The notes beneath the pieces were generated by a model, which made no database searches, was not told the DNA's origin, and was given only the letters and a program-made list of their open reading frames with translations. A DNA stretch of 64,000 nt from Levilactobacillus wangkuiensis. Its GTDB lineage: Bacteria > Bacillota > Bacilli > Lactobacillales > Lactobacillaceae. Made by a program: the position numbers and the translations under genes. This document shows positions 1-64,000 of this stretch, piece after piece. The DNA lies in NCBI RefSeq assembly GCF_016861605.1, contig NZ_BOLM01000003.1, positions 1-64,000 on the forward strand, given 5' to 3'. Numbering within the stretch: the first letter of the stretch is position 1; each line of letters starts with the position of its first letter.

Positions 1-71
1 GTCACCTAACCAATACCCGAAACACTTCACTGTAAATCGTTAATTTAACAACATTCTTATTGACAAGCCGT

Positions 72-117
72 AGAAAAAGAGCGCCCTCTTCCCAGATGAC
101 TTGGTGAAGAGGGCGCT
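72..117 (-). terminator. Intrinsic terminator of the antitoxin gene
   Basis: A perfect 12-bp stem (AGCGCCCTCTTC with GAAGAGGGCGCT, 80-117) is followed on the minus strand by a T-rich tract. It begins 7 nt after the stop codon of the antitoxin gene, leaving no room for a co-transcribed toxin. Confidence 0.9.
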
Positions 118-123
118 ACTGTC

Positions 124-399
124 CTATGACGGTTCGACTTCTGCCGGTTCCGTCACCATTTCCTGGCTCACGACGGCGGCAGCTTCCTTTTGCTCAGCGG
201 TTGCCTGTAACCAGGCCCGGCTTTCTAGGTGACTCAAAATAAACTGATTTTCCAGCAGATTACTGTACTCCTCCACGGAAATCAGTACGACGTTATGCTT
301 GTTCTTACGAGTAATCATCAAAGGTTCTTGATTATTGGTCACTCGCTTCATGTAGTGCTTTAACTTCTTCCGGAAAAACGCGTAACTCGTTGCGTCCAT
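124..399 (-). CDS. Phd/YefM-family antitoxin (orphan)
   Basis: 91-aa protein of the Phd/YefM type. The N-terminal half has the family pattern of a DNA-binding antitoxin (DATSYAFFRKKLKHYMKRV, then the strand pair around PLMITRKNKHNVVLISVEEY); the C-terminal third, rich in Glu and Ala, is where such antitoxins bind their toxin. A longer reading begins at 420, but GGGGAGGG lies 6 nt before the ATG at 399, so I start there. The usual YoeB/Txe RNase gene is missing: a strong terminator follows at once and no toxin-like ORF lies upstream. It may be a solitary regulator or the remnant of a toxin-antitoxin pair. Confidence 0.85.
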   Translation of the reverse strand: MDATSYAFFRKKLKHYMKRVTNNQEPLMITRKNKHNVVLISVEEYSNLLENQFILSHLESRAWLQATAEQKEAAAVVSQEMVTEPAEVEPS

Positions 400-420
400 A
401 ATGTCCCTCCCCAGGTTCAT

Positions 421-713
421 TGCTGCTGGTCTAAGTCAATCAGTTCTGGCACCACGCTTGTCTGACAATCATCATCAGACTCTCACACGTCATCAGTTGC
501 TGGTCATCCCCTGAGCGCGCAACAAACCCGGTTCCGGCCGAAGGACCTGCCGGGTTGCTTTTCCCAGGAAAATGATTGCTCCCCCTCACCAATGATTACC
601 CCAATGTTAACGGATAAAGTCCCCGACGTATAGCCCATTTACACAACATTTACATACAAATTTTGCAATAATGAAAGCACGGAAATCCTTGTATAACAGC
701 ATTTATACGATCA
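421..713. other. Intergenic region with one hairpin
   Basis: No gene seen. A hairpin at about 519-565 (an ACCCGG/CCGGGT stem with an inner GGTTCC/GGACC) is followed by CTTTT on the plus strand and could be a terminator, but I could not assign a transcript to it. Confidence 0.4.
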
Positions 714-745
714 CAAAAAAAGCCGAGAGCTTTCACTCCCGACCT
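714..745 (-). terminator. Intrinsic terminator of the serine hydrolase gene
   Basis: On the minus strand GTCGGGAG pairs with CTCTCGGC (two G-T pairs), followed by seven Ts, 6 nt after the stop codon at 751. Confidence 0.85.
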
Positions 746-750
746 AGTCA

Positions 751-1575
751 TTAACGATGTTGATTCAAATAAGTGACCGTGTCCCGACCCAAGCGGTTCA
801 TGGCGTGATATTGCTGATATTGATTGCCCTGTTGTGCCATCACCACGACCGTGTAGGTGCCGTGGGACGTCTTAAACAGACTCGCATCGTTCTGGACACC
901 CTTGGCTGGGAACTCCCCCGTCTTGTTGTACACGGCGGCGTGCGTCACCAGCTTAGGCAGTTTGCTATGATTCTTGCAATGATGTAACAGGTTCATCATT
1001 TGCTTATCCCGGGTTTTCCCTAACAACTTATGTTGCGAGACTAACGTTAAGAACCTGGTCAAATCATGCACTGATGTGTAATTGTCATGCCCGCGACTGA
1101 TTGCCCGCGTATCCATCATGTACCGCTTTAAATGCGTGTGCTTAAAGCCATACTGCTTAGCGGTCTTGTTGACCAATTTGAACCCACCTAGCCGATGGAT
1201 CAAGGCGTTGGTAGCCGTGTTGTCGGAATTATAAATCATCCGTTTCAAATTAGTCTTCACCGTCTTCGTTAATTTCAAATGGTGATTCTGGGCCCGTTTG
1301 AAAATCGTCAGCATTACATACACCTTAATGGTACTGGCCGAACGCTGCGCCTGGACCTTGTGATTGCCCGTGGTCACGCTTAGTGGTCGCTGGCCCAACC
1401 GCGTGACCTGGACCGACCACCGGCCGTGAACCGGTGCCATGTCCCGTTTGATTACCTTCTTAATGGCCGTTTTTTCGTGTGAGACCGTCGTTGCCTGGGC
1501 CGTTACCGTGGACCCCAATAGCCCTAACGCTAAGGCACCCACAATGCCGAGTCTAAGCCATTTTTTCACTGTCAT
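751..1575 (-). CDS. Secreted class A beta-lactamase-like serine hydrolase
   Basis: 274 aa with a signal peptide (KKWLRLGIVGALALGLLGS, cleavage probably after TAQA). It has the three active-site motifs of the penicillin-binding/class A beta-lactamase fold in order: STIK (Ser-x-x-Lys, about residue 83), SDN (about 118) and KTG (about 218). In lactobacilli such proteins are usually cell-surface serine hydrolases of uncertain substrate rather than resistance enzymes, and nothing here indicates resistance. GGAGG lies 11 nt before the ATG. The lipoprotein gene ends 54 nt upstream with no terminator between, so the two may be co-transcribed. Confidence 0.85.
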   Translation of the reverse strand: MTVKKWLRLGIVGALALGLLGSTVTAQATTVSHEKTAIKKVIKRDMAPVHGRWSVQVTRLGQRPLSVTTGNHKVQAQRSASTIKVYVMLTIFKRAQNHHLKLTKTVKTNLKRMIYNSDNTATNALIHRLGGFKLVNKTAKQYGFKHTHLKRYMMDTRAISRGHDNYTSVHDLTRFLTLVSQHKLLGKTRDKQMMNLLHHCKNHSKLPKLVTHAAVYNKTGEFPAKGVQNDASLFKTSHGTYTVVVMAQQGNQYQQYHAMNRLGRDTVTYLNQHR

Positions 1576-1629
1576 CCTTACTCATTCCTCCAAGGCCGGC
1601 CCATCAAATTTCACGTGAGTCCGCGCGAT

Positions 1630-2904
1630 TTATTTGCCATATTCTGTGGCGATAACTTTACTGTCACCCGTCGTGTTGTCGGTCAATTCACCCTTCGAAT
1701 TGATGCCGTACCACCCCACTGTTGGGTCCACCATCTCCGTGACCCCTTGCTTCTTCATGTTCTCTGTGCTGTGATTTTCCTTGACCCGAATCGTCAGCGT
1801 GCCATCATCATTCGTGGTTTGCGTGAAAAACATGTCCCGAATCGTGATGTGCTTGCCCGCGTAATCCTGCTTCAAGTGTAACCAGATCCACTGGTCGACC
1901 TGATCAGTCGTTAAATTATGCGTGTCCACCGCACTAGTCGCGTCCGAACTACTGCTAGTGCTGGTCGTGGTGGAACTCGCGCGACGCTCACTAGAACTTG
2001 CTGTCGTGGTATCCCCCTTTTGAGCAGCCGCAGCGCCATAGGTCCGGTCGGCCTTGGCCTGCGTGGCCGTCAGCTGAGTCATCGCTGGGATATTCCCAAA
2101 CACCCCGATCAACTTCAGCCGGTCGTTTGTCAGCTTCACGCGATAAACGTTTAAGGCCACTTTAGTTCCAATGCCATACGACTTCAACCAATAATTATGA
2201 TGTGCCAATTTCTTATAGGAAGCCTGGTGATTAACACCCCAACCGGCGCCCTCAGAAACCAATTCCTTATGCTGATTATAGGTGTCATTGCGCCCATCTA
2301 ACCTGTCAGTATTCACGTAGAAAGTCGTCCGCATAAACGCAGCACTCGACGATTCATAGGCGCCAGCCGGATCAACGAGACCACCCGGATGATAGCGCTT
2401 AGCCGCGTATAGATCCGTTTGCCAGGTGCCCTTTAATTCTTCAGGCACCCCTGTCGTCCATCCCTTGCCGTTATCGCCTACGATAAAATTACGATTGAAC
2501 CTTGGTGACGTACTCTTCAGATTATAGGCCTGCTTGGCGTCGTCCAGCCAACTAAAGGTGACCGTGGCCGTCTGCTTTTGGGGCAGCTTGACCGTTAACT
2601 TCTTAAGGCCATCCTGTGACTTGACGCCGGTGATGATGCCCTTAATCACGGTGCGTTTGTTAGTCGTCAACGCCCACCGCCAATGATTCTGATGATACGT
2701 GAACCGTGAGTAGGTCACCTGCTGATTGGTGCGGGTCCCCGCATCCTCTGCCGAACTCTTTCGCACCGGCTGCAGCAACGTTGTCAGTTTTGATGGTTGT
2801 GGTTGATCGGCCAGTTTCTGCTGCGTGGTGGATTTCGCACGGCAACCGCTTACAATCACGACCGCCACTAGGGCGAGGCCGAGTAACTTCGCTTTCGTTT
2901 GCAT
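1630..2904 (-). CDS. Lipoprotein with Ser/Thr linker, unknown function
   Basis: 424 aa. I start at the ATG at 2904 because AGGGGAG precedes it and because this gives a lipoprotein signal peptide (QTKAKLLGLALVAVVIVSGC, lipobox VSGC); the ORF stays open 210 nt further upstream. The mature protein has an N-terminal domain of about 240 residues, a Ser/Thr linker (around TTASSSERRASSTTTSTSSS) and a C-terminal domain of about 95 residues rich in beta-like sequence. I do not recognise either domain. The Cys should be diacylated and hold it on the outer membrane face. The neighbouring secreted hydrolase suggests a cell-envelope role. Confidence 0.8.
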   Translation of the reverse strand: MQTKAKLLGLALVAVVIVSGCRAKSTTQQKLADQPQPSKLTTLLQPVRKSSAEDAGTRTNQQVTYSRFTYHQNHWRWALTTNKRTVIKGIITGVKSQDGLKKLTVKLPQKQTATVTFSWLDDAKQAYNLKSTSPRFNRNFIVGDNGKGWTTGVPEELKGTWQTDLYAAKRYHPGGLVDPAGAYESSSAAFMRTTFYVNTDRLDGRNDTYNQHKELVSEGAGWGVNHQASYKKLAHHNYWLKSYGIGTKVALNVYRVKLTNDRLKLIGVFGNIPAMTQLTATQAKADRTYGAAAAQKGDTTTASSSERRASSTTTSTSSSSDATSAVDTHNLTTDQVDQWIWLHLKQDYAGKHITIRDMFFTQTTNDDGTLTIRVKENHSTENMKKQGVTEMVDPTVGWYGINSKGELTDNTTGDSKVIATEYGK

Positions 2905-2995
2905 GAGTAGCTCCCCTATCTTTTTGTCCGTTTGCCAAACAGTGCCGACACTCGTCATCCAAGTCTCAGCACCGTCGTGGTCCCTACCATATGTA

Positions 2996-3250
2996 CTAGT
3001 TTTTGTTCTCGCTGATGACCCGCTTGACCCACCGCTGTGAATAGCCATACTTGTCGGCCAGCTGCTTCTCCGACATCTGCGGATACTTTTCTTGGATAGC
3101 CGCAACGGTCCCATTTCGGTCGTAAAGCTTCATTGGTAGGTTCAACTGGGTCCCGCGAAATTCCTGGTAAAATTTGAGCATTTCGTCGGTTCCCAGCAGT
3201 TCATTGAGCTTTTTATAAACGCCTTGCAGCGCATCTGTATCAATATCCAT
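2996..3250 (-). CDS. Mor-like small transcriptional regulator, copy 1
   Basis: 84 aa. The C-terminal half (QLADKYGYSQRWVKRVISEN) is a helix-turn-helix, and the middle segment EFRGTQLNLPMKLYDRN is typical of the Mor-activator-like family, short DNA-binding proteins common in lactobacilli. I start at the ATG at 3250, giving the same N-terminal layout as the neighbouring paralogue; upstream codons (rich in Cys and Asn) look non-coding. The ribosome-binding site is weak (AAGG, about 13 nt away). It is followed by the lipoprotein gene 91 nt downstream. Target unknown. Confidence 0.75.
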   Translation of the reverse strand: MDIDTDALQGVYKKLNELLGTDEMLKFYQEFRGTQLNLPMKLYDRNGTVAAIQEKYPQMSEKQLADKYGYSQRWVKRVISENKN

Positions 3251-3384
3251 AGTTTTTTCAAGCCTTCCCAGTTGTTTAAAGATTCTTAAACAAAGGTTAG
3301 CAAATTTTAGTGGCAAATAGTAATAGCTTCGACACCTATCATAGCATACACAGTTATTTGCTGGGTTGATTGTACAGTTGCACG

Positions 3385-3657
3385 TCAAATACCGTCGTTT
3401 TTATTTTCGTGCTGAAGGTACTTGCGCACGGTGCGCTCCGCCAGCTGGTACTGCGCACTCAATTCATGCACCGAAGCGCCTGCGGAATAGTCGCCGTGAA
3501 TCCGCTCCTGCAAGGCCTCACGCCGCATCAACCGCATTGGGAAGTTGACCGTACTTCCCCGAAAATCCTTAAAAACTTTAAGCGTATTTTCCTCACCAAT
3601 CAACTCGGCCAAGTCCTGGTAAATCGCCTGCCAATCCTCTTTTGCCATGTCGTCCAC
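3385..3657 (-). CDS. Mor-like small transcriptional regulator, copy 2
   Basis: 90 aa, clearly paralogous to the gene just downstream: DFRGSTVNFPMRLMRREAL here against EFRGTQLNLPMKLYDRNGTV there, followed by a helix-turn-helix (HELSAQYQLAERTVRKYLQ). The start is GTG at 3657 or ATG at 3648; AGAAGG fits GTG at short spacing, so the choice is open. The two copies probably arose by tandem duplication. Confidence 0.75.
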   Translation of the reverse strand: MDDMAKEDWQAIYQDLAELIGEENTLKVFKDFRGSTVNFPMRLMRREALQERIHGDYSAGASVHELSAQYQLAERTVRKYLQHENKNDGI

Positions 3658-3751
3658 CGCCCTTCTCTTAAAATTTTTGCTTACTTACAGTCTAAACTAT
3701 TCTGGGGCTTGGGTGTCCACTTATTTTCACAAGACGCGCACTTTTTGCGAA

Positions 3752-3783
3752 ATAAAAAGAATCCGTCACTTATTGGCGAATTC
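3752..3783 (-). terminator. Terminator of the small secreted protein pair
   Basis: Imperfect hairpin (GAATTCGCC against GACGGATTC) followed by TTTTTA on the minus strand, 16 nt past the stop codon at 3799. Confidence 0.65.
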
Positions 3784-3798
3784 TTCTTAGGAAATAAC

Positions 3799-4287
3799 TT
3801 AGAACGCTAAATGCTTTTGAATCGATAGTGGCGCAAAATATTGATGTTTCGTTTTAAAGTGCGTAAAGACCACCGGCTTCAGACTGGGATCCTGTTGGGG
3901 CGAGGCAATCACAGTCCGCTTCTTGCCGCGAATCTTCATGGTCATGGTAAAGTAACTAGCAGTATCAGCGGGATGCGTTTTACTGTTGAAATTGTATACT
4001 GCGCGCTTCCCCTTTTGTGACCACTTGGTAATCGTCAGACTTGGCAATGTATATTTAGATTGATTACCAAACCTAGAGGTGACCTGATGCTTCTTGATGA
4101 CCAATTTGTACATGCCATCCTTCTTGCCCATGTATTGGTACCAGGTTCCCCGCATCTTTTTGGGCGTTGCTTTTACCGTCCGATACTTTGTTGTAGCTGC
4201 CTGTGCGGTGGTGCCTACATTAAGCGCACTGCCACCAACCAGCGTTGCCAATACAATAACAAAACTAATTAAAAATTTCTTCATCAT
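3799..4287 (-). CDS. Small secreted basic protein, copy 1
   Basis: 162 aa with a signal peptide (MMKKFLISFVIVLATLVGGS, cleavage near TTAQA). The mature part is lysine-rich and probably all beta. It shares the block KATPKKMRGTWYQYMGKKDG with the next gene, so the two are paralogues. AGGAAGG overlaps the upstream gene's stop codon and stands 9-10 nt before the start, indicating one operon with translational coupling. The MRGTW segment followed by YKLVIKKH resembles a lipocalin-like strand start, but I do not claim a fold. Function unknown; located outside the cell or at the wall. Confidence 0.75.
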   Translation of the reverse strand: MMKKFLISFVIVLATLVGGSALNVGTTAQAATTKYRTVKATPKKMRGTWYQYMGKKDGMYKLVIKKHQVTSRFGNQSKYTLPSLTITKWSQKGKRAVYNFNSKTHPADTASYFTMTMKIRGKKRTVIASPQQDPSLKPVVFTHFKTKHQYFAPLSIQKHLAF

Positions 4288-4298
4288 TAACGACCTTC

Positions 4299-4790
4299 CT
4301 ACTGGGTAATTGAATCAGGGCGCTTGTTCAATACTTTCTGAGAAACAGTATAAGTTCGCTTAGGCTTAGTCTTCGTGAAGACGTTTGGATTAATACCAGC
4401 ACCTTGAGGAAGCTCAACTAAGACATGCCGCTTCTTCCCATTAATCTTCTTTGTATAATTAAAAAGAACTGTTCCACCACTTGGAGCCGTTTTACTATCA
4501 AATCCATACAAAGCAAGTTTTCCTTTTTGATAATCCTTCGTCACATCTAGCTTTTTGATTAAGGAATTCTGATCATCATATTTGTAATTGAACGAATGCT
4601 TCTTAATGACAATCTTAAACATACCGCGCTTAGCATCCTTATGGTACCAAGTTCCACGCATCTTTTTAGGGGTAGCTTTCAAGTGCGTAAATTTGGTTTT
4701 AGCTGCCTGCGCCGTCGTCCCCGGCGTCACCGCGCTACCCCCAACGATTGCGGCCAAAACGACCACCAAGCTGATCAAAAACTTCTTCAT
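4299..4790 (-). CDS. Small secreted basic protein, copy 2
   Basis: 163 aa. The open frame extends to 4904, but the ATG at 4790 has GGGAG 9 nt before it and begins a clean signal peptide (MKKFLISLVVVLAAIVGGSA) nearly identical to that of the neighbouring paralogue. The mature N-terminus (KATPKKMRGTWY) and the positions of KIVIKKH and INGKKRHV match the paralogue; the C-termini differ. This is the first gene of the two-gene operon. Function unknown. Confidence 0.8.
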   Translation of the reverse strand: MKKFLISLVVVLAAIVGGSAVTPGTTAQAAKTKFTHLKATPKKMRGTWYHKDAKRGMFKIVIKKHSFNYKYDDQNSLIKKLDVTKDYQKGKLALYGFDSKTAPSGGTVLFNYTKKINGKKRHVLVELPQGAGINPNVFTKTKPKRTYTVSQKVLNKRPDSITQ

Positions 4791-4906
4791 GCCCGACATC
4801 TCCCATTTATTATGTATGGCAATGATTTTGCCAATAATTGGTTCAACCACCACCCCATAAGGATACACCTGGAGCCGCAAAAAGCGTAGTCGAAATTTTT
4901 TCACTA

Positions 4907-4943
4907 AAAATGGCGCTCAGTCCCATCGGACCGGCGCCATTTT
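4907..4943. terminator. Hairpin terminator, usable on both strands
   Basis: AAAATGGCGC pairs perfectly with GCGCCATTTT around a 17-nt loop. It lies between the stop codon at 4953 and the start of the small secreted protein operon at 4790, and has A/T tracts on both sides. Confidence 0.85.
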
Positions 4944-4952
4944 GGCTAATCA

Positions 4953-6041
4953 TTACCAATTTAAAGAATTACTAGTTAATATTTCTGGGTTGTGGTTACT
5001 CATCAGATAGGCCTGACCGTTGTCGCCAAAGGTCAGCCCCTCGAACTCCCGGGTCGAGTCGAAGCCCGTCCAAGTCACATCATTGCTGGTCAACTGCCCC
5101 AGCTTGGATACTGGTAAGCTGGCAATCGAATCGTCGGCCACCAGGTATAACCGGTTGTTGTGCGGGTTGTACGCCATGCTTTGCACGCAGGTGCCCGGGC
5201 CGTGTTCCAAAATCTGCTTGGTCAATTGAAAATGCACGTGGTTATTTTGAATCGTTCCCTGATAAAGGTAGACGTTCACGGGGTCGGGGCGCGTCCAGAA
5301 GTAGGCGTGGCCGGCCTGGTCAAAGGCCAAGACGTGCCCACCAGGAACGTTGAGCGTCTTGGACTTCAGCCGAAACTGAATCTTGTGGACCGGCGTCAAC
5401 GTGCTGGCACTGATTTGTTGGAGCACGCCGTACTTACTGAGGTTGACCCGCGGCGCCGACTCCTTGTCGCACCACATGTAAAACTTCTGCGTAGCCCAAT
5501 CGTAGGCTAAGGATTGGCCGTGACCGGTCGCAAACGCGGGCCCCACCTTGATGGCCGCCCGAATCTGCTTTTCCTGTGCGGATTGGTTAGCCGCGGTCGT
5601 GTAGACCATCTGAATCTGCCGTGGTGTCGCGTTCAGTTGCGCCAAGGCCGACATGTCAAACCGCACGATGCGGCCACGATTCTGCCAAGCCGTGGGACAG
5701 TAGACCACGTAGAGGTACTGTCCGACCACCGCGGAACTCTGCGGGTCACCCCACGCCTGGTGTTGGTACCCCGGAATTGGCAACAGGTATTTCGTAGTAA
5801 AGGTGACCGCACTGCCCTGATCACTAGCAATCGTGTTCACCCCATGCGGATTGGTGGCATTGGCATAGGCCGTGGGTACCGTGACGAAATGAACCTGGGC
5901 ATCATCCAACGACGTCAAATTTTTCGGTGTGGCCAAAGCCGCGACCGACTGCTTCACCAACGTGTCCGCCTGTGCGGGAACCGCCATCCCCATCAATCCC
6001 AAACTGAGGATTAACGCCCCGAGTAAATGAATTCTTCGCAT
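4953..6041 (-). CDS. Secreted beta-propeller-like protein, copy 1
   Basis: 362 aa with a signal peptide (HLLGALILSLGLMGMAVPAQA). The mature part has repeating Gly/Tyr/Trp-rich segments (YLYVVYCPTAW, GHGQSLAYDW, GGHVLAFDQAGHAYFW, VQSMAYNPHNNRLYLV, EFEGLTFGDNGQAYLM) spaced like the blades of a beta-propeller; the fold is my inference. It is a full-length paralogue of the upstream gene, which it matches end to end. No catalytic motif recognised. The ribosome-binding site GAGGG is just before the ATG. Confidence 0.75.
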   Translation of the reverse strand: MRRIHLLGALILSLGLMGMAVPAQADTLVKQSVAALATPKNLTSLDDAQVHFVTVPTAYANATNPHGVNTIASDQGSAVTFTTKYLLPIPGYQHQAWGDPQSSAVVGQYLYVVYCPTAWQNRGRIVRFDMSALAQLNATPRQIQMVYTTAANQSAQEKQIRAAIKVGPAFATGHGQSLAYDWATQKFYMWCDKESAPRVNLSKYGVLQQISASTLTPVHKIQFRLKSKTLNVPGGHVLAFDQAGHAYFWTRPDPVNVYLYQGTIQNNHVHFQLTKQILEHGPGTCVQSMAYNPHNNRLYLVADDSIASLPVSKLGQLTSNDVTWTGFDSTREFEGLTFGDNGQAYLMSNHNPEILTSNSLNW

Positions 6042-6126
6042 AATCCCTCACCCCTCAATGTTTTCAGCCAGTATACTGCACTGGCCGCCAACTAGCGGAG
6101 ATAAGGATTTTCTCAACTTGCTAAAC

Positions 6127-7215
6127 TTACCAACTGACCCGGTTGCCCCGCAGGATTTCCGGATTGTGATTGGTCAACAGGTAGGCGTGCCCACCCTTGG
6201 TAAACGTCAGGCCTTCAAATTCCCGTTTGGATGAGAACTTGGTCCAGCGCACGTTGTTCTTGGTCAGATGGCCCTTGCCGGAGAGCTTGCTGACGGGCAC
6301 ACTGGCGATGGAATCGTCGGCCACCAGGTAAACCCGGTTGGTGTGCGGGTTGTACCCCATACTCTGCACGTGGGTGCCCGGACCGTGTTTTAAAATCTGC
6401 CGCGTCAGTCGGAATTTCACGTGGTGCTTCGAGATGCTCCCCTGATAAATGTAGGCCTGGTGCGTCGTTGGTCGACTCCAGAAGTAGGCCCGGCCCTGTT
6501 TATCAAACGTTAACACGTGCCCGCCCGGCACCGCAAACCGCTTGTGCTTCAGGCGGAACCGAATTTGATACCGCGGCGTCAAGGTGTTGGCCTTGATCTG
6601 CTTGATGTACCCGTACTGATTGACGGGCGTGGCCGCCGACTTCTCCTTGTCACACCACATATAAAGATGATGATTCTTCCAGTTATACGCCAACGACTGA
6701 CCGTGCCCGGTTTCAAAGGGCTTCCCAACCTTAACAGCCGCATGACTGGCAAGTTGGGCCTTGGCGTTACTGGTGTAGGCCGTCTGTAATTGCTGCGGCG
6801 TCAGACCCAGTTTATTCAGCTTTTTCATATCATAACGCACGATGCGCCCACGATTGTGCCAAGCCGTGGGACAGTATAAAACGTAGAGATAACGGCCATT
6901 GGTGGTCAAGCCCTGAGGATTCCCCCAGGCCTGATTGTGATAGCCAGGCAGCGGTAACAGATATTTTGTTTTAAAGGTGATTGCCGTCCCCCGGCTACGT
7001 TTGATGGTGTTGATACCATGCGTATTCTTGGCGTGCTGATAATTTTTGGGTGCTTTAACGTAGTGCACGCGAGAATTATTCACGTGCCGCATCCGCCCCA
7101 CGCTTAAAGCGGATGACTTCTGGTGATACGTCCCGTAAGCCTGCGCGGTCGTACTGCCGCCCAGCCCCAAGCTGACGGCCACCAATACCATTAAACCCCA
7201 ATGTAGCTTTTTCAT
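6127..7215 (-). CDS. Secreted beta-propeller-like protein, copy 2
   Basis: 362 aa. I start at the ATG at 7215 with GAGGGG 8 nt before it; a TTG six nt further out would add two residues. With this start it has exactly the same length as its downstream paralogue, with the same blade-like segments (YLYVLYCPTAW, GHGQSLAYNW, GGHVLTFDKQGRAYFW, EFEGLTFTKGGHAYLL). The signal peptide ends near STTAQA. The surface is more basic (many K, R, H) than in copy 1, which may reflect wall binding. The 85-nt gap holds no terminator, so one transcript is likely. Confidence 0.75.
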   Translation of the reverse strand: MKKLHWGLMVLVAVSLGLGGSTTAQAYGTYHQKSSALSVGRMRHVNNSRVHYVKAPKNYQHAKNTHGINTIKRSRGTAITFKTKYLLPLPGYHNQAWGNPQGLTTNGRYLYVLYCPTAWHNRGRIVRYDMKKLNKLGLTPQQLQTAYTSNAKAQLASHAAVKVGKPFETGHGQSLAYNWKNHHLYMWCDKEKSAATPVNQYGYIKQIKANTLTPRYQIRFRLKHKRFAVPGGHVLTFDKQGRAYFWSRPTTHQAYIYQGSISKHHVKFRLTRQILKHGPGTHVQSMGYNPHTNRVYLVADDSIASVPVSKLSGKGHLTKNNVRWTKFSSKREFEGLTFTKGGHAYLLTNHNPEILRGNRVSW

Positions 7216-7529
7216 GATCAAATCCCCTCAACATTTTTTCGTTTTACAAACCTGCACACTGTTTGAATCCAAACCTTTTACAACGAATAATTGCCTACCA
7301 AATCAGTTCATGCAAAATACCACGACATTAACTGAAAATATCGCGGACAACTGCCAAACAATCAATATCCCGTAATCTGTTTAGCTGTCATTTTCACCAG
7401 CCCGGAGACACTGACAACGACAGTTTAACCAATCCCAAAAGCATTTATTATATTAATTATATCGCAAGCATTCCTGGCAAACAAAGATTCTGCTAATGTG
7501 ATGCATTCAACATTACTAACTGGCTAAGG
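7216..7529. other. AT-rich intergenic region
   Basis: No gene, RNA or repeat recognised. It should contain the promoter of the minus-strand secreted protein pair, but no clear -35/-10 pair stood out. Confidence 0.4.
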
Positions 7530-7567
7530 CAAAATAAAAGGAACCCGGCAGCCTGCCAGATTCCTTT
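7530..7567 (-). terminator. Intrinsic terminator of luxS
   Basis: On the minus strand AAAGGAA and TGGCAG pair with CTGCC and TTCCTTT, followed by TTTTATTTT, about 21 nt after the luxS stop codon. Confidence 0.85.
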
Positions 7568-7588
7568 GGGGTTTGCGTTTAACCTAAT

Positions 7589-8062
7589 CTAGATAACCTC
7601 ACGCTTGAATGGGTCCTTAGAAATACCCTTGTCCAGGATATCCTTGCTCCATTCCTTAGCGGAGAACAGACTGTGGTCGCGGTAGTTCCCACAGCTGTAT
7701 TTGTCAGTGCCTTGAACGTCTTTCCATTCCGTATCAAAGGCAATCCGGTGCAGAGAAGCCTTCAAAGCTTTGGCAACTTCTTCAGTGGATTGTTCGCCCC
7801 AGGTGATCAAATGGAACCCGGTCCGGCAACCAAATGGTGAGCAATCAATGACGCCAGACATTTCATCACGCAGGTAACCTGCCAGTAAATGTTCAATCGT
7901 ATGTAACCCAGCCGTTGGAATAGCGTTTTCGTTAGGTTGAACTAATCGTAAATCAAAGTTAGAAATGACGTCGCCCTTGGTCCCTGTTTCCCGAGTAATC
8001 AACCGAACGTAAGGTGCTTTAACAGCTGTGTGATCCAAAGTAAAACTTTCAACTTTTGCCAT
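7589..8062 (-). CDS. luxS: S-ribosylhomocysteine lyase LuxS
   Basis: 157 aa, the normal family length. It cleaves S-ribosylhomocysteine to homocysteine and DPD, the precursor of autoinducer AI-2, in the cytoplasmic activated methyl cycle. The metal-site motif HTIEHLL (about residues 56-62), the [12 protein letters not shown] segment with the catalytic Cys (about 83) and the third metal ligand in CGNYRDHSL (about 126) are all present. AAGGGAG precedes the ATG. It is a single gene with its own terminator. A cloverleaf repeat begins about 70 nt upstream of the start. Confidence 0.98.
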
Positions 8063-8134
8063 TATTTGCCAACTCCCTTTTCATTATATATGTTAATAAC
8101 CAGTTTGGTGTGGGTTATCAAAAGTGTTTCTACT

Positions 8135-8313
8135 CGCCTCCGGCATGGTGAAAATGGACCGGAACGCTGTGGGCGAACGCCCGGAGCCACAGAGCGGTCT
8201 CCGAGCTTATTTTGAGCCTCACAAATCGAGTCTCAAAAATATCAGTTTCCTAAGCAGCCAAGCTGCTAAGGAAACTCCCACGGCTAAGCCCATTTTCACC
8301 ATACCTGCGGCTA
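8135..8313 (-). repeat. Cloverleaf repeat, family B
   Basis: Read on the minus strand: closing stem GTGAAAATGG with CCATTTTCAC; arm 1 AGTTTCCTTAGCAG with CTGCTTAGGAAACT (one T-T mismatch); arm 2 starting TTTGAG; arm 3 CGGAGACCG...GGCTCCG. It lies in the divergent spacer between luxS and the LCP gene, upstream of luxS. Confidence 0.85.
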
Positions 8314-8574
8314 ACACTGGATTAGCCCACACGAAACTTGTTAACGATACTTCCTTTACTGTACACCAAAGTAACCGCTACCGGCCACTAATTTCTTTTA
8401 GGGAATTATAACCATTTTTGTAAACGCTGATCTGCCAGCAACTTGGCTACATTCAGATAGGATTCACTAGGACATAATTGCCCTACTTGAAAATTAAGCG
8501 ATAGTCATCTAGTTCTGTAATGCCCGCACAATCTGGCAGCCACCAACCAATTTTTCCTGCCGGCTAAGTCAACG

Positions 8575-8833
8575 TGAGCCGCAGGACGGGTGAAAATGGG
8601 TACGCAAACGTCAGTGACCAGAGGCGGATCAAGGTTCCCAGCTGTGTCGATGGCGTTAGCTGAGGTTCCTCACTCAGCTTAGGCCATGGGGCGACCTTTG
8701 AGACCGATTCTCAGGCTCAAAGTCGAGGTGGAAGACCGCCCCTCAGGCTGGAACCGGCCCCACAGCAGGGCACCTTGAATCCGCCGCCGGGAACGGCTGG
8801 CTGTTGCCGCTCCCATTTTCACCCGCCCGGAGA
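8575..8833 (+). repeat. Cloverleaf repeat, family A (full)
   Basis: Outer stem GTGAAAATGGG with CCCATTTTCAC; long inner stem starting GGCGGATCAAGG with CCTTGAATCCGCC; arm 1 GCGTTAGCTGAG with CTCAGCTTAGGC (T-T mismatch); arm 2 CTTTGAG with CTCAAAG; arm 3 holding AGACCG...GGCT. The longest intact copy in the window, about 125 nt upstream of the LCP gene. Confidence 0.85.
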
Positions 8834-8956
8834 CGTATACAACGACTTAACCCGCCAGATAAGATTTGGTTAAAAGACTACCTAATTAGGTAAAGGTCGC
8901 CGCCATTTGCCACGTAAATGACTATACTTGTCAGCGTATAAGGGGGAGGAATCATC

Positions 8957-9952
8957 ATGCAAAACGTACCATTGCCGCCACGGGGACGGCATTTTACCAG
9001 TCGGCGGCACCGGGGACGCCACATCCTTTTGACCCTGCTCGCCCTCTTCCTAGTGGGCGGCGGACTTTACGGGTGGCACGCATGGCATACCGCTCAACAG
9101 ACCTTTTCAAAGACCTATCACGCCGTGGGCAAGCCCAGCGATACCACCATTACCAGCGGCAAGCCCTTTGCCATTCTTCTGCTAGGCACCGATACCGGCG
9201 CGCTGGGACGGACCCAGGTCGGTCGGACCGACACCATGATAGTTGCCACAATTAATCCGCAGAAGCAGACGGCCAAGCTGACCAGCATCCCCCGGGACAC
9301 ACTGGTCAATATTTACGGCAGTCAAAATGACGAGGAAAAAATCAACGCCGCTTATCCACTCTATGGGGCTAAAACCACGATTCAGACCGTGGAGCACCTG
9401 GTCAACATCCCCATCCACTACTATGTACTCCTGAACATGGGCGGCCTGGAGAAAATGATCAACGCGGTCGGCGGCGTCACAATTAATCCGCTACTGACCT
9501 TCCACTATCAACAAGCCAACGTCACCAAGGGCGTCAAGATTCACCTAAACGGCGCCAGCGCCCTGGCCTACTCCCGGATGCGTGACCAGGACCCACTGGG
9601 CGATTACGGCCGCCAAGCCCGCCAGCGCCAAATCATCAAGGCATTGGTGCTAAAGGAAGCCAGCCTGAGTTCGGTTCTGCGCTACCAAACGGTTTTGAAG
9701 TCGCTCAACAGTAACCTGCAAACGAATCTGACCTTCGACGACCTAATGTGGCTCCGCACCAAGGATGGCCACACCAGCCGCCACATCGAATCCCAAACGC
9801 TGCAGGGCCAACCGGCCACCATCAACGGCATCGACTACCAAATCGCCCCACAAAGTGAGATCACGAAGGTCTCAACAGGTCTCCGCCAAGCACTAGGCTT
9901 AGCCACCACCAGCACATTTCAAACGGATGCGTTGGACCCAATTGGCTTTTAA
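8957..9952 (+). CDS. LCP (LytR-CpsA-Psr) family wall-polymer ligase
   Basis: 331 aa. A short basic cytoplasmic tail, one membrane helix (about residues 25-45, ILLTLLALFLVGGGLYGW) and an extracellular LCP domain: LLLGTDTG, then GRTDTMIVATINP with the conserved Arg and Asp, LTSIPRDT, and YSRMRDQDPLGDYGRQARQR carrying the phosphate-binding Arg residues. LCP proteins attach teichoic acids or capsular polymers to peptidoglycan from undecaprenyl-pyrophosphate donors. The ribosome-binding site is an unusually G-rich GGGGGAGG, which could pair with the C-rich motif of the two predicted sRNAs in this window. It stands alone, ending in a convergent terminator. Confidence 0.93.
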   Translation: MQNVPLPPRGRHFTSRRHRGRHILLTLLALFLVGGGLYGWHAWHTAQQTFSKTYHAVGKPSDTTITSGKPFAILLLGTDTGALGRTQVGRTDTMIVATINPQKQTAKLTSIPRDTLVNIYGSQNDEEKINAAYPLYGAKTTIQTVEHLVNIPIHYYVLLNMGGLEKMINAVGGVTINPLLTFHYQQANVTKGVKIHLNGASALAYSRMRDQDPLGDYGRQARQRQIIKALVLKEASLSSVLRYQTVLKSLNSNLQTNLTFDDLMWLRTKDGHTSRHIESQTLQGQPATINGIDYQIAPQSEITKVSTGLRQALGLATTSTFQTDALDPIGF

Positions 9953-10009
9953 AGGTCCTTGAGGACAAGCTAAAGTTCTCATCGTCTTGAAGCGAAAATA
10001 ACTGATAAA

Positions 10010-10052
10010 AAATGCAGACTGGCAATTTCTATGAAATTGTCGGTCTGCATTT
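10010..10052. terminator. Bidirectional terminator between LCP and DUF1129 genes
   Basis: Stem of about 20 bp (AAATGCAGAC...CAATTTC with GAAATTG...GTCTGCATTT, loop TAT) with A and T tracts on both sides, placed between convergent genes. Confidence 0.9.
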
Positions 10053-10134
10053 ACTTTGTTTACATTTAATTGTTAAAGAACTATATCCAATGGTAAACAA
10101 CCGGTCCATCCGGCCAACTAAATCAGAGACGATC

Positions 10135-10190
10135 AAGAGCGACCAGAAGCGGGTCAAGGTTCCCCGCTGTGTCGATGGTGTTAGCTGAAC
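10135..10190 (+). repeat. Cloverleaf repeat fragment, family A left end
   Basis: GCGACCAGAAGCGGGTCAAG, then CGCTGTGTCGATGGTGTTAG matches the left half of family A, then similarity stops inside arm 1. A decayed or recombined copy next to a full one. Confidence 0.6.
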
Positions 10191-10257
10191 CATTAATTAT
10201 CCGCTTAAAATTAAGCTTACTATGGAAGCACACCCAGCTACTCCGACTTAAACCAGA

Positions 10258-10478
10258 ACTCGGTTAAAAATCAACCGCAGCCGCAGGAAGCCAGGGATGG
10301 AGTCAGCTGTGTCGATGGCGTTAGTTACCGTTCTTGGGTAACTTACGCCATGGGACGACTTTGGAGACAGGCTGGTTTTGCCAGGCTTCAAAGCGAGCTG
10401 GAAGACCGCCCTTTGGCTGGAGGCGTTCCCCACAGCAGGCGGAATCCCTGGAAGCCGGAGGCGGCTATTTTTAACCAG
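10258..10478 (+). repeat. Cloverleaf repeat, family A/C variant
   Basis: Outer stem AACTCGGTTAAAAA with TTTTTAACCAGTT; arm 1 ATGGCGTTAGTTACC with GGTAACTTACGCCAT (single T-T mismatch); arm 2 CTTTGGAGAC with GCTTCAAAG; arm 3 AGACCG...GGCT. Its right end touches the stop codon of the DUF1129 gene at 10479, so it forms that gene's 3' UTR before the terminator at 10010-10052. Confidence 0.8.
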
Positions 10479-11303
10479 TTACTCTGATTTAGTTTGGCGG
10501 AGTTGCCAGATGTGCCAGCCGATGATTAGGATGCTAGCATCCGCCAGCACCGTTCCCAATGCAATCAACAGGTTCCCCGCGGAGGTTACCATCAACCCGG
10601 AGGTCAACGGGAACCGCGCCAGTAAGCCCAGCAGCGTCGTAATCCACAGGCTCCCCAGAATGGCGGGAAACCAAGAATCCGCGTGACGCCGGTGATGCCA
10701 CCAGGTCAGACCAGTGACGGCCAGGGCAAAGACTAATAGGAACACACTACCGCCAACCCGGGTCAGGTAAATCAGCCCTCGCGCCGGGACGACTCGTGCG
10801 GCCAGCCACGTCGCGAGAAACAACGCGACAACGATGACCAGCCAACCGACTAGCTGCATTTGTGACGTCACCCGCCCGGCCAACCAGATACCTAGAATCA
10901 TGGCAATCACGAAGATGCCAAACTGTACCGTAATCAACAGGCCTTGTAGCGGCACGGCTGGTAAAATCGCTGCGGGTAAAACAACCCCTAAGATGAAGAT
11001 TAAGACAGGCACCAATAAGTCCCAGGTCAGCCACGCGGGTTTAGCCGTCGAAGCCGCCCCTACTTGGTTAGCGATGGTCTGCGGGTCCGCCCCGAAAAAG
11101 TCTCGGGCGGATTGTTCTTTTGACTGGGCCACTAATAAATTGGGCAAGACTTCCCGTAATTTTCGCTGGAGGGTATCCTCGTTAGCGAACTTGGGCTGTT
11201 GCCGCAAGGCCGTCACCAAGTCATCCCAGTAAGCCTGATTTTCTGGCGAAAGTTGCTCGCGTAATGCTTGATTTTGTTCCGCAATCGATAAGCGTTCTGC
11301 CAA
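10479..11303 (-). CDS. DUF1129 family membrane protein
   Basis: 274 aa. The soluble N-terminal part (AERLSIAEQNQALREQLSPE, then LVTALRQQPKFANEDTLQRK) is the DUF1129 signature; it is followed by six or seven hydrophobic segments from about residue 95 to the end. I chose a TTG start at 11303 because GAGAGGAG lies 8 nt before it; a longer reading starts at another TTG at 11330 without a ribosome-binding site. The family is common in lactobacilli and its role is unknown. It ends LRQTKSE directly against a cloverleaf repeat. Confidence 0.85.
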   Translation of the reverse strand: MAERLSIAEQNQALREQLSPENQAYWDDLVTALRQQPKFANEDTLQRKLREVLPNLLVAQSKEQSARDFFGADPQTIANQVGAASTAKPAWLTWDLLVPVLIFILGVVLPAAILPAVPLQGLLITVQFGIFVIAMILGIWLAGRVTSQMQLVGWLVIVVALFLATWLAARVVPARGLIYLTRVGGSVFLLVFALAVTGLTWWHHRRHADSWFPAILGSLWITTLLGLLARFPLTSGLMVTSAGNLLIALGTVLADASILIIGWHIWQLRQTKSE

Positions 11304-11382
11304 GATTGCCACTCCTCTCGTTTCACTCAATATTCCCCATGATAGGGAAGTTTCCCCCGGAATACCACTGATTTATCGCGGC

Positions 11383-11739
11383 CTAGTGAAAGATCCAGCC
11401 GAGCCAACCACCACCGGCCGCCAATATCAGGCCACCGCCGACACTGAGTAAGAGATACAGCGTCATGGCACCATACCGGCGTTGGTCCGCCAGCATGATG
11501 ACCTCGTGACTGAAGGTTGAATAGGTCGTGAAGCCACCTAGGACCCCGGTTCCAAGTAAAACAGCGGTTAAATTAGTTGCTTGCCAACCGGTTAAAAAAC
11601 CTAACAATAGGCACCCCAACCAGTTGATCAACAGCGTGGCGAGTGGCCACCGATTGCCATGATAGGACTGCACCAATCGCGTCATTCCGTAGCGGCCCAA
11701 AGCCCCCACGGTCGCGCCCAGGCCAGCCACTGCGGCCAT
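11383..11739 (-). CDS. crcB: Fluoride channel subunit CrcB/Fluc, second gene
   Basis: 118 aa, four membrane segments. Fluc motifs: GALGRYGMTRL near the N-terminus, LLINWLGCLLLGFL (conserved Asn of the pore), and GFTTYSTFSHE (the TT-STF phenylalanine-box region). It exports fluoride passively. Starting at the ATG at 11739 removes a 38-residue non-membrane extension; GGAGG lies 7 nt before, and the ATG shares its A with the upstream gene's TGA stop, so the genes are translationally coupled. Two unlike CrcB genes side by side suggest a heterodimeric channel. Confidence 0.93.
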   Translation of the reverse strand: MAAVAGLGATVGALGRYGMTRLVQSYHGNRWPLATLLINWLGCLLLGFLTGWQATNLTAVLLGTGVLGGFTTYSTFSHEVIMLADQRRYGAMTLYLLLSVGGGLILAAGGGWLGWIFH

Positions 11740-12131
11740 CACTCTTCCTCCAAGTGGAACGTCCACCAGCGCCGGGCAATCCACACACCCAGGGCACTGC
11801 AAATCATCCCACCAATGACGGTGATCAGCACGTAACTGATGGCCGCTAGCCACCGTTGTTCACTCATCAACCGCACGGCGTCGACGCTAAACGTCGAGAA
11901 GGTCGTAAACGCCCCGACGCCACCGACACCTAAACCCACGGTCACGGCTTCCGGCCACTGAGCCGTCAGGCGTTTGGCATGAGACAGCCAAGCCAATAGC
12001 CCACTACCGATCAAGTTAATCAAGATCGTCGCCCAGGGAAATCCGGACGTCGCGGGTAAAGCCTGCCCCACCAGGTAGCGCCCACTGCCCCCAAGAAAGG
12101 CAAAAACAATAATTGCAAACACGTTAGCCAT
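11739..12131 (-). CDS. crcB: Fluoride channel subunit CrcB/Fluc, first gene
   Basis: 130 aa, four membrane segments. Motifs: GGSGRYLVGQAL, ATILINLIGSGLLAWL (pore Asn), GVGAFTTFSTFSVDAV (TTFSTF). The ATG at 12131 has GGAGG in front; the open frame runs to 12254 without a better start. Coupled to the second crcB by a 1-nt overlap. I found no fluoride riboswitch consensus upstream; instead a short terminator-like hairpin and a TACAAT -10 box lie just before the gene. Confidence 0.93.
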   Translation of the reverse strand: MANVFAIIVFAFLGGSGRYLVGQALPATSGFPWATILINLIGSGLLAWLSHAKRLTAQWPEAVTVGLGVGGVGAFTTFSTFSVDAVRLMSEQRWLAAISYVLITVIGGMICSALGVWIARRWWTFHLEEE

Positions 12132-12160
12132 TTGCTGGCCTCCTCCAAAAGTATCTTTCC

Positions 12161-12191
12161 ATTGTACCAAAAAAGCCGCCATCAAGGCGAC
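12161..12191 (-). promoter_or_regulatory. Terminator hairpin abutting the crcB promoter
   Basis: On the minus strand a 6-bp hairpin (GTCGCC with GGCGGC, loop TTGAT) runs into six Ts at 12174-12169, and a TACAAT -10 box preceded by TGG (extended -10) follows at 12166-12161. The hairpin probably ends transcripts from the trxA/cstR side, including the repeat at 12353-12534, and crcB starts anew just after it. Confidence 0.6.
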
Positions 12192-12352
12192 TTCTGGTGA
12201 AACTAGTTTAGATTGAGTACGAGTTGGCCGAGAAAATTTGAAGCAGTAGATCAATCAGCCAGATTCATTCGCAACTCAAATCACAAATCAATTGTCAATT
12301 CAGCCACAATCAATGTCAAATAACGAAGACATTGTCCTGGATTAAACCCACG

Positions 12353-12534
12353 TTAGCCGCAGGGCTGGTGAAAATGGGCTCAGCCGTGGGAGTTCCCTTA
12401 GCGGGGGGACCCGCTTAGGGAACTGCTATCTTTGAGACGCGTTTCTCAGCGGCTCAAAGTAAGTCTGGAGACCGCCTTTCGGCTCCAGACGTGCGCCCAC
12501 AGCGCCACGGCCCATTTTCACCAGCCCGGAGGCG
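12353..12534 (+). repeat. Cloverleaf repeat, family B
   Basis: Closing stem GTGAAAATGGGC with GCCCATTTTCAC; arm 1 AGTTCCCTTAGCGGG with CCCGCTTAGGGAACT (T-T mismatch); arm 2 TTTGAGAC...GGCTCAAA; arm 3 CTGGAGACCGCC...GGCTCCAG. It starts 12 nt after the stop codon of the CsoR-like gene and lies before the hairpin at 12169-12191, so it should be transcribed as 3' UTR. Confidence 0.85.
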
Positions 12535-12546
12535 ATAACAACGACC

Positions 12547-12810
12547 TTAGTGCGTCTTAACAACCAAATCAAGCGCTGTTTGTAATTCATGTTGCTGGTC
12601 TTCGCTGAGCTGGTCATCCGCGATGCACTGCTTGACGTTTTCAGCAACGACGACCCCAATCATGCGCTCCACGCCGGAACGAACGGCGGCGAGTTGCGTC
12701 AGGATGTCCTGACATTCCCGACCGTCATCGACCATCTTCAGGATGCCCTGTAGCTGGCCGTCCGCTCGCCGAAGCCGATTCTTTAATTGACTGGACGTTG
12801 TTTGAACCAT
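12547..12810 (-). CDS. CsoR/CstR (DUF156) family repressor, probably CstR-like
   Basis: 87 aa, all-helical DUF156 fold. Cys33 (GRECQDILTQL) and Cys62 (VVAENVKQCIADD) occupy the two Cys positions of the family with the usual spacing of 29. The residue four before the second Cys is Asn58, where copper-sensing CsoR has His, so copper sensing is unlikely and a persulfide-sensing CstR-type role fits better (inference from family rules). Context agrees: it is coupled to thioredoxin (start shares one base with the trxA stop) and follows a CoA-disulfide-reductase-family enzyme. A GC-tract palindrome before trxA is its likely operator. Confidence 0.85.
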   Translation of the reverse strand: MVQTTSSQLKNRLRRADGQLQGILKMVDDGRECQDILTQLAAVRSGVERMIGVVVAENVKQCIADDQLSEDQQHELQTALDLVVKTH

Positions 12811-13142
12811 TAAGCACTCACCTCAGTTAATTTTTCGTCGATGTACTTCTTGAGCGCGGCCTTCGGGTGAAAGCCCACAACCTTTTCCGTTGGCATCCCG
12901 TTCTTAAAGATCACCAATGACGGAATGCTCATGATGCCTAGAGATTGGGCCAGGTCTTGGTTCTGGTCGACGTCGAGGGACGCAAACTTCACTTGGTCAC
13001 CATAGGCTTCGTCTAAACTTTCCAGAACAGGTGTCTGCATTTTACATGGCCCACACCAGTCAGCCCAAAAGTCCACGACCGTGACCGCGGTGTCATCACC
13101 AATGTGTTCAAAATCCTTACTTGTAATTGCTTGCATGTTCAT
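12810..13142 (-). CDS. trxA: Thioredoxin
   Basis: 110 aa with the active site WCGPC (about residues 31-35) in VDFWADWCGPCKMQ and the cis-Pro loop IMSIPSLVIFKNG. It reduces cytoplasmic protein disulfides and, in sulfur-stress operons, persulfides. GAGGAGG lies 4 nt before the ATG at 13142 and 10 nt before an in-frame ATG at 13136; either could be the start. The stop codon overlaps the start of the CsoR/CstR-like gene by one base, so the repressor is made with thioredoxin and probably controls it through the palindrome at 13178-13193. Confidence 0.95.
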   Translation of the reverse strand: MNMQAITSKDFEHIGDDTAVTVVDFWADWCGPCKMQTPVLESLDEAYGDQVKFASLDVDQNQDLAQSLGIMSIPSLVIFKNGMPTEKVVGFHPKAALKKYIDEKLTEVSA

Positions 13143-13177
13143 TCATCCTCCTCAGTTTCTTAATCAGTGTCATCAGT

Positions 13178-13193
13178 ATACCCCAAGGGGTAT
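13178..13193. promoter_or_regulatory. Palindromic operator for the CsoR/CstR-like repressor
   Basis: ATACCCCAAGGGGTAT is a perfect 16-bp inverted repeat of the C/G-tract kind bound by DUF156 repressors. On the minus strand its right half runs into TATACT, a good -10 box, placing the operator between the -35 and -10 elements of the trxA promoter, the position of a classic steric repressor. Confidence 0.8.
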
Positions 13194-13225
13194 GATGACG
13201 CCAGCTTTTTGTTTTCAGCGTAGCC

Positions 13226-13257
13226 AAAAAAGGCGTGACACCCGTAGGCACCACGTC
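13226..13257 (-). terminator. Terminator after the NADH oxidase-like gene
   Basis: On the minus strand GACGTGGTGCC pairs with GGTGTCACGCC (several G-T pairs), followed by six Ts. It separates the flavoenzyme gene from trxA. Confidence 0.75.
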
Positions 13258-13272
13258 TCATTTACCAATTCG

Positions 13273-14679
13273 TTAATCTTTCGTCAGTTCTGGATCTTCG
13301 TCCATACCGGCCGTCAAACGAGGATGGTTGTTCCCGCGCTTGGTTTCCTTTTCCACGGCCTGTTGTGCAACCAAATTCAAGTAGTTGAATGGGTCGTCGA
13401 AGTTCGGATTGAACAGCATGTCCACGAAGGCCAAATCGTCAATCGTGTTGCGGTTTTGAATCGCAATCGAAATGGCGTTAGCGGATTGGGCCACTTCATG
13501 TTGACTGAACAACTGCGCCCCCAAGATCCGCCGGTTTTGCCGGTTATAAACCAAGTTGATGGTCAGGTCATCGGTTGATGGCATGTAGGCTGGCCGCCAA
13601 GTGCCTTCAAACGTGACCATGTCGGCATCAAAGCCCGCGTTCAACGCGTGGTCGATGGTCAACCCGGTTGACGCCAATGTCCGCCCAAAGATTTGCATCG
13701 CGGACGTAGCTTGCGTACCCATGTACTTCTGAATGTTACCGAAGATGTTGATTCCGGCTAACATCCCTTGCCGAACAGCGTTCGTTGCCAGTGGCGTGTA
13801 AGCTGGCTTACCAGTTGGGTTAAAGTTAACCACACTGGCGTCCCCACAAGCAAAGATGTCAGGATCAGATGATTGCACGTAGTCGTTGATGATGATGGCA
13901 CCGTGCCGATCCATGTCGACCTGGCCCCGCAACAGTTCTGTGTTTGGCACAAAGCCCGTGCAGACAACGGCTAAGTCAGCGGTGAAGTCTCCGTTCGTGG
14001 TTTCGATAACTAATTCGCCGTCATCGTTCCCCGTAAATGAAGTTACCCGCCGATTCAACAACACGTTAACCCCTTTGTCTTCAAGGATGCTGACGATATG
14101 GTCAGACAAGCCCTTGTTAACGTAGTGGTTTAAGATGATGTCACGTGATTGCAGTAACTGAACTTCGTGGCCAGTCCGCGCATAACTTTCAGCTAATTCG
14201 GTTCCGATATAACCGGCACCGACAATCGCAATCCGTTTAACACCCTTAGCAGCCTTGTTAATCGCAACTGCTTGTTCATAATTCTTGCAAAGCATGACCT
14301 TATCTTCATCGATACCAAAAATAGGCGGTACCGTCACGGTTGACCCCGTCGCCATGATCAGCTTGTCGTAAGTGTCTGTGGTCACATCCCCAGACTCCAT
14401 ATCAACGACTTCGACCGACTTAGTTGCTGCGTCGATCTTAATCACGTTGTGTCGAGTTAAAACTTTTGCCCCGGCTTCCGCAAGTTGTTCAGGTGAAGAA
14501 TAGAACATGTCCTCAAGATGCTTGACTTGCCCATCAAGAAACAATGAGATCCCACATGAAAGGAAAGAGACGTTCGTATGCCGTTCGTAAATGGTCACAT
14601 CTGTGTCCGGATGATCACGCAAAATTTGTAGCGCTGCATTAGTTCCAGCGTGTGTACTACCAACAATGATGACTTTCAT
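13273..14679 (-). CDS. NADH oxidase / CoA-disulfide reductase family flavoenzyme
   Basis: 468 aa. FAD-binding N-terminus (VIIVGSTHAGTNAA), the single redox Cys of the family in SFLSCGISL (about residue 42), NADH-binding segment RIAIVGAGYIGTELAESYA (about 150-168), and DIFACGDA for FAD ribityl contact. It lacks a C-terminal rhodanese domain. Water-forming NADH oxidase (Nox), CoA-disulfide reductase and CoA-persulfide reductase share this layout and cannot be separated by eye. Adjacent thioredoxin and a CstR-like repressor argue for disulfide/persulfide reduction; the abundance of Nox in heterofermentative lactobacilli argues for NADH oxidase. AGGAGGG precedes the ATG. Confidence 0.9.
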   Translation of the reverse strand: MKVIIVGSTHAGTNAALQILRDHPDTDVTIYERHTNVSFLSCGISLFLDGQVKHLEDMFYSSPEQLAEAGAKVLTRHNVIKIDAATKSVEVVDMESGDVTTDTYDKLIMATGSTVTVPPIFGIDEDKVMLCKNYEQAVAINKAAKGVKRIAIVGAGYIGTELAESYARTGHEVQLLQSRDIILNHYVNKGLSDHIVSILEDKGVNVLLNRRVTSFTGNDDGELVIETTNGDFTADLAVVCTGFVPNTELLRGQVDMDRHGAIIINDYVQSSDPDIFACGDASVVNFNPTGKPAYTPLATNAVRQGMLAGINIFGNIQKYMGTQATSAMQIFGRTLASTGLTIDHALNAGFDADMVTFEGTWRPAYMPSTDDLTINLVYNRQNRRILGAQLFSQHEVAQSANAISIAIQNRNTIDDLAFVDMLFNPNFDDPFNYLNLVAQQAVEKETKRGNNHPRLTAGMDEDPELTKD

Positions 14680-15151
14680 GTTTACCCTCCTACATGAAAA
14701 ACGATTCTAAAGCTAGTCTACTTGAAAGTTAGCGAAAGATAAATGACTTCGTCTCGGAAAACCCGGTAAATCAGGCATTTTCCTCACACTTTCATTAAAA
14801 TGGTGAAAGCATGTGCGTTTTGCACAGAAATAATTCGCCATTAGTTTATTATTCAATAAGTAAAAATCATAAAAAGAACAGCGTCAAAATAACGAATAGG
14901 CCCACAATTGCCGGTAGTCCGCGGTTTGGGCGGTTTATCTAATCTAAGGTCTAACGTCGATACCGTAACCTGTCTACTCCGCTAGTAATCTTCTTTGATT
15001 TTGACGATTGCTGATTCATTGTCCGCAACCGGTAACAACCCAATCCTTATGGGAACCGGCTTAGTTTCATTTCTAAATTTTAGTCCCGCTGCCAGCTATT
15101 AGCCTAACCCTCACACTTTCTAGCCATTTTTTTGGAACAGTTACAATTCGC

Positions 15152-15180
15152 TTGCGAATAACTACAAGACTCGGTATTAT
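15152..15180 (+). promoter_or_regulatory. Promoter of predicted sRNA 1
   Basis: TTGCGA (15152-15157) and TATTAT (15175-15180) separated by exactly 17 bp; predicted start near 15187. No gene follows on this strand before the terminator at 15299-15335. Confidence 0.7.
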
Positions 15181-15186
15181 ACCCGT

Positions 15187-15334
15187 AGTTGGTTCGTGAT
15201 ACGTTCTGACCTTAAGCACTGTGATAGATGATAGGAATCACTGTCTATAGATGCACTCCCCCCAAAACAAGTGATTTATTAACAGATTCCTAAATAGAGG
15301 TCCTGAGTAATCCGCATGTTGCTCAGGGCCTTTT
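15187..15334 (+). ncRNA. Predicted small RNA 1 with C-rich loop
   Basis: About 148 nt from the promoter start to the terminator, without a convincing ORF. A hairpin GTGAT (15221-15225) with ATCAC (15237-15241) is possible; alternatively AATCAC (15236-15241) pairs with GTGATT (15271-15276), placing ATGCACTCCCCCCAAAAC (15251-15268) in the loop. The same GCACTCCCCC core appears in a loop of the second predicted sRNA at 17050-17189. C-rich loops that pair with Shine-Dalgarno sequences are typical of regulatory sRNAs of Gram-positive bacteria (RsaE-like logic), but I do not recognise the family. Confidence 0.6.
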
Positions 15335-15335
15335 C
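15299..15335 (+). terminator. Intrinsic terminator of sRNA 1
   Basis: GGTCCTGAGTAA pairs with TTGCTCAGGGCC (12 bp with two G-T pairs), followed by TTTTCT. Confidence 0.85.
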
Positions 15336-15371
15336 TATGCCCAAATCTCTCTGCGGGTTGTGCTTTGTCTT

Positions 15372-15640
15372 GCGCCTCCGGGCCGGTGAAAATTGAGCCG
15401 TGACGTGGTAGTTGGCCGTTCCCGGCGGCGGATTCAAGGTGCCCTGCTGTGGGGTCGGTTCCAGCCTGAGGAGCGGGCTTCCACCTCGACTTTGAGCCAA
15501 AGGACGGTCTCAAAGGTCGTCCCATGCTCTAAGCTGAGTGAGAAACCTCAGCTAAGACCATCGACACAGCTGGTCGCCTTGACCCGCCTCTGGTCACTAG
15601 CATCTACCTAGCCTGCTCATTTTCACCAGCCCTGCGGCTT
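15372..15640 (-). repeat. Cloverleaf repeat, family A (full)
   Basis: Read on the minus strand: GGCGGGTCAAGG... with ...CCTTGAATCCGCC as the long stem; arm 1 TCTTAGCTGAG with CTCAGCTTAGA; arm 2 CTTTGAGACC...GGCTCAAAG; the arm-3 AGACCG motif is altered to AGCCCG. It lies between sRNA 1 and the DedA terminator, outside any obvious transcript. Confidence 0.85.
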
Positions 15641-15696
15641 ATACTGGCTTAACCCACTCCATTTGGACATTGTTTCTAATCTCAACTATTCCTACC

Positions 15697-15740
15697 TAAA
15701 CGAGGCTCCTCACGCATTTTTACGTGAGGAGCCTCGTTTA
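15697..15740. terminator. Terminator of the DedA gene
   Basis: Perfect 18-bp stem TAAACGAGGCTCCTCACG with CGTGAGGAGCCTCGTTTA; A/T tracts on both sides. Confidence 0.92.
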
Positions 15741-15761
15741 CATCCTATTAGTATTTGTTTT

Positions 15762-16415
15762 CTAACGATTAGTCTTCACCGTCCGTGCTTCGCGGTAATG
15801 CTGCCAGCCCTGGCGCACTAAGAACGGAATCGCCAGAAGACCGATGAACAGCCACGTGAAGTTCTGGCGGATGAACGGCGTGTTGCCGAAGAAGTAGCCG
15901 ACCGCCGAACAGCTGAAGACCCAGATGAAGCTCCCCGCCAAATTGTAGAAGCGGAACTGACGCCATTTCATATCCGTGGTGCCCGCAATGATCGGCACAA
16001 ACAGCCCCACGAAGGGGATAAACCGCCCAATCAATAACGTTTGATCCTCGTTACGGGTGAAGACTGCCGTGGCCTGTTTGACCTTTTCCTCCGGTAACCG
16101 ATCGATCAGTTTTTCCTGGAGGTCACCCCACTTTAAAGTCGTGACGTATTTGACAGCCGACCCGGCCGTGGCTGCCATCGTGAACATTAAAACCAGTAGC
16201 CAAATGTTTAGCTGGGAATGCGGGTTGGCCGCAATCGACCCCACCATGAATAATAGCGATTGCCCCGGAATAAAGGAAAAAATCAACATGCCAGATTCCA
16301 AAAAAATTAAAAAGAATAGCACCGGATAGATGCCTGTTCCTAACTGGTTCGTCAGTGGCACTAACACGGTCAGCGGGTGCCAAATGACCTCCCAAATCAA
16401 CGCTATTAAACTCAT
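15762..16415 (-). CDS. DedA family membrane protein
   Basis: 217 aa, five to six hydrophobic segments. DedA hallmarks: LIFLESGMLIFSFIPGQSLL near the N-terminus (the conserved E and F-x-PG) and GRFIPFVGLFVPIIAGTTDM, with the conserved Arg and the G-x-x-x-M region. DedA proteins act in membrane homeostasis, including scrambling of undecaprenyl-phosphate or phospholipids. GGAGGGAG precedes the ATG. It is a single gene with its own terminator, flanked by the two predicted sRNAs. Confidence 0.93.
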   Translation of the reverse strand: MSLIALIWEVIWHPLTVLVPLTNQLGTGIYPVLFFLIFLESGMLIFSFIPGQSLLFMVGSIAANPHSQLNIWLLVLMFTMAATAGSAVKYVTTLKWGDLQEKLIDRLPEEKVKQATAVFTRNEDQTLLIGRFIPFVGLFVPIIAGTTDMKWRQFRFYNLAGSFIWVFSCSAVGYFFGNTPFIRQNFTWLFIGLLAIPFLVRQGWQHYREARTVKTNR

Positions 16416-17014
16416 CCTACGTCTCCCTCCGTTGTTGCCGACAGGTCGCTATTATTCACCTTATTCAAATGATAAGTGAATTTACTTTGAATCGGCGCCA
16501 CGCTTTGGCCTAGATGGCCAATCTCCCATAAAATTGCTGCGGCTTTCTAATTAAGCCACGGTGCGTTTCGCCATTGCACCCATTAAAGCCCTTATTAACT
16601 ATTGTTTTCATTAGTAAAACTATTATAAACGATTAACGGGTGACAAGTCTTTATTTTCCCATTTTTTCTTAATCTACTGATAACTGTCTCAATAATTGGT
16701 CTATGCTGGTGCCTCCCAGTTGATGACCAAGTCCCCGTTTACCAAATGGCTTCGTCCAACCAAGCAAATGTGTCGTCGCCAATCGGTCAATCCAGCGCTT
16801 GTTTCCTATTATACGTCTAAAACTCAAGTTGTCAGTACTACCCGCGATGTTAACCGCGATGCCCGCCAAAAATACGGCCACATCGCCGTCACCCCGGGAT
16901 GTAGCCGTAATAATTTTATTTATAGTCACAGCGCTTATCAGGTGGAAACAGCCATTAAGTTTACCAACGATTGACAGCCAACGCCATTATTAGTAAATTT
17001 ATGAAACCAATCAA
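16416..17014. other. Intergenic region without a convincing gene
   Basis: Short open frames on both strands (for example 16696-16974 plus, 16669-16929 minus) show no family resemblance and no ribosome-binding site, so I leave them out. The upstream part must hold the DedA promoter. Confidence 0.4.
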
Positions 17015-17043
17015 TTGCACCTAATTAGATTAGGGGTTACACT
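17015..17043 (+). promoter_or_regulatory. Promoter of predicted sRNA 2
   Basis: TTGCAC (17015-17020) and TACACT (17038-17043) separated by exactly 17 bp; predicted start near 17050. Confidence 0.75.
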
Positions 17044-17049
17044 ACAATC

Positions 17050-17189
17050 AAGTTAGTAACAAAGACTGTTGCTAACGGAGTCGTACCAAATTCTTAATAC
17101 TCTTTTACGAGCAGCACTTAGCACTCCCCCAAAGTATCTAACCCTGCTCGTATCCCCCCTCAAGCCACGACGCGAATCGTGGCTTTTTT
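17050..17189 (+). ncRNA. Predicted small RNA 2 with C-rich loops
   Basis: About 140-145 nt, three helices in a row: GTTAGTAAC (17052-17060) with GTTGCTAAC (17068-17076); TACGAGCAG (17106-17114) with CTGCTCGTA (17144-17152); and the terminator AGCCACGA with TCGTGGCT. The loop of the second helix holds GCACTCCCCCAAAG (from 17121), and ATCCCCCCTC lies just before the terminator. No ORF with a ribosome-binding site. Same size, layout and C-rich core as the predicted sRNA at 15187-15334, on the other side of the DedA gene, so the two are probably related. Likely role: base pairing with G-rich ribosome-binding sites. Confidence 0.72.
17163..17189 (+). terminator. Intrinsic terminator of sRNA 2
   Basis: AGCCACGA (17163-17170) pairs perfectly with TCGTGGCT (17177-17184), then a run of Ts. 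Confidence 0.92.
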
Positions 17190-17410
17190 AGTGGAAAAAA
17201 CTTTGCGCGTCTAGATTGTAAGAGTGACTAAGTTTCTGACCGAATTTATCGCTAATTTCTGGACAAACGTCAGTTGTTAAAAATTGTTTGATAGCGTGTC
17301 TAGTTTAAATATTACGGCTACCTGTTAATTCGATTAAACATAACTACAGATACGACACAATATTAGCTCAATTAACACGGGAACTAGCTCAGCCCCACCC
17401 CACCACAGTT

Positions 17411-17535
17411 AAAATCCACCTGGACTACACGCGGATTAAACCAGTGTCAGCCGCAGGGGCGGTGAAATGAGCCCGGCATGGACAGTGTCAGTGACCAGAG
17501 GCGGATCAAGGTGACCAGTTGTGTCGATATCTTCT
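17411..17535 (+). repeat. Cloverleaf repeat fragment with duplicated flank
   Basis: Left end of family A (GTGAAATGAGC, then CAGTGACCAGAGGCGGATCA, ending just after GTGTCGATAT). Its first 62 nt (17411-17472) recur almost identically at 17568-17630 in front of the next copy, so the flank plus element end was duplicated. Confidence 0.75.
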
Positions 17536-17605
17536 TGCCACTGTTTGACTACAACCGCCATTAGTTAGAATCCACCCTGGACTACACGCGGGTTAAACCA
17601 GTGTC

Positions 17606-17781
17606 AGCCGCAGGGGCGGTGAAAATGAGCTCAGCCGTGGGAGTTGTCTTAGCGGGTTACCGCTTAGACAACTGCTATCTTTGAGACGTGGTCTTCGGCT
17701 CAAAGTAAGCTGGAAGACCGCTTTTTGGCTTCCAGCTTGCGCCCACAGCGTCACGGCTCAGTTTTCACCAACCCGGAGGCG
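17606..17781 (+). repeat. Cloverleaf repeat, family B
   Basis: GTGAAAATGAGC with GCTCAGTTTTCAC as closing stem; arm 1 AGTTGTCTTAGCGG with CCGCTTAGACAACT (T-T mismatch); arm 2 TTTGAGAC...GGCTCAAA; arm 3 AGCTGGAAGACCGC...GGCTTCCAGCT. It begins 19 nt past the degV-family stop codon. Confidence 0.88.
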
Positions 17782-17800
17782 CAGAAACCGTTCAAGCCCG

Positions 17801-18655
17801 TTAGTCCAAGACCTGGACGCCGACGCCGATGAGGCCCGGCCCCGTATGCACGCCCAAAGCCGGTGACACATCCCCGGCATACCAGTCGGTCACGTTCGGG
17901 TGAGCCGCCTTCAACTGATCCAACACCTGTTGCCGCAGGTCTGGGTCGGCCCCATCACACACGGCGACGTTGACCTTGGTGGCGTCACCAATAGCGTCAT
18001 CGACCAAGTCCAGCAACTTGCCAATCGTGCGTTTAGCGCCCCGGACCTTGGCAATCGGGTAGTAAATGCCCTCGGGATCACAAGAAATAATCGGCTTCAC
18101 GTTTAACAGGGTTCCGGCCATGCCGGCCACCTTGCCGATACGACCCCCAGCTTGCAGGTATTTCAGACTAGGGACATAAAAGAAGACCTTCGTCCGCGAC
18201 GTCACGCGTTCAACTTCCTTAACGATGTCGGCAAACGCCAACCCCTGGTCCCGTAACTGAGCCGCATAGATGGCCGAAAAACCACTGCCGATACCGACGC
18301 TACGGGTGTTGATCACGTGAACTGTCAACGGCGAATCTTCCGCCAACAGCTGGGTCTCCTGAAAGGTCCCAGAAAGGGCAGCAGAAATACAGATGGCAAT
18401 TACGTGGGTATAGCCGGACGCTTGAATTCGCTCCAACGCGTCCAAGATCCGTTTACCAGTGGGACTCGCCGTGGTCGCCTTCTCGGTCGCTTGGCGTCGA
18501 TAAAATTCAGTTGGGGTAATGGTTAATCGGTCTTCGTAGACCCGGTCACGGAAGACCACGTTCATTGGCATCAATGCCATGTCAGCGGCGGCTAACACTT
18601 CAGCCGGCACATCCGAACAGGAATCGACTAAAATGGCAATTTTTTCTGGTTGCAT
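17801..18655 (-). CDS. DegV family fatty-acid-binding protein
   Basis: 284 aa, usual family length. The N-terminal motif ILVDSCSDVP and the lipid-contacting segments TASPTGKRIL and INTRSVGIGSGF (position of the fatty-acid carboxylate) are typical of DegV/FakB proteins, which bind one fatty acid and present it to FakA for phosphorylation. No FakA (Dak-like kinase) gene is in the window. A cloverleaf repeat follows the stop codon. Confidence 0.93.
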   Translation of the reverse strand: MQPEKIAILVDSCSDVPAEVLAAADMALMPMNVVFRDRVYEDRLTITPTEFYRRQATEKATTASPTGKRILDALERIQASGYTHVIAICISAALSGTFQETQLLAEDSPLTVHVINTRSVGIGSGFSAIYAAQLRDQGLAFADIVKEVERVTSRTKVFFYVPSLKYLQAGGRIGKVAGMAGTLLNVKPIISCDPEGIYYPIAKVRGAKRTIGKLLDLVDDAIGDATKVNVAVCDGADPDLRQQVLDQLKAAHPNVTDWYAGDVSPALGVHTGPGLIGVGVQVLD

Positions 18656-19081
18656 GACGGTTACCTCGTTTCTCCTAGTTTCGCTCTTCGATAATAACTA
18701 AGATTATAACGCAATCATCTGGTTTTGGAAACTAGGTTATCTATACTTTGTTTTAAATCTAACGTAACGAACCGTTTCAGTTGCCCTTTCATGCGCCTGT
18801 GTTCTCATTAATGGTGGGACACAACTACCTAATCAAAAAATATTTTTCCGATTTAAATTTTAGACCATTCTAATCCTGTAATTAGTCGCAGCCTCTGGTT
18901 CTCATTGACCAGCCAGTAGACCCCCGACTTATCGGTTTTTTCACACGGTACGGCGGAGCAACCATGAAACCGTCACCACGTTACATTTCGCCCAAGGTCC
19001 CCCACCAGTAGTTAATATAAAAATTATAGTTACAAACATATAAAAACTTTTTTGGCCCACCAAAAATTAATCCCAACACGG
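18656..19081. other. Intergenic region between degV-family gene and mntH promoter
   Basis: No gene recognised. A small CCGA/TCGG hairpin followed by TTTTTT near 18927-18941 is too weak to call a terminator. Confidence 0.4.
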
Positions 19082-19109
19082 TTGACATTACGGCTAAATG
19101 GCCTATACT
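19082..19109 (+). promoter_or_regulatory. Strong promoter of mntH
   Basis: Perfect -35 TTGACA (19082-19087) and TATACT (19104-19109) with a 16-bp spacer. The start should be near 19116, leaving a leader of about 150 nt before the mntH ATG. An ATG at 19115 opens a 42-codon frame in this leader. Confidence 0.75.
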
Positions 19110-19265
19110 TACGAATGGAATTGAAGCGCGTCACAAGAGTTAGCTTCGTTAATTTTGCCATTATTCGCACCATTTACGCCACGCTGACGCTGACTCGCGT
19201 TCACCAGGAAAGGCAGAAGTCAATCGACTACCTGAATTTCTAAGCCAATAGAAAAGAGGGATTTT

Positions 19266-20642
19266 ATGAATAATCATGAAACCGACGAGAAGAAGCACCA
19301 TATGATTCAGTCAACCGGGGGCAACCAAAAGAGCCTGGATGAAGTTAATGGGACCGTTGAAGTCCCGCAAAATGCGGGCTTCTGGCGAACCCTGATGGCC
19401 TACACCGGCCCTGGGGCCTTAATTGCCGTGGGGTATATGGACCCCGGGAACTGGATCACGTCGATCGCCGGTGGTGCCCAGTACAAGTACACGTTACTTA
19501 CCGTGGTTTTACTTTCTAGTTTAGTTGCCATGCTGTTACAAGCCATGTCGGCGCGACTGGGAATCGTCACCGGAAAAGATTTGGCTCAGCTGACCCGGGA
19601 ACATACCGGTAAGCGAACCGGCTTCTTCCTGTGGATCGTCACTGAATTAGCCATTATGGCGACTGATATCGCCGAAATTATTGGGTCCGCGATTGCGTTG
19701 AAGCTGTTATTCGGCTTCCCGCTGATTGTCGGGATCATCATCACCGCCATGGACGTTCTGGTCCTGTTGGTCCTGATGAAGTTAGGGTTCCGCAAGATCG
19801 AAGCCATTGTGGCGACCTTGGTTGCCGTGATTCTCTTCGTCTTCTTATACGAAGTTATCCTAGCCCAACCCCATATGAACCAAGTGTTAGAGGGTTACCT
19901 GCCTTCTAGCAGCATCATTACGAACCATGGGATGTTGTACCTCTCCTTAGGGATTGTTGGTGCAACGGTTATGCCCCATGACTTGTACCTGGGTTCCTCA
20001 ATTTCACAAACCCGGAGCTTTGATCGTAAGGACCGCAAGAGTGTGGCCCAAGCCATCAAGTTCACCACGATTGATTCCAACATCCAATTGACGCTGGCCT
20101 TCGTGGTCAACAGTTTGCTATTGATTTTGGGAGCTGCCCTCTTCTTTGGCACCAATAGTGACCTCGGTCGGTTCGTTGACTTGTTCAATGCCCTGTCCGA
20201 CAGTCAAATCGTTGGGGCCATCGCCAGTCCAATCCTGAGTATGCTGTTCGCTTTAGCCCTGTTATCTTCCGGACAAAGCTCAACCATTACCGGGACGCTG
20301 GCCGGCCAGATCATCATGGAAGGGTTCATCAACTTAAAGATGCCACTTTGGGCTCAACGGTTGATCACCCGGTTACTTTCCGTAACGCCAGTCATCATCT
20401 TCGCTATTATCTACCATGGTAATGAAGCGAAGATTGAAAATCTCCTGACGTTGTCGCAAGTCTTCCTGAGTATCGCGTTACCATTTGCCATGATTCCCCT
20501 GGTGATGTTCACTAGCAGCAAGAAGCTGATGGGTGAATTCGCCAACCGGACCTGGAGCCGAATTCTCGGTTGGATCATCGCGGTCATCCTCATTATCTTA
20601 AACATTTACCTGATTCTTAATACCGTCGGCCTGGTCAAGTAA
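19266..20642 (+). CDS. mntH: Nramp-family Mn2+/H+ symporter
   Basis: 458 aa, about 11 membrane helices after a soluble N-terminus of about 45 residues. Nramp motifs: [20 protein letters not shown] (metal ligands Asp and Asn of DPGN, helix 1) and [18 protein letters not shown] (the MPH motif, helix 6). It takes up manganese, which lactobacilli accumulate to high levels as a defence against oxygen radicals. AGAGGG precedes the ATG; a TTGACA/TATACT promoter lies about 180 nt upstream and a terminator follows, so it is a single transcription unit. I saw no manganese riboswitch consensus. Confidence 0.97.
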
Positions 20643-20651
20643 CCTCGCTGA

Positions 20652-20697
20652 CATCCCCGTTCGCTGGCAGTTGTTGTCAATGAACGGGGATTTTTTT
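20652..20697 (+). terminator. Terminator of mntH
   Basis: ATCCCCGTTC pairs perfectly with GAACGGGGAT, followed by seven Ts. Confidence 0.92.
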
Positions 20698-20759
20698 GCG
20701 CTTTGACATTTGTCCCCGACACGCGTATACCTAAAGAAAAAAGTTAACGAGGTGGTTAA

Positions 20760-21287
20760 ATGTGTACGCCAAATATTCAGCTAAAGGACCCCAAAATTGC
20801 GGACGCCGCAGCGTTATATGCTTTGATTGACCAGGACCGCACCAATCTTTCTCGCTGGTTACCTTGGGCCGCCACAACCACTTCGACAGCGGATGAGCGC
20901 ATTTTTCTGCGTTATTGTCAGGGCCAAATGGCCGATAAACAGCTGTGGCTCGCAGTTATTGGGGTCGACCAGCAGCCCGCTGGTATGATTGACCTCCACG
21001 AATTCAAGGACGGTCACGCCGATATTGGCTACTGGCTGGGCCGCGACTTCCGTGGTCAGGGCATCGTCTCGCGCAGCCTCGCCATGGCCGAAAACATTGG
21101 GTTCACCCGCCTAAAATGCCACAAGCTAGAACTCCTAGCGGCGACAGACAATTGGCCCAGCCGTCACGTTGCCGAGCGTAACCACTACCACCAAGACGGG
21201 ATTCTGCGTCAACACATTCCCACCCGAGATGGTTACAGCGACGCGGTCGTTTACTCGAAACTCAAATCTGAATTTCACCCGAATTAA
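20760..21287 (+). CDS. GNAT acetyltransferase, RimJ/RimL-like
   Basis: 175 aa. The acetyl-CoA-binding motif A is in ADIGYWLGRDFRGQGIVSRS (about residues 84-103), and the C-terminal segment GILRQHIPTRDGYSDAVVYS is that of the ribosomal-protein/N-terminal acetyltransferase subfamily, often seen in self-resistance or protein-modification enzymes. The substrate cannot be told. GAGGTGG precedes the ATG. Single gene with its own terminator. Confidence 0.9.
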   Translation: MCTPNIQLKDPKIADAAALYALIDQDRTNLSRWLPWAATTTSTADERIFLRYCQGQMADKQLWLAVIGVDQQPAGMIDLHEFKDGHADIGYWLGRDFRGQGIVSRSLAMAENIGFTRLKCHKLELLAATDNWPSRHVAERNHYHQDGILRQHIPTRDGYSDAVVYSKLKSEFHPN

Positions 21288-21289
21288 AA

Positions 21290-21335
21290 GACGTTACCTA
21301 CTCTGCAAATTAGCAGAATGGGTAACGCCTTTCTT
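21290..21335 (+). terminator. Terminator of the GNAT gene
   Basis: CGTTACC and CTCTGC pair with GCAGA and GGGTAACG, followed by CCTTTCTT. Confidence 0.8.
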
Positions 21336-21384
21336 ATATCGTACATTTTCTTCGACTGTAATCGCGTTAACCGCCACTAAACTA

Positions 21385-21425
21385 AGAGCGCCCCCACTAA
21401 CCATCTGATGTTAGTGGGAACGCCC
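21385..21425. terminator. Probable terminator of the downstream SDR gene
   Basis: CCCACTAAC pairs with GTTAGTGGG, extended by GCG/CGC. On the minus strand it lies beyond the repeat that follows the SDR stop codon, so the repeat would be inside the SDR transcript. Confidence 0.65.
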
Positions 21426-21459
21426 ATTTACAGTTTGTTTAAAGGAAACTCATTAGCCA

Positions 21460-21690
21460 ATATCAGTGACCAGAGGCAGATCAAGGTGCCCAGCTGTGTC
21501 GATGGTCTTAGCTGAGGGTTTTCACTCAGCTTAGAGCATGGGTCGACCTTTGAGACCGCACTTTGGCTCAAAGTCGAGGTGAAAGACCACCCCTCAGGCT
21601 GGAACCGGCCCCACAGCAGGGCACCTTGAATCCGCCGTCGGGAACGACAATCACCCATAGAACCAGACCATTTTCACCAGCCTGAAGGCG
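21460..21690 (+). repeat. Cloverleaf repeat, family A
   Basis: Long stem CAAGGTGCCC with GGGCACCTTG; arm 1 GTCTTAGCTGAG with CTCAGCTTAGAGC; arm 2 CTTTGAGACC...GGCTCAAAG; arm 3 AGACCACC...GGCT. The outer left end is lost, the right end CATTTTCACCAGCC kept. It starts 17 nt from the SDR stop codon. Confidence 0.85.
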
Positions 21691-21707
21691 ACTACCTTAA
21701 ACCCAAG

Positions 21708-22457
21708 TTAAGCGCGTTGACCACCGTCGACGGTGAACTCGGCCCCGTTAGCGAACTTGGATTCGTCGCTACCCAAGTAAACACAAACTTCACCAATGTC
21801 TTCGGGCTTCCCCATGTGGCCCACAGGAATCCCAGCAATAATTTGTTGCTTAGCAGCTTCTGGGACGATGGCCGTGTCGATCCAGCCTGGGTGAACAGAG
21901 TTAACACGAATGTCGATCTTCCGTTGCGCCAAGTTCAAAGCCGTGGCGTGGGTCAACAGGCGTGAACCACCCTTGCTAGCGGAGTAAGCTGGGGCAAATG
22001 GTAAGCCGACCAAACCGGCAACGGAGGACACGTTAATGATGGAGCCCTTAGCGTCAGCCGTTTCCTTCATGGCGTTGATGGCAGCCTTTTCGCCCAAGAA
22101 ATTAGCGGTCAGGTTGACATCAATCACCTTTTGCCAATCTTCTAAGGACAGGTCTTCGATGGCACCGTTAACGCCACCGATACCGGCATTGTTGACTAAG
22201 ATGTCGACACGGCCAAACTTTTCAACCGTGGCATCAATCACCTTTTGCCAGTCGGCTTCTTTAGAAACATCTTGTTGGACAAACAAGCTCACCGCATCAC
22301 CAAGCTTGGCAACGGCCGCATGCCCGCCGTCCACGTTATGGTTGGCAGTCAGGACAACTTTCGCCCCTTCACGAACGTAGCATTCCGCAACGCCCAGGCC
22401 GATTCCGGCAACTCCACCCGTGATGATAGCAACTTTACCTTTTAAACGATCTGACAT
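21708..22457 (-). CDS. Short-chain dehydrogenase/reductase (classical SDR)
   Basis: 249 aa. Coenzyme motif [10 protein letters not shown] (about residues 14-23), NNAG (about 90), catalytic Ser in NVSSVAG, and YSASKG (Tyr-x-x-x-Lys, about 157-161). It resembles the lactobacillar R-specific alcohol dehydrogenase/acetoin reductase group, as does the SDR at 49854-50588. Asn after the second beta strand (TANHNVDGG) does not clearly predict NAD or NADP. Single gene; GGGG lies before the ATG. Confidence 0.92.
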
Positions 22458-22892
22458 AAATACGCACCCCTTTTGATTTTTAGTTCTCGTTCATAATATC
22501 ACATAATGTTGCCCGTAAAAAATAATTCACTCAAATCGTGTGCGGGATCAGCTAATTATCTACAATAAGAGACTGACACCCGCTCCCCGCTTACTTAAGT
22601 CGAGAAAAGAATTAACCGAATCCAAACTGAACCTTTTTTATTTCTACTATTATATGGCCATATCCGACCGTCTAAGCTATCTTAATCCATTTCCGGCGTA
22701 GTTACCCTTTAGACAGTTTAATCTGCGTCACAAGCGGAATATTCATCATTTATATAGCAGGTTAGTTGAAACAGTGAATCGATAATTAGTTATTCTTACC
22801 AACCAGTTTCATATACCATGCTTACTAGGTTAAACAATTGTACGCAAAAAGGCACGCACCACCTGGCACGCGCCCTCAATCTCACTTAATTT
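22458..22892. other. Intergenic region between SDR and aldehyde dehydrogenase
   Basis: AT-rich, no gene or repeat recognised. It must contain the SDR promoter. No clear terminator for the aldehyde dehydrogenase was found. Confidence 0.4.
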
Positions 22893-24308
22893 TTAAAATT
22901 TGTGTGGCAGAATCAAGCCACCCGTTTCATCGTCGTTTGGCCGATCACGCTTAACCACTAACTCTTGGTTAATGAAGCTAGAAATCCCGTTTTGGCCCAA
23001 TTCACGACCGAAGCCGGAACCCTTGACCCCACCGAATTCGAGCTCTGGTAAGGAGCTGAAGAAGGTGTTGACGAAGACCATCCCAGTTTCGATACGAGAA
23101 GCCAATTTAGCACCGGCCTCTTGGCTCCCAGCAAAGACAATGCCGCCTAAACCATAGTCCGCGTCGTTAGCCAGGGCAACGGCTGCGTCGTCATCAGCAA
23201 CCTTGTAGACCTGGGCAACGGGACCAAACATTTCCTTGCCGTAAGCCGGATTGCTCTTATCGATGTCGGTTAAAATCGTTGGCATGAAGAATTGTCCTTC
23301 GTCATCGATTGGTTCGTGCACGTAGTAAGGTGTAGCCCCACCCGCAATGGCTTCTGCCACTTGGGCTTGGAGCTTTTCCTTGGCCTTCTTGGAGTTCATT
23401 GGCGCCAGCGTCGTTTCAGGGTCCATAGGGTCGCCCATTTTAACGGATGAGAACGCCGCCTTTAGGGATTCCAAGAATTCATCATAGTGGTTCGCCGTGA
23501 CGATGAACCGCTTGGATGAGGTGCAGACCTGGCCGGCGTTGTATAACCGTGCCCGTGGCGCAATAGCCTTCACGTCAGCCATGTTGGCGTCGTGAGCAAC
23601 GATAAAGGCATCGACCCCACCTAATTCCATGGTGTTCTTCTTGAGGTACTTTCCAGCCACCTCGGCAACGGCAGTGCCGCCCCGTTCGGAACCGGTCAAA
23701 GCGACCCCTTGAATTCGCTTGTCCGCAACCACGTCAGAGACTTGGTCGTAGGACAGGAACAGATTGGTTAAGGCGCCTTCTGGTGCGCCAGCACGGCGAA
23801 CGGCGTCTTCAAAGGCTAACGCTGAGGCTGGTGTAATCGCAGCGTGCTTGTAAACAATGGGATCACCAGCCGCAAAGTTTGGGGCGAAGATCCGCATCAT
23901 TTGGTAGTAAGGGAAGTTCCAGGGTTCAACGGCTAACAACACACCGAGGGGATGGTTTTCCAATTGGGCTTCACCGGCGATTGAGTCAATCTTCCGTGGA
24001 GCCAGGAACTCGCCAGCGTGGTCGGCATAGTAGTCGGCAATCATGGCACAGAGAATCACTTCACCCTTGGCTTCGGTGTAGAGCTTTCCCATTTCAGTCG
24101 TCAAGACTTTGGCAAGACTATCCGTTTCGTCCCGGAAAATTTGGGCCAGCTTGTGCAAAACTGGGGTCCGCGTAAATACGGGGTCATTCCGCCACTCTTT
24201 GTACAACTTTTGTGCTTTGGCTAAACTTTCTTCAACGTATTCTGGTGTTGCGTTCTCATAAGTTTTAACAACTTCATTGGTATAGGGATTGGTAGTTTGG
24301 TAGGCCAT
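22893..24308 (-). CDS. Aldehyde dehydrogenase, succinate-semialdehyde type
   Basis: 471 aa. The catalytic Cys is in NAGQVCTSSKR (about 260), the general-base Glu in MELGGVDAF (about 228), the coenzyme-binding Asn in EPWNFPYY (about 130) and GSERGG in the nucleotide site. Best fit is the NAD(P)-dependent succinate-semialdehyde dehydrogenase (GabD-like) branch, which oxidises aldehydes to acids. AAGGAGG precedes the ATG. The TetR gene lies about 300 nt upstream on the same strand with its own terminator, so it may regulate this gene, but no operator was identified. Confidence 0.92.
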   Translation of the reverse strand: MAYQTTNPYTNEVVKTYENATPEYVEESLAKAQKLYKEWRNDPVFTRTPVLHKLAQIFRDETDSLAKVLTTEMGKLYTEAKGEVILCAMIADYYADHAGEFLAPRKIDSIAGEAQLENHPLGVLLAVEPWNFPYYQMMRIFAPNFAAGDPIVYKHAAITPASALAFEDAVRRAGAPEGALTNLFLSYDQVSDVVADKRIQGVALTGSERGGTAVAEVAGKYLKKNTMELGGVDAFIVAHDANMADVKAIAPRARLYNAGQVCTSSKRFIVTANHYDEFLESLKAAFSSVKMGDPMDPETTLAPMNSKKAKEKLQAQVAEAIAGGATPYYVHEPIDDEGQFFMPTILTDIDKSNPAYGKEMFGPVAQVYKVADDDAAVALANDADYGLGGIVFAGSQEAGAKLASRIETGMVFVNTFFSSLPELEFGGVKGSGFGRELGQNGISSFINQELVVKRDRPNDDETGGLILPHKF

Positions 24309-24548
24309 TCTAATTTCCTCCTTATGGGGTCATCCTGAATTCACAATGTAACCCCTTACGAGAGTTACTATACCTTTTAAAATAGCGCAATACCAGTGCT
24401 TTGTTTGTGACGTTTTAAGCAAATTATTAGTGAAACGGGCAGGCTAAACCGCTTTCAACCGGTTGCATTTTTCGAAATTGGTCTAGTAAGTTTTTATCCA
24501 TTTTGGCCCGCAACCAATCGTTTGATTTGACAATTAGTCGGTAATTTT

Positions 24549-24584
24549 TTCGTCAAAAAAAGAGTCACTGACTGACAGTGACCC
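24549..24584 (-). terminator. Terminator of the TetR gene
   Basis: On the minus strand GTCACTG pairs with CAGTGAC, followed by TCTTTTTTT. Confidence 0.88.
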
Positions 24585-24605
24585 GCGGTGACGCTTATAT
24601 AGGCG

Positions 24606-25172
24606 TTAACTCAACTTCCAACGATCCAAAATTCCGTTGAACAGCCGGTTAGCCGTCGTAATTTGGTCCAAAACCGTTCGCGGACTTGCCGTGAAGTTAT
24701 CATTGGCCCATTTGTTGATGATGCCTAACGCCCCGGCAGCGATAAATTCCGCTGAAGTGTCAATGACATCTTCTTTTAAGTAACGGTACTCAGGCATTGC
24801 GTGGAGCAAAATTGACAGTCGTGACGCCACAAATTCATTCGTGGATTGCCGCCAAACACCATCGTCATAAGGATAAGCGTTTAGGAAAATCTTTGAATGG
24901 TCTGCGATCCGTTCCAGTAATTGAATTACTGCTGGTCGCCAGTTCTCTAGGGTCAACGTCATTGGTTGTTCGCGACGTGGCGCTTCCACAATGAAGTGCT
25001 CGTAGACAAAAGCTAATAGCTCATACTTGTCTGCGAAATAGTAATAAAACGTCTTCCGGTGAACTTCCGCTTCGTCCGCAATTTCACGGACCGTAATCTT
25101 ATCGAACGTGTTGTGGTTCAACAACGAAGCCAAGGGCTCCGCAATGCGCTCCTTAGTTTCCGATGCAGCCAT
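24606..25172 (-). CDS. TetR family transcriptional regulator
   Basis: 188 aa. N-terminal helix-turn-helix FDKITVREIADEAEVHRKTFYYYFADKYEL is written here in parts: FDKITVREIADEAEV and HRKTFYYYFADKYEL, typical TetR; the rest is a ligand-binding helical domain. I start at the ATG at 25172 because TTGGAGG lies 9 nt before; a start six codons upstream would overlap that site. Upstream of an aldehyde dehydrogenase gene. Ligand unknown. Confidence 0.9.
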   Translation of the reverse strand: MAASETKERIAEPLASLLNHNTFDKITVREIADEAEVHRKTFYYYFADKYELLAFVYEHFIVEAPRREQPMTLTLENWRPAVIQLLERIADHSKIFLNAYPYDDGVWRQSTNEFVASRLSILLHAMPEYRYLKEDVIDTSAEFIAAGALGIINKWANDNFTASPRTVLDQITTANRLFNGILDRWKLS

Positions 25173-25224
25173 CGTGATACCTCCAATCATTTACACACCA
25201 TTTAAGTTTAAGTATTAATCGTCA

Positions 25225-25440
25225 CTGACTTATCCCCCCGGCAGTCAGTAACTTTAACTAACGTCCTAAGCTGATTAAAATTATACGCGTTCTTCGGTGA
25301 GAAGAAACCCCTTTCGCGCAATTTTATCAACCGATTATGTCTATTAATAATCGTACTCTTCAGTATTTGAACACGATTGATTATAGCATAACTGGGGGCC
25401 TATTGTGCGATAGATTTGCGCGCAATAGGTAATAATTCCG
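25225..25440. other. TetR upstream region with two inverted repeats
   Basis: ACTGACT/AGTCAGT encloses TATCCCCCCGGC near 25229-25256, and CCTATTGTGCG pairs with CGCGCAATAGG at 25399-25429. Either could be an operator or an RNA hairpin. Neither has a T tract. Confidence 0.45.
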
Positions 25441-25459
25441 TAGATTTCGGAAAAAATGG

Positions 25460-25984
25460 TCAGTTTTCTTCGAAATTCACCTTAATTTCGTTTGATTTTA
25501 ACGACCCTTCTAGCCGAAGCAAGGCCTGTTTCCGTGGCAAGCCACCAGCGTATCCGGTCAAATCGCCGTCGCCAGCAACGACTCGGTGACAGGGCACGAC
25601 TAGACTGATGGGATTGTGTCCCACCGCGCCGCCAATCGCTTGGGCGCCAACGAAATGGCCCAGCTGGTCACCCACATCGGCGGCCAATTCACCGTACGTG
25701 CGCACCTGACCATAGGGAATCCGTTGTAGCTGTTGCCAGACGGCCTGCCGGAAGGGCGTTCCTTGCGGCCGAACCGGGAAATTAACGGGTGGTTGTTTCC
25801 CAGCGAAATAATCAGCCAGCCACGTCTCAACCTTCGCAAAGATGGGGCGTTCCGCTACCAAAGTCAGTTTAGGTAATGTACTCCCATAATACTTTTGGTC
25901 CGTAAACCATAACCCGGTCAAGGACAGGCCGTCAGACATCACGGTAACCGGTCCCAAGGGCGTCTCCAAGCGTTTTTGTAGCAT
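25460..25984 (-). CDS. ogt: Methylated-DNA--protein-cysteine methyltransferase
   Basis: 174 aa. The suicide Cys is in SLVVPCHRVV (about residue 138), preceded by the helix-turn-helix GTPFRQAVWQQLQRIPYGQV that binds the minor groove, and the Asn hinge GGAVGHNP. It repairs O6-alkylguanine directly. I start at the ATG at 25984: AAGGGG lies 7 nt before it, whereas an ATG two codons upstream would sit on that site. Single gene. Confidence 0.95.
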   Translation of the reverse strand: MLQKRLETPLGPVTVMSDGLSLTGLWFTDQKYYGSTLPKLTLVAERPIFAKVETWLADYFAGKQPPVNFPVRPQGTPFRQAVWQQLQRIPYGQVRTYGELAADVGDQLGHFVGAQAIGGAVGHNPISLVVPCHRVVAGDGDLTGYAGGLPRKQALLRLEGSLKSNEIKVNFEEN

Positions 25985-26103
25985 TGTCATTCCCCTTTTT
26001 GGTCTAATTTTACCATTAAAAAAGCGCGTCGGCTAACTTACCCCCTCGTCTAGGCCAATCTGTTACCAATTTGTCACATTTCTCTGATTAGATTGACGAA
26101 TAA

Positions 26104-26297
26104 TGTCGCCTGCGGCTGCCAGGAGCTCCGCCTGCTATGGGGTCGGTTCCAGCCTGAGGGACGGGCTTCCACCTCGACTTTGAGCCACAAGGCCCGTGTC
26201 TCAAAGCTCGCCCCGCGCTGTAGGCCGGGAAAGAACCCCGGCCAACACCGCCGACACAGCTGGCTCCGTCCTGGCCTCCTCCGGCTAAAATTAGCCG
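26104..26297 (-). repeat. Cloverleaf repeat, family A variant
   Basis: Minus-strand reading: arm 1 GGTGTTGGCCGGG with CCCGGCCTACA (T-T mismatch kept although the next A-T pair has become G-C); arm 2 CTTTGAGAC...GGCTCAAAG; arm 3 with GAAGCCCG...GGCT. Outer GTGAAAAT stem lost. First of three copies in 770 bp. Confidence 0.75.
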
Positions 26298-26344
26298 TTC
26301 ATGCCATCAGAGACTGAGACAAAAGTACCCGCTGTCCACCTGTG

Positions 26345-26535
26345 TCACTCCTGCGCCTTGCCGGACAACGCCAAGTGGGCGGCCGTCTGAAGCCTAAGAG
26401 CGGTCTTCAGACTTACTTTGAACCGCTAAGGCTCGCGTTTCAAAGATACCAATTCCCTAAGCGGCACTCAAGCCGTGCCACTAAGGGAATTCCCACGGCT
26501 GACGCCATTGACGTTGCCCTATCGGCTGACATAAG
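26345..26535 (-). repeat. Cloverleaf repeat, family B
   Basis: Minus-strand reading: arm 1 AATTCCCTTAGTGGCA with TGCCGCTTAGGGAATT; arm 2 TTTGAAACG...GGTTCAAA; arm 3 TCTGAAGACCGC...GGCTTCAGA. Closing stem degenerate. Confidence 0.8.
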
Positions 26536-26691
26536 TGTTAGCCAGAATGTTGTCTCTCTATCCCTGCCAGTACCAACTCACATAAACGTCCAGCACAACA
26601 CAAAAGGTGCAGACATCATCTGATTTTCAGACAATGCCTACACCTCTGATAAGCTCTTTAATTAGCATGCAAATCGTGACTGATCTCATCC

Positions 26692-26873
26692 ATGTTAGCC
26701 GTGAGGGCAGTGAAAATAGGCTCAGCCGTGGGAGTTGTCTTAGCGGTTTACCGCTTAGACAACTGGTATCTTTGAGACGCGCTTTTCGGCTCAAAGTAAG
26801 CTGGAAGACCGCTCTATGGCTTCCGGCGGCCGCCCACAGCGTCACGGCCTATTTTCACTGCCCGGTAAGGCGC
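26692..26873 (+). repeat. Cloverleaf repeat, family B
   Basis: GTGAAAATAGGC with GCCTATTTTCAC closing stem (paired even where it differs from GTGAAAATGGG copies); arm 1 AGTTGTCTTAGCGG with CCGCTTAGACAACT; arm 2 TTTGAGAC...GGCTCAAA; arm 3 GGAAGACCGC...GGCTTCC. It begins 30 nt after the ndh stop codon. Confidence 0.88.
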
Positions 26874-26903
26874 CCGGACAACGACCATGTAACCAGTATA
26901 AGC

Positions 26904-28115
26904 TTAGTGGTAAAGATCGAACCGGCCCTTGGCTAAGGTGGTACTCAAATGGGCACTTTCCATCAGGGAACGGTCGGTAATAATCTTCTTCATGGCCGAG
27001 GCGATGTAGCCGTGAATCTTCTTGTTGCTGCTGAAGATTTCACCGATTCCATCGCGGTCGCTCAGTGAGGCCACGGTCCCGACGGATTTGTAGACGAATG
27101 GCCGCGTTTCATGACCACGGAGCGCTAACCCAATGTTCTTGGCCGCATGTGACCCACAGGCCAAGGCAATTTGCGCCGTCGTTGGGTAAGGCCGGTTGCT
27201 TGCTGGATCCATGACCGCGGAGACATCCCCAATAATATAAACTTCGGGGTGGCCTTCCAAGGTCAAATCATCCTTCACCACGACCCGGTTCCGCCGCTGT
27301 TCAAAGCCAGAATCGGCAATAACTTGCGAGCCACTGACCCCCACAGTCCAAACAATCGTGTTGGCAGCGACTTCGTGTGGCGTTTCGTCGTCAGTATTCT
27401 TATCCTGGTAAACCACCGCGCCCGGCTTGATTTCGGTAATGGCGGCGCCCAGTTTCATTTCAATGTTGTGCTTATCCATGAAGGCCAGCGCGTAGTCGGC
27501 CAGGGACTTGTCAAACATTGGCAAAATGCTCTTGCCCATTTCTAGACAGGTCACCTTAAAGGCTGGCGTGTTGTAGCGCGTCTGGAGCTTTGGCAGGGAC
27601 TGGCTCAGTTCACCGAGCAATTCGATTCCGGTAAACCCGGCCCCACAAACGGCGATTGATAAGTCGTTCGGATCCTGCGTTTCAGCATAATGCTTGGCCT
27701 TGGCCTCGATGTGTTGGTAAACGGCTTCAGACGTTTCCAAGTCATCCATTGGCAAGGCATTTTCCGCGGCGCCCTTTAAGCCGAACGTTTCGGACTGGAA
27801 GCCCAGCGCTAAGACCAGGTAATCGTAGGTCAACGGTTCGTGCTCCGTCAACGTGACTTGTTTTTGATCGACATCCACATTGGTGACCGTGTCGCGAATA
27901 AATTCAACGCGGCTGCCAATCACATCGTTGATCTCGTAAGTAATCCGGTCAGGCGCAATGGTCCCAGCCGCCACCTCATGTAAATTGGTTTTCTCGGTAT
28001 GAGTCCCCGTCTTATCCACTAAAACAATCTTGTCTTCACTGGGAACCTCACGTTGTAAGAACTTGATGGCCCGCATACCGGCGTACCCGCCACCTAGAAC
28101 TAAAATCGTTGCCAT
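26904..28115 (-). CDS. ndh: Type II NADH dehydrogenase
   Basis: 403 aa. N-terminal FAD site VLGGGYAGMRAIKFL, second dinucleotide site IAVCGAGFTGIELLGEL (about residues 160-176), and VYIIGDVSAVMDP for FAD. NDH-2 enzymes oxidise NADH and reduce quinone at the inner membrane face without pumping protons; in lactic bacteria they serve the heme- and menaquinone-dependent respiratory chain. The protein has the C-terminal amphipathic segment expected for membrane attachment. AAAGGGG is before the ATG. No cytochrome bd genes are in the window. Single gene. Confidence 0.93.
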   Translation of the reverse strand: MATILVLGGGYAGMRAIKFLQREVPSEDKIVLVDKTGTHTEKTNLHEVAAGTIAPDRITYEINDVIGSRVEFIRDTVTNVDVDQKQVTLTEHEPLTYDYLVLALGFQSETFGLKGAAENALPMDDLETSEAVYQHIEAKAKHYAETQDPNDLSIAVCGAGFTGIELLGELSQSLPKLQTRYNTPAFKVTCLEMGKSILPMFDKSLADYALAFMDKHNIEMKLGAAITEIKPGAVVYQDKNTDDETPHEVAANTIVWTVGVSGSQVIADSGFEQRRNRVVVKDDLTLEGHPEVYIIGDVSAVMDPASNRPYPTTAQIALACGSHAAKNIGLALRGHETRPFVYKSVGTVASLSDRDGIGEIFSSNKKIHGYIASAMKKIITDRSLMESAHLSTTLAKGRFDLYH

Positions 28116-28537
28116 AATTAAACGACCCCTTTTCTATTAAATAAGTTCTCCCTAAGTACAGTCAGTTAACAATGTTCAGACCAACTAAAACGGTTACATT
28201 TTAGTTAACACTCACTGCTCCCCCCATTTGGAACCAGCAGGTGACCTAACTCGTCAGGGATATTTGTCTCTATTATACGGCTTATCAGGTGAAAAACCAG
28301 CTTGGAACTATCGTAATCTATTTCACAAATCAACCGTGCACAATTGAATCGTTGTGGGACCAGTCTTCACGGGTAATTATCTCATAAAATCCGGCCACTA
28401 TTTCGGGTGGATTTTCCCATTTCTGCCAGGGCTGTCACCAGTTGCCAACGCCATTCTGAGTCACAATAGCTGAAATTAGCCTCCAAAACCGTTACAGTGG
28501 AAGTTAGTAAATTAACCTGCGTATAGGAGGAATTTTC
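28116..28537. other. Divergent promoter region of ndh and the NmrA-like gene
   Basis: No gene seen. TTGTGAAAT on the minus strand near 28320-28330 resembles half of a Rex (NADH-sensor) site, but the second half does not match. A CTGCT/AGCAG hairpin with a CCCCCC loop lies near 28211-28240; no promoter-terminator pair supports an sRNA there. Confidence 0.4.
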
Positions 28538-29179
28538 ATGACAACCTTAATTATTGGTGCTCACGGCCACGTCGGCCAGCACATTATCCAACAACTCGCC
28601 GCAACCGGCGAAACCGTCTACGGGGGCATTCGGAACGCGGAACAGGCTGAAACCATCACCAAGCTGGGCGGCCAAGCCCGCATGTTTGACCTGATGGGTA
28701 CGGCAGATGCCATGGTGCCCGCCATGAACGGTGTCGACACCGTCGTCTTCTCCGCTGGTTCTGGCGGCAGTACCGGAGACGATATGACCCTGAACATTGA
28801 TTTGGATGGCGCCATCAAGTCGATGATTGCAACGGAAAAGGCCGGCATCAAGCGGTTCATCATCGTGAGTGCCCTGGGCACCGACGACCGCAGCTTCTGG
28901 GAAAAGTCTGGGATTCGTCCCTACTACGTGGCTAAATACTACGCCGACCAATGGCTCCAGCACCGGACCAACCTGGATTACACGATTGTCCGCCCCGGGA
29001 TGTTAACCAACGATGACCCAACCGGAAAGATTTCCGTGGATCCCGCTAACGCCGATTCTTCTAAGATCACGCGCAGCGACGTGGCAGCCGCCGTTGTGGC
29101 CGTCGTTAAGCATCCCCAATCCAAGCAGATCATTGCCATTGTTAACGGTGATGTGGCTATTGCTGACGCGATTAAGTAA
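28538..29179 (+). CDS. NAD(P)-binding atypical SDR (NmrA-like)
   Basis: 213 aa. N-terminal Rossmann motif IIGAHGHVGQHI (G-x-x-G-x-x-G), the extended-fold motif FIIVSALGTDD with the family Ser, and the YYVAKYYAD Tyr/Lys region, then YTIVRPGML. Such SDR_a5 proteins are often quinone- or oxidative-stress-linked reductases or redox sensors. AGGAGG precedes the ATG. Divergent from ndh, with which it may share redox control (inference). Confidence 0.88.
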   Translation: MTTLIIGAHGHVGQHIIQQLAATGETVYGGIRNAEQAETITKLGGQARMFDLMGTADAMVPAMNGVDTVVFSAGSGGSTGDDMTLNIDLDGAIKSMIATEKAGIKRFIIVSALGTDDRSFWEKSGIRPYYVAKYYADQWLQHRTNLDYTIVRPGMLTNDDPTGKISVDPANADSSKITRSDVAAAVVAVVKHPQSKQIIAIVNGDVAIADAIK

Positions 29180-29199
29180 GAGGCAAAACAAGTTCATCT

Positions 29200-29243
29200 A
29201 AAGACTAGCCCTAGCTGTTAATGAGTGTTAGGACTAGTCTTTT
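29200..29243 (+). terminator. Terminator of the NmrA-like gene
   Basis: AAGACTAG and CCTA pair with TAGG and CTAGTCTT, followed by TTTT. Confidence 0.88.
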
Positions 29244-29321
29244 TTATTGCTAGCCAAAAAATCAGCAACGGTCCCGCCGCTACTGGTCTTTTTGGCTAAC
29301 TTTAAGCTGCTGCCGGTATGC

Positions 29322-29621
29322 TTACTTCAGTTGACTATCCGTGTGTTGCCGGTCCAGATTGAGCGCACTAGCGTCAACGGCTGTCTGGACCTGATTTGAA
29401 ATCTGCTTGGTCGTCGTCGGCTTGTGCAACTTAATCTTCACCACCTGGACTGTCGTATCGGGCTGCGGGTTAAATTGAATCGTCGTGCGCTCAACGCGAG
29501 GAGCGGTCGCCGTGGCAGTTGCCGTCGTCGCAGCGGAAGCCCCAGCAGACGTTCCCAGCAGTGTTGCTACCGTCATCGCCCCCAACATTACTTTCGTCAT
29601 CATTGCTTTTACTTTAATCAT
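29322..29621 (-). CDS. Small secreted protein, unknown function
   Basis: 99 aa with a signal peptide (KVMLGAMTVATLLGTSAGAS, cleavage near ASA). The mature part of about 70 residues has an Ala/Thr stretch followed by a segment of beta-like alternation (TVQVVKIKLHKPTTTKQ). Start at the ATG at 29621, with AAGGAG 9 nt before it; three further codons upstream overlap the ribosome-binding site. It lies divergent from the two-component system, which could be its regulator, but I see no shared operator. Not recognised. Confidence 0.7.
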   Translation of the reverse strand: MIKVKAMMTKVMLGAMTVATLLGTSAGASAATTATATATAPRVERTTIQFNPQPDTTVQVVKIKLHKPTTTKQISNQVQTAVDASALNLDRQHTDSQLK

Positions 29622-29839
29622 TAAGACCACTCCTTCATTGATTTTCGTTCGTTATTAAGCATGTATTAGTTATACCATGCGTTTACCCGCTAAATCTTGA
29701 AGGCACGCTAAAGTTAATCTGTGAATTTCTTAGGTTCCGATTATTTTCAATTAATCATCATTTTAAGCACAAACAGACTTGGGACAAAAACTAGCTAGCA
29801 AGTCCGCTTTTGTTGGCTAAATCCCTATAAGCCATAAGG

Positions 29840-29905
29840 GTGGCGAAAGCAGATTCCGCCCACCGCGTTCCGACCTATTTTCGCCACCCGGTAAGGCGCA
29901 AACAA
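29840..29905 (+). repeat. Minimal cloverleaf remnant (arms lost)
   Basis: GGGTGGCGAAA pairs with TTTCGCCACCC and the right end CCCGGTAAGGCG is that of the superfamily, but the three arms are gone. The closing stem has changed on both sides together. Confidence 0.6.
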
Positions 29906-29988
29906 GCACGCCATTTAACCAGCAACAAATGCGTTTACATGCTACACTAAGCGTAACTCACTGCAATATTGAAGGAGCCCACTACAAA

Positions 29989-30690
29989 ATGAAAAATACC
30001 ATTCTACTCGTTGAAGACGAAGAGGGCCTGGCCAGTTACGTGGCTAAGGAACTCACCTTTGAAGATTTTAACGTCCTGACCGCTGCCGATGGCGAAGCCG
30101 CCTGGGAGACCTACCAACAGGAAAAGGATCACCTGTTGCTGGTTCTGCTCGACTGGATGCTGCCCAAAATGGACGGCATGGAAGTCCTGCGGCGGATTCG
30201 CAAGCACGACGAGTTACCCGTCATCATGATGACCGCCCGCGATTACCTGGGCGACAAGGTCACCGGCCTGGACAACGGGGCCGATGACTACATCACGAAA
30301 CCCTTTGAAATAGAAGAACTGCTCGCCCGCATCCGGGTCATCCAACGCCGCACGGCCCATCAAAGTGGCCTGGATCAAACCTATACGCTGAGCGACCTGA
30401 CGCTGGTCACCAAGACCCGCCAAGTCGACCGGGCCGGTGAAACCATTCAGCTGACCCAACGCGAATACGATTTACTCCTCTTTCTCCTGCAACATCCCGG
30501 TCAGGTCTTCACCCGTGACGAACTGCTCGACAACGTCTGGGGCGTGGACTTTCTCGGCCAACAGAACGTGGTCGACGTGTACATCGGCTACCTCCGGAAC
30601 AAAATTGACGTCGCCGGTGCCCCCAACCTGTTCCACACGATTCGGGGTGTCGGCTACAGCTTGAAGGAAGATGACGCCGATGAGCACTAA
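29989..30690 (+). CDS. OmpR-family response regulator
   Basis: 233 aa. Receiver domain with the acidic pair EDEE, phosphoacceptor Asp in LLDWMLPKMDG (about 54), Thr in MMTARD and Lys in ITKPFEIEELLARI; then the winged helix ending DVYIGYLRNKI and FHTIRGVGYSL. I start at the ATG at 29989 (GGAG upstream); the open frame reaches 29929. An extended -10 (TGCTACACT, 29940-29948) lies just upstream. The sensor kinase gene overlaps its end by 11 nt, so they form one operon. Confidence 0.96.
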   Translation: MKNTILLVEDEEGLASYVAKELTFEDFNVLTAADGEAAWETYQQEKDHLLLVLLDWMLPKMDGMEVLRRIRKHDELPVIMMTARDYLGDKVTGLDNGADDYITKPFEIEELLARIRVIQRRTAHQSGLDQTYTLSDLTLVTKTRQVDRAGETIQLTQREYDLLLFLLQHPGQVFTRDELLDNVWGVDFLGQQNVVDVYIGYLRNKIDVAGAPNLFHTIRGVGYSLKEDDADEH

Positions 30691-32050
30691 ACGCGCCCCG
30701 CGAACCTACACAGATATCATTCGTCACTCAATCACTAGCCTGCTGCTGACAATTGGCCTCATCATCGTGCTCACCGTCAGCGTCACGTTAACGGTCGACC
30801 AACTTCTGCGGGCGCAGGACCAGGCGGAGAAACTCAGCACCAGTCTGCAAACTACGCAGGTCAGCAATTTTAAGGACTGGCTCGCGGTCAATCAGGGGAG
30901 CGGTCTGAATTCCCACAACACGTTTGTCCTGATTAAACAGGCAGATGGTACGACCACCTCGCTCTTGCCACATACGAGTCAGCTTGCCAGTGCCAGCACC
31001 GTCTCAGTCCCCTTTACGCACTTGGTCTACATTAAAAAACGCGGGCTATACTTCTCGGAAACACTCCGAACTGGCACGCGAACTTACTATCTCTATATTG
31101 GCATGCACGTTTTGGTTGGAAATTTACACGTTCTCATTGCCGTTCTGATCATCGCTATCGGCCTGAGTCTCCTAATCGGTCTGCTCTACGTGCGGCGACT
31201 GGCCAAGAGTCTGAGCGCCCCGACGCTGGCCCTCGCAAATGCGGCCCAACAAGCCGCGGCCAGCCCGGAAAATACCCAGGCCGAATTGCCGCAACCCGAG
31301 GAACCCGTGGAAGTCGCCCAGTTGGCACGCGATTTTAACCAGTTACTGGCCGCCCAGAACGGCCGCCTGGAACGCGAACGCCAATTCATTTCCGACGCCT
31401 CCCACGAACTGCGCACCCCTATCGCCACGATTCGCGGCAATCTCAAATTGATTGAGCGCCGCGGCGACCAGCATCCAGAAGTCATCCCCGAATCACTCGG
31501 CTTCATCGACCAGGAATCCCTGCGGATGCAGCATTTAATTGAAAACTTACTCCACCTGTCGCGTGCCGACCGGGCCGACGTCAGCCTGCAGCCGCTGAAT
31601 TTAAGCAAGCTGGGACAGGCCGTCGTTGACCATTATCAACCACTGGTCAGTCAGCCCGTGACCTTCGTTAGCCCTGAGACGCCCGTCATGGCTCGTGCCG
31701 ACACGGACATGCTCCACCAAATTTTGACGGCGCTACTGGATAACGCGCATAAATATTCACCTGAAGATCAGCCGATCAATGTGATCGTCGCCCAGACCAA
31801 GGACGCCGTTACCTTGACCGTGGCCGACCAGGGTACTGGCATTCCAGAAGCGGAACGCGAACACATTTTTGAACGTTTCTACCGCGTCGACGCCTCCCGT
31901 TCCACCAAAATTGAAGGGAGCGGCCTCGGCCTGTCCATCGTTTCCCGGCTGGTTCAGCTCAACGAAGGCCATATTGCCGTCACGGACAACGACCCCCATG
32001 GTGCGCGGTTCACTGTCACCCTTCAACCGGCACCCGCTACGAAAAACTAA
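30680..32050 (+). CDS. Sensor histidine kinase of the two-component system
   Basis: 456 aa. Two membrane helices (about residues 16-40 and 145-168) enclose an extracellular sensor of about 105 residues; a HAMP-like linker precedes the dimerisation domain with the phosphorylated His in SDASHELRTPIATIRGN (about 240), then the ATPase boxes LLDNAHKYS (N), DQGTGIPEAE (G1) and GSGLGLSIV (G2). Start ATG at 30680 with GGAAG before it, inside the response regulator gene. ArlS/CsrS-like layout; the signal is unknown. Confidence 0.95.
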   Translation: MSTKRAPRTYTDIIRHSITSLLLTIGLIIVLTVSVTLTVDQLLRAQDQAEKLSTSLQTTQVSNFKDWLAVNQGSGLNSHNTFVLIKQADGTTTSLLPHTSQLASASTVSVPFTHLVYIKKRGLYFSETLRTGTRTYYLYIGMHVLVGNLHVLIAVLIIAIGLSLLIGLLYVRRLAKSLSAPTLALANAAQQAAASPENTQAELPQPEEPVEVAQLARDFNQLLAAQNGRLERERQFISDASHELRTPIATIRGNLKLIERRGDQHPEVIPESLGFIDQESLRMQHLIENLLHLSRADRADVSLQPLNLSKLGQAVVDHYQPLVSQPVTFVSPETPVMARADTDMLHQILTALLDNAHKYSPEDQPINVIVAQTKDAVTLTVADQGTGIPEAEREHIFERFYRVDASRSTKIEGSGLGLSIVSRLVQLNEGHIAVTDNDPHGARFTVTLQPAPATKN

Positions 32051-32140
32051 GAAATTCTCAGACAATCCTTAATCAAACTTGGTGGTTGCCGTAACCTTTG
32101 CTTGGTATACTGATTTCAACAAGTGAAAGGAAGCGTTCAT

Positions 32141-32389
32141 ATGCTGATTGATGACAACCCGCAAATTAAAACCATTACGCCCGCACAAATTACGAAGGTG
32201 TTCTACCCCTTCGTAATCGCTAAAACGGAAGCTGGGAGTTATGTCAACATTAACTTAAGCGACCAAGAGCGTCAGGACCCGCTGTTCTGGGAATCCATTA
32301 CCAACATCGCCAAGGCCAAGCTTTGGGTGCCAGTTGGCGAACGATTCCACCAGCTGCTGTCGTACGATTGGACTTACGCTGCCGAGTAA
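32141..32389 (+). CDS. Small cytoplasmic protein, unknown function
   Basis: 82 aa, no signal peptide or membrane segment. It contains KVFYPFVIAKTEAGSYVN and a Trp-rich C-terminal end (KLWVPVGERF, YDWTYAAE). I start at the ATG at 32141 because AAAGGAAG precedes it. An extended -10 (TGGTATACT) lies about 35 nt upstream, so it is likely transcribed separately from the kinase gene. Its 3' end runs into a cloverleaf repeat and then a terminator. Not recognised. Confidence 0.7.
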   Translation: MLIDDNPQIKTITPAQITKVFYPFVIAKTEAGSYVNINLSDQERQDPLFWESITNIAKAKLWVPVGERFHQLLSYDWTYAAE

Positions 32390-32408
32390 CCAACGGTAGT
32401 TTTGCCCC

Positions 32409-32595
32409 GTGCCTCCAGGCTGGTGAAAATAGACCGGAACGCGGTGGGCGGCCGGCTGAAGCCAAAGGACGGTCTTCAACCTTACTTTGAGCCTCAAACG
32501 CGAGTCTCAAAGATACCAATTTCCTAAGTGTCACCAAAAGCGTGCCACTAAGGAAATTCCCACGGCTGAGTCTATTTTCACCAACCTTGCGGCTT
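32409..32595 (-). repeat. Cloverleaf repeat, family B
   Basis: Minus-strand reading: GTGAAAATAGAC with GTCTATTTTCACC closing stem; arm 1 AATTTCCTTAGTGGCA with TGTCACTTAGGAAATT (T-T mismatch, one G-T); arm 2 TTTGAGACTCG...GGCTCAAA; arm 3 GAAGACCGTC...GGCTTC. It starts 19 nt past a plus-strand stop codon and ends before that gene's terminator, so in that mRNA it appears as the antisense sequence. Confidence 0.85.
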
Positions 32596-32655
32596 ATACA
32601 GTGTTAACCACCGTTGCCAGCTCTGTGCCAGTTAAAAACTAAATATGCTAACTCA

Positions 32656-32690
32656 GCCTCAACCACCATTTTGGTAGTTGAGGCTTTTCT
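32656..32690 (+). terminator. Terminator of the small protein gene
   Basis: GCCTCAAC and ACC pair with GGT and GTTGAGGC, followed by TTTTCT. Confidence 0.85.
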
Positions 32691-32727
32691 GTGTTCCAGG
32701 AAATTTCACCCATGCCATTTGGAACAT

Positions 32728-32753
32728 AAAAAGACGGCCTCACAGCCGCCTTC
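32728..32753 (-). terminator. Terminator of the small membrane protein gene
   Basis: On the minus strand AAGGCGGC pairs with GCCGTCTT, followed by TTTTA. Confidence 0.75.
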
Positions 32754-32774
32754 TAGTCAATTCAATTCATTTTT

Positions 32775-33197
32775 CTACAGTCGCGAAGAATTCTTCAAAA
32801 TTTCTGCCTTCTTGCGTAGGTCGCCCCGCGTTTGATCCGCTAGAATCTTGGTTGGCTGGGCCAAATAACCATCGATGATGCCACCGAAACCCGCGAGCCA
32901 GAAACTGATGAACCCCCAGATATTTGCCGACCATTCTTGCTTAAAGGCTAGCGTGAACGCCGCAATAATTGCGAATAATCCTAAATTAATCAACGCCGTC
33001 ACGCCCTGGCGCCCTAACCGATTAAAGTAAGGGTACTGCCACGTTAAGAGCGCATCCACAATCAAGAATCCTAAAATGACCCCTAACGCAATCCGAACGC
33101 CGTGGAAGTTATCAACCGCCGTCGTTAAGCTCAGGAACACCATTAGGGTCATCAGAAACCAGAAGGAATGAAATGCATATCGCCAATCAAATTTCAT
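32775..33197 (-). CDS. Small membrane protein, four helices, unknown
   Basis: 140 aa with four hydrophobic segments (about residues 10-25, 35-50, 66-84, 90-110) and a basic C-terminal tail (DQTRGDLRKKAEILKN). GAGGCG precedes the ATG. Single gene, convergent with the small protein gene. I do not recognise a family. Confidence 0.75.
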   Translation of the reverse strand: MKFDWRYAFHSFWFLMTLMVFLSLTTAVDNFHGVRIALGVILGFLIVDALLTWQYPYFNRLGRQGVTALINLGLFAIIAAFTLAFKQEWSANIWGFISFWLAGFGGIIDGYLAQPTKILADQTRGDLRKKAEILKNSSRL

Positions 33198-33351
33198 GCC
33201 AATCGCCTCACTTTCCGCAGCCAGCTTGGGCTTTATTGGAAGTGAATTGTAGCACCTGCTAGCTTAAATAAACATAACGCCACCTCCCATAGTTAGGAAA
33301 GTAGCGCTACCAACGTGAGTCTCTAGCGACCGTTAATTTTTCGTAAAGCCA

Positions 33352-34740
33352 CTAGATTTTACTCTTTTTAAAGGCAACCACCATACTGAGGAATGCCCCT
33401 GTTCCAGCAATCACCAGAATCAACAAGGCCAGCTGTGATCCGGTAGCCGTTTTGATTGCGGTACTACCGGCGTTCCCGGCTTGACTGGCCGCAATCACGG
33501 CCGAAACAATCGCCGTTCCCATCGCCCCAGCAAATTGTTGCATCGCATTCATCAAGGCGTTCCCGTCTGCTTTCAGTTCAGCCGGCAACTGTTTCAAGCC
33601 GTCCGTCATAATGTTCCCAAAGGCCGATCCGATGCCGACCATGTAGCCCACGTAGAGGCCAAGAATGGCCCAAGCGGATAACCCATGAGCCGTTCCAGTC
33701 ATCACCACTAACATGATGACGACTAATCCCAGACCCAGTAGGATTGGCCGCTTAGCCCCGAACCGGTCCAAAATGTTTCCCCCAATTGGCGAAAACGCCG
33801 CCCCAATCACGGCACCCGGCAAGACCACTAGCCCAGCCACAAAGGCGGACTGTTGATCGACCAACTGAAGGTAATTTGGCAGGACGAAGGAGAGTCCCAG
33901 CGCCGTAATCTGAATCAGGAAAAATGCCAACAAGTGCCAAGCAAACGCGGGATTGGCAACCGCCTGAAGATGGATTAATGGGTGCGCACTGTGGCGCGTC
34001 CGTTGGACAAAGTAGACCAGGCCTAAAATCCCTAACAGAATGGCACCGCCAACGGACCAGCTCAAGAACGGCTGGCTACTCAGCGAACTGAAGCCGAAGA
34101 TCAAGCCGCCAAACGTCACCACAACCCCCAACATACTCAGAAAATCAAAGCGTTCCGAGTGCGTGGTGGACACTTGCTTAATGGTCCTGATCCCCACGAA
34201 AAATGACACAATCAGGAACGGCAAGAGAATCCAGAAAATATACCGCCAATTCAGACTGGTGACTAGGATACCGCCATACGTGGGGCCAATCGCTGGTCCA
34301 ATCGCGGTGACCAGTGTTCCCACGCCAGTCATCATACCGATTCGACTGAGCGGTACCTGTTCCAAGATAATGTTAAACATCAACGGTAAGGCAATCCCTG
34401 TGCCAAACCCTTGAATGGCCCGGCCCAATAACAACCAGGTAAAGCTCCCCGCGCAGGCATCGATGACGAGTCCCGTAATAAAGAGCAGGTTGGCCACAAT
34501 AAATAACTGTTTCAACTTGAAGCGGCGTTTCAAATACGATGAAATTGGCACGATGCAGGCCACGATTAAGAGGTACAGGGTGGTCATCCACTGCACCGTT
34601 CCAGTGGTCACGTTAAATTGTTTCATCAACGTGGGGAACGTAATGTTCATCGCCGTTTCAACGATGACCCCACTCAAAGACATCAGGCCGGTCGCCAGTA
34701 CCGCACCCACGACCCGTGGGTCAATTTTTTCTTTGCTCAT
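33352..34740 (-). CDS. MFS multidrug exporter, DHA2 (14-helix) family
   Basis: 462 aa, about 14 membrane helices. DHA2 features: TTLYLLIVACIVPISSYL in helix 2, LGRAIQGFGTGIALPL (motif B, Arg), and GVGTLVTAIGPAIGPTYGG (motif C, antiporter signature). EmrB/QacA-like proton-driven drug export at the cytoplasmic membrane. Its ATG, with AAGGAG, lies 3 nt after the stop codon of the MarR gene, so both are one operon under that repressor. Confidence 0.94.
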   Translation of the reverse strand: MSKEKIDPRVVGAVLATGLMSLSGVIVETAMNITFPTLMKQFNVTTGTVQWMTTLYLLIVACIVPISSYLKRRFKLKQLFIVANLLFITGLVIDACAGSFTWLLLGRAIQGFGTGIALPLMFNIILEQVPLSRIGMMTGVGTLVTAIGPAIGPTYGGILVTSLNWRYIFWILLPFLIVSFFVGIRTIKQVSTTHSERFDFLSMLGVVVTFGGLIFGFSSLSSQPFLSWSVGGAILLGILGLVYFVQRTRHSAHPLIHLQAVANPAFAWHLLAFFLIQITALGLSFVLPNYLQLVDQQSAFVAGLVVLPGAVIGAAFSPIGGNILDRFGAKRPILLGLGLVVIMLVVMTGTAHGLSAWAILGLYVGYMVGIGSAFGNIMTDGLKQLPAELKADGNALMNAMQQFAGAMGTAIVSAVIAASQAGNAGSTAIKTATGSQLALLILVIAGTGAFLSMVVAFKKSKI

Positions 34741-34743
34741 AAT

Positions 34744-35175
34744 CTACTCCTTCGTTGTTTGCCAGTGGCTCACATTCGCTAATGCGCGCCGGAACGCCGC
34801 GGCTTCGGCGGGTGTCAGGTCAGCCACCATCTTGGCATCTTGTTGTTCCAGGTGTTCATGGACAATTGGCACCAGGCGTTGGCCCTTCGTGGTCAATTGT
34901 AGTTGACGCTTGCGGCTATCACTGGCCGCCACGACACGCGTCACCAAGTCCCGTTCCACCATGCGTTTCACTAATAAGGACGCCGTGGACCGTTGCACAT
35001 GAAATTCCCGTTCCAGATCAACTTGGAACACATCGGACGTTTGTTGCCGACTTAAGAAATCAATCACAGATAATTGCATCCCAGTTACGCCATAGGACCG
35101 CGCAAAGTCGTTCATTTCTAGGTTCATCTGGTGCTCGGCATCACGCAGCCAGGCCCCTAATCGTCGTTCAGTCAC
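34744..35175 (-). CDS. MarR family repressor of the MFS exporter operon
   Basis: 143 aa. Winged helix with VDLEREFHVQRSTASLLVKR as recognition region and DSRKRQLQLTTKG as the wing. The start is GTG at 35175, with AAGGAG upstream. A perfect inverted repeat in its own promoter (35191-35208) makes autoregulation and control of the exporter likely. Inducer unknown. Confidence 0.92.
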   Translation of the reverse strand: MTERRLGAWLRDAEHQMNLEMNDFARSYGVTGMQLSVIDFLSRQQTSDVFQVDLEREFHVQRSTASLLVKRMVERDLVTRVVAASDSRKRQLQLTTKGQRLVPIVHEHLEQQDAKMVADLTPAEAAAFRRALANVSHWQTTKE

Positions 35176-35190
35176 AGTTCATCACTCCTT

Positions 35191-35236
35191 TTGTTAGTCA
35201 GCTAACAATTCTAGCGTGTTATTTTAACAATTTCAA
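35191..35236 (-). promoter_or_regulatory. Promoter and operator of the marR-MFS operon
   Basis: On the minus strand TTGAAA (35236-35231), a 17-bp spacer and TAGAAT (35213-35208), directly followed by the perfect inverted repeat TTGTTAG-n4-CTAACAA (35208-35191), covering the transcription start: the expected place for a MarR operator. Confidence 0.82.
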
Positions 35237-35286
35237 GGGTAAATTTGACCGGCGGCTGATTTATCTGTAAAAAATGACCCCATTGA

Positions 35287-35313
35287 AAAAGGCCTGGAAT
35301 AAACTTCCAAGCC
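35287..35313 (-). terminator. Terminator of corA, beyond the repeat
   Basis: On the minus strand GGCTTGGAA pairs with TTCCAGGCC, followed by TTTTT. It lies downstream of corA and past the cloverleaf repeat at 35408-35640. Confidence 0.8.
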
Positions 35314-35407
35314 CAAGTCACTGTATATTTATACGATTACATTGTGACGCCAGCTAACCAAGTGACCACAGAACCGACTGTCACTGCCATAAGATCACAC
35401 TCGTATC

Positions 35408-35640
35408 AGTCGCAGGGCTGTGGAAATTATGCCGCATGGACAGTCTTAGTGACCAGAGGCGGATCAAAATGCCCAGCTGTGTCGGTGGCCTTGGCTGAGG
35501 TTCCTTCTCAGCCTAGCCCACGGGGCAACCTTTGAGACCGGTTTGTGGCTCAAAGTTGAGGTGGAAGCCCGCCCTTCGGCTGGAACCGACCCCACAGCAG
35601 GGCGTTTTGAATCCGCCGCCGGGAACGCACCAGTCCATGG
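35408..35640 (+). repeat. Cloverleaf repeat, family A
   Basis: The long stem reads ATCAAAATGCCC with GGGCGTTTTGAAT, against ATCAAGGTGCCC with GGGCACCTTGAAT in other copies: GG-to-AA on the left is matched by CC-to-TT on the right. Arm 1 CCTTGGCTGAG with CTCAGCCTAG keeps the T-T mismatch while the next A-T pair is G-C. It starts 6 nt after the corA stop codon. Confidence 0.88.
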
Positions 35641-35646
35641 GACAGT

Positions 35647-36564
35647 TTACCAGAAATGCCGGTGACGGAGCATGAGAGCTACCACGCCCATGATGCCAAC
35701 CATCATCAGCACCGTGAAAATCCAAGAAATAGCATCGTTAGCGAATGGCAATTTCACGTTCATCCCATAGAATCCGGTGATGATTGTCGGAATGGTCAAA
35801 ACCAGCGACCAAATCGTTAAGAATTTCATCGTGTCGTTCAGGTTATTATTCAGCACGTTATTAAAGGTATTCGAAATCCGATCGACAACGTCCGCCTCAA
35901 TCGCGGTCATTTCAGATGTTTGTCGAGCTTCAATGACGGCATCCATCAGATGTTCATTGTTCTTGTCCGACAGCTGCTTGCCAAACGGCGTACTGTTCAG
36001 GTTGACCACCATCATGGCGTTGTTGCGTGTGGCACTGACGAAATAGGCCAGGCTCTGTTGCAGGTTGGACAGCGCAATCAAATCCTTGTTGTCCGGTGCC
36101 TGATTCAGCTGCTTATCCAGCCGGTTTTGTTCCGCGTTAATCTTACGAATGGGTGGAATGAATTGGTCGAACAAAATGAACAAACCAATTAACATGAACT
36201 CATTGGTGTCTGAAATTTGGTCCAATTTCATTCGCTCACTCAGGGTCTGATTTACCCATTGCGTCCGCTTCGTTGTGATAGAAAAAACTTGATTACCCTT
36301 TAACAAAAACGTCACGGGTCGGGTAATATACCGTTGGGACACCTGGTCGACTACCACTGGCACGTGCAAAACAAACAATTGGGTATTCAAGTATTCGTCA
36401 CGGTCATAGTGAGAGCGTTCGTTCACGTCGGTCACGTAGGTTAAAATTTCATCGGTCAGACCATACGTTACCTGCAACGAATCCTTGTCAGAATCGTCTT
36501 CGATCATGGCCATCACCCAGACGAGGTTCTGCTCCCCCGTCCCAATCTTTCGCTCAACAATCAT
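35647..36564 (-). CDS. corA: CorA-family magnesium/divalent cation channel
   Basis: 305 aa. A cytoplasmic alpha/beta funnel domain, a long helix, then two C-terminal membrane helices; the GMN pore signature stands in GFYGMNVKLPF (about residue 258), after the first helix (WSLVLTIPTIITGFYGM). CorA forms a pentamer that admits Mg2+ along its gradient. The final basic tail HRHFW is short. Its 3' end is followed by a cloverleaf repeat and then a terminator. Confidence 0.95.
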   Translation of the reverse strand: MIVERKIGTGEQNLVWVMAMIEDDSDKDSLQVTYGLTDEILTYVTDVNERSHYDRDEYLNTQLFVLHVPVVVDQVSQRYITRPVTFLLKGNQVFSITTKRTQWVNQTLSERMKLDQISDTNEFMLIGLFILFDQFIPPIRKINAEQNRLDKQLNQAPDNKDLIALSNLQQSLAYFVSATRNNAMMVVNLNSTPFGKQLSDKNNEHLMDAVIEARQTSEMTAIEADVVDRISNTFNNVLNNNLNDTMKFLTIWSLVLTIPTIITGFYGMNVKLPFANDAISWIFTVLMMVGIMGVVALMLRHRHFW

Positions 36565-36711
36565 GGGAATTCCTCTTCTCTGCCGTCGTTAACTTAAGTG
36601 TACCACGTCCCCTAACAAATTTTGTTAAAAATTGGCGAGACCGAAATATCCAAATATTGTGAACGTTTTCGGTATCCGACTTTATTCGCACACATTTGGC
36701 CGAGTGGATAA

Positions 36712-36743
36712 GAAAAGGGATTAGTCGCGTTCGACTAATCCCT
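36712..36743. terminator. Terminator of the second marR gene
   Basis: AAGGGATTAGTCG pairs with CGACTAATCCCTT around a short loop; on the minus strand it continues TTCTTAT. Confidence 0.9.
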
Positions 36744-36763
36744 TCTATTAACATATTTTGGGG

Positions 36764-37231
36764 TTATTTTTCTGATTCATCGGCGTCTTCCTTAGCTGTC
36801 AGCGCACCCAACATCTTGGTCAATTGCCCCACGGTAAATTGGCTGCCACTGTCATCTAAGTCGACTTGACTCATGGTATCGGCTGCCACCTTAAGTGCTT
36901 CGTGACAAGTAATTTCTAATTGCTCCCCACTAGCAGTTAAAGAAAGTGGCCGTACCCGGCGTTCTGAACTTTGATAACTTTGCACGACATAGCCGCGCCG
37001 AATCAATTGCGAAATTCCGCGAGAAACCGCGGCCCGAGAAATACCTCGGCTATCGGCAACCGTTGCCGACGTCAGCTTCCCTGGATTCTCTAAAATATGG
37101 TGCAGAATCGCATATTGATCCACTGAAATCCCCATGGTTCGTTGGAATCGGGTTGCTGCTTTCTCTAGTTCTCGCTTCAGCTCCATGAAAGATTCAAAGA
37201 AACTCTCCGCATGAACGACCTTACTCTTCAT
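36764..37231 (-). CDS. MarR family transcriptional regulator
   Basis: 155 aa. Winged helix: LTSATVADSRGISRAAVSRG recognition region, wing around SERRVRPLSLTASGE. Weak ribosome-binding site (AAGGAT). Monocistronic, between corA and the glucosidase gene, each with its own terminator, so its target is unclear. Confidence 0.9.
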   Translation of the reverse strand: MKSKVVHAESFFESFMELKRELEKAATRFQRTMGISVDQYAILHHILENPGKLTSATVADSRGISRAAVSRGISQLIRRGYVVQSYQSSERRVRPLSLTASGEQLEITCHEALKVAADTMSQVDLDDSGSQFTVGQLTKMLGALTAKEDADESEK

Positions 37232-37398
37232 AGTATTATCATATCCTTATCTTCACTTTGCTAACCGGTGATATAGTTAACACGACTAGCAATACGCAAA
37301 ATGGTTGACCCCATAGAAATATCTATATATTTAATAATAAAGAACAACTTACCGAATTGCAAGCATTCGACCACAATTTATTAAAAAAGTTTACGGTA

Positions 37399-37434
37399 TA
37401 AAAAAGGAACCGAAGATTCGTTTCTCGGCTCCCG
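37399..37434 (-). terminator. Terminator of the GH13 gene
   Basis: On the minus strand GGAGCCGA pairs with TTCGGTTCC, followed by six Ts, just after the stop codon at 37440. Confidence 0.88.
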
Positions 37435-37439
37435 CCATT

Positions 37440-39077
37440 TCATTCTAGTTTCCGCAAATGATACAGTCGCGCTTCCCACGGTTGAATCTGTGGGTCGTCG
37501 GAGTCTGCATCGACTTCCGTATTGGTAAAAATTAGCTCGCTTGTATTTAAATCAAATTCTTGCGTGGTCGCAACTTGATTACTCATGTTCACAACAACCA
37601 GCCAGTTGTCCCCATTTAACGTCCGGCGGTAAACAAATAATTGGTCATCCCGTGTGTCGATTAACTCATAGCGCCCACGTTCCAAGGCTGGAATGGATTT
37701 CTTCAGACGAATGAGCTGCTGGTAAAACGTTAAGACCGAGTGCGGATCGTGACTTTCCCGTTCCACATTGATCTGCTCTGTTCCAGGCGTCATGTTGATC
37801 CAGGGCTGCTGATCCGAGAAGCCACCAAACTGCTGATGGGTCCACGGCATGGGCGTCCGAGCATTGTCCCGACTCTTCATGGCCAATTGACTCAGCACCT
37901 GTGACTCGGGCACACCGACCGACCGCTGTTGCTGGTAATACAGCCGGCTATCCAGGTCGCGGTACTCGCTGATTTGGGTGAAATTGGCGTTTGGTAGCCC
38001 CAATTCCTGCCCCTGGTAGACAAACGGTGTCCCCTTCATCAACAGGTACCATAGACCCAAGGCCTTCGCGGAACGCCGGCGATAGTCGCTAGCGTTCCCG
38101 TAATAAGAAACGGCACGAGGCAAATCATGATTTTCAATGAACAAGGCGTTCCAACCGACCTTTTCTAAGCCCAGTTGCCATTTCGAAAGCGTGGCCCGCA
38201 ATGCGGCAACTGGGAGTTTGGGTTCGGCTCTTTCCCAAAAATGAACGTGGTCAAATTCCAAAAGGAGGTTAAAGAATCCCCGTTCCGGGTCTAGCCAACG
38301 CTGGGCAGTCTGTTGGTCAATGGTCCCCGCTTCGCCAATCACAAAGAGCTGATTGCGTTGCAACACGGGCTTCAAATCAGCCAGAAACGCATCCGTTCCG
38401 GTCACGTCCTGATAGTAATCCGTCCGCGGATGGGCAACGTTCGCAAAGTCCTGACGCTTCTTGAGATGGGTCACGCCATCGAGACGGAAGCCATCCACCC
38501 CACGGTCGGCCCACCACTGAATCGTTTCGGCCATGGCCTGACGAACGGCTGGGTTTTCCCAGTTCAGATCCGGTTGAGCTTCCGCAAAGGTGTGCAGGTA
38601 GGCTGCCCCCATTTCTGGGACGTAGGTCCACGCCGACCCACCAAAGATGGATTCCCAGTTATTAGGCACTTGGTCCGCCGTGGCCGACCGCCACACATAG
38701 TAATCGTGGTAGGGACTGGTGGCATCAGCCAGTGCCGCTTGGAACCACGGATGCTGGTTAGAGGTGTGGTTTAACGCCAAGTCGATGACCACTTTGATAT
38801 CGGCTGCGTGGAACGCCGCGACCAACTGCATGAAGTCGTCAAGGGTCCCATATTGCGGGTCCACGTCACGGTAATCGATCACGTCATACCCGCTGTCCAC
38901 TTGACTGGAGGGGTAAAAGGCCGACAACCAAACGAAGTCGATGCCGAGGGATTGTAAGTAAGAAATTTTCGCTTGGATGCCGGGCAAGTCGCCCACACCG
39001 TCATGGTTCGTATCAAAGAAACTCTTCGGGTAAATTTCATACCCGACCGCGTGTTGCCACCACTGTGCGTCAGCCAT
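37440..39077 (-). CDS. GH13 alpha-glucosidase (oligo-1,6-glucosidase type)
   Basis: 545 aa, cytoplasmic (no signal peptide). GH13 motifs in order: DLALNHTSNQHPWF, GFRLDGVTHL (nucleophile Asp, about 198), FVIGEAGT (acid Glu), IENHDLPR (transition-state Asp) and ARTPMPW, characteristic of oligo-1,6-glucosidase and related alpha-glucosidases that hydrolyse isomalto-oligosaccharides or similar sugars. Start at the ATG at 39077 (AAAGGAAG before it). A palindrome CAACCGGTTG 28 nt upstream points to a LacI-family repressor. Confidence 0.93.
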   Translation of the reverse strand: MADAQWWQHAVGYEIYPKSFFDTNHDGVGDLPGIQAKISYLQSLGIDFVWLSAFYPSSQVDSGYDVIDYRDVDPQYGTLDDFMQLVAAFHAADIKVVIDLALNHTSNQHPWFQAALADATSPYHDYYVWRSATADQVPNNWESIFGGSAWTYVPEMGAAYLHTFAEAQPDLNWENPAVRQAMAETIQWWADRGVDGFRLDGVTHLKKRQDFANVAHPRTDYYQDVTGTDAFLADLKPVLQRNQLFVIGEAGTIDQQTAQRWLDPERGFFNLLLEFDHVHFWERAEPKLPVAALRATLSKWQLGLEKVGWNALFIENHDLPRAVSYYGNASDYRRRSAKALGLWYLLMKGTPFVYQGQELGLPNANFTQISEYRDLDSRLYYQQQRSVGVPESQVLSQLAMKSRDNARTPMPWTHQQFGGFSDQQPWINMTPGTEQINVERESHDPHSVLTFYQQLIRLKKSIPALERGRYELIDTRDDQLFVYRRTLNGDNWLVVVNMSNQVATTQEFDLNTSELIFTNTEVDADSDDPQIQPWEARLYHLRKLE

Positions 39078-39104
39078 TGCTGTCTTCCTTTCGTTGCTAA
39101 ACTG

Positions 39105-39114
39105 CAACCGGTTG
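39105..39114. promoter_or_regulatory. LacI-type operator upstream of the GH13 gene
   Basis: CAACCGGTTG is a perfect 10-bp palindrome with the central CG of LacI/CcpA-family sites (extended TGCAACCGGTTGTA). It sits between a TACAAT -10-like box (near 39132-39137) and the start codon. No LacI gene is adjacent, so the regulator is encoded elsewhere. Confidence 0.65.
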
Positions 39115-39232
39115 TAATTGTTGTATTCCGGGGATTGTATTCGCCTCCAATTGTAACAATAATTATCTAATTTGTCGGCTGATTTAGCAAACTTTATGCT
39201 CAGTCGTTAATTTTTGCGGGTTGAACACGTTG

Positions 39233-39413
39233 CAGCGCCTCCGGGCGGGTGAAAATGAGCCGTGTCGCTGTGGGCGAACGCCCGGAGCCAAAAAACGGTC
39301 TCCGCGCTTACTTTGAGCCGCTAAGGTACGCGTCTCAAAGATATCAGTTCCCTAAGTGGCTTCGCCACCAAGGGAACTCCCACTGCTGAGCTCATTTTCA
39401 CCCACCCTGCGGC
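39233..39413 (-). repeat. Cloverleaf repeat, family B
   Basis: Minus-strand reading: GTGAAAATGAGC with GCTCATTTTCACCC; arm 1 AGTTCCCTTGGTGGC with GCCACTTAGGGAACT; arm 2 TTTGAGACGCG...GGCTCAAA; arm 3 CGGAGACCG...GGCTCCG. It lies upstream of the GH13 gene and beyond the terminator of the GlcD-like gene. Confidence 0.85.
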
Positions 39414-39548
39414 TTACACTGGTTCAGCCCGCCATTAACTGACCTCCTCCATGATTCCTGGTTTTTTCACGTTTTTCCAGCGTTCGATTTCCCTGCATAT
39501 TTATGCAGTTCGTTCCGCCTGTCTAAAACCAGAAGCAGCTCCGCCACC

Positions 39549-39585
39549 AGAATAGCTGATGGCGAAGCTGCTCGTTTGCTAATTA
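39549..39585. terminator. Terminator of the GlcD-like gene
   Basis: AGCAGCTCCGCCA pairs with TGGCGAAGCTGCT (one mismatch), just after the stop codon at 39596. Confidence 0.75.
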
Positions 39586-39595
39586 ATTTTTAGAT

Positions 39596-40990
39596 TTAAT
39601 CAATCTTCCGTTTAGGATTCAACAGGTTCATTGGGTCGAACAGCGTCTTGATTTGGTGTTGTAACAGATCCACGGTTTCACCCAATTCAGGGTTGTTCCA
39701 TTGGTTCTTCATCATGCCCACGGCGTGTTCCCCGGTGATCGTTCCACCAAGTTCCAGTGTCTTCCAGAACGTTTTCCGTAAGGCTTCGATGATGACTTCT
39801 GGGACCTCATCCTCATCTTCGGACCACGTGTAAGTTGGGTGTACGTTCCCATCACCAGCATGGCCAGCGGTGTAGATCTTAATGCCCAGTTCCTTACCCA
39901 GATCCTGCAGGAAGTCCATCATTGGGGCTAATTTTGACAATGGCAGTGCCATGTCTTCCATCAAATGGTTGTTCCCGGAGAAGACGGCTGGCAACATGTC
40001 CTGACGCAACTTTTCCAAAGCCTTTTGCTCGTCTGGATCCGTGGTGACCTGAACGTTTTGGGCATCGTGCTTCGCTAGCAGGTCGTTCAAAACGCCCACG
40101 CTTTCGTCACTGCTTCCGTCCAACCGGAAGATTAGCATGGACCCGCTGTTGTCCGCGTAGTGAGTGCCTTCATAACGGTCCAACGCCGTAACCGTGTTGC
40201 CATCTAACGCTTCCAACATGGTCGGGTAAACGCCTGACATCCGAACCGCTGTGACACCGGCGGCCAACGCGCTCATATCCTTGAAGAAGGCCACGCCCAT
40301 GACGGACTTGCCTAAAGGAATTGGCATCAATTTGACCGTTATTTCAAAGATAATGCCCAACGTGCCTTCGGAGCCCACGAAGAGTTGCGTCAGGTCGTAG
40401 CCAAACGCCTGCTTCAGCGTCCGACCACCGAGCTTGACCACGCGGCCGTCAGCCAGCACGGCCTTCAAGCCCAAGACGTTGTCCTTAGTCGCACCGAAAC
40501 GGACGGTGCTCATCCCACCAGCGTTGGTCGAGACGTTCCCACCGATGGATGAAAATGGCTTGGAACCAGGATCTGGCGCGTAGAACAAGCCTTGCTTCCG
40601 GGCAGCCTGGTCCAGGTCGCCATTGACGACACCGGGTTGAACAACGGCCACGGAATCTTCTTTATTGATTTCCAAAATTTGATTCATTTTCCGCATCGAA
40701 ATAATAATGGCGCCATCGATACCATCGGAACCAATCACGGTACTGCTAAAGGTGGTTTGGGGAACGACGGCAATATGAAATTTCCGCGCTGTCCGCAAAA
40801 CACCTTGAATATCCTCGACACTGGCGGCCTCAACGAACGCCCGTGCCAAGCCGGTCTCACCGCCAGAAGCGTTGGGATTGAATGACTGTTTCTTTAACGT
40901 CTTTTCGTCCGTGTAGATCGTCCCATCCTTGACTTGGTCTTGGAGGTAGGTCGAAATTTCTTCATCAGAATAAGCACTAAAAACTGTCAC
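39596..40990 (-). CDS. FAD-linked oxidase, GlcD / D-lactate dehydrogenase type
   Basis: 464 aa. N-terminal FAD-binding domain of the vanillyl-alcohol-oxidase fold (VVQPGVVNGDLDQAARKQGL, then GGNVSTNAGGMSTVRFGAT) and C-terminal FAD-oxidase domain with the catalytic/metal His residues in GDGNVHPTYTW and TGEHAVGMMKNQW. Such enzymes oxidise D-2-hydroxy acids (glycolate or D-lactate) with a quinone or other acceptor. With ndh in this window it could feed a simple respiratory chain (inference). Start is GTG at 40990, with AAGAAGG upstream. Single gene. Confidence 0.92.
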   Translation of the reverse strand: MTVFSAYSDEEISTYLQDQVKDGTIYTDEKTLKKQSFNPNASGGETGLARAFVEAASVEDIQGVLRTARKFHIAVVPQTTFSSTVIGSDGIDGAIIISMRKMNQILEINKEDSVAVVQPGVVNGDLDQAARKQGLFYAPDPGSKPFSSIGGNVSTNAGGMSTVRFGATKDNVLGLKAVLADGRVVKLGGRTLKQAFGYDLTQLFVGSEGTLGIIFEITVKLMPIPLGKSVMGVAFFKDMSALAAGVTAVRMSGVYPTMLEALDGNTVTALDRYEGTHYADNSGSMLIFRLDGSSDESVGVLNDLLAKHDAQNVQVTTDPDEQKALEKLRQDMLPAVFSGNNHLMEDMALPLSKLAPMMDFLQDLGKELGIKIYTAGHAGDGNVHPTYTWSEDEDEVPEVIIEALRKTFWKTLELGGTITGEHAVGMMKNQWNNPELGETVDLLQHQIKTLFDPMNLLNPKRKID

Positions 40991-41183
40991 ACTGAAGACC
41001 TTCTTTACTAGAATTAGTTATGCGTGCCGGTTGGTCCCAACCATCAGCAACACTGAAAAAAGGGCCACAAGGGCCACCAGCACGGGTTCATTATCAGTGA
41101 TTATTCTAACACGTAATTTATAAAAGTACAGGTTTAACGACTTGAATTGCCTAACAATCGGCAAATAACTCTTCTACTGCCAA

Positions 41184-41226
41184 AAAGGATGCCCGCCCCC
41201 AGCCAAATGGCTAGAGGTCGACATCC
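41184..41226 (-). terminator. Terminator downstream of the ABC exporter pair
   Basis: On the minus strand GATGTCGACCTC pairs with GGGGCGGGCATC (several G-T pairs), followed by CTTTTT. It lies beyond the repeat at 41349-41533, so the repeat is inside the ABC transcript. Confidence 0.7.
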
Positions 41227-41348
41227 AATTTCATGGGAAATTAATGCTCTACTTTGTTGAAGCAAACTGGCTAGTCACGCTGACAAATATTTCTGAAAAA
41301 TATTATTGGGCAATGCCAGTCACCCACTCGTCTAATCAGCAGTAGTGT

Positions 41349-41533
41349 GGTACCGGAGGCGGCTAGATGGCGCAGACCTGTGTCGGTAGCGTTAGTTGGC
41401 GTCTTTTACCGGCTTACGCTACGGGTCAGTTGGAAGACGTGGCTCTTTCACGGCTTTCAACTGCCTCTGAAGACCGCTTCTCAGGCTTCAGAGGTCACCC
41501 CCACAGGCGGAGTTATCTAGGCCGCCGGAGGTA
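41349..41533 (+). repeat. Cloverleaf repeat, family C
   Basis: Different closing stem: GGTACCGGAGGCGGC with GCCGCCGGAGGTACC. Arm 1 GTAGCGTTAG...CTTACGCTAC (T-T mismatch kept); arm 2 CAGTTGGAAGACGTG with CACGGCTTTCAACTG (AC/GG internal loop); arm 3 CCTCTGAAGACCGC...GGCTTCAGAGG. It starts 20 nt after the ABC gene stop codon. Confidence 0.85.
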
Positions 41534-41553
41534 CCCCACCGCGATTCGTCTGT

Positions 41554-42213
41554 TTAAGCGAGTTGGGTGAATTGCTTGTTTTCGAGGCGGTACTGGTGGT
41601 CGCACTGCGCCGCCACGTCCGGTTCATGCGTCACAATGATCACGCACTTCTGCCGGTCGTGAGCAATCTTTTGAAACTGCGCGATGACCTCCTTCGTGTT
41701 GTCCTCATCAAGGTTCCCGGTCGGTTCATCGGCGACCACTAACTGGGCGTCGCAGGCCATCGTTCGGGCAATCGCCACGCGTTGTTGTTGGCCCCCGGAT
41801 AGGTGTTGGACGTTACGAGTCGCCAGGTCCTCGTTGATGCCCAGGTCGTTTAACGTCCGTAAGGCAAAATGTTTATCGCCCGCATGTTCCGCATCCGTAA
41901 TCGCCATGGCCGTTAACAAATTGTTCAACGGTGACATATAGGTAAACAGGTTATATGCTTGGAACACAATGGACACATCGTGCCGCCGATAGGTCGTTAA
42001 GCCAATCTTTTTTAACGACCGGTCATCCAGCAAAATGTCGCCCGCTTTGGGCTTATCCAGACCCGCAATCAACGACAGAAACGTCGTCTTCCCGGTCCCG
42101 GAATGGCCCAGAATTGCGTAGGACTGGCCAACCTCAAACGTCAGATTAATATCTTGAAACAACGGTTCACTTTTATCCTGGTACCAATATCCCAGGCCTT
42201 CTGTTTTCAGCAT
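41554..42213 (-). CDS. ABC transporter ATPase, MacB/LolD type
   Basis: 219 aa. Walker A GHSGTGKTT (about 37-45), Q-loop VFQAYNLF, signature LSGGQQQR (about 139), Walker B LVVADEPTGN and the His switch VTHEPD. Partner of the FtsX-like permease encoded 12 nt upstream; such pairs act as mechanotransmitters or export peptides, lipids or drugs. AAGGAGG precedes the ATG. Confidence 0.94.
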   Translation of the reverse strand: MLKTEGLGYWYQDKSEPLFQDINLTFEVGQSYAILGHSGTGKTTFLSLIAGLDKPKAGDILLDDRSLKKIGLTTYRRHDVSIVFQAYNLFTYMSPLNNLLTAMAITDAEHAGDKHFALRTLNDLGINEDLATRNVQHLSGGQQQRVAIARTMACDAQLVVADEPTGNLDEDNTKEVIAQFQKIAHDRQKCVIIVTHEPDVAAQCDHQYRLENKQFTQLA

Positions 42214-42225
42214 GCGCGTTCCTCC

Positions 42226-43683
42226 TTAGGAAATTAAGACTTTCTTCGGCTCCAGTCGCAGGATGCCACCGGAGGCAATCATGATCGACAGGAACGTGAT
42301 GGCTAAGCCAAAGCCACCGAGTTCCGCCAGGTCGACGGCACTCACGTTAATGTCCAGGTCGGTATCGGCCGCCTTGGCGCTGGTGGTCGATGTGGTTGAA
42401 CCAGGACCCCCGGCACCACCACGGGTACCATTACCGCCAGGTTGACCGCTACCACCGGGTTGCCCGGTTGAACTGGTCGCGGTCGTCTGGGTGGTTGTAC
42501 TTTGTGAGACCAGTTGCGAGCCCAGCTGGTCGCCGACAAATTTACCGCCGGCCCCCGCAATTGCCACGGCGACGACAATGACCATCAGCATCTCGGTAAA
42601 GAACTGTGCCATGATTTTCCATCGTGCTTCCCCTAAGGAGAGCAGGACGCCAATTTCAAAGCGGCGTTCGCGAATCATCAAGATGACGATCAACGCCAGG
42701 ATAATTGTGCCGGCAATGGCGACCAGCCAGACGATTTTATTGGCAAAACTCTTCACGTTTGCCATCGACGCCTTCACCGTTTGATAACTGGCATCGTCCG
42801 TACTCAGCGCGTACTTGCTGGTGTTGATCAGTTGCTTACCAGCCTTCTTCACGCTGCTGACCTTGGCGGGATTACTGATGTTGAAGGTCACGGAATCCGC
42901 GGTATTCGCGTACTTACTGCCCTTAAAGGTGTTGGCCAGGGTGTACGAGGTGTACATCGTGTTGGCTGGGTCGGCACTCATCGGACTGGCACTAGTGCTG
43001 GTCGAGCTGGCCTTGTAGATCCCAACGACCTTCAGTTTGACCTTAGCCTTGTCACCCGCGATCTCCTTGACGGTAATCGTATCGCCGACGGTCAGATCAT
43101 TTTGACTCGCCAGGTCATTTTCGATGACCACGTTGTGGGTATTCTTATCGGCTGCGGTGATGCCGCGACCCTTGGTGATTTTGCTTTGGCTGTTGCTAAA
43201 TGCCGTCGTCAGACTCGTGGCCGTGACCCCATCGATCTGCGTGTCACCGGTACTGGCACTGGACTTCATGCCGCCGGGGCCGCCGTTACTGCTGCCCATC
43301 CCCGTGCTAGTCGAAACCACGTCGTAGGATTTGGCATTGACGGTCGTACTGCTGGTCACGTTGGTACTCTTGACGTTACTCAGCTTAGAAATCTTGGTCG
43401 CATCGCTCAGCTTCACCGGCGTCAGCGTCATCTTGGGCCGACTGCTCTTGCTGGTGGAACTGCTACTGCTTTGCATCTTCTTAAACGCCGCCTGCCGGTT
43501 CGCCGACAACGTCACGGTCGCACCAACGTCAGCCTTCGCTTGGTCGGTCGCCTTAACCGCGGCGCTTCGAATCAGCAAGCCCGCTAACACAAACATCAGA
43601 ATGGCGGACGAGACCAGGATCAGTAAAACTGACCGGCCCTTCTTCGCCCACACGTTTAACCAGGCCCGTTTGAAAAAGTTCAT
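42226..43683 (-). CDS. FtsX-like ABC permease with Gly-rich insert
   Basis: 485 aa. One N-terminal membrane helix (about residues 17-39), a large extracellular domain rich in Ser, Thr and Lys (about 40-300), and three C-terminal helices (about 315-340, 365-390, 455-475): the MacB/FtsX layout. An extracellular loop between the last two helices carries a Gly/Pro-rich stretch (GQPGGSGQPGGNGTRGGAG). Start at the ATG at 43683 (GGAGG 8 nt before). First gene of the operon with the ATPase; substrate unknown. Confidence 0.9.
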   Translation of the reverse strand: MNFFKRAWLNVWAKKGRSVLLILVSSAILMFVLAGLLIRSAAVKATDQAKADVGATVTLSANRQAAFKKMQSSSSSTSKSSRPKMTLTPVKLSDATKISKLSNVKSTNVTSSTTVNAKSYDVVSTSTGMGSSNGGPGGMKSSASTGDTQIDGVTATSLTTAFSNSQSKITKGRGITAADKNTHNVVIENDLASQNDLTVGDTITVKEIAGDKAKVKLKVVGIYKASSTSTSASPMSADPANTMYTSYTLANTFKGSKYANTADSVTFNISNPAKVSSVKKAGKQLINTSKYALSTDDASYQTVKASMANVKSFANKIVWLVAIAGTIILALIVILMIRERRFEIGVLLSLGEARWKIMAQFFTEMLMVIVVAVAIAGAGGKFVGDQLGSQLVSQSTTTQTTATSSTGQPGGSGQPGGNGTRGGAGGPGSTTSTTSAKAADTDLDINVSAVDLAELGGFGLAITFLSIMIASGGILRLEPKKVLIS

Positions 43684-43790
43684 TAGGGTCGCCTCCATTT
43701 CTTATCATGCTTTCGAGTATGCCAAAGCGGACTTTGCGGAAACTTAAATTCCGGCGTTACCCGTTTTCATTTGCAAAACCGTGGGGGCAC

Positions 43791-43826
43791 AAAAAGCGGC
43801 GGTAACCCTGAAGGCACCGCCGTTTC
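43791..43826 (-). terminator. Terminator of the AI-2E family gene
   Basis: On the minus strand ACGGCGGT pairs with ACCGCCGC, followed by TTTTTG. Confidence 0.85.
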
Positions 43827-43864
43827 GTTAAACTTTCTCTCATGATAACTGTGTTAATAAAGCG

Positions 43865-45034
43865 TTAAGGCTCGAGCTCGTCCGGCGGTAACACGTCCGG
43901 ATAAAGCGCCGAGTATTCTTGATACCACTGGAACGTGGTGGTGGCCAGAACTTTCAGGACCGCGAAGCCCGGCACCCCGAAGATGACGCCCAGGAGGCCA
44001 AACATTTTACCCCCAGCCAGCAGGACGAAGACAATCGTAATCGGGTGCATCGCGAGGCTGTTACCCATGATCAGTGGCGACAGGACCTGCGTTTCCAAAA
44101 CCCATTCAATCAGGTAAACGATGACCACACCCAACAGCATGGACGGACTGGTCACGACCCCGATGATCAACGCGGGAACCAGCGCGATGGCCGACCCAAA
44201 GTAGGGAATCAGGTTCAGTGGTCCGGCCAGAAAACCAATCAGTAGCGCGTAACGCAGCCCAATGATGGAATACCCCGTCGTGAAAATAATCATCACGCAC
44301 AAGGCGACCAACAACTGCCCACGCACGTAGGAACTGACTTTGACGTTCATCTGATCGAGCATCGTGATGAACCGGCTCCGGTAAGCGGTCGGCACGACCT
44401 GACTGATGTAATGGGGGAAACGCGACCCGTCCTTCAACATGAAGAACAAGACCAGCGGCGCCGTGATAATCGTGATGACCCAGTCGCTCACGGTCGTCAC
44501 CACGTTGCCCAGTGAGCTCAGCGTCCCGGTCAACAGGTTCAGCCCCCGTTTAGAAAAGTAGGTCGACACGCGCTCGTTAATGTCCGCCAAGTTACTGTTG
44601 GACACCCAATGATGCTCCTGGTTCAGGTGATTAATGTTGTGGAGCATATCGTTGGCAAACTGGGGTAGCGCGCCAATGATGCCGCTGGTCTGCTTGGTCA
44701 GAAACGGAATCAGATTGAGGAAAATCAACACAATGATGCCCACCGTCAGGAGCATGGCCACGGCAATCGCCAGGCCCGTGCGCAGGTGGAGTCGCCGCTC
44801 CATGAAGTGGACGAACGGATCCAGCACGTAGAACAGAATCCCCGCCACCACGATGGCTGGCATGGTAATCCCAATAAACTTCCAAACCGGCGCGAGAATC
44901 CAGGCGTTTTGCATGAGTTCATTGAGTACCAAGAGCAACAGAAAGATATTTAATAGCAGAATTGTAATGTGATTATTTAAAAATCGTTGGTAGAACCAGG
45001 AGAATCCCGATTCTGGTTGACGCAAATTTTTCAA
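43865..45034 (-). CDS. AI-2E (PerM) family transporter
   Basis: 389 aa, seven to eight membrane helices with a large central domain between the third and fourth. Family features: GILFYVLDPFVHFMERR, GFLAGPLNLIPYFGSAIALV and QVLSPLIMGNSLAMHPITIV. The family includes TqsA, an AI-2 exporter, and Na+/H+ antiporters, so the substrate is open; luxS in the same window makes AI-2 possible but is weak evidence. The start is TTG at 45034 with GGGAGGGG upstream. Confidence 0.9.
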   Translation of the reverse strand: MKNLRQPESGFSWFYQRFLNNHITILLLNIFLLLLVLNELMQNAWILAPVWKFIGITMPAIVVAGILFYVLDPFVHFMERRLHLRTGLAIAVAMLLTVGIIVLIFLNLIPFLTKQTSGIIGALPQFANDMLHNINHLNQEHHWVSNSNLADINERVSTYFSKRGLNLLTGTLSSLGNVVTTVSDWVITIITAPLVLFFMLKDGSRFPHYISQVVPTAYRSRFITMLDQMNVKVSSYVRGQLLVALCVMIIFTTGYSIIGLRYALLIGFLAGPLNLIPYFGSAIALVPALIIGVVTSPSMLLGVVIVYLIEWVLETQVLSPLIMGNSLAMHPITIVFVLLAGGKMFGLLGVIFGVPGFAVLKVLATTTFQWYQEYSALYPDVLPPDELEP

Positions 45035-45145
45035 TGCGACCCCTCCCGTAAATGTGCATAGCTCTAGTTTAAGGCTCGCGAACCCGGGTGACTAGCTCTT
45101 TTTCCCGGAAAGCAAAAATAATTTTCCTGGGGTCGTCATACGCTA

Positions 45146-45325
45146 CCGCCTCCAATAGCTGAACGCCAAGCCTATGGGGCAACCCTCCGGAGCCAAAGAG
45201 CGGTCTCCGAAGGCGTACTGAAGCCCCGCAAAAACCGCGTGTCTTCAGTACGACCCGGGCTGTAAGGCCGCAAGCCCAGCGACCAAACAGCCCTATCATA
45301 GGCTAGGCATTCAACTACCTCCGGC
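45146..45325 (-). repeat. Cloverleaf repeat, family C
   Basis: Minus-strand reading: arm 1 GGGCTGTTTGG...CCTTACAGCCC; arm 2 CGTACTGAAGAC...GGCTTCAGTACG (10 bp perfect with AC/GG internal loop); arm 3 CTTCGGAGACCGC...GGCTCCGGAG. The outer part CGCCTCCAATAGCTGAACGC is decayed. Confidence 0.75.
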
Positions 45326-45427
45326 TATCGCTCACGATCCAGGAAAATTATTTATCTCCGCTTTCTAAAAAGCACAGCTCATCAGCTTTTCTTCAGCCTA
45401 CATCTCAATACATCCCCATATCAAAAG

Positions 45428-45463
45428 GTGTTTGTCACTAATCCATACTAGTGACAAACACCT
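45428..45463 (-). terminator. Terminator of the secreted protein gene
   Basis: Perfect 14-bp stem GGTGTTTGTCACTA with TAGTGACAAACACC; a T-rich flank follows on the minus strand. Confidence 0.85.
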
Positions 45464-45586
45464 CTTCAATACTATATAAACAGACAAAACTAATTAACCA
45501 TTAGCCACAGTCCAGTCGCCCAACAGGCAACACACAGTTACTGATGACGTTTGTGTCAGCCGGTAAGGCGCGGACAACCAGCAACC

Positions 45587-46231
45587 CTAGTTGTCCGCGT
45601 TTTGGGCGACTTTGACGGTGGCGTCGGCGGTGGTGCCAGTGACGGCGTACACCTGCTTGCCGTCCTGCCAGGTCACCTCATTGGCCTCGTCATCATCGGT
45701 CTGACTGTAAACGGTCACGGCGCCCGTGTCTGCGCTGGTTGGCAGACTGGACTTGGTGATCTGCTGGTTGACCTGCTTGGCAAATTGCGTTGGCGTCCCA
45801 CTCTCATCGGCATTGCTGGTGACAGCTGTCACCGACCAATCGCCTTTGTTCCAGTGAACGTAGGTATGGCCCATAGTCCCCTGCACGACGGCCGTTGTCT
45901 GTTTGTTCAATTTAACAGTTGTCCCCGACGTGTTGCCGCCCACGTAGTCGACCTGTTTGGCAGCCGTGTTGGTGCTCCCGTACGTCGTTTTCTTATAGGT
46001 CGCGGACTGGCTGTCGCTGGCAGAATAATCGACCTGATAATTTTGTTTCGTTCCGCTGGCACTATTGGCCGTCAGCTTGGTGCCAGCCGCCGTTGCCGTG
46101 GTTGGCGCTGTCGTTTGGCTCACGGAACTGACATCATTAGCGGCGTGAATCTGTAAGGCCGTGCCTGACCCCAACGCTAGTAGCGCGAGGGTGGCCGTGA
46201 CGGTCGTGATTATTTTCGTCTTTCGTTGCAT
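45587..46231 (-). CDS. Secreted Thr/Ser/Gln-rich protein
   Basis: 214 aa with a signal peptide (TATLALLALGSGTALQIHAA). The mature protein begins with a low-complexity Thr/Ala/Ser region (SSVSQTTAPTTATAAGTKLT) and goes on to a domain of about 130 residues containing HTYVHWNKGDWSVTAV. I do not recognise the family. It lies 20 nt after the GH25 lysozyme gene with no terminator between, so the two are probably one operon acting at the cell wall. Confidence 0.72.
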   Translation of the reverse strand: MQRKTKIITTVTATLALLALGSGTALQIHAANDVSSVSQTTAPTTATAAGTKLTANSASGTKQNYQVDYSASDSQSATYKKTTYGSTNTAAKQVDYVGGNTSGTTVKLNKQTTAVVQGTMGHTYVHWNKGDWSVTAVTSNADESGTPTQFAKQVNQQITKSSLPTSADTGAVTVYSQTDDDEANEVTWQDGKQVYAVTGTTADATVKVAQNADN

Positions 46232-46251
46232 ATCTATTCAACTTCTTTCAC

Positions 46252-47619
46252 TTAATTTTTGGTAACGTAAGCCGTTTGGGCCGTCACATATTTCCCATTA
46301 CTCAGGACCAGATACCGTGACCCCGTCGAGCGCTTCTTGATACCAGTGACTTTCAGCGTGGTCCCCTTCTTAACGGCAGTCGACCGGTTGGCCTTCTTAA
46401 AGGAAGACTTGGTGTACTCGTAAACTTTCTTCTTCGTCTTTACGCTTGTGCTCGATCCCAGCGATTCATAGTAAGCATGATCCGAATATGCTGTGTTGGC
46501 AGACAAGTATCCCAGCTTCGTCTTGATGCGATACGACTTGCCACTTGGTGCCTTGACGACCTGTCCGGCCACCGTATCACCGGCCACGTAATACCCGCCA
46601 GTTTTGGTTTTTAAACTTGAATCAGAATAAATATTCAGTTTGTGATTCAGCTTAAATGAGCCGTGTTGCCCGACCCAGTAGCCCGTGGCATCCTGCGACA
46701 AGACCCATTTGCCCAGCGAATCAATGTAGAGTTCCTGCTTAGATTTGTCAGTTGTCACGCTCTTCACCTTAGAAATCGCATAGAATTTTTGCCGGTCCGA
46801 GGCCGCAATGGCCGTGCCGTCAGCATACTTGGTCGCACCATTATGTAAGTAGATGTGTTGACCCTTCTTATAGCTACTGTAAGCATAATTCGTGGTCGTG
46901 GCGGTGTTGGCCAGCGACGTCGCAATCCCATTAGTCCACCACGAAATCGGGTGCACGGTCGTCACGGCTTTACTGTTGTCGGTGTATTCGCCCAGTGCGG
47001 ATAAATAATTGTGATCCGTGTACTGCCACAACGCGTAGGAAATCGTTGGCGTCGTGGAGTAGTTCGCAATCCATTGGGCATCAAAATTTTGGCGAGCGGT
47101 GTTGGCATAACTTGTAGCAAATGACTGGTAAGAATAGAAAACGAGTTTTTTATTGGTCAGCGCACTCATTTCCTCGTACCAGGCTTTAACGGCGGCGTTC
47201 GTGGTCCCGGACGTCACGTCATTTTCTTCAAAGTCTAAAACATAAAATTTTGCGTTTTTATTCGACCGGTTATAAAAATCCTTGGCTTCCTGCTTGGCAC
47301 TCGCCGCGCTAGTGAACCGGGCGTAGTCGTACTCACCAAAGGGGATCCCGTACTTCACGTAAAGCGCGGTGTTGTTAGTGGCATAGAGGTCTGTGTACGA
47401 GGACCCATACTGTCGCCGATTGATGACAAAGGAGACCTGACTCTTCAAATTGGCAACTTGACTCGATGTTAATTTTCCTTGCCATTCAGAAATATCTGGA
47501 ATGGCTAAGGTGCTCGCCTGGGCAACGGTCTGACCGCCTGCCACCGCGATACCGGCCAAGGCACTCGCCGCAACAATGGCTTGCGTCAGTCGCTTGGTCC
47601 ATGAATGTTTGCTCGACAT
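46252..47619 (-). CDS. Secreted GH25 lysozyme/muramidase with C-terminal repeats
   Basis: 455 aa. Signal peptide (about residues 1-35, ending TVAQA), a GH25 domain (about 38-225) with DISEWQG at the start and the catalytic acids in YVLDFEEN (about 135-140), and a C-terminal region of about 220 residues with Tyr/Lys-rich repeats (SYKKGQHIYLHNGATKYADG, KKVYEYTKSSFKKANRS) like the wall-binding modules of lactobacillar enzymes. It cuts the glycan backbone of peptidoglycan (autolysin). Expressed first, then the secreted protein. No phage genes nearby. Confidence 0.92.
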   Translation of the reverse strand: MSSKHSWTKRLTQAIVAASALAGIAVAGGQTVAQASTLAIPDISEWQGKLTSSQVANLKSQVSFVINRRQYGSSYTDLYATNNTALYVKYGIPFGEYDYARFTSAASAKQEAKDFYNRSNKNAKFYVLDFEENDVTSGTTNAAVKAWYEEMSALTNKKLVFYSYQSFATSYANTARQNFDAQWIANYSTTPTISYALWQYTDHNYLSALGEYTDNSKAVTTVHPISWWTNGIATSLANTATTTNYAYSSYKKGQHIYLHNGATKYADGTAIAASDRQKFYAISKVKSVTTDKSKQELYIDSLGKWVLSQDATGYWVGQHGSFKLNHKLNIYSDSSLKTKTGGYYVAGDTVAGQVVKAPSGKSYRIKTKLGYLSANTAYSDHAYYESLGSSTSVKTKKKVYEYTKSSFKKANRSTAVKKGTTLKVTGIKKRSTGSRYLVLSNGKYVTAQTAYVTKN

Positions 47620-48045
47620 ATTGTTGACACTTCCCTATCTAAAAATTGATTTTCTGTTCACACAATGTGAGACCCTTCTGGCGTTGCGCCACCTCCTCGT
47701 TTCACAGTCCTTTTCCACCATAACCGATTAAAATGTGCATTCCATAACAGGGTGATTGCAGTTCAGTTACCAGATTTTACGATTATATTTATTACAGGAA
47801 GACCGCTAAATCAACGATAGTCGTGATAATCCGGGCGGATAATGGTTCGCTCTTTGACTCGAATAAATGCGGAATCCCCCTATTTTGTGTAGTCTCGCGC
47901 AACGACCAGGTGGGCGGACTACGAGATAAAAATAGTTTTGCTAGTTAAAGCAAACATTGTTCTGATATTAATGAAATTATATTTGTTAACTGTCCTTTCT
48001 AAATTTAATATAGACTAATATACGAATATTTATAATTTATTCTTG
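47620..48045. other. AT-rich divergent promoter region
   Basis: No gene seen. It holds the GH25 promoter and the purH upstream region. ACGAATA near 48021 only loosely resembles a PurR box and lacks a clear partner. Confidence 0.4.
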
Positions 48046-48074
48046 TTGATTGTTCAGATGAAATCACGTATGAT
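48046..48074 (+). promoter_or_regulatory. Promoter of purH
   Basis: TTGATT (48046-48051), 17-bp spacer, TATGAT (48069-48074); the start would be about 30 nt before the ATG. Confidence 0.65.
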
Positions 48075-48109
48075 GGGGTTACTTCAAAAAAACTATTAGG
48101 AGGCCCCTT

Positions 48110-49639
48110 ATGCGCCGTGCTTTGTTAAGTGTTTCTGATAAAACTGGATTAGTTGAATTTGCGCAAACGCTGATTGCTCATGACTTTGAAATTGTCTCAA
48201 CTGGTGGCACCCAGTCCGTCCTCGCCCAGGCTGGCATTCCCGTTCTACCTATTGAAGACGTCACCCATTTTCCAGAAATGTTGGACGGCCGCGTTAAGAC
48301 CCTGAATCCCTTGGTATTCGGCGGCATTTTGGCCAAACGAGATAACCCCGAACACCAACAAACATTGCTTGATCATGACATCACGCCCATCGACTTGGTC
48401 TGTGTGAACCTCTACCCCTTTGCCGCAACCATTGCACAACCAGGCGTGGCCTTGGCTGCAGCCGTTGAACAAATTGATATTGGTGGGCCTTCTTTGATTC
48501 GGGCTGCCGCAAAGAACTACGCAGATGTATTAGTCGTTTGTGACCCCGCCGACTACGATCAAGTCGGTCATGCCCTAGCCGAAGAACACGTTGACCTTCG
48601 CTTGCGTAAGCACTTGGCAGCCAAGGTGTTCCATCACACCGCGCACTACGACGCCTTGATCGCCAACTACTTAACGGATGAGGCCAAGCCTGATACCTTA
48701 ACTCTGACTTACGAACGTAAGCAGGCCCTCCGTTACGGGGAAAATCCACAACAGACCGCCACTTTCTACCAAAACTGCGAACCGGTTCCCTTCTCCATTG
48801 CGGCCGCCGTTCAATTACACGGGAAACCACTGTCCTTCAACAACATCAAGGACGCCGATGCTGCGTTGGGCCTGATTCGTGAATTTGACGACCCCACCGT
48901 TGTGGCCTTAAAGCATATGAATCCCTGTGGTATTGGCTCAGCTGTCGACCTTTCAACGGCCTGGGATAAGTGCTACGAAGCCGATTCAATGTCTATTTTT
49001 GGGGGCATCATTGTCTTAAACCGGCCCGTCGACCTGGCGACGGCAACCAAGATGCACAAACTCTTCCTAGAAATCATCATCGCACCAGCCTTTGACGACG
49101 ATGCCTACGACGTGCTGGCTAAGAAGAAAAATCTACGCTTGTTAACGGTTGATTTCAGTACGGCCAAGGATTCAGAAGAAGATGAACTGGTCAGTGTCCG
49201 TGGGGGACTCCTCCGTCAAGAACGTGACAACGTCTACGATGACCCAGCCAAATTCCAAGTCGTCAGCCATGCACAGCCAACCGCCAATCAATTGGCTGCC
49301 ATTACCTTTGGTCTCAAGGCCATCAAGTTCGTCAAGAGTAACGCCATCCTGATCAACACAGCTGACCAAACCTTAGGCGTCGGTCCCGGCCAAATGAACC
49401 GAATCGATGCGGTAAAGATTGCGGTCGGTAAAGCCGAAGTGAAGCCGAACTACGACCAAGCCGTCTTGGTCTCCGATGCCTTCTTCCCCATGGAAGACTG
49501 CGTCGAATACGCCGCACAACACGGCATCACGGTCATCGCCGAACCCGGTGGCAGTATCCGTGACCAAGACTCCATTGCCATGGCAGATAAACTCGGTATC
49601 GCCCTAGTCTTTACGGGTAACCGCCACTTCCGCCACTAA
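48110..49639 (+). CDS. purH: Bifunctional AICAR formyltransferase/IMP cyclohydrolase
   Basis: 509 aa, full length. N-terminal IMP cyclohydrolase domain ([33 protein letters not shown]) and C-terminal AICAR transformylase ([26 protein letters not shown]). It performs the last two steps of de novo purine synthesis with 10-formyl-tetrahydrofolate. AGGAGG precedes the ATG. It stands alone: no other pur gene flanks it, and it has its own promoter and terminator. Confidence 0.98.
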
Positions 49640-49651
49640 ATTGACGCCACA

Positions 49652-49698
49652 AGAAAAGGCCGTCGCGACCCAATTAAAGGTTACGCGACGGCCTTTTG
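49652..49698 (+). terminator. Terminator of purH
   Basis: Perfect 14-bp stem AAAAGGCCGTCGCG with CGCGACGGCCTTTT, then TG. Confidence 0.9.
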
Positions 49699-49821
49699 TG
49701 ACCAGAATATTTGAATTTTAATTAAATGCATCGACTTCACACTAACGGGTTAAGGCAGTCAGCAACTCAAAAACAACAGAAATACCAAGGAGCTCCGCAA
49801 TAATTTCCGGTCACCACCATG

Positions 49822-49838
49822 TCAGCCGGTAAGGCGAA
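49822..49838 (+). repeat. Short remnant of a cloverleaf repeat end
   Basis: CAGCCGGTAAGGCG matches the right ends of several repeat copies (CCGGTAAGGCG). It lies 16-30 nt after the SDR stop codon. Similar scraps occur at 45556-45570 and 57173-57187. Confidence 0.4.
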
Positions 49839-49853
49839 TGAAGCCACCAGTAA

Positions 49854-50588
49854 TTATTGGGCAGACATCCCGCCATCAACGACGAACTCGGACCCCGTTG
49901 CATAACTAGCATCGTCTGAAGCCACAAACAGCACTAACTTAGAGACTTCTTCTGGCTTGGCGATTCGACGTAACGGAATGGCCTTGGCAAATTGCTTAAC
50001 GGCCTCTTCCGTTCCGGGTTGAGAGATCATCGGCGTTTCAATCACCCCTGGATGGACGGAGTTGACTCGCACACCAGATGGGGCCAGCTCCAGGGCGGCC
50101 GCCTTGGTCATCCCCCGAACGGCAAACTTCGTGTCCGTGTAACCCACGGCGCCACCGACTAACCCATTCAGTGATGAAATATTCACAATCGAGCCGGAAT
50201 GTTGTGCGACCATTTCCTTGGCAACAGCCTTCAGGCCCAGGAAGGTTCCCAATTGGTTGATCTGAAAAATCTTCAGGTAGTCATCTTCGCTGATATCTTG
50301 CAGGCGCTTGGCAAAAGTAATACCGGCATTATTTACTAAGATATCAATGCGGCCAAACTTAGCTTTGGTCTGGGCAACCACGTTATCCCAGTCGGCAGCG
50401 CTCGCCACGTTGTGCTTGATGAAGAGTGTATTCTCGCCGAGTGACTTAGCCAGCGCTTCACCTTCAGCTTCTTTAATGTCGGTGATAACGACCTTGGCCC
50501 CTTCACGAACAAATAGCTTCGCGTGTGCGGCTCCCATTCCCTGAGCGGCACCCGTAATGATTGCAACCTTGCCATCTAATTTACCCAT
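49854..50588 (-). CDS. Short-chain dehydrogenase/reductase, R-ADH/acetoin reductase-like
   Basis: 244 aa. TGAAQGMG coenzyme motif, NNAGI, catalytic Ser (NISSLNG), and YTDTKF (Tyr-x-x-x-Lys). VITDIKEAEG places Asp at the end of the second strand, favouring NAD(H). Paralogue of the SDR at 21708-22457. Start at the ATG at 50588, with TGGAGG before it; the frame stays open to 50651. Confidence 0.92.
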   Translation of the reverse strand: MGKLDGKVAIITGAAQGMGAAHAKLFVREGAKVVITDIKEAEGEALAKSLGENTLFIKHNVASAADWDNVVAQTKAKFGRIDILVNNAGITFAKRLQDISEDDYLKIFQINQLGTFLGLKAVAKEMVAQHSGSIVNISSLNGLVGGAVGYTDTKFAVRGMTKAAALELAPSGVRVNSVHPGVIETPMISQPGTEEAVKQFAKAIPLRRIAKPEEVSKLVLFVASDDASYATGSEFVVDGGMSAQ

Positions 50589-50798
50589 CTTGGAAAACCT
50601 CCATTTTGTGATTTTATGTACAATAACAATTATAGCGGATTTACTTATCAACCACTAATCAAATGCAACACGCAAAGTTAATCACCCTTAAAAATCGCCC
50701 AATTCTAAGTCCCTGACACCCCAAAACACTGTGCTTAGCTTATCATTGGGACACGTAGGGGATTACATGCTTAGTTTTTTCGGGGGAGACGATTTAAA

Positions 50799-51851
50799 AT
50801 GACATTGAAGCAACTGCCACGACTGGCTATAGTGGTCCCGTGTTATAACGAAGAACCCGTTTTACCAACCACGGCACCCATTCTCGCAGATATCTTGACC
50901 CAGTTGATTCACGACCGTCTGGTGACCGCAGACAGCCGCATCTTATTTGTCGATGACGGCAGTCAGGACCGGACCTGGCGTCTGATTGAACAATTACGTA
51001 ATCAAAATCCGCATTTTACTGGTCTGAAACTCAGTCGCAACTATGGGCAAGAGGCCGCTCTCATGGCCGGAATGGAAACCGCCGCCCGGCACGCTGACTA
51101 CGTGATCACCATTGATGCCGACCTCCAGGATGATCCCACGCTCATCCCCGCCATGGTGACCCAGGCGCGCGCCGGATACGACGTGGTTTACGGCGTTCGT
51201 AATGATCGGTCCACGGATTCCTGGTTCAAGCGAACGACAGCTAACGGTTTTTACTGGGTCATGGGTAAACTCGGCGTCAACCTGATTCCCAATCACTCTG
51301 ATTTTCGCCTACTAACGCATCCCGTTCTAACTGCCCTCATGCGCTGCCACGAGACCCGACCGTTCATTCGCGGCATCATTCCTCAGTTAGGTTTTCCAGC
51401 CACTAAGCTCTACTACAAGCGGCAACCCCGACAAGCGGGAGTCTCCAAGTATCCGCTGCGAAAAATGCTACGCTTCGCCTTAGATGGCATTCTTTCCTTC
51501 TCGGTCGCGCCAATTCGCGCGTTGCTAGTCGCTGGACTAACAATCTGTGGGGGTGCCCTTCTCATGATTCTCTGGATTCTCATCCAGCACTTCCGGGGAA
51601 CCGTTGTCACGGGTTGGAGCTCCATTATGGCTTCACTTTGGTTCCTAGGTGGCTTTCAACTGGTGGCCATCAGCATCATTGGTGAATACGTAGGGCGGAC
51701 CTTCACGGAGGTCAAGCACCGCCCACGTTTCATCATTCAAACGGACACGTATACCTCGAGTTTCACAGCGGCTTACCGGGAACCGAGCAATTCTGCGGCC
51801 GTTACGTTACACTTAAGTCAATTCAGAACTAAATCAGGAGAACGCTCATGA
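50799..51851 (+). CDS. GT2 undecaprenyl-phosphate glycosyltransferase
   Basis: 350 aa. GT-A domain with VVPCYNEEPVL, DDGSQD and TIDADLQDDP (the DxD metal site, about residue 107), followed by two C-terminal membrane helices (about 240-262 and 275-300): the DPM1/GtrB layout that transfers a sugar from a nucleotide donor to undecaprenyl phosphate. The GT-C gene overlaps its end by 4 nt (ATGA). Its ribosome-binding site GGGGGAG is G-rich like that of the LCP gene. Confidence 0.92.
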   Translation: MTLKQLPRLAIVVPCYNEEPVLPTTAPILADILTQLIHDRLVTADSRILFVDDGSQDRTWRLIEQLRNQNPHFTGLKLSRNYGQEAALMAGMETAARHADYVITIDADLQDDPTLIPAMVTQARAGYDVVYGVRNDRSTDSWFKRTTANGFYWVMGKLGVNLIPNHSDFRLLTHPVLTALMRCHETRPFIRGIIPQLGFPATKLYYKRQPRQAGVSKYPLRKMLRFALDGILSFSVAPIRALLVAGLTICGGALLMILWILIQHFRGTVVTGWSSIMASLWFLGGFQLVAISIIGEYVGRTFTEVKHRPRFIIQTDTYTSSFTAAYREPSNSAAVTLHLSQFRTKSGERS

Positions 51852-53914
51852 AAATCCGTCATTATCTCACCGTAACCCTAGGTGGTCTAATCAGCTGCCT
51901 ACTTTTATTAACTTTTCTATTGGCCCTCTGGCCCGTCACGATTCGGGTAGACCACGACTGGCTCAAGCCACTAGCTTTACTGATGGCTAGCGCCCTGTAC
52001 TTGGGTGGTGTCGGTCTGCTTTTTCGCTATCTACATCGGATTAAGCCGCGAACGGGTAAGTGGCTGAGTGGGGGCCTCTGGCTGGCCTTCTTAGCGATTC
52101 AGCTATGGGTCGCGACCACTTGGGTGGCGGCTCCCCGTGCCGACCTATACTTCGTTCATCAGCAGGCCCTAAATCTCTTGAACGGCCATTGGGACTGGTC
52201 ACCTTACTTCTACGTATACCCGAATAACGTGACCTTTACGCTCCTACTCAGCGGCATCATGCGAGTGGGCCACCTTCTAACCGGCAGTTATTCCGGTGTT
52301 TGGCTAAACATGGTCCAATTTGCTTGGCTGGATGTCGGTCTCCTGGCCATCTGGCAGCAGTTACGGCGCCACAATCCAGCACGCGCCAATTTATTTTTGG
52401 TTCTCATCATGACCACGGTACCGCTCTACGCCTACGCGCTAAACACCTACAGCGATACCTACGTCCTCCCACTGGGGCTCCTAGCCTTTGCCGCCTTTCG
52501 CCATCTACAACGAGCAAAGAGTTGGGAACAAATTACCTGGCGGAGCATTCTGTTGAGCTGCTTACTGGTTGCGGCCTATCTATTAAAGGCCAACTTTATT
52601 GTGCTGGTGATTGCGGTCGTCGTAGCAATCTGGTTACGCCCCAACCAATCCCCGCACCCCAGCTTTACGCGCTGCTTGTTGACCCTGGTCCTCCTAGCCA
52701 CGCTAGTCGTCGGCGGTGGCCTCACCACTAAATGGCAAAAGGCGAATGGCTATACCGTTGACGCCAATCAATCCCTGCCAGCGACAAGTTGGGTAGCGAT
52801 GAGTTGGAATCCCCATTCCTACGGTCAGTACAAACGGGCAGACGTCGACGCCATGCGTCAACAACCAACCAAGGCGGCCAAACAAAAATTGGCTAGCCAA
52901 ACGCTCAAGACACGGCTCCACGACCTGGGCTGGCAAGGCGTTCTCCAGCACCTCTTCCGCAAGGCACGGCTATTTTTGTCCAGCGGGACCTTCGACAGTT
53001 TTCAAATCAATCCCGCCTTCGACCGCGCACCTAACTGGTATCGCCAGCACCGCGCCACCAGTGACTGGTTCCTCGCCAACTGGTGTCAAGTCAGCTATCT
53101 AGCGCTGATCTTGGTTAATTTAGGCTGGGGCATTCAACAGATTCGCCGTTACCACCTGACTTCGGCCTATCTGCTAGGTGGCCTCTTCTTCATGGGTCTC
53201 ATCTGTTTTCACGTCATCTTCTGGGAAACGGAAGAACGTTACGCCCTACCGATTCTCTTCCTATTGATTGCGGGCACGGCAGCCGGGTATCGTCAACCAC
53301 TCAATATTTTGCGTTACTCGCAACGATCCCGCTGGCTGCCCTTGGGCATGGCCCTGGCCTTCACCACGTTGCTGGGCTTCGCCGCCTGGCAGAATAACAA
53401 TCTGATGGTCCGCTCTAACAGCGACCCGGTCAGCGTTATCAGTCAAAACGAGGGGCGTTACTTCCAAAATCATCAGCTAACGCTCAAATCAAATCGTTCC
53501 CTGACCCAGCCTTTCACGGCGTCCCTCCCCTTTGACCAAATTACGGTCAACAATGGCGAACGACTAACTGGACGGCTGACTTTAAAGAACGCCCTAGGTA
53601 AGACGGTCTGGCAGTCTCGTGGCCGCCACCTTCGGCTCAACCAAGCGCTGCCCTTACAGCCCGCGGGTCTTTACCGCCTGACCGTCACCAATCGTAGTCC
53701 TAAAGATATCACGCTGACCACGGCCCCAGCCACGTACCGACTCCTACCGGAAGCACTCAGCGCTCATCCCGACCAGTATTTGCGGTTCGCCGTGACCCAA
53801 CAAAGTGTGGCGCCCGTCCTTTCCAATGGAAAATTTTGGCTGCTTTTTGGCGCTATGTGGTTGAGCGGACTCCTAGTCATCGACCGATTCTACTGGTATC
53901 GGCGGCGGATTTAA
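51848..53914 (+). CDS. GT-C type membrane glycosyltransferase
   Basis: 688 aa, 11-13 membrane helices over about the first 510 residues and a soluble extracellular C-terminal part, then one last helix. The first external loop has APRADLYFVHQQ, and WNPHSYGQYKRADVD and WETEERYALPILF resemble GT-C enzymes that use polyprenyl-phosphate sugars. Translationally coupled to the GT2 gene, so it probably puts that sugar onto a wall or surface polymer outside the cell. No GtrA-like flippase gene is beside them. Confidence 0.85.
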   Translation: MKIRHYLTVTLGGLISCLLLLTFLLALWPVTIRVDHDWLKPLALLMASALYLGGVGLLFRYLHRIKPRTGKWLSGGLWLAFLAIQLWVATTWVAAPRADLYFVHQQALNLLNGHWDWSPYFYVYPNNVTFTLLLSGIMRVGHLLTGSYSGVWLNMVQFAWLDVGLLAIWQQLRRHNPARANLFLVLIMTTVPLYAYALNTYSDTYVLPLGLLAFAAFRHLQRAKSWEQITWRSILLSCLLVAAYLLKANFIVLVIAVVVAIWLRPNQSPHPSFTRCLLTLVLLATLVVGGGLTTKWQKANGYTVDANQSLPATSWVAMSWNPHSYGQYKRADVDAMRQQPTKAAKQKLASQTLKTRLHDLGWQGVLQHLFRKARLFLSSGTFDSFQINPAFDRAPNWYRQHRATSDWFLANWCQVSYLALILVNLGWGIQQIRRYHLTSAYLLGGLFFMGLICFHVIFWETEERYALPILFLLIAGTAAGYRQPLNILRYSQRSRWLPLGMALAFTTLLGFAAWQNNNLMVRSNSDPVSVISQNEGRYFQNHQLTLKSNRSLTQPFTASLPFDQITVNNGERLTGRLTLKNALGKTVWQSRGRHLRLNQALPLQPAGLYRLTVTNRSPKDITLTTAPATYRLLPEALSAHPDQYLRFAVTQQSVAPVLSNGKFWLLFGAMWLSGLLVIDRFYWYRRRI

Positions 53915-54036
53915 ACTTTTTTGTTGAAATCACTTGCCTTAAGGCCACTCGAAGGTACTAGAATAATCTTCATAGGGTCGCAGACTGACCCCGAATTCTA
54001 GTCCCTCATCGGTTCAAAAAGGAGTCGAAACAACAA

Positions 54037-54897
54037 TTGACAACAGAAATTAATCAACAAACCTTAACGGGAGAACGGGCCCTTTTTCAAGGCCACGACC
54101 TCCATATTACCAATAGCACCTTCGTTGATGGCGAATCGCCATTAAAACACAGCCAAAACGTGGCCATCGACCACACCATTTTTAAGTGGAAATACCCGCT
54201 GTGGTACACGCACCACGCGCAACTCGATCACACCACCTGGCAACCAGACGCCCATGCGGGTATTTGGTATACAGACGACCTGACCATGCGTCACAGTCTC
54301 GTTCGGGCCACCAAGACGTTCCGCCACGCCAGCAACATCAAGCTAGATGACGTGACCTTCGCCGATGCCGGGGAAACCCTTTGGTGGTGCCAAGATGTTC
54401 AGCTCGACAACGTCACGGCGACCGGTGATTACTTTGGGATGAACAGCGAGAATGTCGTTGCCCATAACCTCAAGATCACCGGGAACTATGCCTTCGACGG
54501 CAGTAAAAATGTTGAAGTCCACAACTCCACGTTCATCACACACGATGCCTTCTGGAACTGTGACAACGTGACCGTGTACGATTCCACTATCATCGGCGAA
54601 TACCTGGCCTGGAACACCAAGAACATTACCTTCGTCAACTGTTGGCTCGAAAGTGATCAAGGCCTCTGTTACGTTGACCACCTGACGCTGAAGAACTGTT
54701 CCTTGATCAACACCGACCTCTCCTTTGAGTACTGCACGGACATCGATGCCACTATCAACACGGCCATCGATAGCGTGAAGAACCCCGTTAATGGTAAAAT
54801 TACAGCACCGGCCATTGGCCAAGTCATCTTTGATGATCCCGCCATTGACCCGCAGAAAACGACCATTACCACGACCAAGGAGGCCTTGAATCAATGA
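54037..54897 (+). CDS. DUF3737 right-handed beta-helix protein
   Basis: 286 aa. Repeats of about 20 residues with the pattern N-V/I-x-hydrophobic-x-N/D (HLTLKNCSLI, NITFVNCWLE, NVTVYDSTII), the ladder of a parallel beta-helix; the whole matches DUF3737. The start is TTG at 54037 with AAAGGAG upstream. Its last codons overlap the ATG of the PatB-like gene (ATGA), a pairing common in lactobacilli. No catalytic residues known; possibly a partner of the lyase. Confidence 0.88.
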   Translation: MTTEINQQTLTGERALFQGHDLHITNSTFVDGESPLKHSQNVAIDHTIFKWKYPLWYTHHAQLDHTTWQPDAHAGIWYTDDLTMRHSLVRATKTFRHASNIKLDDVTFADAGETLWWCQDVQLDNVTATGDYFGMNSENVVAHNLKITGNYAFDGSKNVEVHNSTFITHDAFWNCDNVTVYDSTIIGEYLAWNTKNITFVNCWLESDQGLCYVDHLTLKNCSLINTDLSFEYCTDIDATINTAIDSVKNPVNGKITAPAIGQVIFDDPAIDPQKTTITTTKEALNQ

Positions 54898-56060
54898 GTT
54901 ATGATTTTTCAGAAATGATTGACCGACGGCACACCAACTCCGTCAAGTGGGACGTTAAGGACAACGAGCTCCCCATGTGGGTGGCTGACATGGACTTCCG
55001 GACGGCACCGGCGATTGTCGATGCCATTAAAAACAAGGCGGATGCCGGCATCTTCGGTTACGAAGAAGTCCCCGACGCTTATTTTGAAGCCGTTCAACAC
55101 TGGTACGCTACCGAACACAACTGGGCCCCCAACACCGATTGGATGCGCTTCGTGACTGGTGTCGTTCCCGCCATCTCCTCTGCCGTTCGGCGCGTGAGTC
55201 ATCTAGGCGACAACGTGTTGGTTCAGGCACCCGTCTACAACATCTTCTACAATTCCATCGTCAACAATGGCCGGCACGTTTTAGCCAACGACCTGCATTT
55301 TCACGATGGCAACTATGAAGTGGATTGGGCTGACCTTGAAGCTAAGCTGGCCGATCCACTGACCACGCTGATGATTCTCTGCAACCCCCACAATCCCGTG
55401 GGTAAGGTTTGGCAACCAGACGAATTACGGCGTTTAGCCGACCTCGCCCTGGCCAACCACGTCACGGTCTTCTCCGACGAAATTCACGGTGACATTACGG
55501 ATGCCGGTCACGGCTATTACCCGTTTGCCTCCGTTAGCGATGCCGCTGCCAACAACAGCATCACCGCTGTTTCCCCCAGCAAGACCTTTAACGTGGCTGC
55601 CCTGCATGCCGCAACGCTGATCATCCCGAACAAATTCTTGCGAGACAGCGTCGACCGTGGCATCAACAGTGAAGAACTGGCCGAACCCAATGCCTTCGCT
55701 ATTCCCGGGACCATTGCGGCCTACACGCAAGGCGCCGAATGGGTCCATGAGTTAAACGCAACGATTACCGCGAACAAGCAAACCCTCACGGCCTTCATTG
55801 AAAAGAACTTGCCGGACCTGCACGTCATCAAGGGCCATGCCACTTACCTGGTTTGGATCGACTGCCGCGACGTGACCCATGACACCCAAGCCTTATGCGA
55901 TGTCATTCGCCAAACGACCGGACTGTTCATTACCGCCGGTGCCGTTTACGGTGGCGATGGTCACGACTTTGTGCGAATCAACGTGGCTTGCCCCGCCGAA
56001 CGCCTACAAGACGGCTTAAACCGTTTGGCCCAAGGTATTCACACCTTTGAACAAAAGTAA
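54894..56060 (+). CDS. PatB/MalY-type PLP C-S lyase (cystathionine beta-lyase)
   Basis: 388 aa, fold-type I. PLP lysine in SPSKTFN (about residue 233), MWVADMDF near the N-terminus, CNPHNPVGKVW and FSDEIHGDI (Asp holding the PLP nitrogen). The MalY/PatB branch releases thiols from cystathionine or cysteine conjugates. Coupled to DUF3737 by a 4-nt overlap. Confidence 0.93.
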   Translation: MSYDFSEMIDRRHTNSVKWDVKDNELPMWVADMDFRTAPAIVDAIKNKADAGIFGYEEVPDAYFEAVQHWYATEHNWAPNTDWMRFVTGVVPAISSAVRRVSHLGDNVLVQAPVYNIFYNSIVNNGRHVLANDLHFHDGNYEVDWADLEAKLADPLTTLMILCNPHNPVGKVWQPDELRRLADLALANHVTVFSDEIHGDITDAGHGYYPFASVSDAAANNSITAVSPSKTFNVAALHAATLIIPNKFLRDSVDRGINSEELAEPNAFAIPGTIAAYTQGAEWVHELNATITANKQTLTAFIEKNLPDLHVIKGHATYLVWIDCRDVTHDTQALCDVIRQTTGLFITAGAVYGGDGHDFVRINVACPAERLQDGLNRLAQGIHTFEQK

Positions 56061-56063
56061 TTC

Positions 56064-56106
56064 CAGCGTCCGAATGTTAGCTAGCCTAACGTCCGGGCGC
56101 TTTTTC
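56064..56106 (+). terminator. Terminator of the DUF3737-PatB operon
   Basis: AGCGTCCG and TGTTAG pair with CTAAC and CGGGCGCT, followed by TTTTTC. Confidence 0.88.
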
Positions 56107-56212
56107 TTTGCCCAAGGGTTATCATTTGATAACTTAATAAGTGAGTCCCAACAAGTCCCGTGCTATACTAAATTTGATATCGTTTTCACGACCTTAAAGG
56201 AGGATGCTTATT

Positions 56213-57160
56213 ATGCCAATCAACCCAGCTGATGCCCAAGATGTTTACCGTGACGCCGGCGACAATATTATGTTTACCACCTACGTCATCGACCGTGATC
56301 ACCTCGAGGCTGACCGCGAAGCCATCGCCGAATTTTCTGACCGCCTGGCCGCTATCGAACGGAGCATGGACATTCGTTATCCCGATGCCAATCTCCGCGT
56401 GGCCTTTGGCTTTGGTGCCAGCGCTTGGAAAGACCTCTTCCCAAATGCCAACGTGCCCAAGGAACTCGTCGACTTTCAGGAAGTCAAAGGGCCCAAGTAC
56501 ACGGCACCCGCAACCCCGGGCGACTTGTTCATGCACGTCCGCGCCAAGGATACGGCGGTCGTCTACGAAGTCATGGACCAAGCCCGCGAATTTCTGCGCG
56601 ACTGGACGACTGTCGTGGATGAGACCCCGGGCTTCCGCTACTTTGAAGGCCGTGCCATCATCGGCTTTATCGATGGCACCGAGAATCCAGCCGGCCCGGA
56701 TGCCACGCAGTACGCGTTGATTGGCGACGAAGACCCCGAATTTATTAATGGGTCCTACGCCTTCGCTCAGAAATACGAGCATAACATGGATGCCTGGAAC
56801 GCCTTGAAGACCGAGGGCCAGGAAAAATCCATTGGTCGGCACAAATTTAGCGACCGTGAACTCGAGGACGACGAAAAGCTCCCCAATGCCCACAACATTG
56901 CCTCTCAAGACAACGAGGGCGGTATCGAACACAAAATTGTGCGGATGAACGTGCCCTACGCGCTACCCGGTCAAGGCATCGTCGGCACCTACTTCATCGG
57001 CTATGCCCGCCACTTTACCGTGACCCAACGGATGCTGAACAACATGTTTAGCCAGAGTGACCGGCTGCTAGACTTTAGTACACCGATTACGGGGGCGGCG
57101 TTCTTTATCCCGTCCCGCCGCCTTCTCGAAACCATCGCGGACGGCAACTACGGCGCTTAA
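56213..57160 (+). CDS. Dyp-type heme peroxidase
   Basis: 315 aa. The hallmark GFIDGTENP (the G-x-x-D-G motif, distal Asp, about residue 148) and the distal Arg region in KIVRMNVPYA are present. No Tat or Sec signal, so cytoplasmic. It uses H2O2 to oxidise dyes, porphyrins or phenols. Since lactobacilli make no heme, activity would depend on heme uptake, as for ndh-linked respiration. Start at the ATG at 56213, 9 nt after AGGAGG. Confidence 0.94.
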   Translation: MPINPADAQDVYRDAGDNIMFTTYVIDRDHLEADREAIAEFSDRLAAIERSMDIRYPDANLRVAFGFGASAWKDLFPNANVPKELVDFQEVKGPKYTAPATPGDLFMHVRAKDTAVVYEVMDQAREFLRDWTTVVDETPGFRYFEGRAIIGFIDGTENPAGPDATQYALIGDEDPEFINGSYAFAQKYEHNMDAWNALKTEGQEKSIGRHKFSDRELEDDEKLPNAHNIASQDNEGGIEHKIVRMNVPYALPGQGIVGTYFIGYARHFTVTQRMLNNMFSQSDRLLDFSTPITGAAFFIPSRRLLETIADGNYGA

Positions 57161-57249
57161 ACTAGCCTCTGATTCGCCTTACCGGGAGACACCGGTTTAA
57201 CCCCGTGTAGCCGCGCTACCTATTTACTAACTTGATCCTATTTTTTAAA

Positions 57250-57303
57250 CCCAAACAGGTCCCAGCTCACGTTTTTTTCCTTCACGTGAACGGGGACCTG
57301 TTT
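57250..57303. terminator. Bidirectional-looking terminator hairpin
   Basis: AACAGGTCCC pairs with GGGACCTGTT, enclosing TCACGT/ACGTGA; T tract follows. Probable end of the Dyp peroxidase transcript. Confidence 0.85.
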
Positions 57304-57520
57304 TCATTCACCACATCAATGACCCCAATCGAAAGTTTTCAATTGCCGCAACCCCTTATTTCAAACCAATTGCGAGCGCATACAATCAAGTCGCTAACGT
57401 TGACGTTCCGGCATTATGGGCGTATCTTAGTAGAGTTACCATTACGGATAATTCACGATTGGTTTGCGTTACTTTGGGTAATCTCACCAATCAATTCAAT
57501 CAATAGGGAGTTGAACTATT

Positions 57521-58750
57521 TTGGACGAGTCTGAAAGAGAATCCGGCCCATGGCGGCGTAATTTGCGGGTTCTCTGGTTCTGTACGTTCGTTGCCGGCAT
57601 GGCTTTTAGTGAAATCATGCCATTTTTATCGTTATATATCAGTAGTTTAGGCGACTACACCAAATCACAGGTGACCATGTATAGTGGTTTGGTCTACGCT
57701 GCGGACTTCTTCGTGAGTGCGATTGCTTCCCCACTTTGGGGCATGGTCGCCGATCGCAAGGGTCGGAAATTGATGCTGATGCGGGCTTCACTCGGAACGG
57801 CCGGCGCCATGGCGTTGATGGGATTTGCCACCAGCGTTTGGCAGTTAGTGGCCTTGCGAGCCTTACAAGGGGTCTTCGCCGGATTCATTTCCAACGCGCA
57901 GGCCTTGGTCGCCTCGCAGACACCCCGCAAACACAGCGGGGCTTCACTCAGCACTCTGATGACCGGAGTGACCAGCGGCATGTTGCTGGGACCCGTCATT
58001 GGTGGGATCCTGGCGCAGGTCTTCTCGATTCGGCTGACCTTCTTCATCACGGCCGCCCTGTTGTTCCTCACGTTCATCATGAGTTGGGTGCTGGTCGAAG
58101 AAAAATTCAAACCGGTCACCAAGCAACCGGATGCGCCCAAGAGCCACAATCCCCTGGCCGCCTTCCCCAATCCCAAATTGATTCTGGTCCTGTTATCCTC
58201 AACCATGATTGTTCAATTCGGGAACATTTCAATTTCACCAATCATTAGTTTGTACGTGAAAGAGTTAATGCACAACGTTGGCCCGATTACAGTGGTCGCC
58301 GGAATCATCGCGGCTTTACCAGGGATCTCAAACATCTTTGCTTCCCCGCGCCTCGGGCGTTACGGGGATGAGCACGGCTCTGGTAAGGTCTTGATCTTCG
58401 GCTATGTGTTTGCCTTTCTGATGTACCTCCCACAAGGATTCGTCACCAGCGTCTGGATGCTCGGAATTTTACGGTTCATGATCGGGATTTCTGACGGAGC
58501 CCTGTTCCCAGAAATCCAAACCCTCCTGACGAAAAACTCGCCGGTCGAATTGACCTCCACCGTCTTCAGCTGGAACCAATCCTTCCAAGCCATCGGCAAC
58601 ATGATGGGCTCACTCCTCGGTGGCTGGATTGCCGGGGTCTTCGACTACAACGCGGTCTTCTTCTCCACGGCCCTGTTGATGCTGGTCAACCTCGCGTTAA
58701 TCTGGTGGTTAGTCCCAGAGATTCGTAAAGCACGCGTCAAAACAGCTTAA
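57521..58750 (+). CDS. MFS exporter, DHA1 (12-helix) type
   Basis: 409 aa, 12 membrane helices. Motif A GMVADRKGRKLM after helix 2 and the antiporter motif TGVTSGMLLGPVIGGILA in helix 5; close in layout to PmrA/NorA-like multidrug exporters. The start is TTG at 57521 with GGGAG upstream. Single gene with its own terminator. Confidence 0.93.
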   Translation: MDESERESGPWRRNLRVLWFCTFVAGMAFSEIMPFLSLYISSLGDYTKSQVTMYSGLVYAADFFVSAIASPLWGMVADRKGRKLMLMRASLGTAGAMALMGFATSVWQLVALRALQGVFAGFISNAQALVASQTPRKHSGASLSTLMTGVTSGMLLGPVIGGILAQVFSIRLTFFITAALLFLTFIMSWVLVEEKFKPVTKQPDAPKSHNPLAAFPNPKLILVLLSSTMIVQFGNISISPIISLYVKELMHNVGPITVVAGIIAALPGISNIFASPRLGRYGDEHGSGKVLIFGYVFAFLMYLPQGFVTSVWMLGILRFMIGISDGALFPEIQTLLTKNSPVELTSTVFSWNQSFQAIGNMMGSLLGGWIAGVFDYNAVFFSTALLMLVNLALIWWLVPEIRKARVKTA

Positions 58751-58766
58751 GTTAAAAGCAAATTAA

Positions 58767-58804
58767 ATGGACACGACAATTTTTTAATGTCGTGTCCATT
58801 TTTC
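58767..58804. terminator. Terminator between the MFS and OYE genes
   Basis: AATGGACACGACA pairs perfectly with TGTCGTGTCCATT, followed by TTTC on the plus strand; it also suits the convergent gene. Confidence 0.9.
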
Positions 58805-58816
58805 TATCCACTACAC

Positions 58817-60745
58817 TTACAGTTGTCGAGCTACGACAAATCCTTCATGAACTGCATCGTAAATCTGACGAACACGTTCGGAGTCCCCAATATTATAAAT
58901 ATCCATATCCGTTTGCTCTTCAAGTTTATCTGCCAATGAAGTTTGTGGGACGAAACCAGCCGCCGTCACAACTGCTGTCGCTGACAAAGTCGTTATATTG
59001 CCAAACCGATCCACTAAGTTAACCCCCTTGGTCGTTACCTCTTGCAATCTCAGCCCCGTCAATACTTTGACCTGTGCTTGTTTGATTGCAATTTTATAAA
59101 CTAGGGAAGACTGTGCAGGACTTGCTAAAAACTCATCCATCATTTCAACAATTGTGACTTGTTTACCAGCAGCTTTCAATTCCAAAGCTGTTTCGGCTCC
59201 CGTCACGCCGCCACCAATAACGACAACATCATCCCCAGATACATCCTGACGACCACCTAAATAATCCATTGCCGAAATTACATTATCTTGATTAATTCCT
59301 GGCACGTCAAGTTTACGTTCGGCACCCCCTACTGCAACAATCACAGCTTGATAGCCTTGATTCACTAAATCTGCGTAAGTTGCTGTTTTCTTTTCTAATT
59401 TAATATTTTTACTCCGTGTCACATGCTCTTCGTAGTAAGTCGTAAGTCTACGAATATTGGCTTTACTCTCTGGCGCCGCGGCTTCAACCATGGCTCCGCC
59501 AAATGAACGCCGCTCATAGAGTGTGACCTGATGACCACGACTTGCCGCAACCAAAGCGGCCTCACATCCTGCAGGTCCAGCACCAATCACTGCGATATTC
59601 TTGCTGACACTTGCTGGTTCATAAGGATTTGATTCATATTTATAAAGCGTTGGATTAACCGTACAATGAATCGGCGTATTTGCCAACAAGCCACGATCCA
59701 TACAGCCGATTAGGCAATTGATACAAGGATTAATATCGTGTGCCTGATTTCTCTGAGCCTTTTTTGCCCATGCAGGATCTGCTAAGAATGCCCGACCCAG
59801 AGCAACAAAATCTCCGGCATTTTTTTCTAAAAGCTGCTCAGCAATCTCTGGTGTAAAAACATTATGACCCGCAAATACGGGAATGTGGACGGCTTCCTTA
59901 ATTTTCTGTGTATCTCCTGCATTGAAGGCGTTAGGTTTTAACATTTCCATTGAGGCCGTAGCGTGGGTACCACCCATCAAATTCAAATGGGAAACCCCTT
60001 CACGTTCAAGCTCCTGGCAAACCTTAATTGTTTCTGGCAATCGGATGCCATCTGGCTCCCAATCGTCCGTTGATAATTTCACGCCGACCGGGAAGTCAGG
60101 GCCACACTTTTGTTTAACATCTCTAATGATCTCTAGCAAAAAACGCATCCGATTTTCAAGTGAGCCACCATACATGTCTGTTCGTTGATTATCGTGTGGT
60201 GACAAAAAATTCGTTGGAATACAGCCTGCTGCCCCATGAATCTCAAGGACTTCAAATCCTGCCCGCTTACATCGCAACGCAGCATCACCAAACTTATGTA
60301 CCAAATCATGAATTTCACCAACACTCAAAGCCCGTGGTAATTTTGCTCCGGCCTGATACCATGGTTCGTAAGTGATTGCTGAAGCACCAATGACATCTGC
60401 ACTTCCTACGAAACCTGCATCACGGCCTGGGTGGGCTAGCTGCATGGCAGGCACAGCACCATGTTCTTTCAAGGCATCTGCCAACAATGATAGCCCAGCA
60501 ATAAATTCATCTTTATCTGCTCGCAAACCGCAGGATGTCATCGGAACTGGTGTCGCATTATCCATGAAAATTAACCCCGCACCACCATCTGCTGCTTCGG
60601 CATAAGCTTTAATTTGTCTATCCGTGACCGTCCCATTAGGATTTCCTAAGTAAGTTCCCATTGAGTTACGCACAATTCTATTTTTGATAACAACATTACC
60701 AATTTTGCCTTTTGTAAATAATTTTGGATAATGGCTACTTTTCAT
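58817..60745 (-). CDS. Old-Yellow-Enzyme/FAD-dependent enoate reductase (FadH/BaiCD-like)
   Basis: 642 aa, three parts. An FMN TIM barrel (about 1-345) with NRIVRNSMGTYLG, LEIHGAAGCIPTNFLSP and YGGSLENRMRFLLEI; a 4Fe-4S site NPCINCLIGCMDRG plus a later Cys (IHC); then FAD (IAVIGAGPAGCEAA) and NAD (VVVIGGGVTGAETA) domains. This is the 2,4-dienoyl-CoA reductase/bile-acid and cinnamate reductase class, which reduces activated C=C bonds with NAD(P)H. The gene is visibly AT-richer than its surroundings, which suggests transfer. A TetR gene diverges from it. Confidence 0.94.
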   Translation of the reverse strand: MKSSHYPKLFTKGKIGNVVIKNRIVRNSMGTYLGNPNGTVTDRQIKAYAEAADGGAGLIFMDNATPVPMTSCGLRADKDEFIAGLSLLADALKEHGAVPAMQLAHPGRDAGFVGSADVIGASAITYEPWYQAGAKLPRALSVGEIHDLVHKFGDAALRCKRAGFEVLEIHGAAGCIPTNFLSPHDNQRTDMYGGSLENRMRFLLEIIRDVKQKCGPDFPVGVKLSTDDWEPDGIRLPETIKVCQELEREGVSHLNLMGGTHATASMEMLKPNAFNAGDTQKIKEAVHIPVFAGHNVFTPEIAEQLLEKNAGDFVALGRAFLADPAWAKKAQRNQAHDINPCINCLIGCMDRGLLANTPIHCTVNPTLYKYESNPYEPASVSKNIAVIGAGPAGCEAALVAASRGHQVTLYERRSFGGAMVEAAAPESKANIRRLTTYYEEHVTRSKNIKLEKKTATYADLVNQGYQAVIVAVGGAERKLDVPGINQDNVISAMDYLGGRQDVSGDDVVVIGGGVTGAETALELKAAGKQVTIVEMMDEFLASPAQSSLVYKIAIKQAQVKVLTGLRLQEVTTKGVNLVDRFGNITTLSATAVVTAAGFVPQTSLADKLEEQTDMDIYNIGDSERVRQIYDAVHEGFVVARQL

Positions 60746-60836
60746 CAGTCAGATCTCCTTATCAATCACTTATTTGAATACGCTTTCATTGTGCTATAAT
60801 TCACTTGTTGCCACAATCACAAGAACTACCTAAAAA

Positions 60837-60850
60837 GTTGCTTAAGCAAC
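60837..60850. promoter_or_regulatory. Palindromic operator between the OYE and TetR genes
   Basis: GTTGCTTAAGCAAC is a perfect 14-bp palindrome. A half copy, GGTTGCTTAAAGG, recurs at 60865-60877 over the tetR ribosome-binding site. Likely binding sites of the divergent TetR protein. Confidence 0.8.
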
Positions 60851-60887
60851 GAAAAAAAAGAGAAGGTTGCTTAAAGGAGGAGAATTC

Positions 60888-61478
60888 ATGTCCACAGACA
60901 TTCGAATCGTTAAAACTAGACGTAACATTGAATATCACTTTGTTCAGCTACTCGGTCAATTCGATTTTAATGACATCACTATAAAGTTGCTGACAACAAC
61001 TTGCCAAATTAATAAGACGACCTTCTACAGAAATTATGCTGATAAGTACGATTTACTAAACAAAATTTCAACGGATCTGCTTGAGCATTACATCCATGTG
61101 GTTGACCGTGAGCCAACGATTTTGACCGGCGACCCTTCCTACTTGGTACCCATTATTGATTACTTTGAACAAAATCAAGAAACACTGCTCATCTTGCTCC
61201 ACCGTCCATTGCCAGTCACCTTATTTGATGACATGCTCACCGTTTTTCAGTCAGTTCTACTGACCGCATTTAACGTCAAAGAACCTGATGCTTCTGAAAA
61301 GCAGGTTCAAGTGATGTCTTTTTATGCCCGCTTAATTGCTGGCAATATCTTAACAACAATTAGGTGGCAGCATACTGAAAAACCATTGTTACGTAAAGAT
61401 GAGCTCATTTCACTAATTATGGAAAGCTTCGAAGACGGTGTCTTACCAAGTATTCACGAAAAATTTCCTAATCTTTAG
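60888..61478 (+). CDS. TetR family regulator of the OYE gene
   Basis: 196 aa. N-terminal HTH with LLTTTCQINKTTFYRNYADK (TetR helix 3 and the FYRNYADK motif), then a helical C-terminal domain of the TetR_C type common in Firmicutes. Start at the ATG at 60888, with AAAGGAGG before it. AT-rich like its divergent neighbour, so the pair probably arrived together. Likely represses the reductase gene and itself through the palindrome between them. Confidence 0.9.
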   Translation: MSTDIRIVKTRRNIEYHFVQLLGQFDFNDITIKLLTTTCQINKTTFYRNYADKYDLLNKISTDLLEHYIHVVDREPTILTGDPSYLVPIIDYFEQNQETLLILLHRPLPVTLFDDMLTVFQSVLLTAFNVKEPDASEKQVQVMSFYARLIAGNILTTIRWQHTEKPLLRKDELISLIMESFEDGVLPSIHEKFPNL

Positions 61479-61483
61479 ACATA

Positions 61484-61536
61484 AAAAAACGACAGTCTTC
61501 AAGCCATTCTCAGCTTGTGGATTGTCGTTTTTTGGC
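61484..61536. terminator. Terminator of the TetR gene
   Basis: AAAAACGACA pairs with TGTCGTTTTT-like sequence around an inner CAAGC/GCTTG hairpin, T tracts on both sides. Confidence 0.85.
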
Positions 61537-61638
61537 ATCTTAATTTACATGGTAAATCACATTGCACTTTAAAATAATTTAGAGAGTGCTAGTAAAAATC
61601 ATCAGCAAGTTCAGCCTATAAAGACCTTCAATGGCTAT

Positions 61639-62118
61639 TTACCCCGCAAAACGTTCAAGGGGAACCTCTTCACCCGGCCCAAAAACCGTTGCCGACGTCG
61701 TGCTGACACCGAGTAAACTGCTGATGCCGCCGAAGCCGTCGACCATATCGAAAGCAACACCAGCTGCGGCTAAGGTTTGCCGGGCATGGCGTTCTTCCAG
61801 CGGCAACTCTTCGATGTCATCCGTGCGACTGATGATCAGTTGTGGATTACCAGCAGCCTGGACCGCCGTTGCCAACGTGCTAGCCGTTTTGGCCAAGCGA
61901 ATTGTTGGCACCAAGGCCACGACCAGGTCCTGATCCAGCATGGCGGCGCTCAGGCCACCTTCATCCAGCACTTCTTCGGTCAACGCCGTCACAGATTCGG
62001 GCAAACTCACCGCACTGGAGGTGTAAACGGTCAGGTCTAACTGACTATTTTGGCTTAATTGACGGACAAAATTTTGACTGGCAGCATCGAGGGCACCAGC
62101 GAGTAAGAGTCGTTTCAA
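61639..62118 (-). CDS. Short NAD(P)-binding-like protein
   Basis: 159 aa. The N-terminus RLLLAGALDAASQNFVRQLS resembles a Rossmann start with a degenerate Gly motif, and VEDIEELPLEERHARQTL-like sequence (DIEELPLEERHARQTLAAAG) recalls the end of NmrA-type SDRs; it is about 50 residues shorter than the full SDR at 28538-29179. The start is TTG at 62118, with AAAGGAAG upstream. Perhaps a shortened, non-catalytic SDR derivative. Confidence 0.7.
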   Translation of the reverse strand: MKRLLLAGALDAASQNFVRQLSQNSQLDLTVYTSSAVSLPESVTALTEEVLDEGGLSAAMLDQDLVVALVPTIRLAKTASTLATAVQAAGNPQLIISRTDDIEELPLEERHARQTLAAAGVAFDMVDGFGGISSLLGVSTTSATVFGPGEEVPLERFAG

Positions 62119-62734
62119 GGTCGTAACTTCCTTTCATTCATGTATCGATTTAAGCGCTGGTCATTTTCTTAGCGTATTAGCTGACCAGCGAATATGTGCG
62201 TCTTCAAGTGATTGGGTGTGGTTGAAATCCCACAGTGACGCCCGTTATTGGTCTCTTTTAAGCAACCAATCATGCGATGTCCCTAACCCAATGTAAATGA
62301 TTATAAAGGGTTACAGTAGGTCGAAGGCAACCCCTATTTTAAAAAAATTCTGAGCGAATAAATAAGCAATTACTTATTAAAAACTCATAAAAATATGTTA
62401 TTGTGTCGAAATACCCTGCAGGCCTGACACAACAACGATACGGTTACGTCCCGAATCCGTTTACACTAGAAGATTATCAACAGAAGGAATAGTTATCTTT
62501 TGGTAAATGTAACTCTTTCATGTACAATAGACCTAACTGCGAAACGAAAAACCGAATACGACCGGTCTCCAGGCTGCCCGTCTTGACGTGTGCTCCCGGC
62601 ACACCGATCGTTATTTTTGTACGCGGACTAAGCTGTGTCGTCCAGGCCTCCGGGCTTACTCGTTACAGTTTATCACTACCTACAGGCCACACGAGTTTAA
62701 CCACCGACACATTCGTCGCCGCCTTAAACTAGTG
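62119..62734. other. Intergenic region
   Basis: No gene supported. AGGCCTCCGGGC at about 62644-62655 recalls a repeat end, so an eroded repeat copy may lie at 62550-62730. Confidence 0.35.
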
Positions 62735-62824
62735 CCAGCCACAGGGAGAATAAAAATAGGCTCAGCCGTGGGAATTATCTTAGCGGCGATTTTTGCTGCT
62801 TAGATAATTGCTATCTTTGAGACG
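62735..62824 (+). repeat. Cloverleaf repeat fragment, family B left half
   Basis: AATAAAAATAGGCTCAGCCG, arm 1 AATTATCTTAGC...GCTTAGATAATT (T-T mismatch) and the first half of arm 2 (TTTGAGACG); cut off there. Confidence 0.75.
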
Positions 62825-62931
62825 CCCTGGCAGTCCTATCATCATTCTGTCTTAACCCGTCCAACCACGCAGACCACCGAACACGGTCGCGTGATCACCG
62901 TTCACTCACCCCCATAAAAATCAACCTGTTG

Positions 62932-63130
62932 GGTGAGCGACCAGAGGCGGATCAAGGTGCCCTGCTGTGTCGAGAATATAAGCTGAACGCCTTTCTCAGC
63001 TTATATTCTGGGACGACCTTGGAAACACGCGCTTCACAGCGTGGTTTCAAGGCGAGACGCCAGACCGCTTCTCAGGCTGGCGTCGGTCCCCATAGCAGGG
63101 CACCTTGAATCCGCCGGCGGGAGCGGGCTT
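62932..63130 (+). repeat. Cloverleaf repeat, family A with diverged arms
   Basis: The stem GGCGGATCAAGGTGCCC continues without mismatch through GCTGTG/CATAGC. All arms have new sequences yet pair: arm 1 AGAATATAAGCTGA with TCAGCTTATATTCT; arm 2 CCTTGGAAAC...GGTTTCAAGG; arm 3 GACGCCAGACCGC...GGCTGGCGTC. The only copy where the arm-1 T-T mismatch is fully paired. About 50 nt upstream of the OpuCA gene. Confidence 0.88.
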
Positions 63131-63182
63131 AACGCCACATTTGTTAATTTTTTTGCAACACCATCATACAGGAGGTTAATCT

Positions 63183-64000
63183 ATGCTACTTTCAATGGAA
63201 CATCTACGTAAGGAATATCCCAATGGCAAGATTGCCGTCGACGACTTCAATTTGCAAGTCGGCCGCGGTGAATTTATTGCGTTCATCGGGACGTCCGGCT
63301 CGGGGAAGACCACGACCATGCGGATGATTAACCGCATGCTGAAACAAACGTCCGGGACCATCAAGATCAACGACAAAGATATTTCTAAAATGGACCCGGT
63401 CAAGCTCCGGCGGTCCATCGGCTATGTCATCCAAAACATTGGCCTGATGCCCCACATGACCATTCAAGAAAACATCGAAATGGTGCCCAAACTCCTCGGC
63501 TGGTCCAAGGAAAAGCGGGCCGAACAAGCCCACAAGATGATTGAGCTGGCCCAACTGCCCGACGACATGCTGAAACGCTACCCCGGCGAACTTTCCGGTG
63601 GGCAACAGCAACGGATCGGCGTTGTGCGGGCCCTAGCCGCCGACCAAGAGATCATTTTAATGGATGAACCCTTCGGTGCCCTCGACCCCATCACGCGGGA
63701 ATCGCTGCAGGATCTGGTCAAGCATTTACAAGAAGACCTGGGTAAGACCTTCATCTTCGTAACCCACGACATGGACGAGGCGCTACATCTAGCCACCAAG
63801 GTCGTCATCATGAGCCAAGGCAAGCAGGTCCAGGTCGACACGCCCGAAAATATCTTGCGTCACCCGGCCAACGACTTCGTCACCAACCTGATCGGTGAGG
63901 AACGACTGATCCGGGCCCAACCAAACATTTTATCCGTTAGCCAAATCATGTTAAAGAACCCCGTTTCCATCACACCCGACAAGACCGTCGACGATGCCAT
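63183..64000 (+). CDS. opuCA: Osmolyte ABC transporter ATPase OpuCA (partial)
   Basis: The first 272 residues; the gene runs off the window. Walker A GTSGSGKTT, signature LSGGQQQR, Walker B IILMDEPFGALDP, His switch VTHDMDEAL, then the start of a C-terminal CBS domain (SVSQIMLKNPVSITPDKTVD), the layout of the betaine/carnitine/choline importer ATPases in which CBS domains sense ionic strength. AGGAGG precedes the ATG. The permease and binding-protein genes should follow outside the window. Confidence 0.95.
   Translation, partial: MLLSMEHLRKEYPNGKIAVDDFNLQVGRGEFIAFIGTSGSGKTTTMRMINRMLKQTSGTIKINDKDISKMDPVKLRRSIGYVIQNIGLMPHMTIQENIEMVPKLLGWSKEKRAEQAHKMIELAQLPDDMLKRYPGELSGGQQQRIGVVRALAADQEIILMDEPFGALDPITRESLQDLVKHLQEDLGKTFIFVTHDMDEALHLATKVVIMSQGKQVQVDTPENILRHPANDFVTNLIGEERLIRAQPNILSVSQIMLKNPVSITPDKTVDDA

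Follow-up and report, generated by a model that had tools for sequence, protein, structure and literature searches.

Cloverleaf repeats in the window

The window analysed here, the whole stretch of 64,000 nucleotides from Levilactobacillus wangkuiensis, carries between its genes large repeats of family A, family B and class C. The original prediction had placed 20 of them; self-comparison of the window recovered repeats at these places, on both strands, and all 20 sites are family sequence, with 15 strong complete cores, 1 weaker core, 1 fragment and 3 remnants. Cores were scored with R1, a covariance model of the three-armed core made from 32 copies, 12 of which come from this window and thus match by construction. 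The first consensus fold, on which R1 was built, had only 18 pairs, since the register of arms 2 and 3 differed between families. Alignment A1 comprised 31 of 35 non-redundant cores plus one more window copy; in the first pass, 7 of 71 cores failed the boundary rules and 18 profile matches had no core. R1 gave 18 matches in the window: 17 are to cores (E 5e-28 to 2e-6), and the remaining one is a weak echo in antisense (E 0.048). The complete cores, all scoring at least 79 bits, are those at 8135, 8575, 10258, 12353, 15372, 17606, 21460, 26104, 26345, 26692, 32409, 35408, 39233, 41349 and 62932; the core at 45146 is weaker (58.8 bits) and the half copy at 62735 reaches 34.5 bits. Core-less remnants at 10135 (44.8 bits), 17411 (38.2 bits) and 29840 (19.8 bits) were detected by profile search only, and comparison with related species revealed extra remnants near 7392, 49730 and 57190. 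In keeping with the prediction of no copy inside a believed gene, open reading frames over cores span 93-109 codons, and the five that were tested had no Pfam match at E 0.1.

Complete family B cloverleaves were observed at 8119-8339 (minus strand, from its fold; core 8167-8284, 89.7 bits), a copy common to L. mulengensis and represented by a composite remnant in L. lanxiensis, and at 12327-12552 (plus; core 12383-12502, 92 bits), where L. lanxiensis has an A interior within the same stem. Others lie at 17580-17794 (plus; core 17634-17748, 91.2 bits), at 26688-26886 (plus; core 26725-26839, 95.7 bits), at 32392-32620 (minus; core 32442-32566, 79.3 bits; stem only in L. lanxiensis) and at 39221-39439 (minus; core 39268-39386, 85.2 bits; A within the same stem in L. 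mulengensis). The family B cloverleaf at 26357-26590 (minus; core 26373-26499, 81.1 bits) belongs to a stretch that is missing as a whole from L. mulengensis.

A family A cloverleaf at 35393-35638 (plus; core 35476-35597, 119.1 bits) corresponds to two consecutive copies in L. mulengensis. Family A cores also sit inside family B closing stems, at 8553-8869 (plus; core 8641-8765, 121.1 bits), where both relatives have a plain B, and at 15341-15657 (minus; core 15447-15570, 121.3 bits), where both relatives have the same composite. At 21437-21690 (plus; core 21493-21616, 116.6 bits), where L. mulengensis has a plain B, the 5' part of the B stem around a family A copy is lost and the 3' part kept, and the 5' part of a truncated A-in-B composite at 17407-17532 (plus) was recognised from self-comparison, profile search and the relatives. 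The 5' half of a B copy at 62724-62825 (plus; profile 73.8 bits) is complete in both relatives, whose comparison indicates that the family A cloverleaf at 62931-63148 (plus; core 62964-63095, 108.4 bits) replaces its 3' half.

Class C cloverleaves are complete at 10267-10480 (plus; core 10306-10435, 118.2 bits) and 26104-26300 (minus; core 26135-26260, 123.8 bits), and a third, with its own closing stem, lies at 41334-41531 (plus; core 41377-41506, 93.2 bits). The diverged core at 45172-45302 (minus) has a counterpart in L. mulengensis whose interior, judged by eye, is different and A-like. The remnants comprise the 5' end of a family A copy at 10135-10190 (plus), matched by a like remnant in both relatives; a family B closing stem at 29840-29910 (plus), where both relatives have a full B whose arm 1 differs; the 3' arm of a B closing stem at 7388-7420 (plus), where L. 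lanxiensis has a full B; what is left of a B copy and its 5' flank at 49725-49851 (plus), a site with a full B in L. lanxiensis and none in L. mulengensis; and the residue of a B copy at 57175-57225 (no strand assigned), where both relatives have full B copies with differing arms. The closing stem GTGAAAAT/ATTTTCAC, predicted for every intact copy, holds for family B and the A-in-B composites; free A copies are without it, and the closing stem of class C (10258, 26104 and 41349) differs.

Fold, covariation and strand polarity

Each intact copy folds into a four-way junction with exactly the predicted three hairpins and the closing stem around them. Arm 1 often has a T.T mismatch at a fixed place (26 of 37 B elements), and arms 2 and 3 carry an extra base at a fixed place, A in 37/37 B elements and C in arm 3 of many A copies. 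The extra A and the T.T mismatch recur in other genera, and the junction and loop letters are conserved. Plain B elements measure 161-196 bp between end boxes (63 elements). Their ends read GGGTTAA-N4-GTGTCAGC and its inverse, outside which aligned copies have GCCGCAGG and CCGGAGGC, as terminal inverted repeats. The fold test used the 174 distinct cores out of 176 and took in neither the half copy at 62765 nor a single core from elsewhere in the genome's 140-kb sample.

Covariation was counted in 37 of 45 non-redundant B elements, five having been left out beforehand without a test and three removed as class C after the first alignment. As predicted, the closing stem and all three arms covary: 96.2% of cells pair as against 82.7% when shuffled, and both sides have changed in 33 of 55 pairs. 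On all five measures 0 of 500 shuffles were as high, with the structure drawn from one row and kinship uncorrected. Chance is excluded by this covariation together with the sites common to related species. Covariation alone is no proof of RNA, because part of it may stem from template switching instead of selection for RNA. Among 22 orthologue comparisons at 15 sites, in which some changes count more than once, double complementary changes were seen in 30 of 1525 pairs, 12 of the 30 at one site, and paired positions of resident copies change less than unpaired ones.

The mismatches are polar. On one strand GT wobbles exceed AC (70 versus 26 cells), the excess lying in pairs where the mismatch recurs (63 GT versus 16 AC) and not in pairs with a single such cell (7 versus 10); G.A mismatches likewise exceed C.T. 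Recent changes in orthologous copies (30 GT versus 41 AC) show no strand preference.

This polarity, with strong covariation in every variable helix and the same core in other genera, is what would be expected if each copy encoded a non-coding RNA with a defined structure, or formed a folded domain within read-through transcripts, and acted as RNA in place. We nevertheless consider such a role unlikely. The flanking genes show no orientation bias (35 tandem same versus 41 tandem opposite), no common promoter-like conserved sequence was seen by eye past the outer ends, the copies run to hundreds and the G.U excess is missing from recent single changes. Rfam also speaks against it: with release 15 there was no match at the curated cut-off in the window, in agreement with the prediction that this is not an Rfam family. 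Searches of 12 further loci gave none to the repeats, only tRNAs and one chance-level match; a sub-cut-off sRNA_1300 match at 10005-10170 (minus) overlaps the 10135 remnant by 36 bases.

Distribution, flanks and turnover across species

In its own genome the repeat has at least 150 core matches with E no higher than 7e-23 (the best 150 of 1165 candidates scored). Density is uneven, with 17 cores in the 64-kb window and 12 in 140 kb elsewhere, and extrapolation gives roughly 270 to 450 copies. R1 core matches were found in 115 of 397 Lactobacillaceae genomes, representing 12 of 40 genera, and in 0 of 397 other genomes sampled across the phylum; with two weak single matches outside the family, the repeats are practically confined to Lactobacillaceae, and the predicted lineage restriction is borne out. 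In L. brevis, copies are arranged as divergent two-cloverleaf units. Among the literature matches listed, no open-licence paper describes the repeats in its title or the start of its abstract.

Between species 90-97% identical, sites persist while interiors are swapped between A and B or reduced to a stem remnant. Interior class differs at 6 of the 23 sites compared in three species (8575, 12353, 21460, 39233, 45146 and 62735/62932); by eye, swapped interiors have the same orientation each time, and at 8575, 12353 and 39233 they share the same outer stem. Of the intergenic regions filled in the window, 14 of 14 compared are filled in each of the two nearest relatives, whereas L. cerevisiae has 4 of 6 comparable ones filled and L. 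suantsaiihabitans 4 of 9, and many sites differ in occupancy at about 80% identity. We saw no clean insertion of recent date bearing a target duplication; what separates the nearest species resembles loss and exchange.

Such retention of sites among the three nearest species, with the site staying while its interior changes, could mean that the repeats are protein-binding chromosomal elements with a nucleoid or replication function, their sites kept by selection. Searches of plasmids with one A and one B copy and of phages with one B copy, in collections that may omit records very close to the window's genome, found no match, which fits a chromosomal role. We regard this as rather improbable, however, given the uneven density, the many sites that differ at about 80% identity, the many remnants and, in L. 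brevis, replichores without orientation bias (38+/39- and 37+/36- among the best 150 matches scored, the origin being assumed near coordinate 1).

Family B copies have locus-specific inverted flanks, with a mean score of 11.81 for a copy's own flanks and 7.79 for swapped ones (0 of 2000 permutations; 85 elements, still including the three class C elements and perhaps others alike). Most of this signal lies within the first 30 nt; permutations still give 0 of 2000 at 30-70 nt, and at 60-100 nt they give 306 of 2000. In class C the signal is slight (24 elements; 2 of 2000 when the ends are included and 323 of 2000 without them). Direct flank similarity was at chance level (216 and 1167 of 2000), on a score that duplications shorter than about 8 bp would escape.

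Stems can be created and kept by template switching, according to the portions of PMC8794818 drawn on here. Neutral palindromes might thus maintain themselves, replication template switching keeping and enlarging the inverted repeats without selection. Close relatives that differ on both sides of a single pair agree with this, as do the inverted flank copies, which in two elements read by eye include the apparent end of the neighbouring gene. Yet such correction would remove the extra A and the T.T mismatch, which persist and recur across genera; the junction and loop letters are conserved, and hundreds of related copies need a means of spread. We hold this account, taken by itself, to be improbable.

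An IS200/605 or RAYT enzyme is not needed. The Y1 transposase (PF01797) gave no match in the own genome and matches in five control genomes; as a plain count, it is present in 23 of 35 genomes of the genus, repeat-rich ones included, and absent from the repeat-bearing genomes G002 and G016. No B halves split by 120-4000 bp were found in the sequence examined, which covers part of the genomes. The own genome has two reverse transcriptase genes, which together with the wobble polarity, and with arm exchange that could be template switching by reverse transcriptase, would suit a SINE-like retroelement whose RNA is copied back into DNA in trans. That origin is very improbable: both genes lie more than 1.5 kb from any core, one enzyme best matches the PADLOC model RT_VI (presumably retron type VI), the other adjoins an apparent phage variable protein, and no common tail was seen by eye. 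Equally improbable are enlarged bidirectional terminators or transcript stabilisers, for although the repeats are intergenic with strong hairpins and occupy 37 convergent versus 22 divergent places, 76 of the 135 classified (27 cores overlapping short ORFs and 13 at locus ends excluded) are in tandem places, and termination should need no three-arm junction with conserved irregular positions.

A proposed origin as dispersed folding elements

The original prediction offered a mobile element, a structured RNA and a protein-binding element without choosing among them. The data lean to a non-autonomous dispersed element, given the lack of gene-orientation bias, the occupancy differences and the lack of detectable strand selection in recent changes of resident copies. 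Our preferred reading, to which we assign a probability of roughly 0.45, is that the repeats are dispersed, non-autonomous elements under selection, during their spread, for the folding of one strand, their arms being rewritten by hairpin-templated copying and exchange between copies. Spread would involve one strand, always of the same polarity, in folded single-stranded form, with a putative factor recognising its junction and irregular positions. Once resident, a copy would no longer be tested strand by strand; its arms would be kept paired by hairpin-templated copying, that is template switching, and by interior exchange with other copies. The same copying might extend the stem into neighbouring DNA and so produce the locus-specific inverted flanks.

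Several observations weigh against the dispersed-element reading. No mobilising enzyme is linked to the repeats, the lack of matches in plasmids (one A and one B copy) and phages (one B copy) is odd for an active mobile element, and neither a split-half B version in the sequence examined nor a clean recent insertion with target duplication was seen. The polarity also fits a transcribed RNA, the slower change of paired positions could be selection on each copy, the inverted-flank signal is concentrated in the first 30 nt and slight in class C, and divergent places hold fewer copies than convergent ones.

A more specific form is doubtful: an undescribed class of mobile element, a single-stranded DNA cloverleaf whose junction and extra bases would be recognised by a putative enzyme, with arms as interchangeable modules rewritten by template switching, inverted copies of neighbouring sequence grown into the stem and, in L. 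brevis, two cloverleaves combined into a bigger unit that has terminal inverted repeats of its own.

Known systems resemble the cloverleaves in part. MITE-type repeats (BOX, ERIC, Correia/NEMIS, RUP) are similar as generally described, being about 100-350 bp, non-coding, dispersed and palindromic with terminal inverted repeats; the cloverleaves differ in having three hairpins within a closing stem, interchangeable interiors, closing stems that differ between genera, and inverted flanks with no visible target duplication. Integron attC sites function as folded single strands with extrahelical bases, as the cloverleaves may do; the cloverleaves are not in gene-cassette arrays. REPs, in the sections of PMC3733652 used here, are palindromes of 20-40 bp tagged GTAG or CGTC, the GTAG ones being tied to Y1-type transposases. 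The REP/BIME and RAYT system shares high-copy intergenic palindromes that are non-autonomous and possibly handled as single strands, but the cloverleaves are three-armed, span 160-340 bp and occur here in a genome without Y1 transposase. Bacterial stem-loop sequence families are also a systematic class of repeated foldable sequences, although in the main text of PMC2267715 L. johnsonii is the sole Lactobacillus and the word 'cloverleaf' does not appear. The Lacto-rpoB, Lacto-usp, Lacto-int and lactis-plasmid motifs are structured sequences of Lactobacillales as well (PMC2864571, in part); Lacto-rpoB, Lacto-usp and lactis-plasmid gave no match at the Rfam cut-off, and Lacto-int, without an Rfam accession in the table there, lay outside the comparison.

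The repeats resemble a so far undescribed type of dispersed genetic element, in which the arms remain paired although their letters are repeatedly rewritten. Automatic RNA discovery would score the copies as strong RNA genes, and short-read assemblies may break at repeats of this size. Because many copies with known flanks share places in closely related genomes, they offer a natural test bed for whether covarying perfect stems arise by templated copying or by selection for RNA. They may rank with the most abundant non-coding sequences in many lactobacilli, L. brevis included, and, if mobile, they would imply new machinery that handles folded single strands.

Three classes of cloverleaf with one core

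All 20 intergenic sites that the original prediction had listed as copies of a cloverleaf repeat proved to contain family sequence, as judged by self-comparison, folds and searches with a profile and with the core model. One core, made of three hairpins enclosed by a GTG/CAC stem, is common to three classes, A, B and C, in a scheme defined in this analysis. Class B carries GTGAAAAT/ATTTTCAC in its closing stem; one of its ends reads GCCGCAGG or GCCGTGAGG, the other CCGGAGGC or CCGGTAAGGC. Class A has the stem ACCAGAGGCGG...CCGCCGCCGGGAAC, and its copies are either free or inside a B stem, while class C (sites 10258, 26104 and 41349) has a stem of yet another kind. Arm 1 is diverse in sequence (123 distinct sequences among 134 copies). 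Of 37 B elements, 26 have a T.T mismatch at a fixed position of this arm, against 10 with A-T and 1 with G.G there; with all classes pooled, the mismatch is present in 118 of 174 cores. An extra A adjoins a conserved stem of arms 2 and 3 in all 37 B elements; among the 174 cores, arm 3 has A as its extra base in 107 cases and C in 37, and 26 were unmatched by the search pattern. In 14 copies from three other genera (groups g18, g34 and g52), folds read by eye showed arms 1 and 2 and a closing stem of ~19-30 bp throughout, and arm 3 as a single hairpin in 11, with closing-stem letters varying from genus to genus.

Covariation was assessed in the 37 B elements, using a structure drawn from one row. 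Pairing is seen in 96.2% of 2025 cells and both sides have changed at 33 of 55 pairs. All five measures of covariation, uncorrected for kinship, exceeded every one of 500 shuffles and every slid version. The three basal pairs are invariant, as are certain pairs of other helices, and these are uninformative on covariation because they do not vary.

Other features were seen in the window. At 10005-10170 (-), an Enterococcus sRNA_1300 match falls below cut-off (32.6 versus 48.8 bits); the region covers a strong short inverted repeat and extends into the cloverleaf remnant at 10135. A CrcB-family gene pair, adjacent and overlapping as called, lies at 11383-12254 (-). Equal-length self-matches at 3862-4790 and 4981-7082 are probably two side-by-side pairs of diverged gene duplicates.

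Abundance, distribution and persistence of sites

The L. wangkuiensis genome is a 3.14 Mb draft, of which the window is the opening 64 kb of contig 3. Of its 1165 candidates, 150 were scored and all matched at E 7e-23 or better. Seven further stretches (140 kb) held 12 cores versus 17 in the window, which is therefore repeat-rich; extrapolation gives a rough copy number of ~270 to 450. This genome also encodes two reverse transcriptases. The first (349 aa; contig C22, ~2.4-6 kb), with RVT_1 as its sole Pfam match, adjoins a phage-like protein with a Gly/Trp/Ser-rich end, for which a Pfam search was empty; the pair looks like a diversity-generating retroelement of a prophage. The second (321 aa; contig C11, ~69.1-69.7 kb) has RT_VI as its top PADLOC model, which we take to be retron type VI.

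Within Lactobacillaceae, 115 of 397 genomes and 12 of 40 genera contain matches. An order-wide draw gave 14 of 295, 12 of them in Lactobacillaceae and the other two single and weak (E 5e-5 and 6e-4), and a phylum-wide draw gave 1 of 398, L. wangkuiensis itself, the filters in large draws being stricter so that weak matches are lost. Among the matches listed, the named carriers are Levilactobacillus species and one Lactobacillus assembly. In a genome of another genus (G117, group g26; contig 4, ~201763-202474), four core matches lie within 0.7 kb in the order (-)(-)(-)(+).

L. mulengensis, the nearest genome used, aligns to the window in blocks of 92-97% identity, and L. lanxiensis at 90-96%, save one duplicate at 73%. 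Of the intergenic regions that could be compared, all 14 holding a repeat in the window also hold one in both relatives, versus 1/25 and 3/29, respectively, of those empty in the window. In L. cerevisiae, 4/6 of the occupied and 1/14 of the empty regions hold a repeat, and in L. suantsaiihabitans 4/9 and 1/13. A in one species corresponds to B in another, by eye in matching orientation, at 8575, 12353, 21460, 39233, 45146 and 62735/62932, and at 8575, 12353 and 39233 the swap occurs within the same outer stem. Remnants alone are found at window sites 7392, 29840, 49730 and 57190 and in L. lanxiensis at site 32409; L. mulengensis is without window stretches 26357-26590 and 49725-49851. A CAAACTA-type short tandem array lies beside a cloverleaf site in L. 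mulengensis (L187-L190), opposite window 12273-12287, and is absent from the window.

Paired changes, inverted flanks and composite units

Orthologous single-type copies were compared at 15 sites (22 comparisons, 1525 pairs). Of these pairs, 1391 were unchanged and 99 altered on one side; in 30, both sides had switched to give a different standard pair, and in 5 both had changed in some other way. Unpaired positions, flanks included, differed in 197 of 1833 cases. By our estimate, very few doubles are expected under independent change. Twelve of the 30 fall at site 57190, a cluster that is perhaps a replacement. Flanks were analysed for 85 B-type elements (63 plain and 22 longer, the latter mostly with A inside). 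Inverse similarity was higher at the own locus than across loci (0/2000 permutations) out to ~70 nt, and direct similarity was at chance level. Most of the signal lies in the first 30 nt; farther out, the mean excess is <1 score unit and a score of 12 is reached by 3/81. In two stretches (L114 and L046), the inverted flank copy matches the apparent 3' end of the neighbouring gene, with translation read by eye. Such stems are known to arise and to be repaired through template switching as DNA replicates (PMC8794818). Because A takes the place of B, exchange among copies must act too.

In L. brevis, 150 scored matches include 19 close pairs (starts <600 bp apart), of which 17 are divergent (-+), 2 (--) and none (+-) or (++). 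The two-cloverleaf divergent units (L208-L220) span roughly 500-600 bp. In the ten units aligned by eye, a variable spacer separates a B-like copy from one of class C. In several, the outer end recurs distally as an inverted copy; in L210, L215 and L220 no clear one was seen by eye. The terminal inverted repeats, also compared by eye, match inside one unit and differ across units (L208 and L217, for example).

Strand polarity and nature of the element

With G.U forbidden, 1x1 mismatches read on the consensus (+) strand numbered GT 81 versus AC 27, GA 102 versus TC 18, GG 107 versus CC 19 and TT 124 versus AA 19 in 174 cores, many of them supplied by fixed positions. The B alignment contains 70 GT and 26 AC cells. 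This mismatch polarity suggests that folding was once required of one strand. Changes between orthologous copies comprise 30 GT versus 41 AC, a contrast with 70:26 of nominal p 1e-4 for sequences that are not independent; pairs with a single such cell are GT in 7 and AC in 10. Folding of the + strand would thus have been tested in spreading lineages, not in each resident copy. No gene-orientation bias was found (tandem places 35 versus 41, convergent 37, divergent 22), nor, in L. brevis, any orientation bias between the two chromosome halves.

The element is real, spread across a family and, as far as searched, without a name. The repeats may be a functional RNA or have a chromosomal role. The reading that best unites the observations is that of a non-autonomous dispersed element, whose movement is putative.
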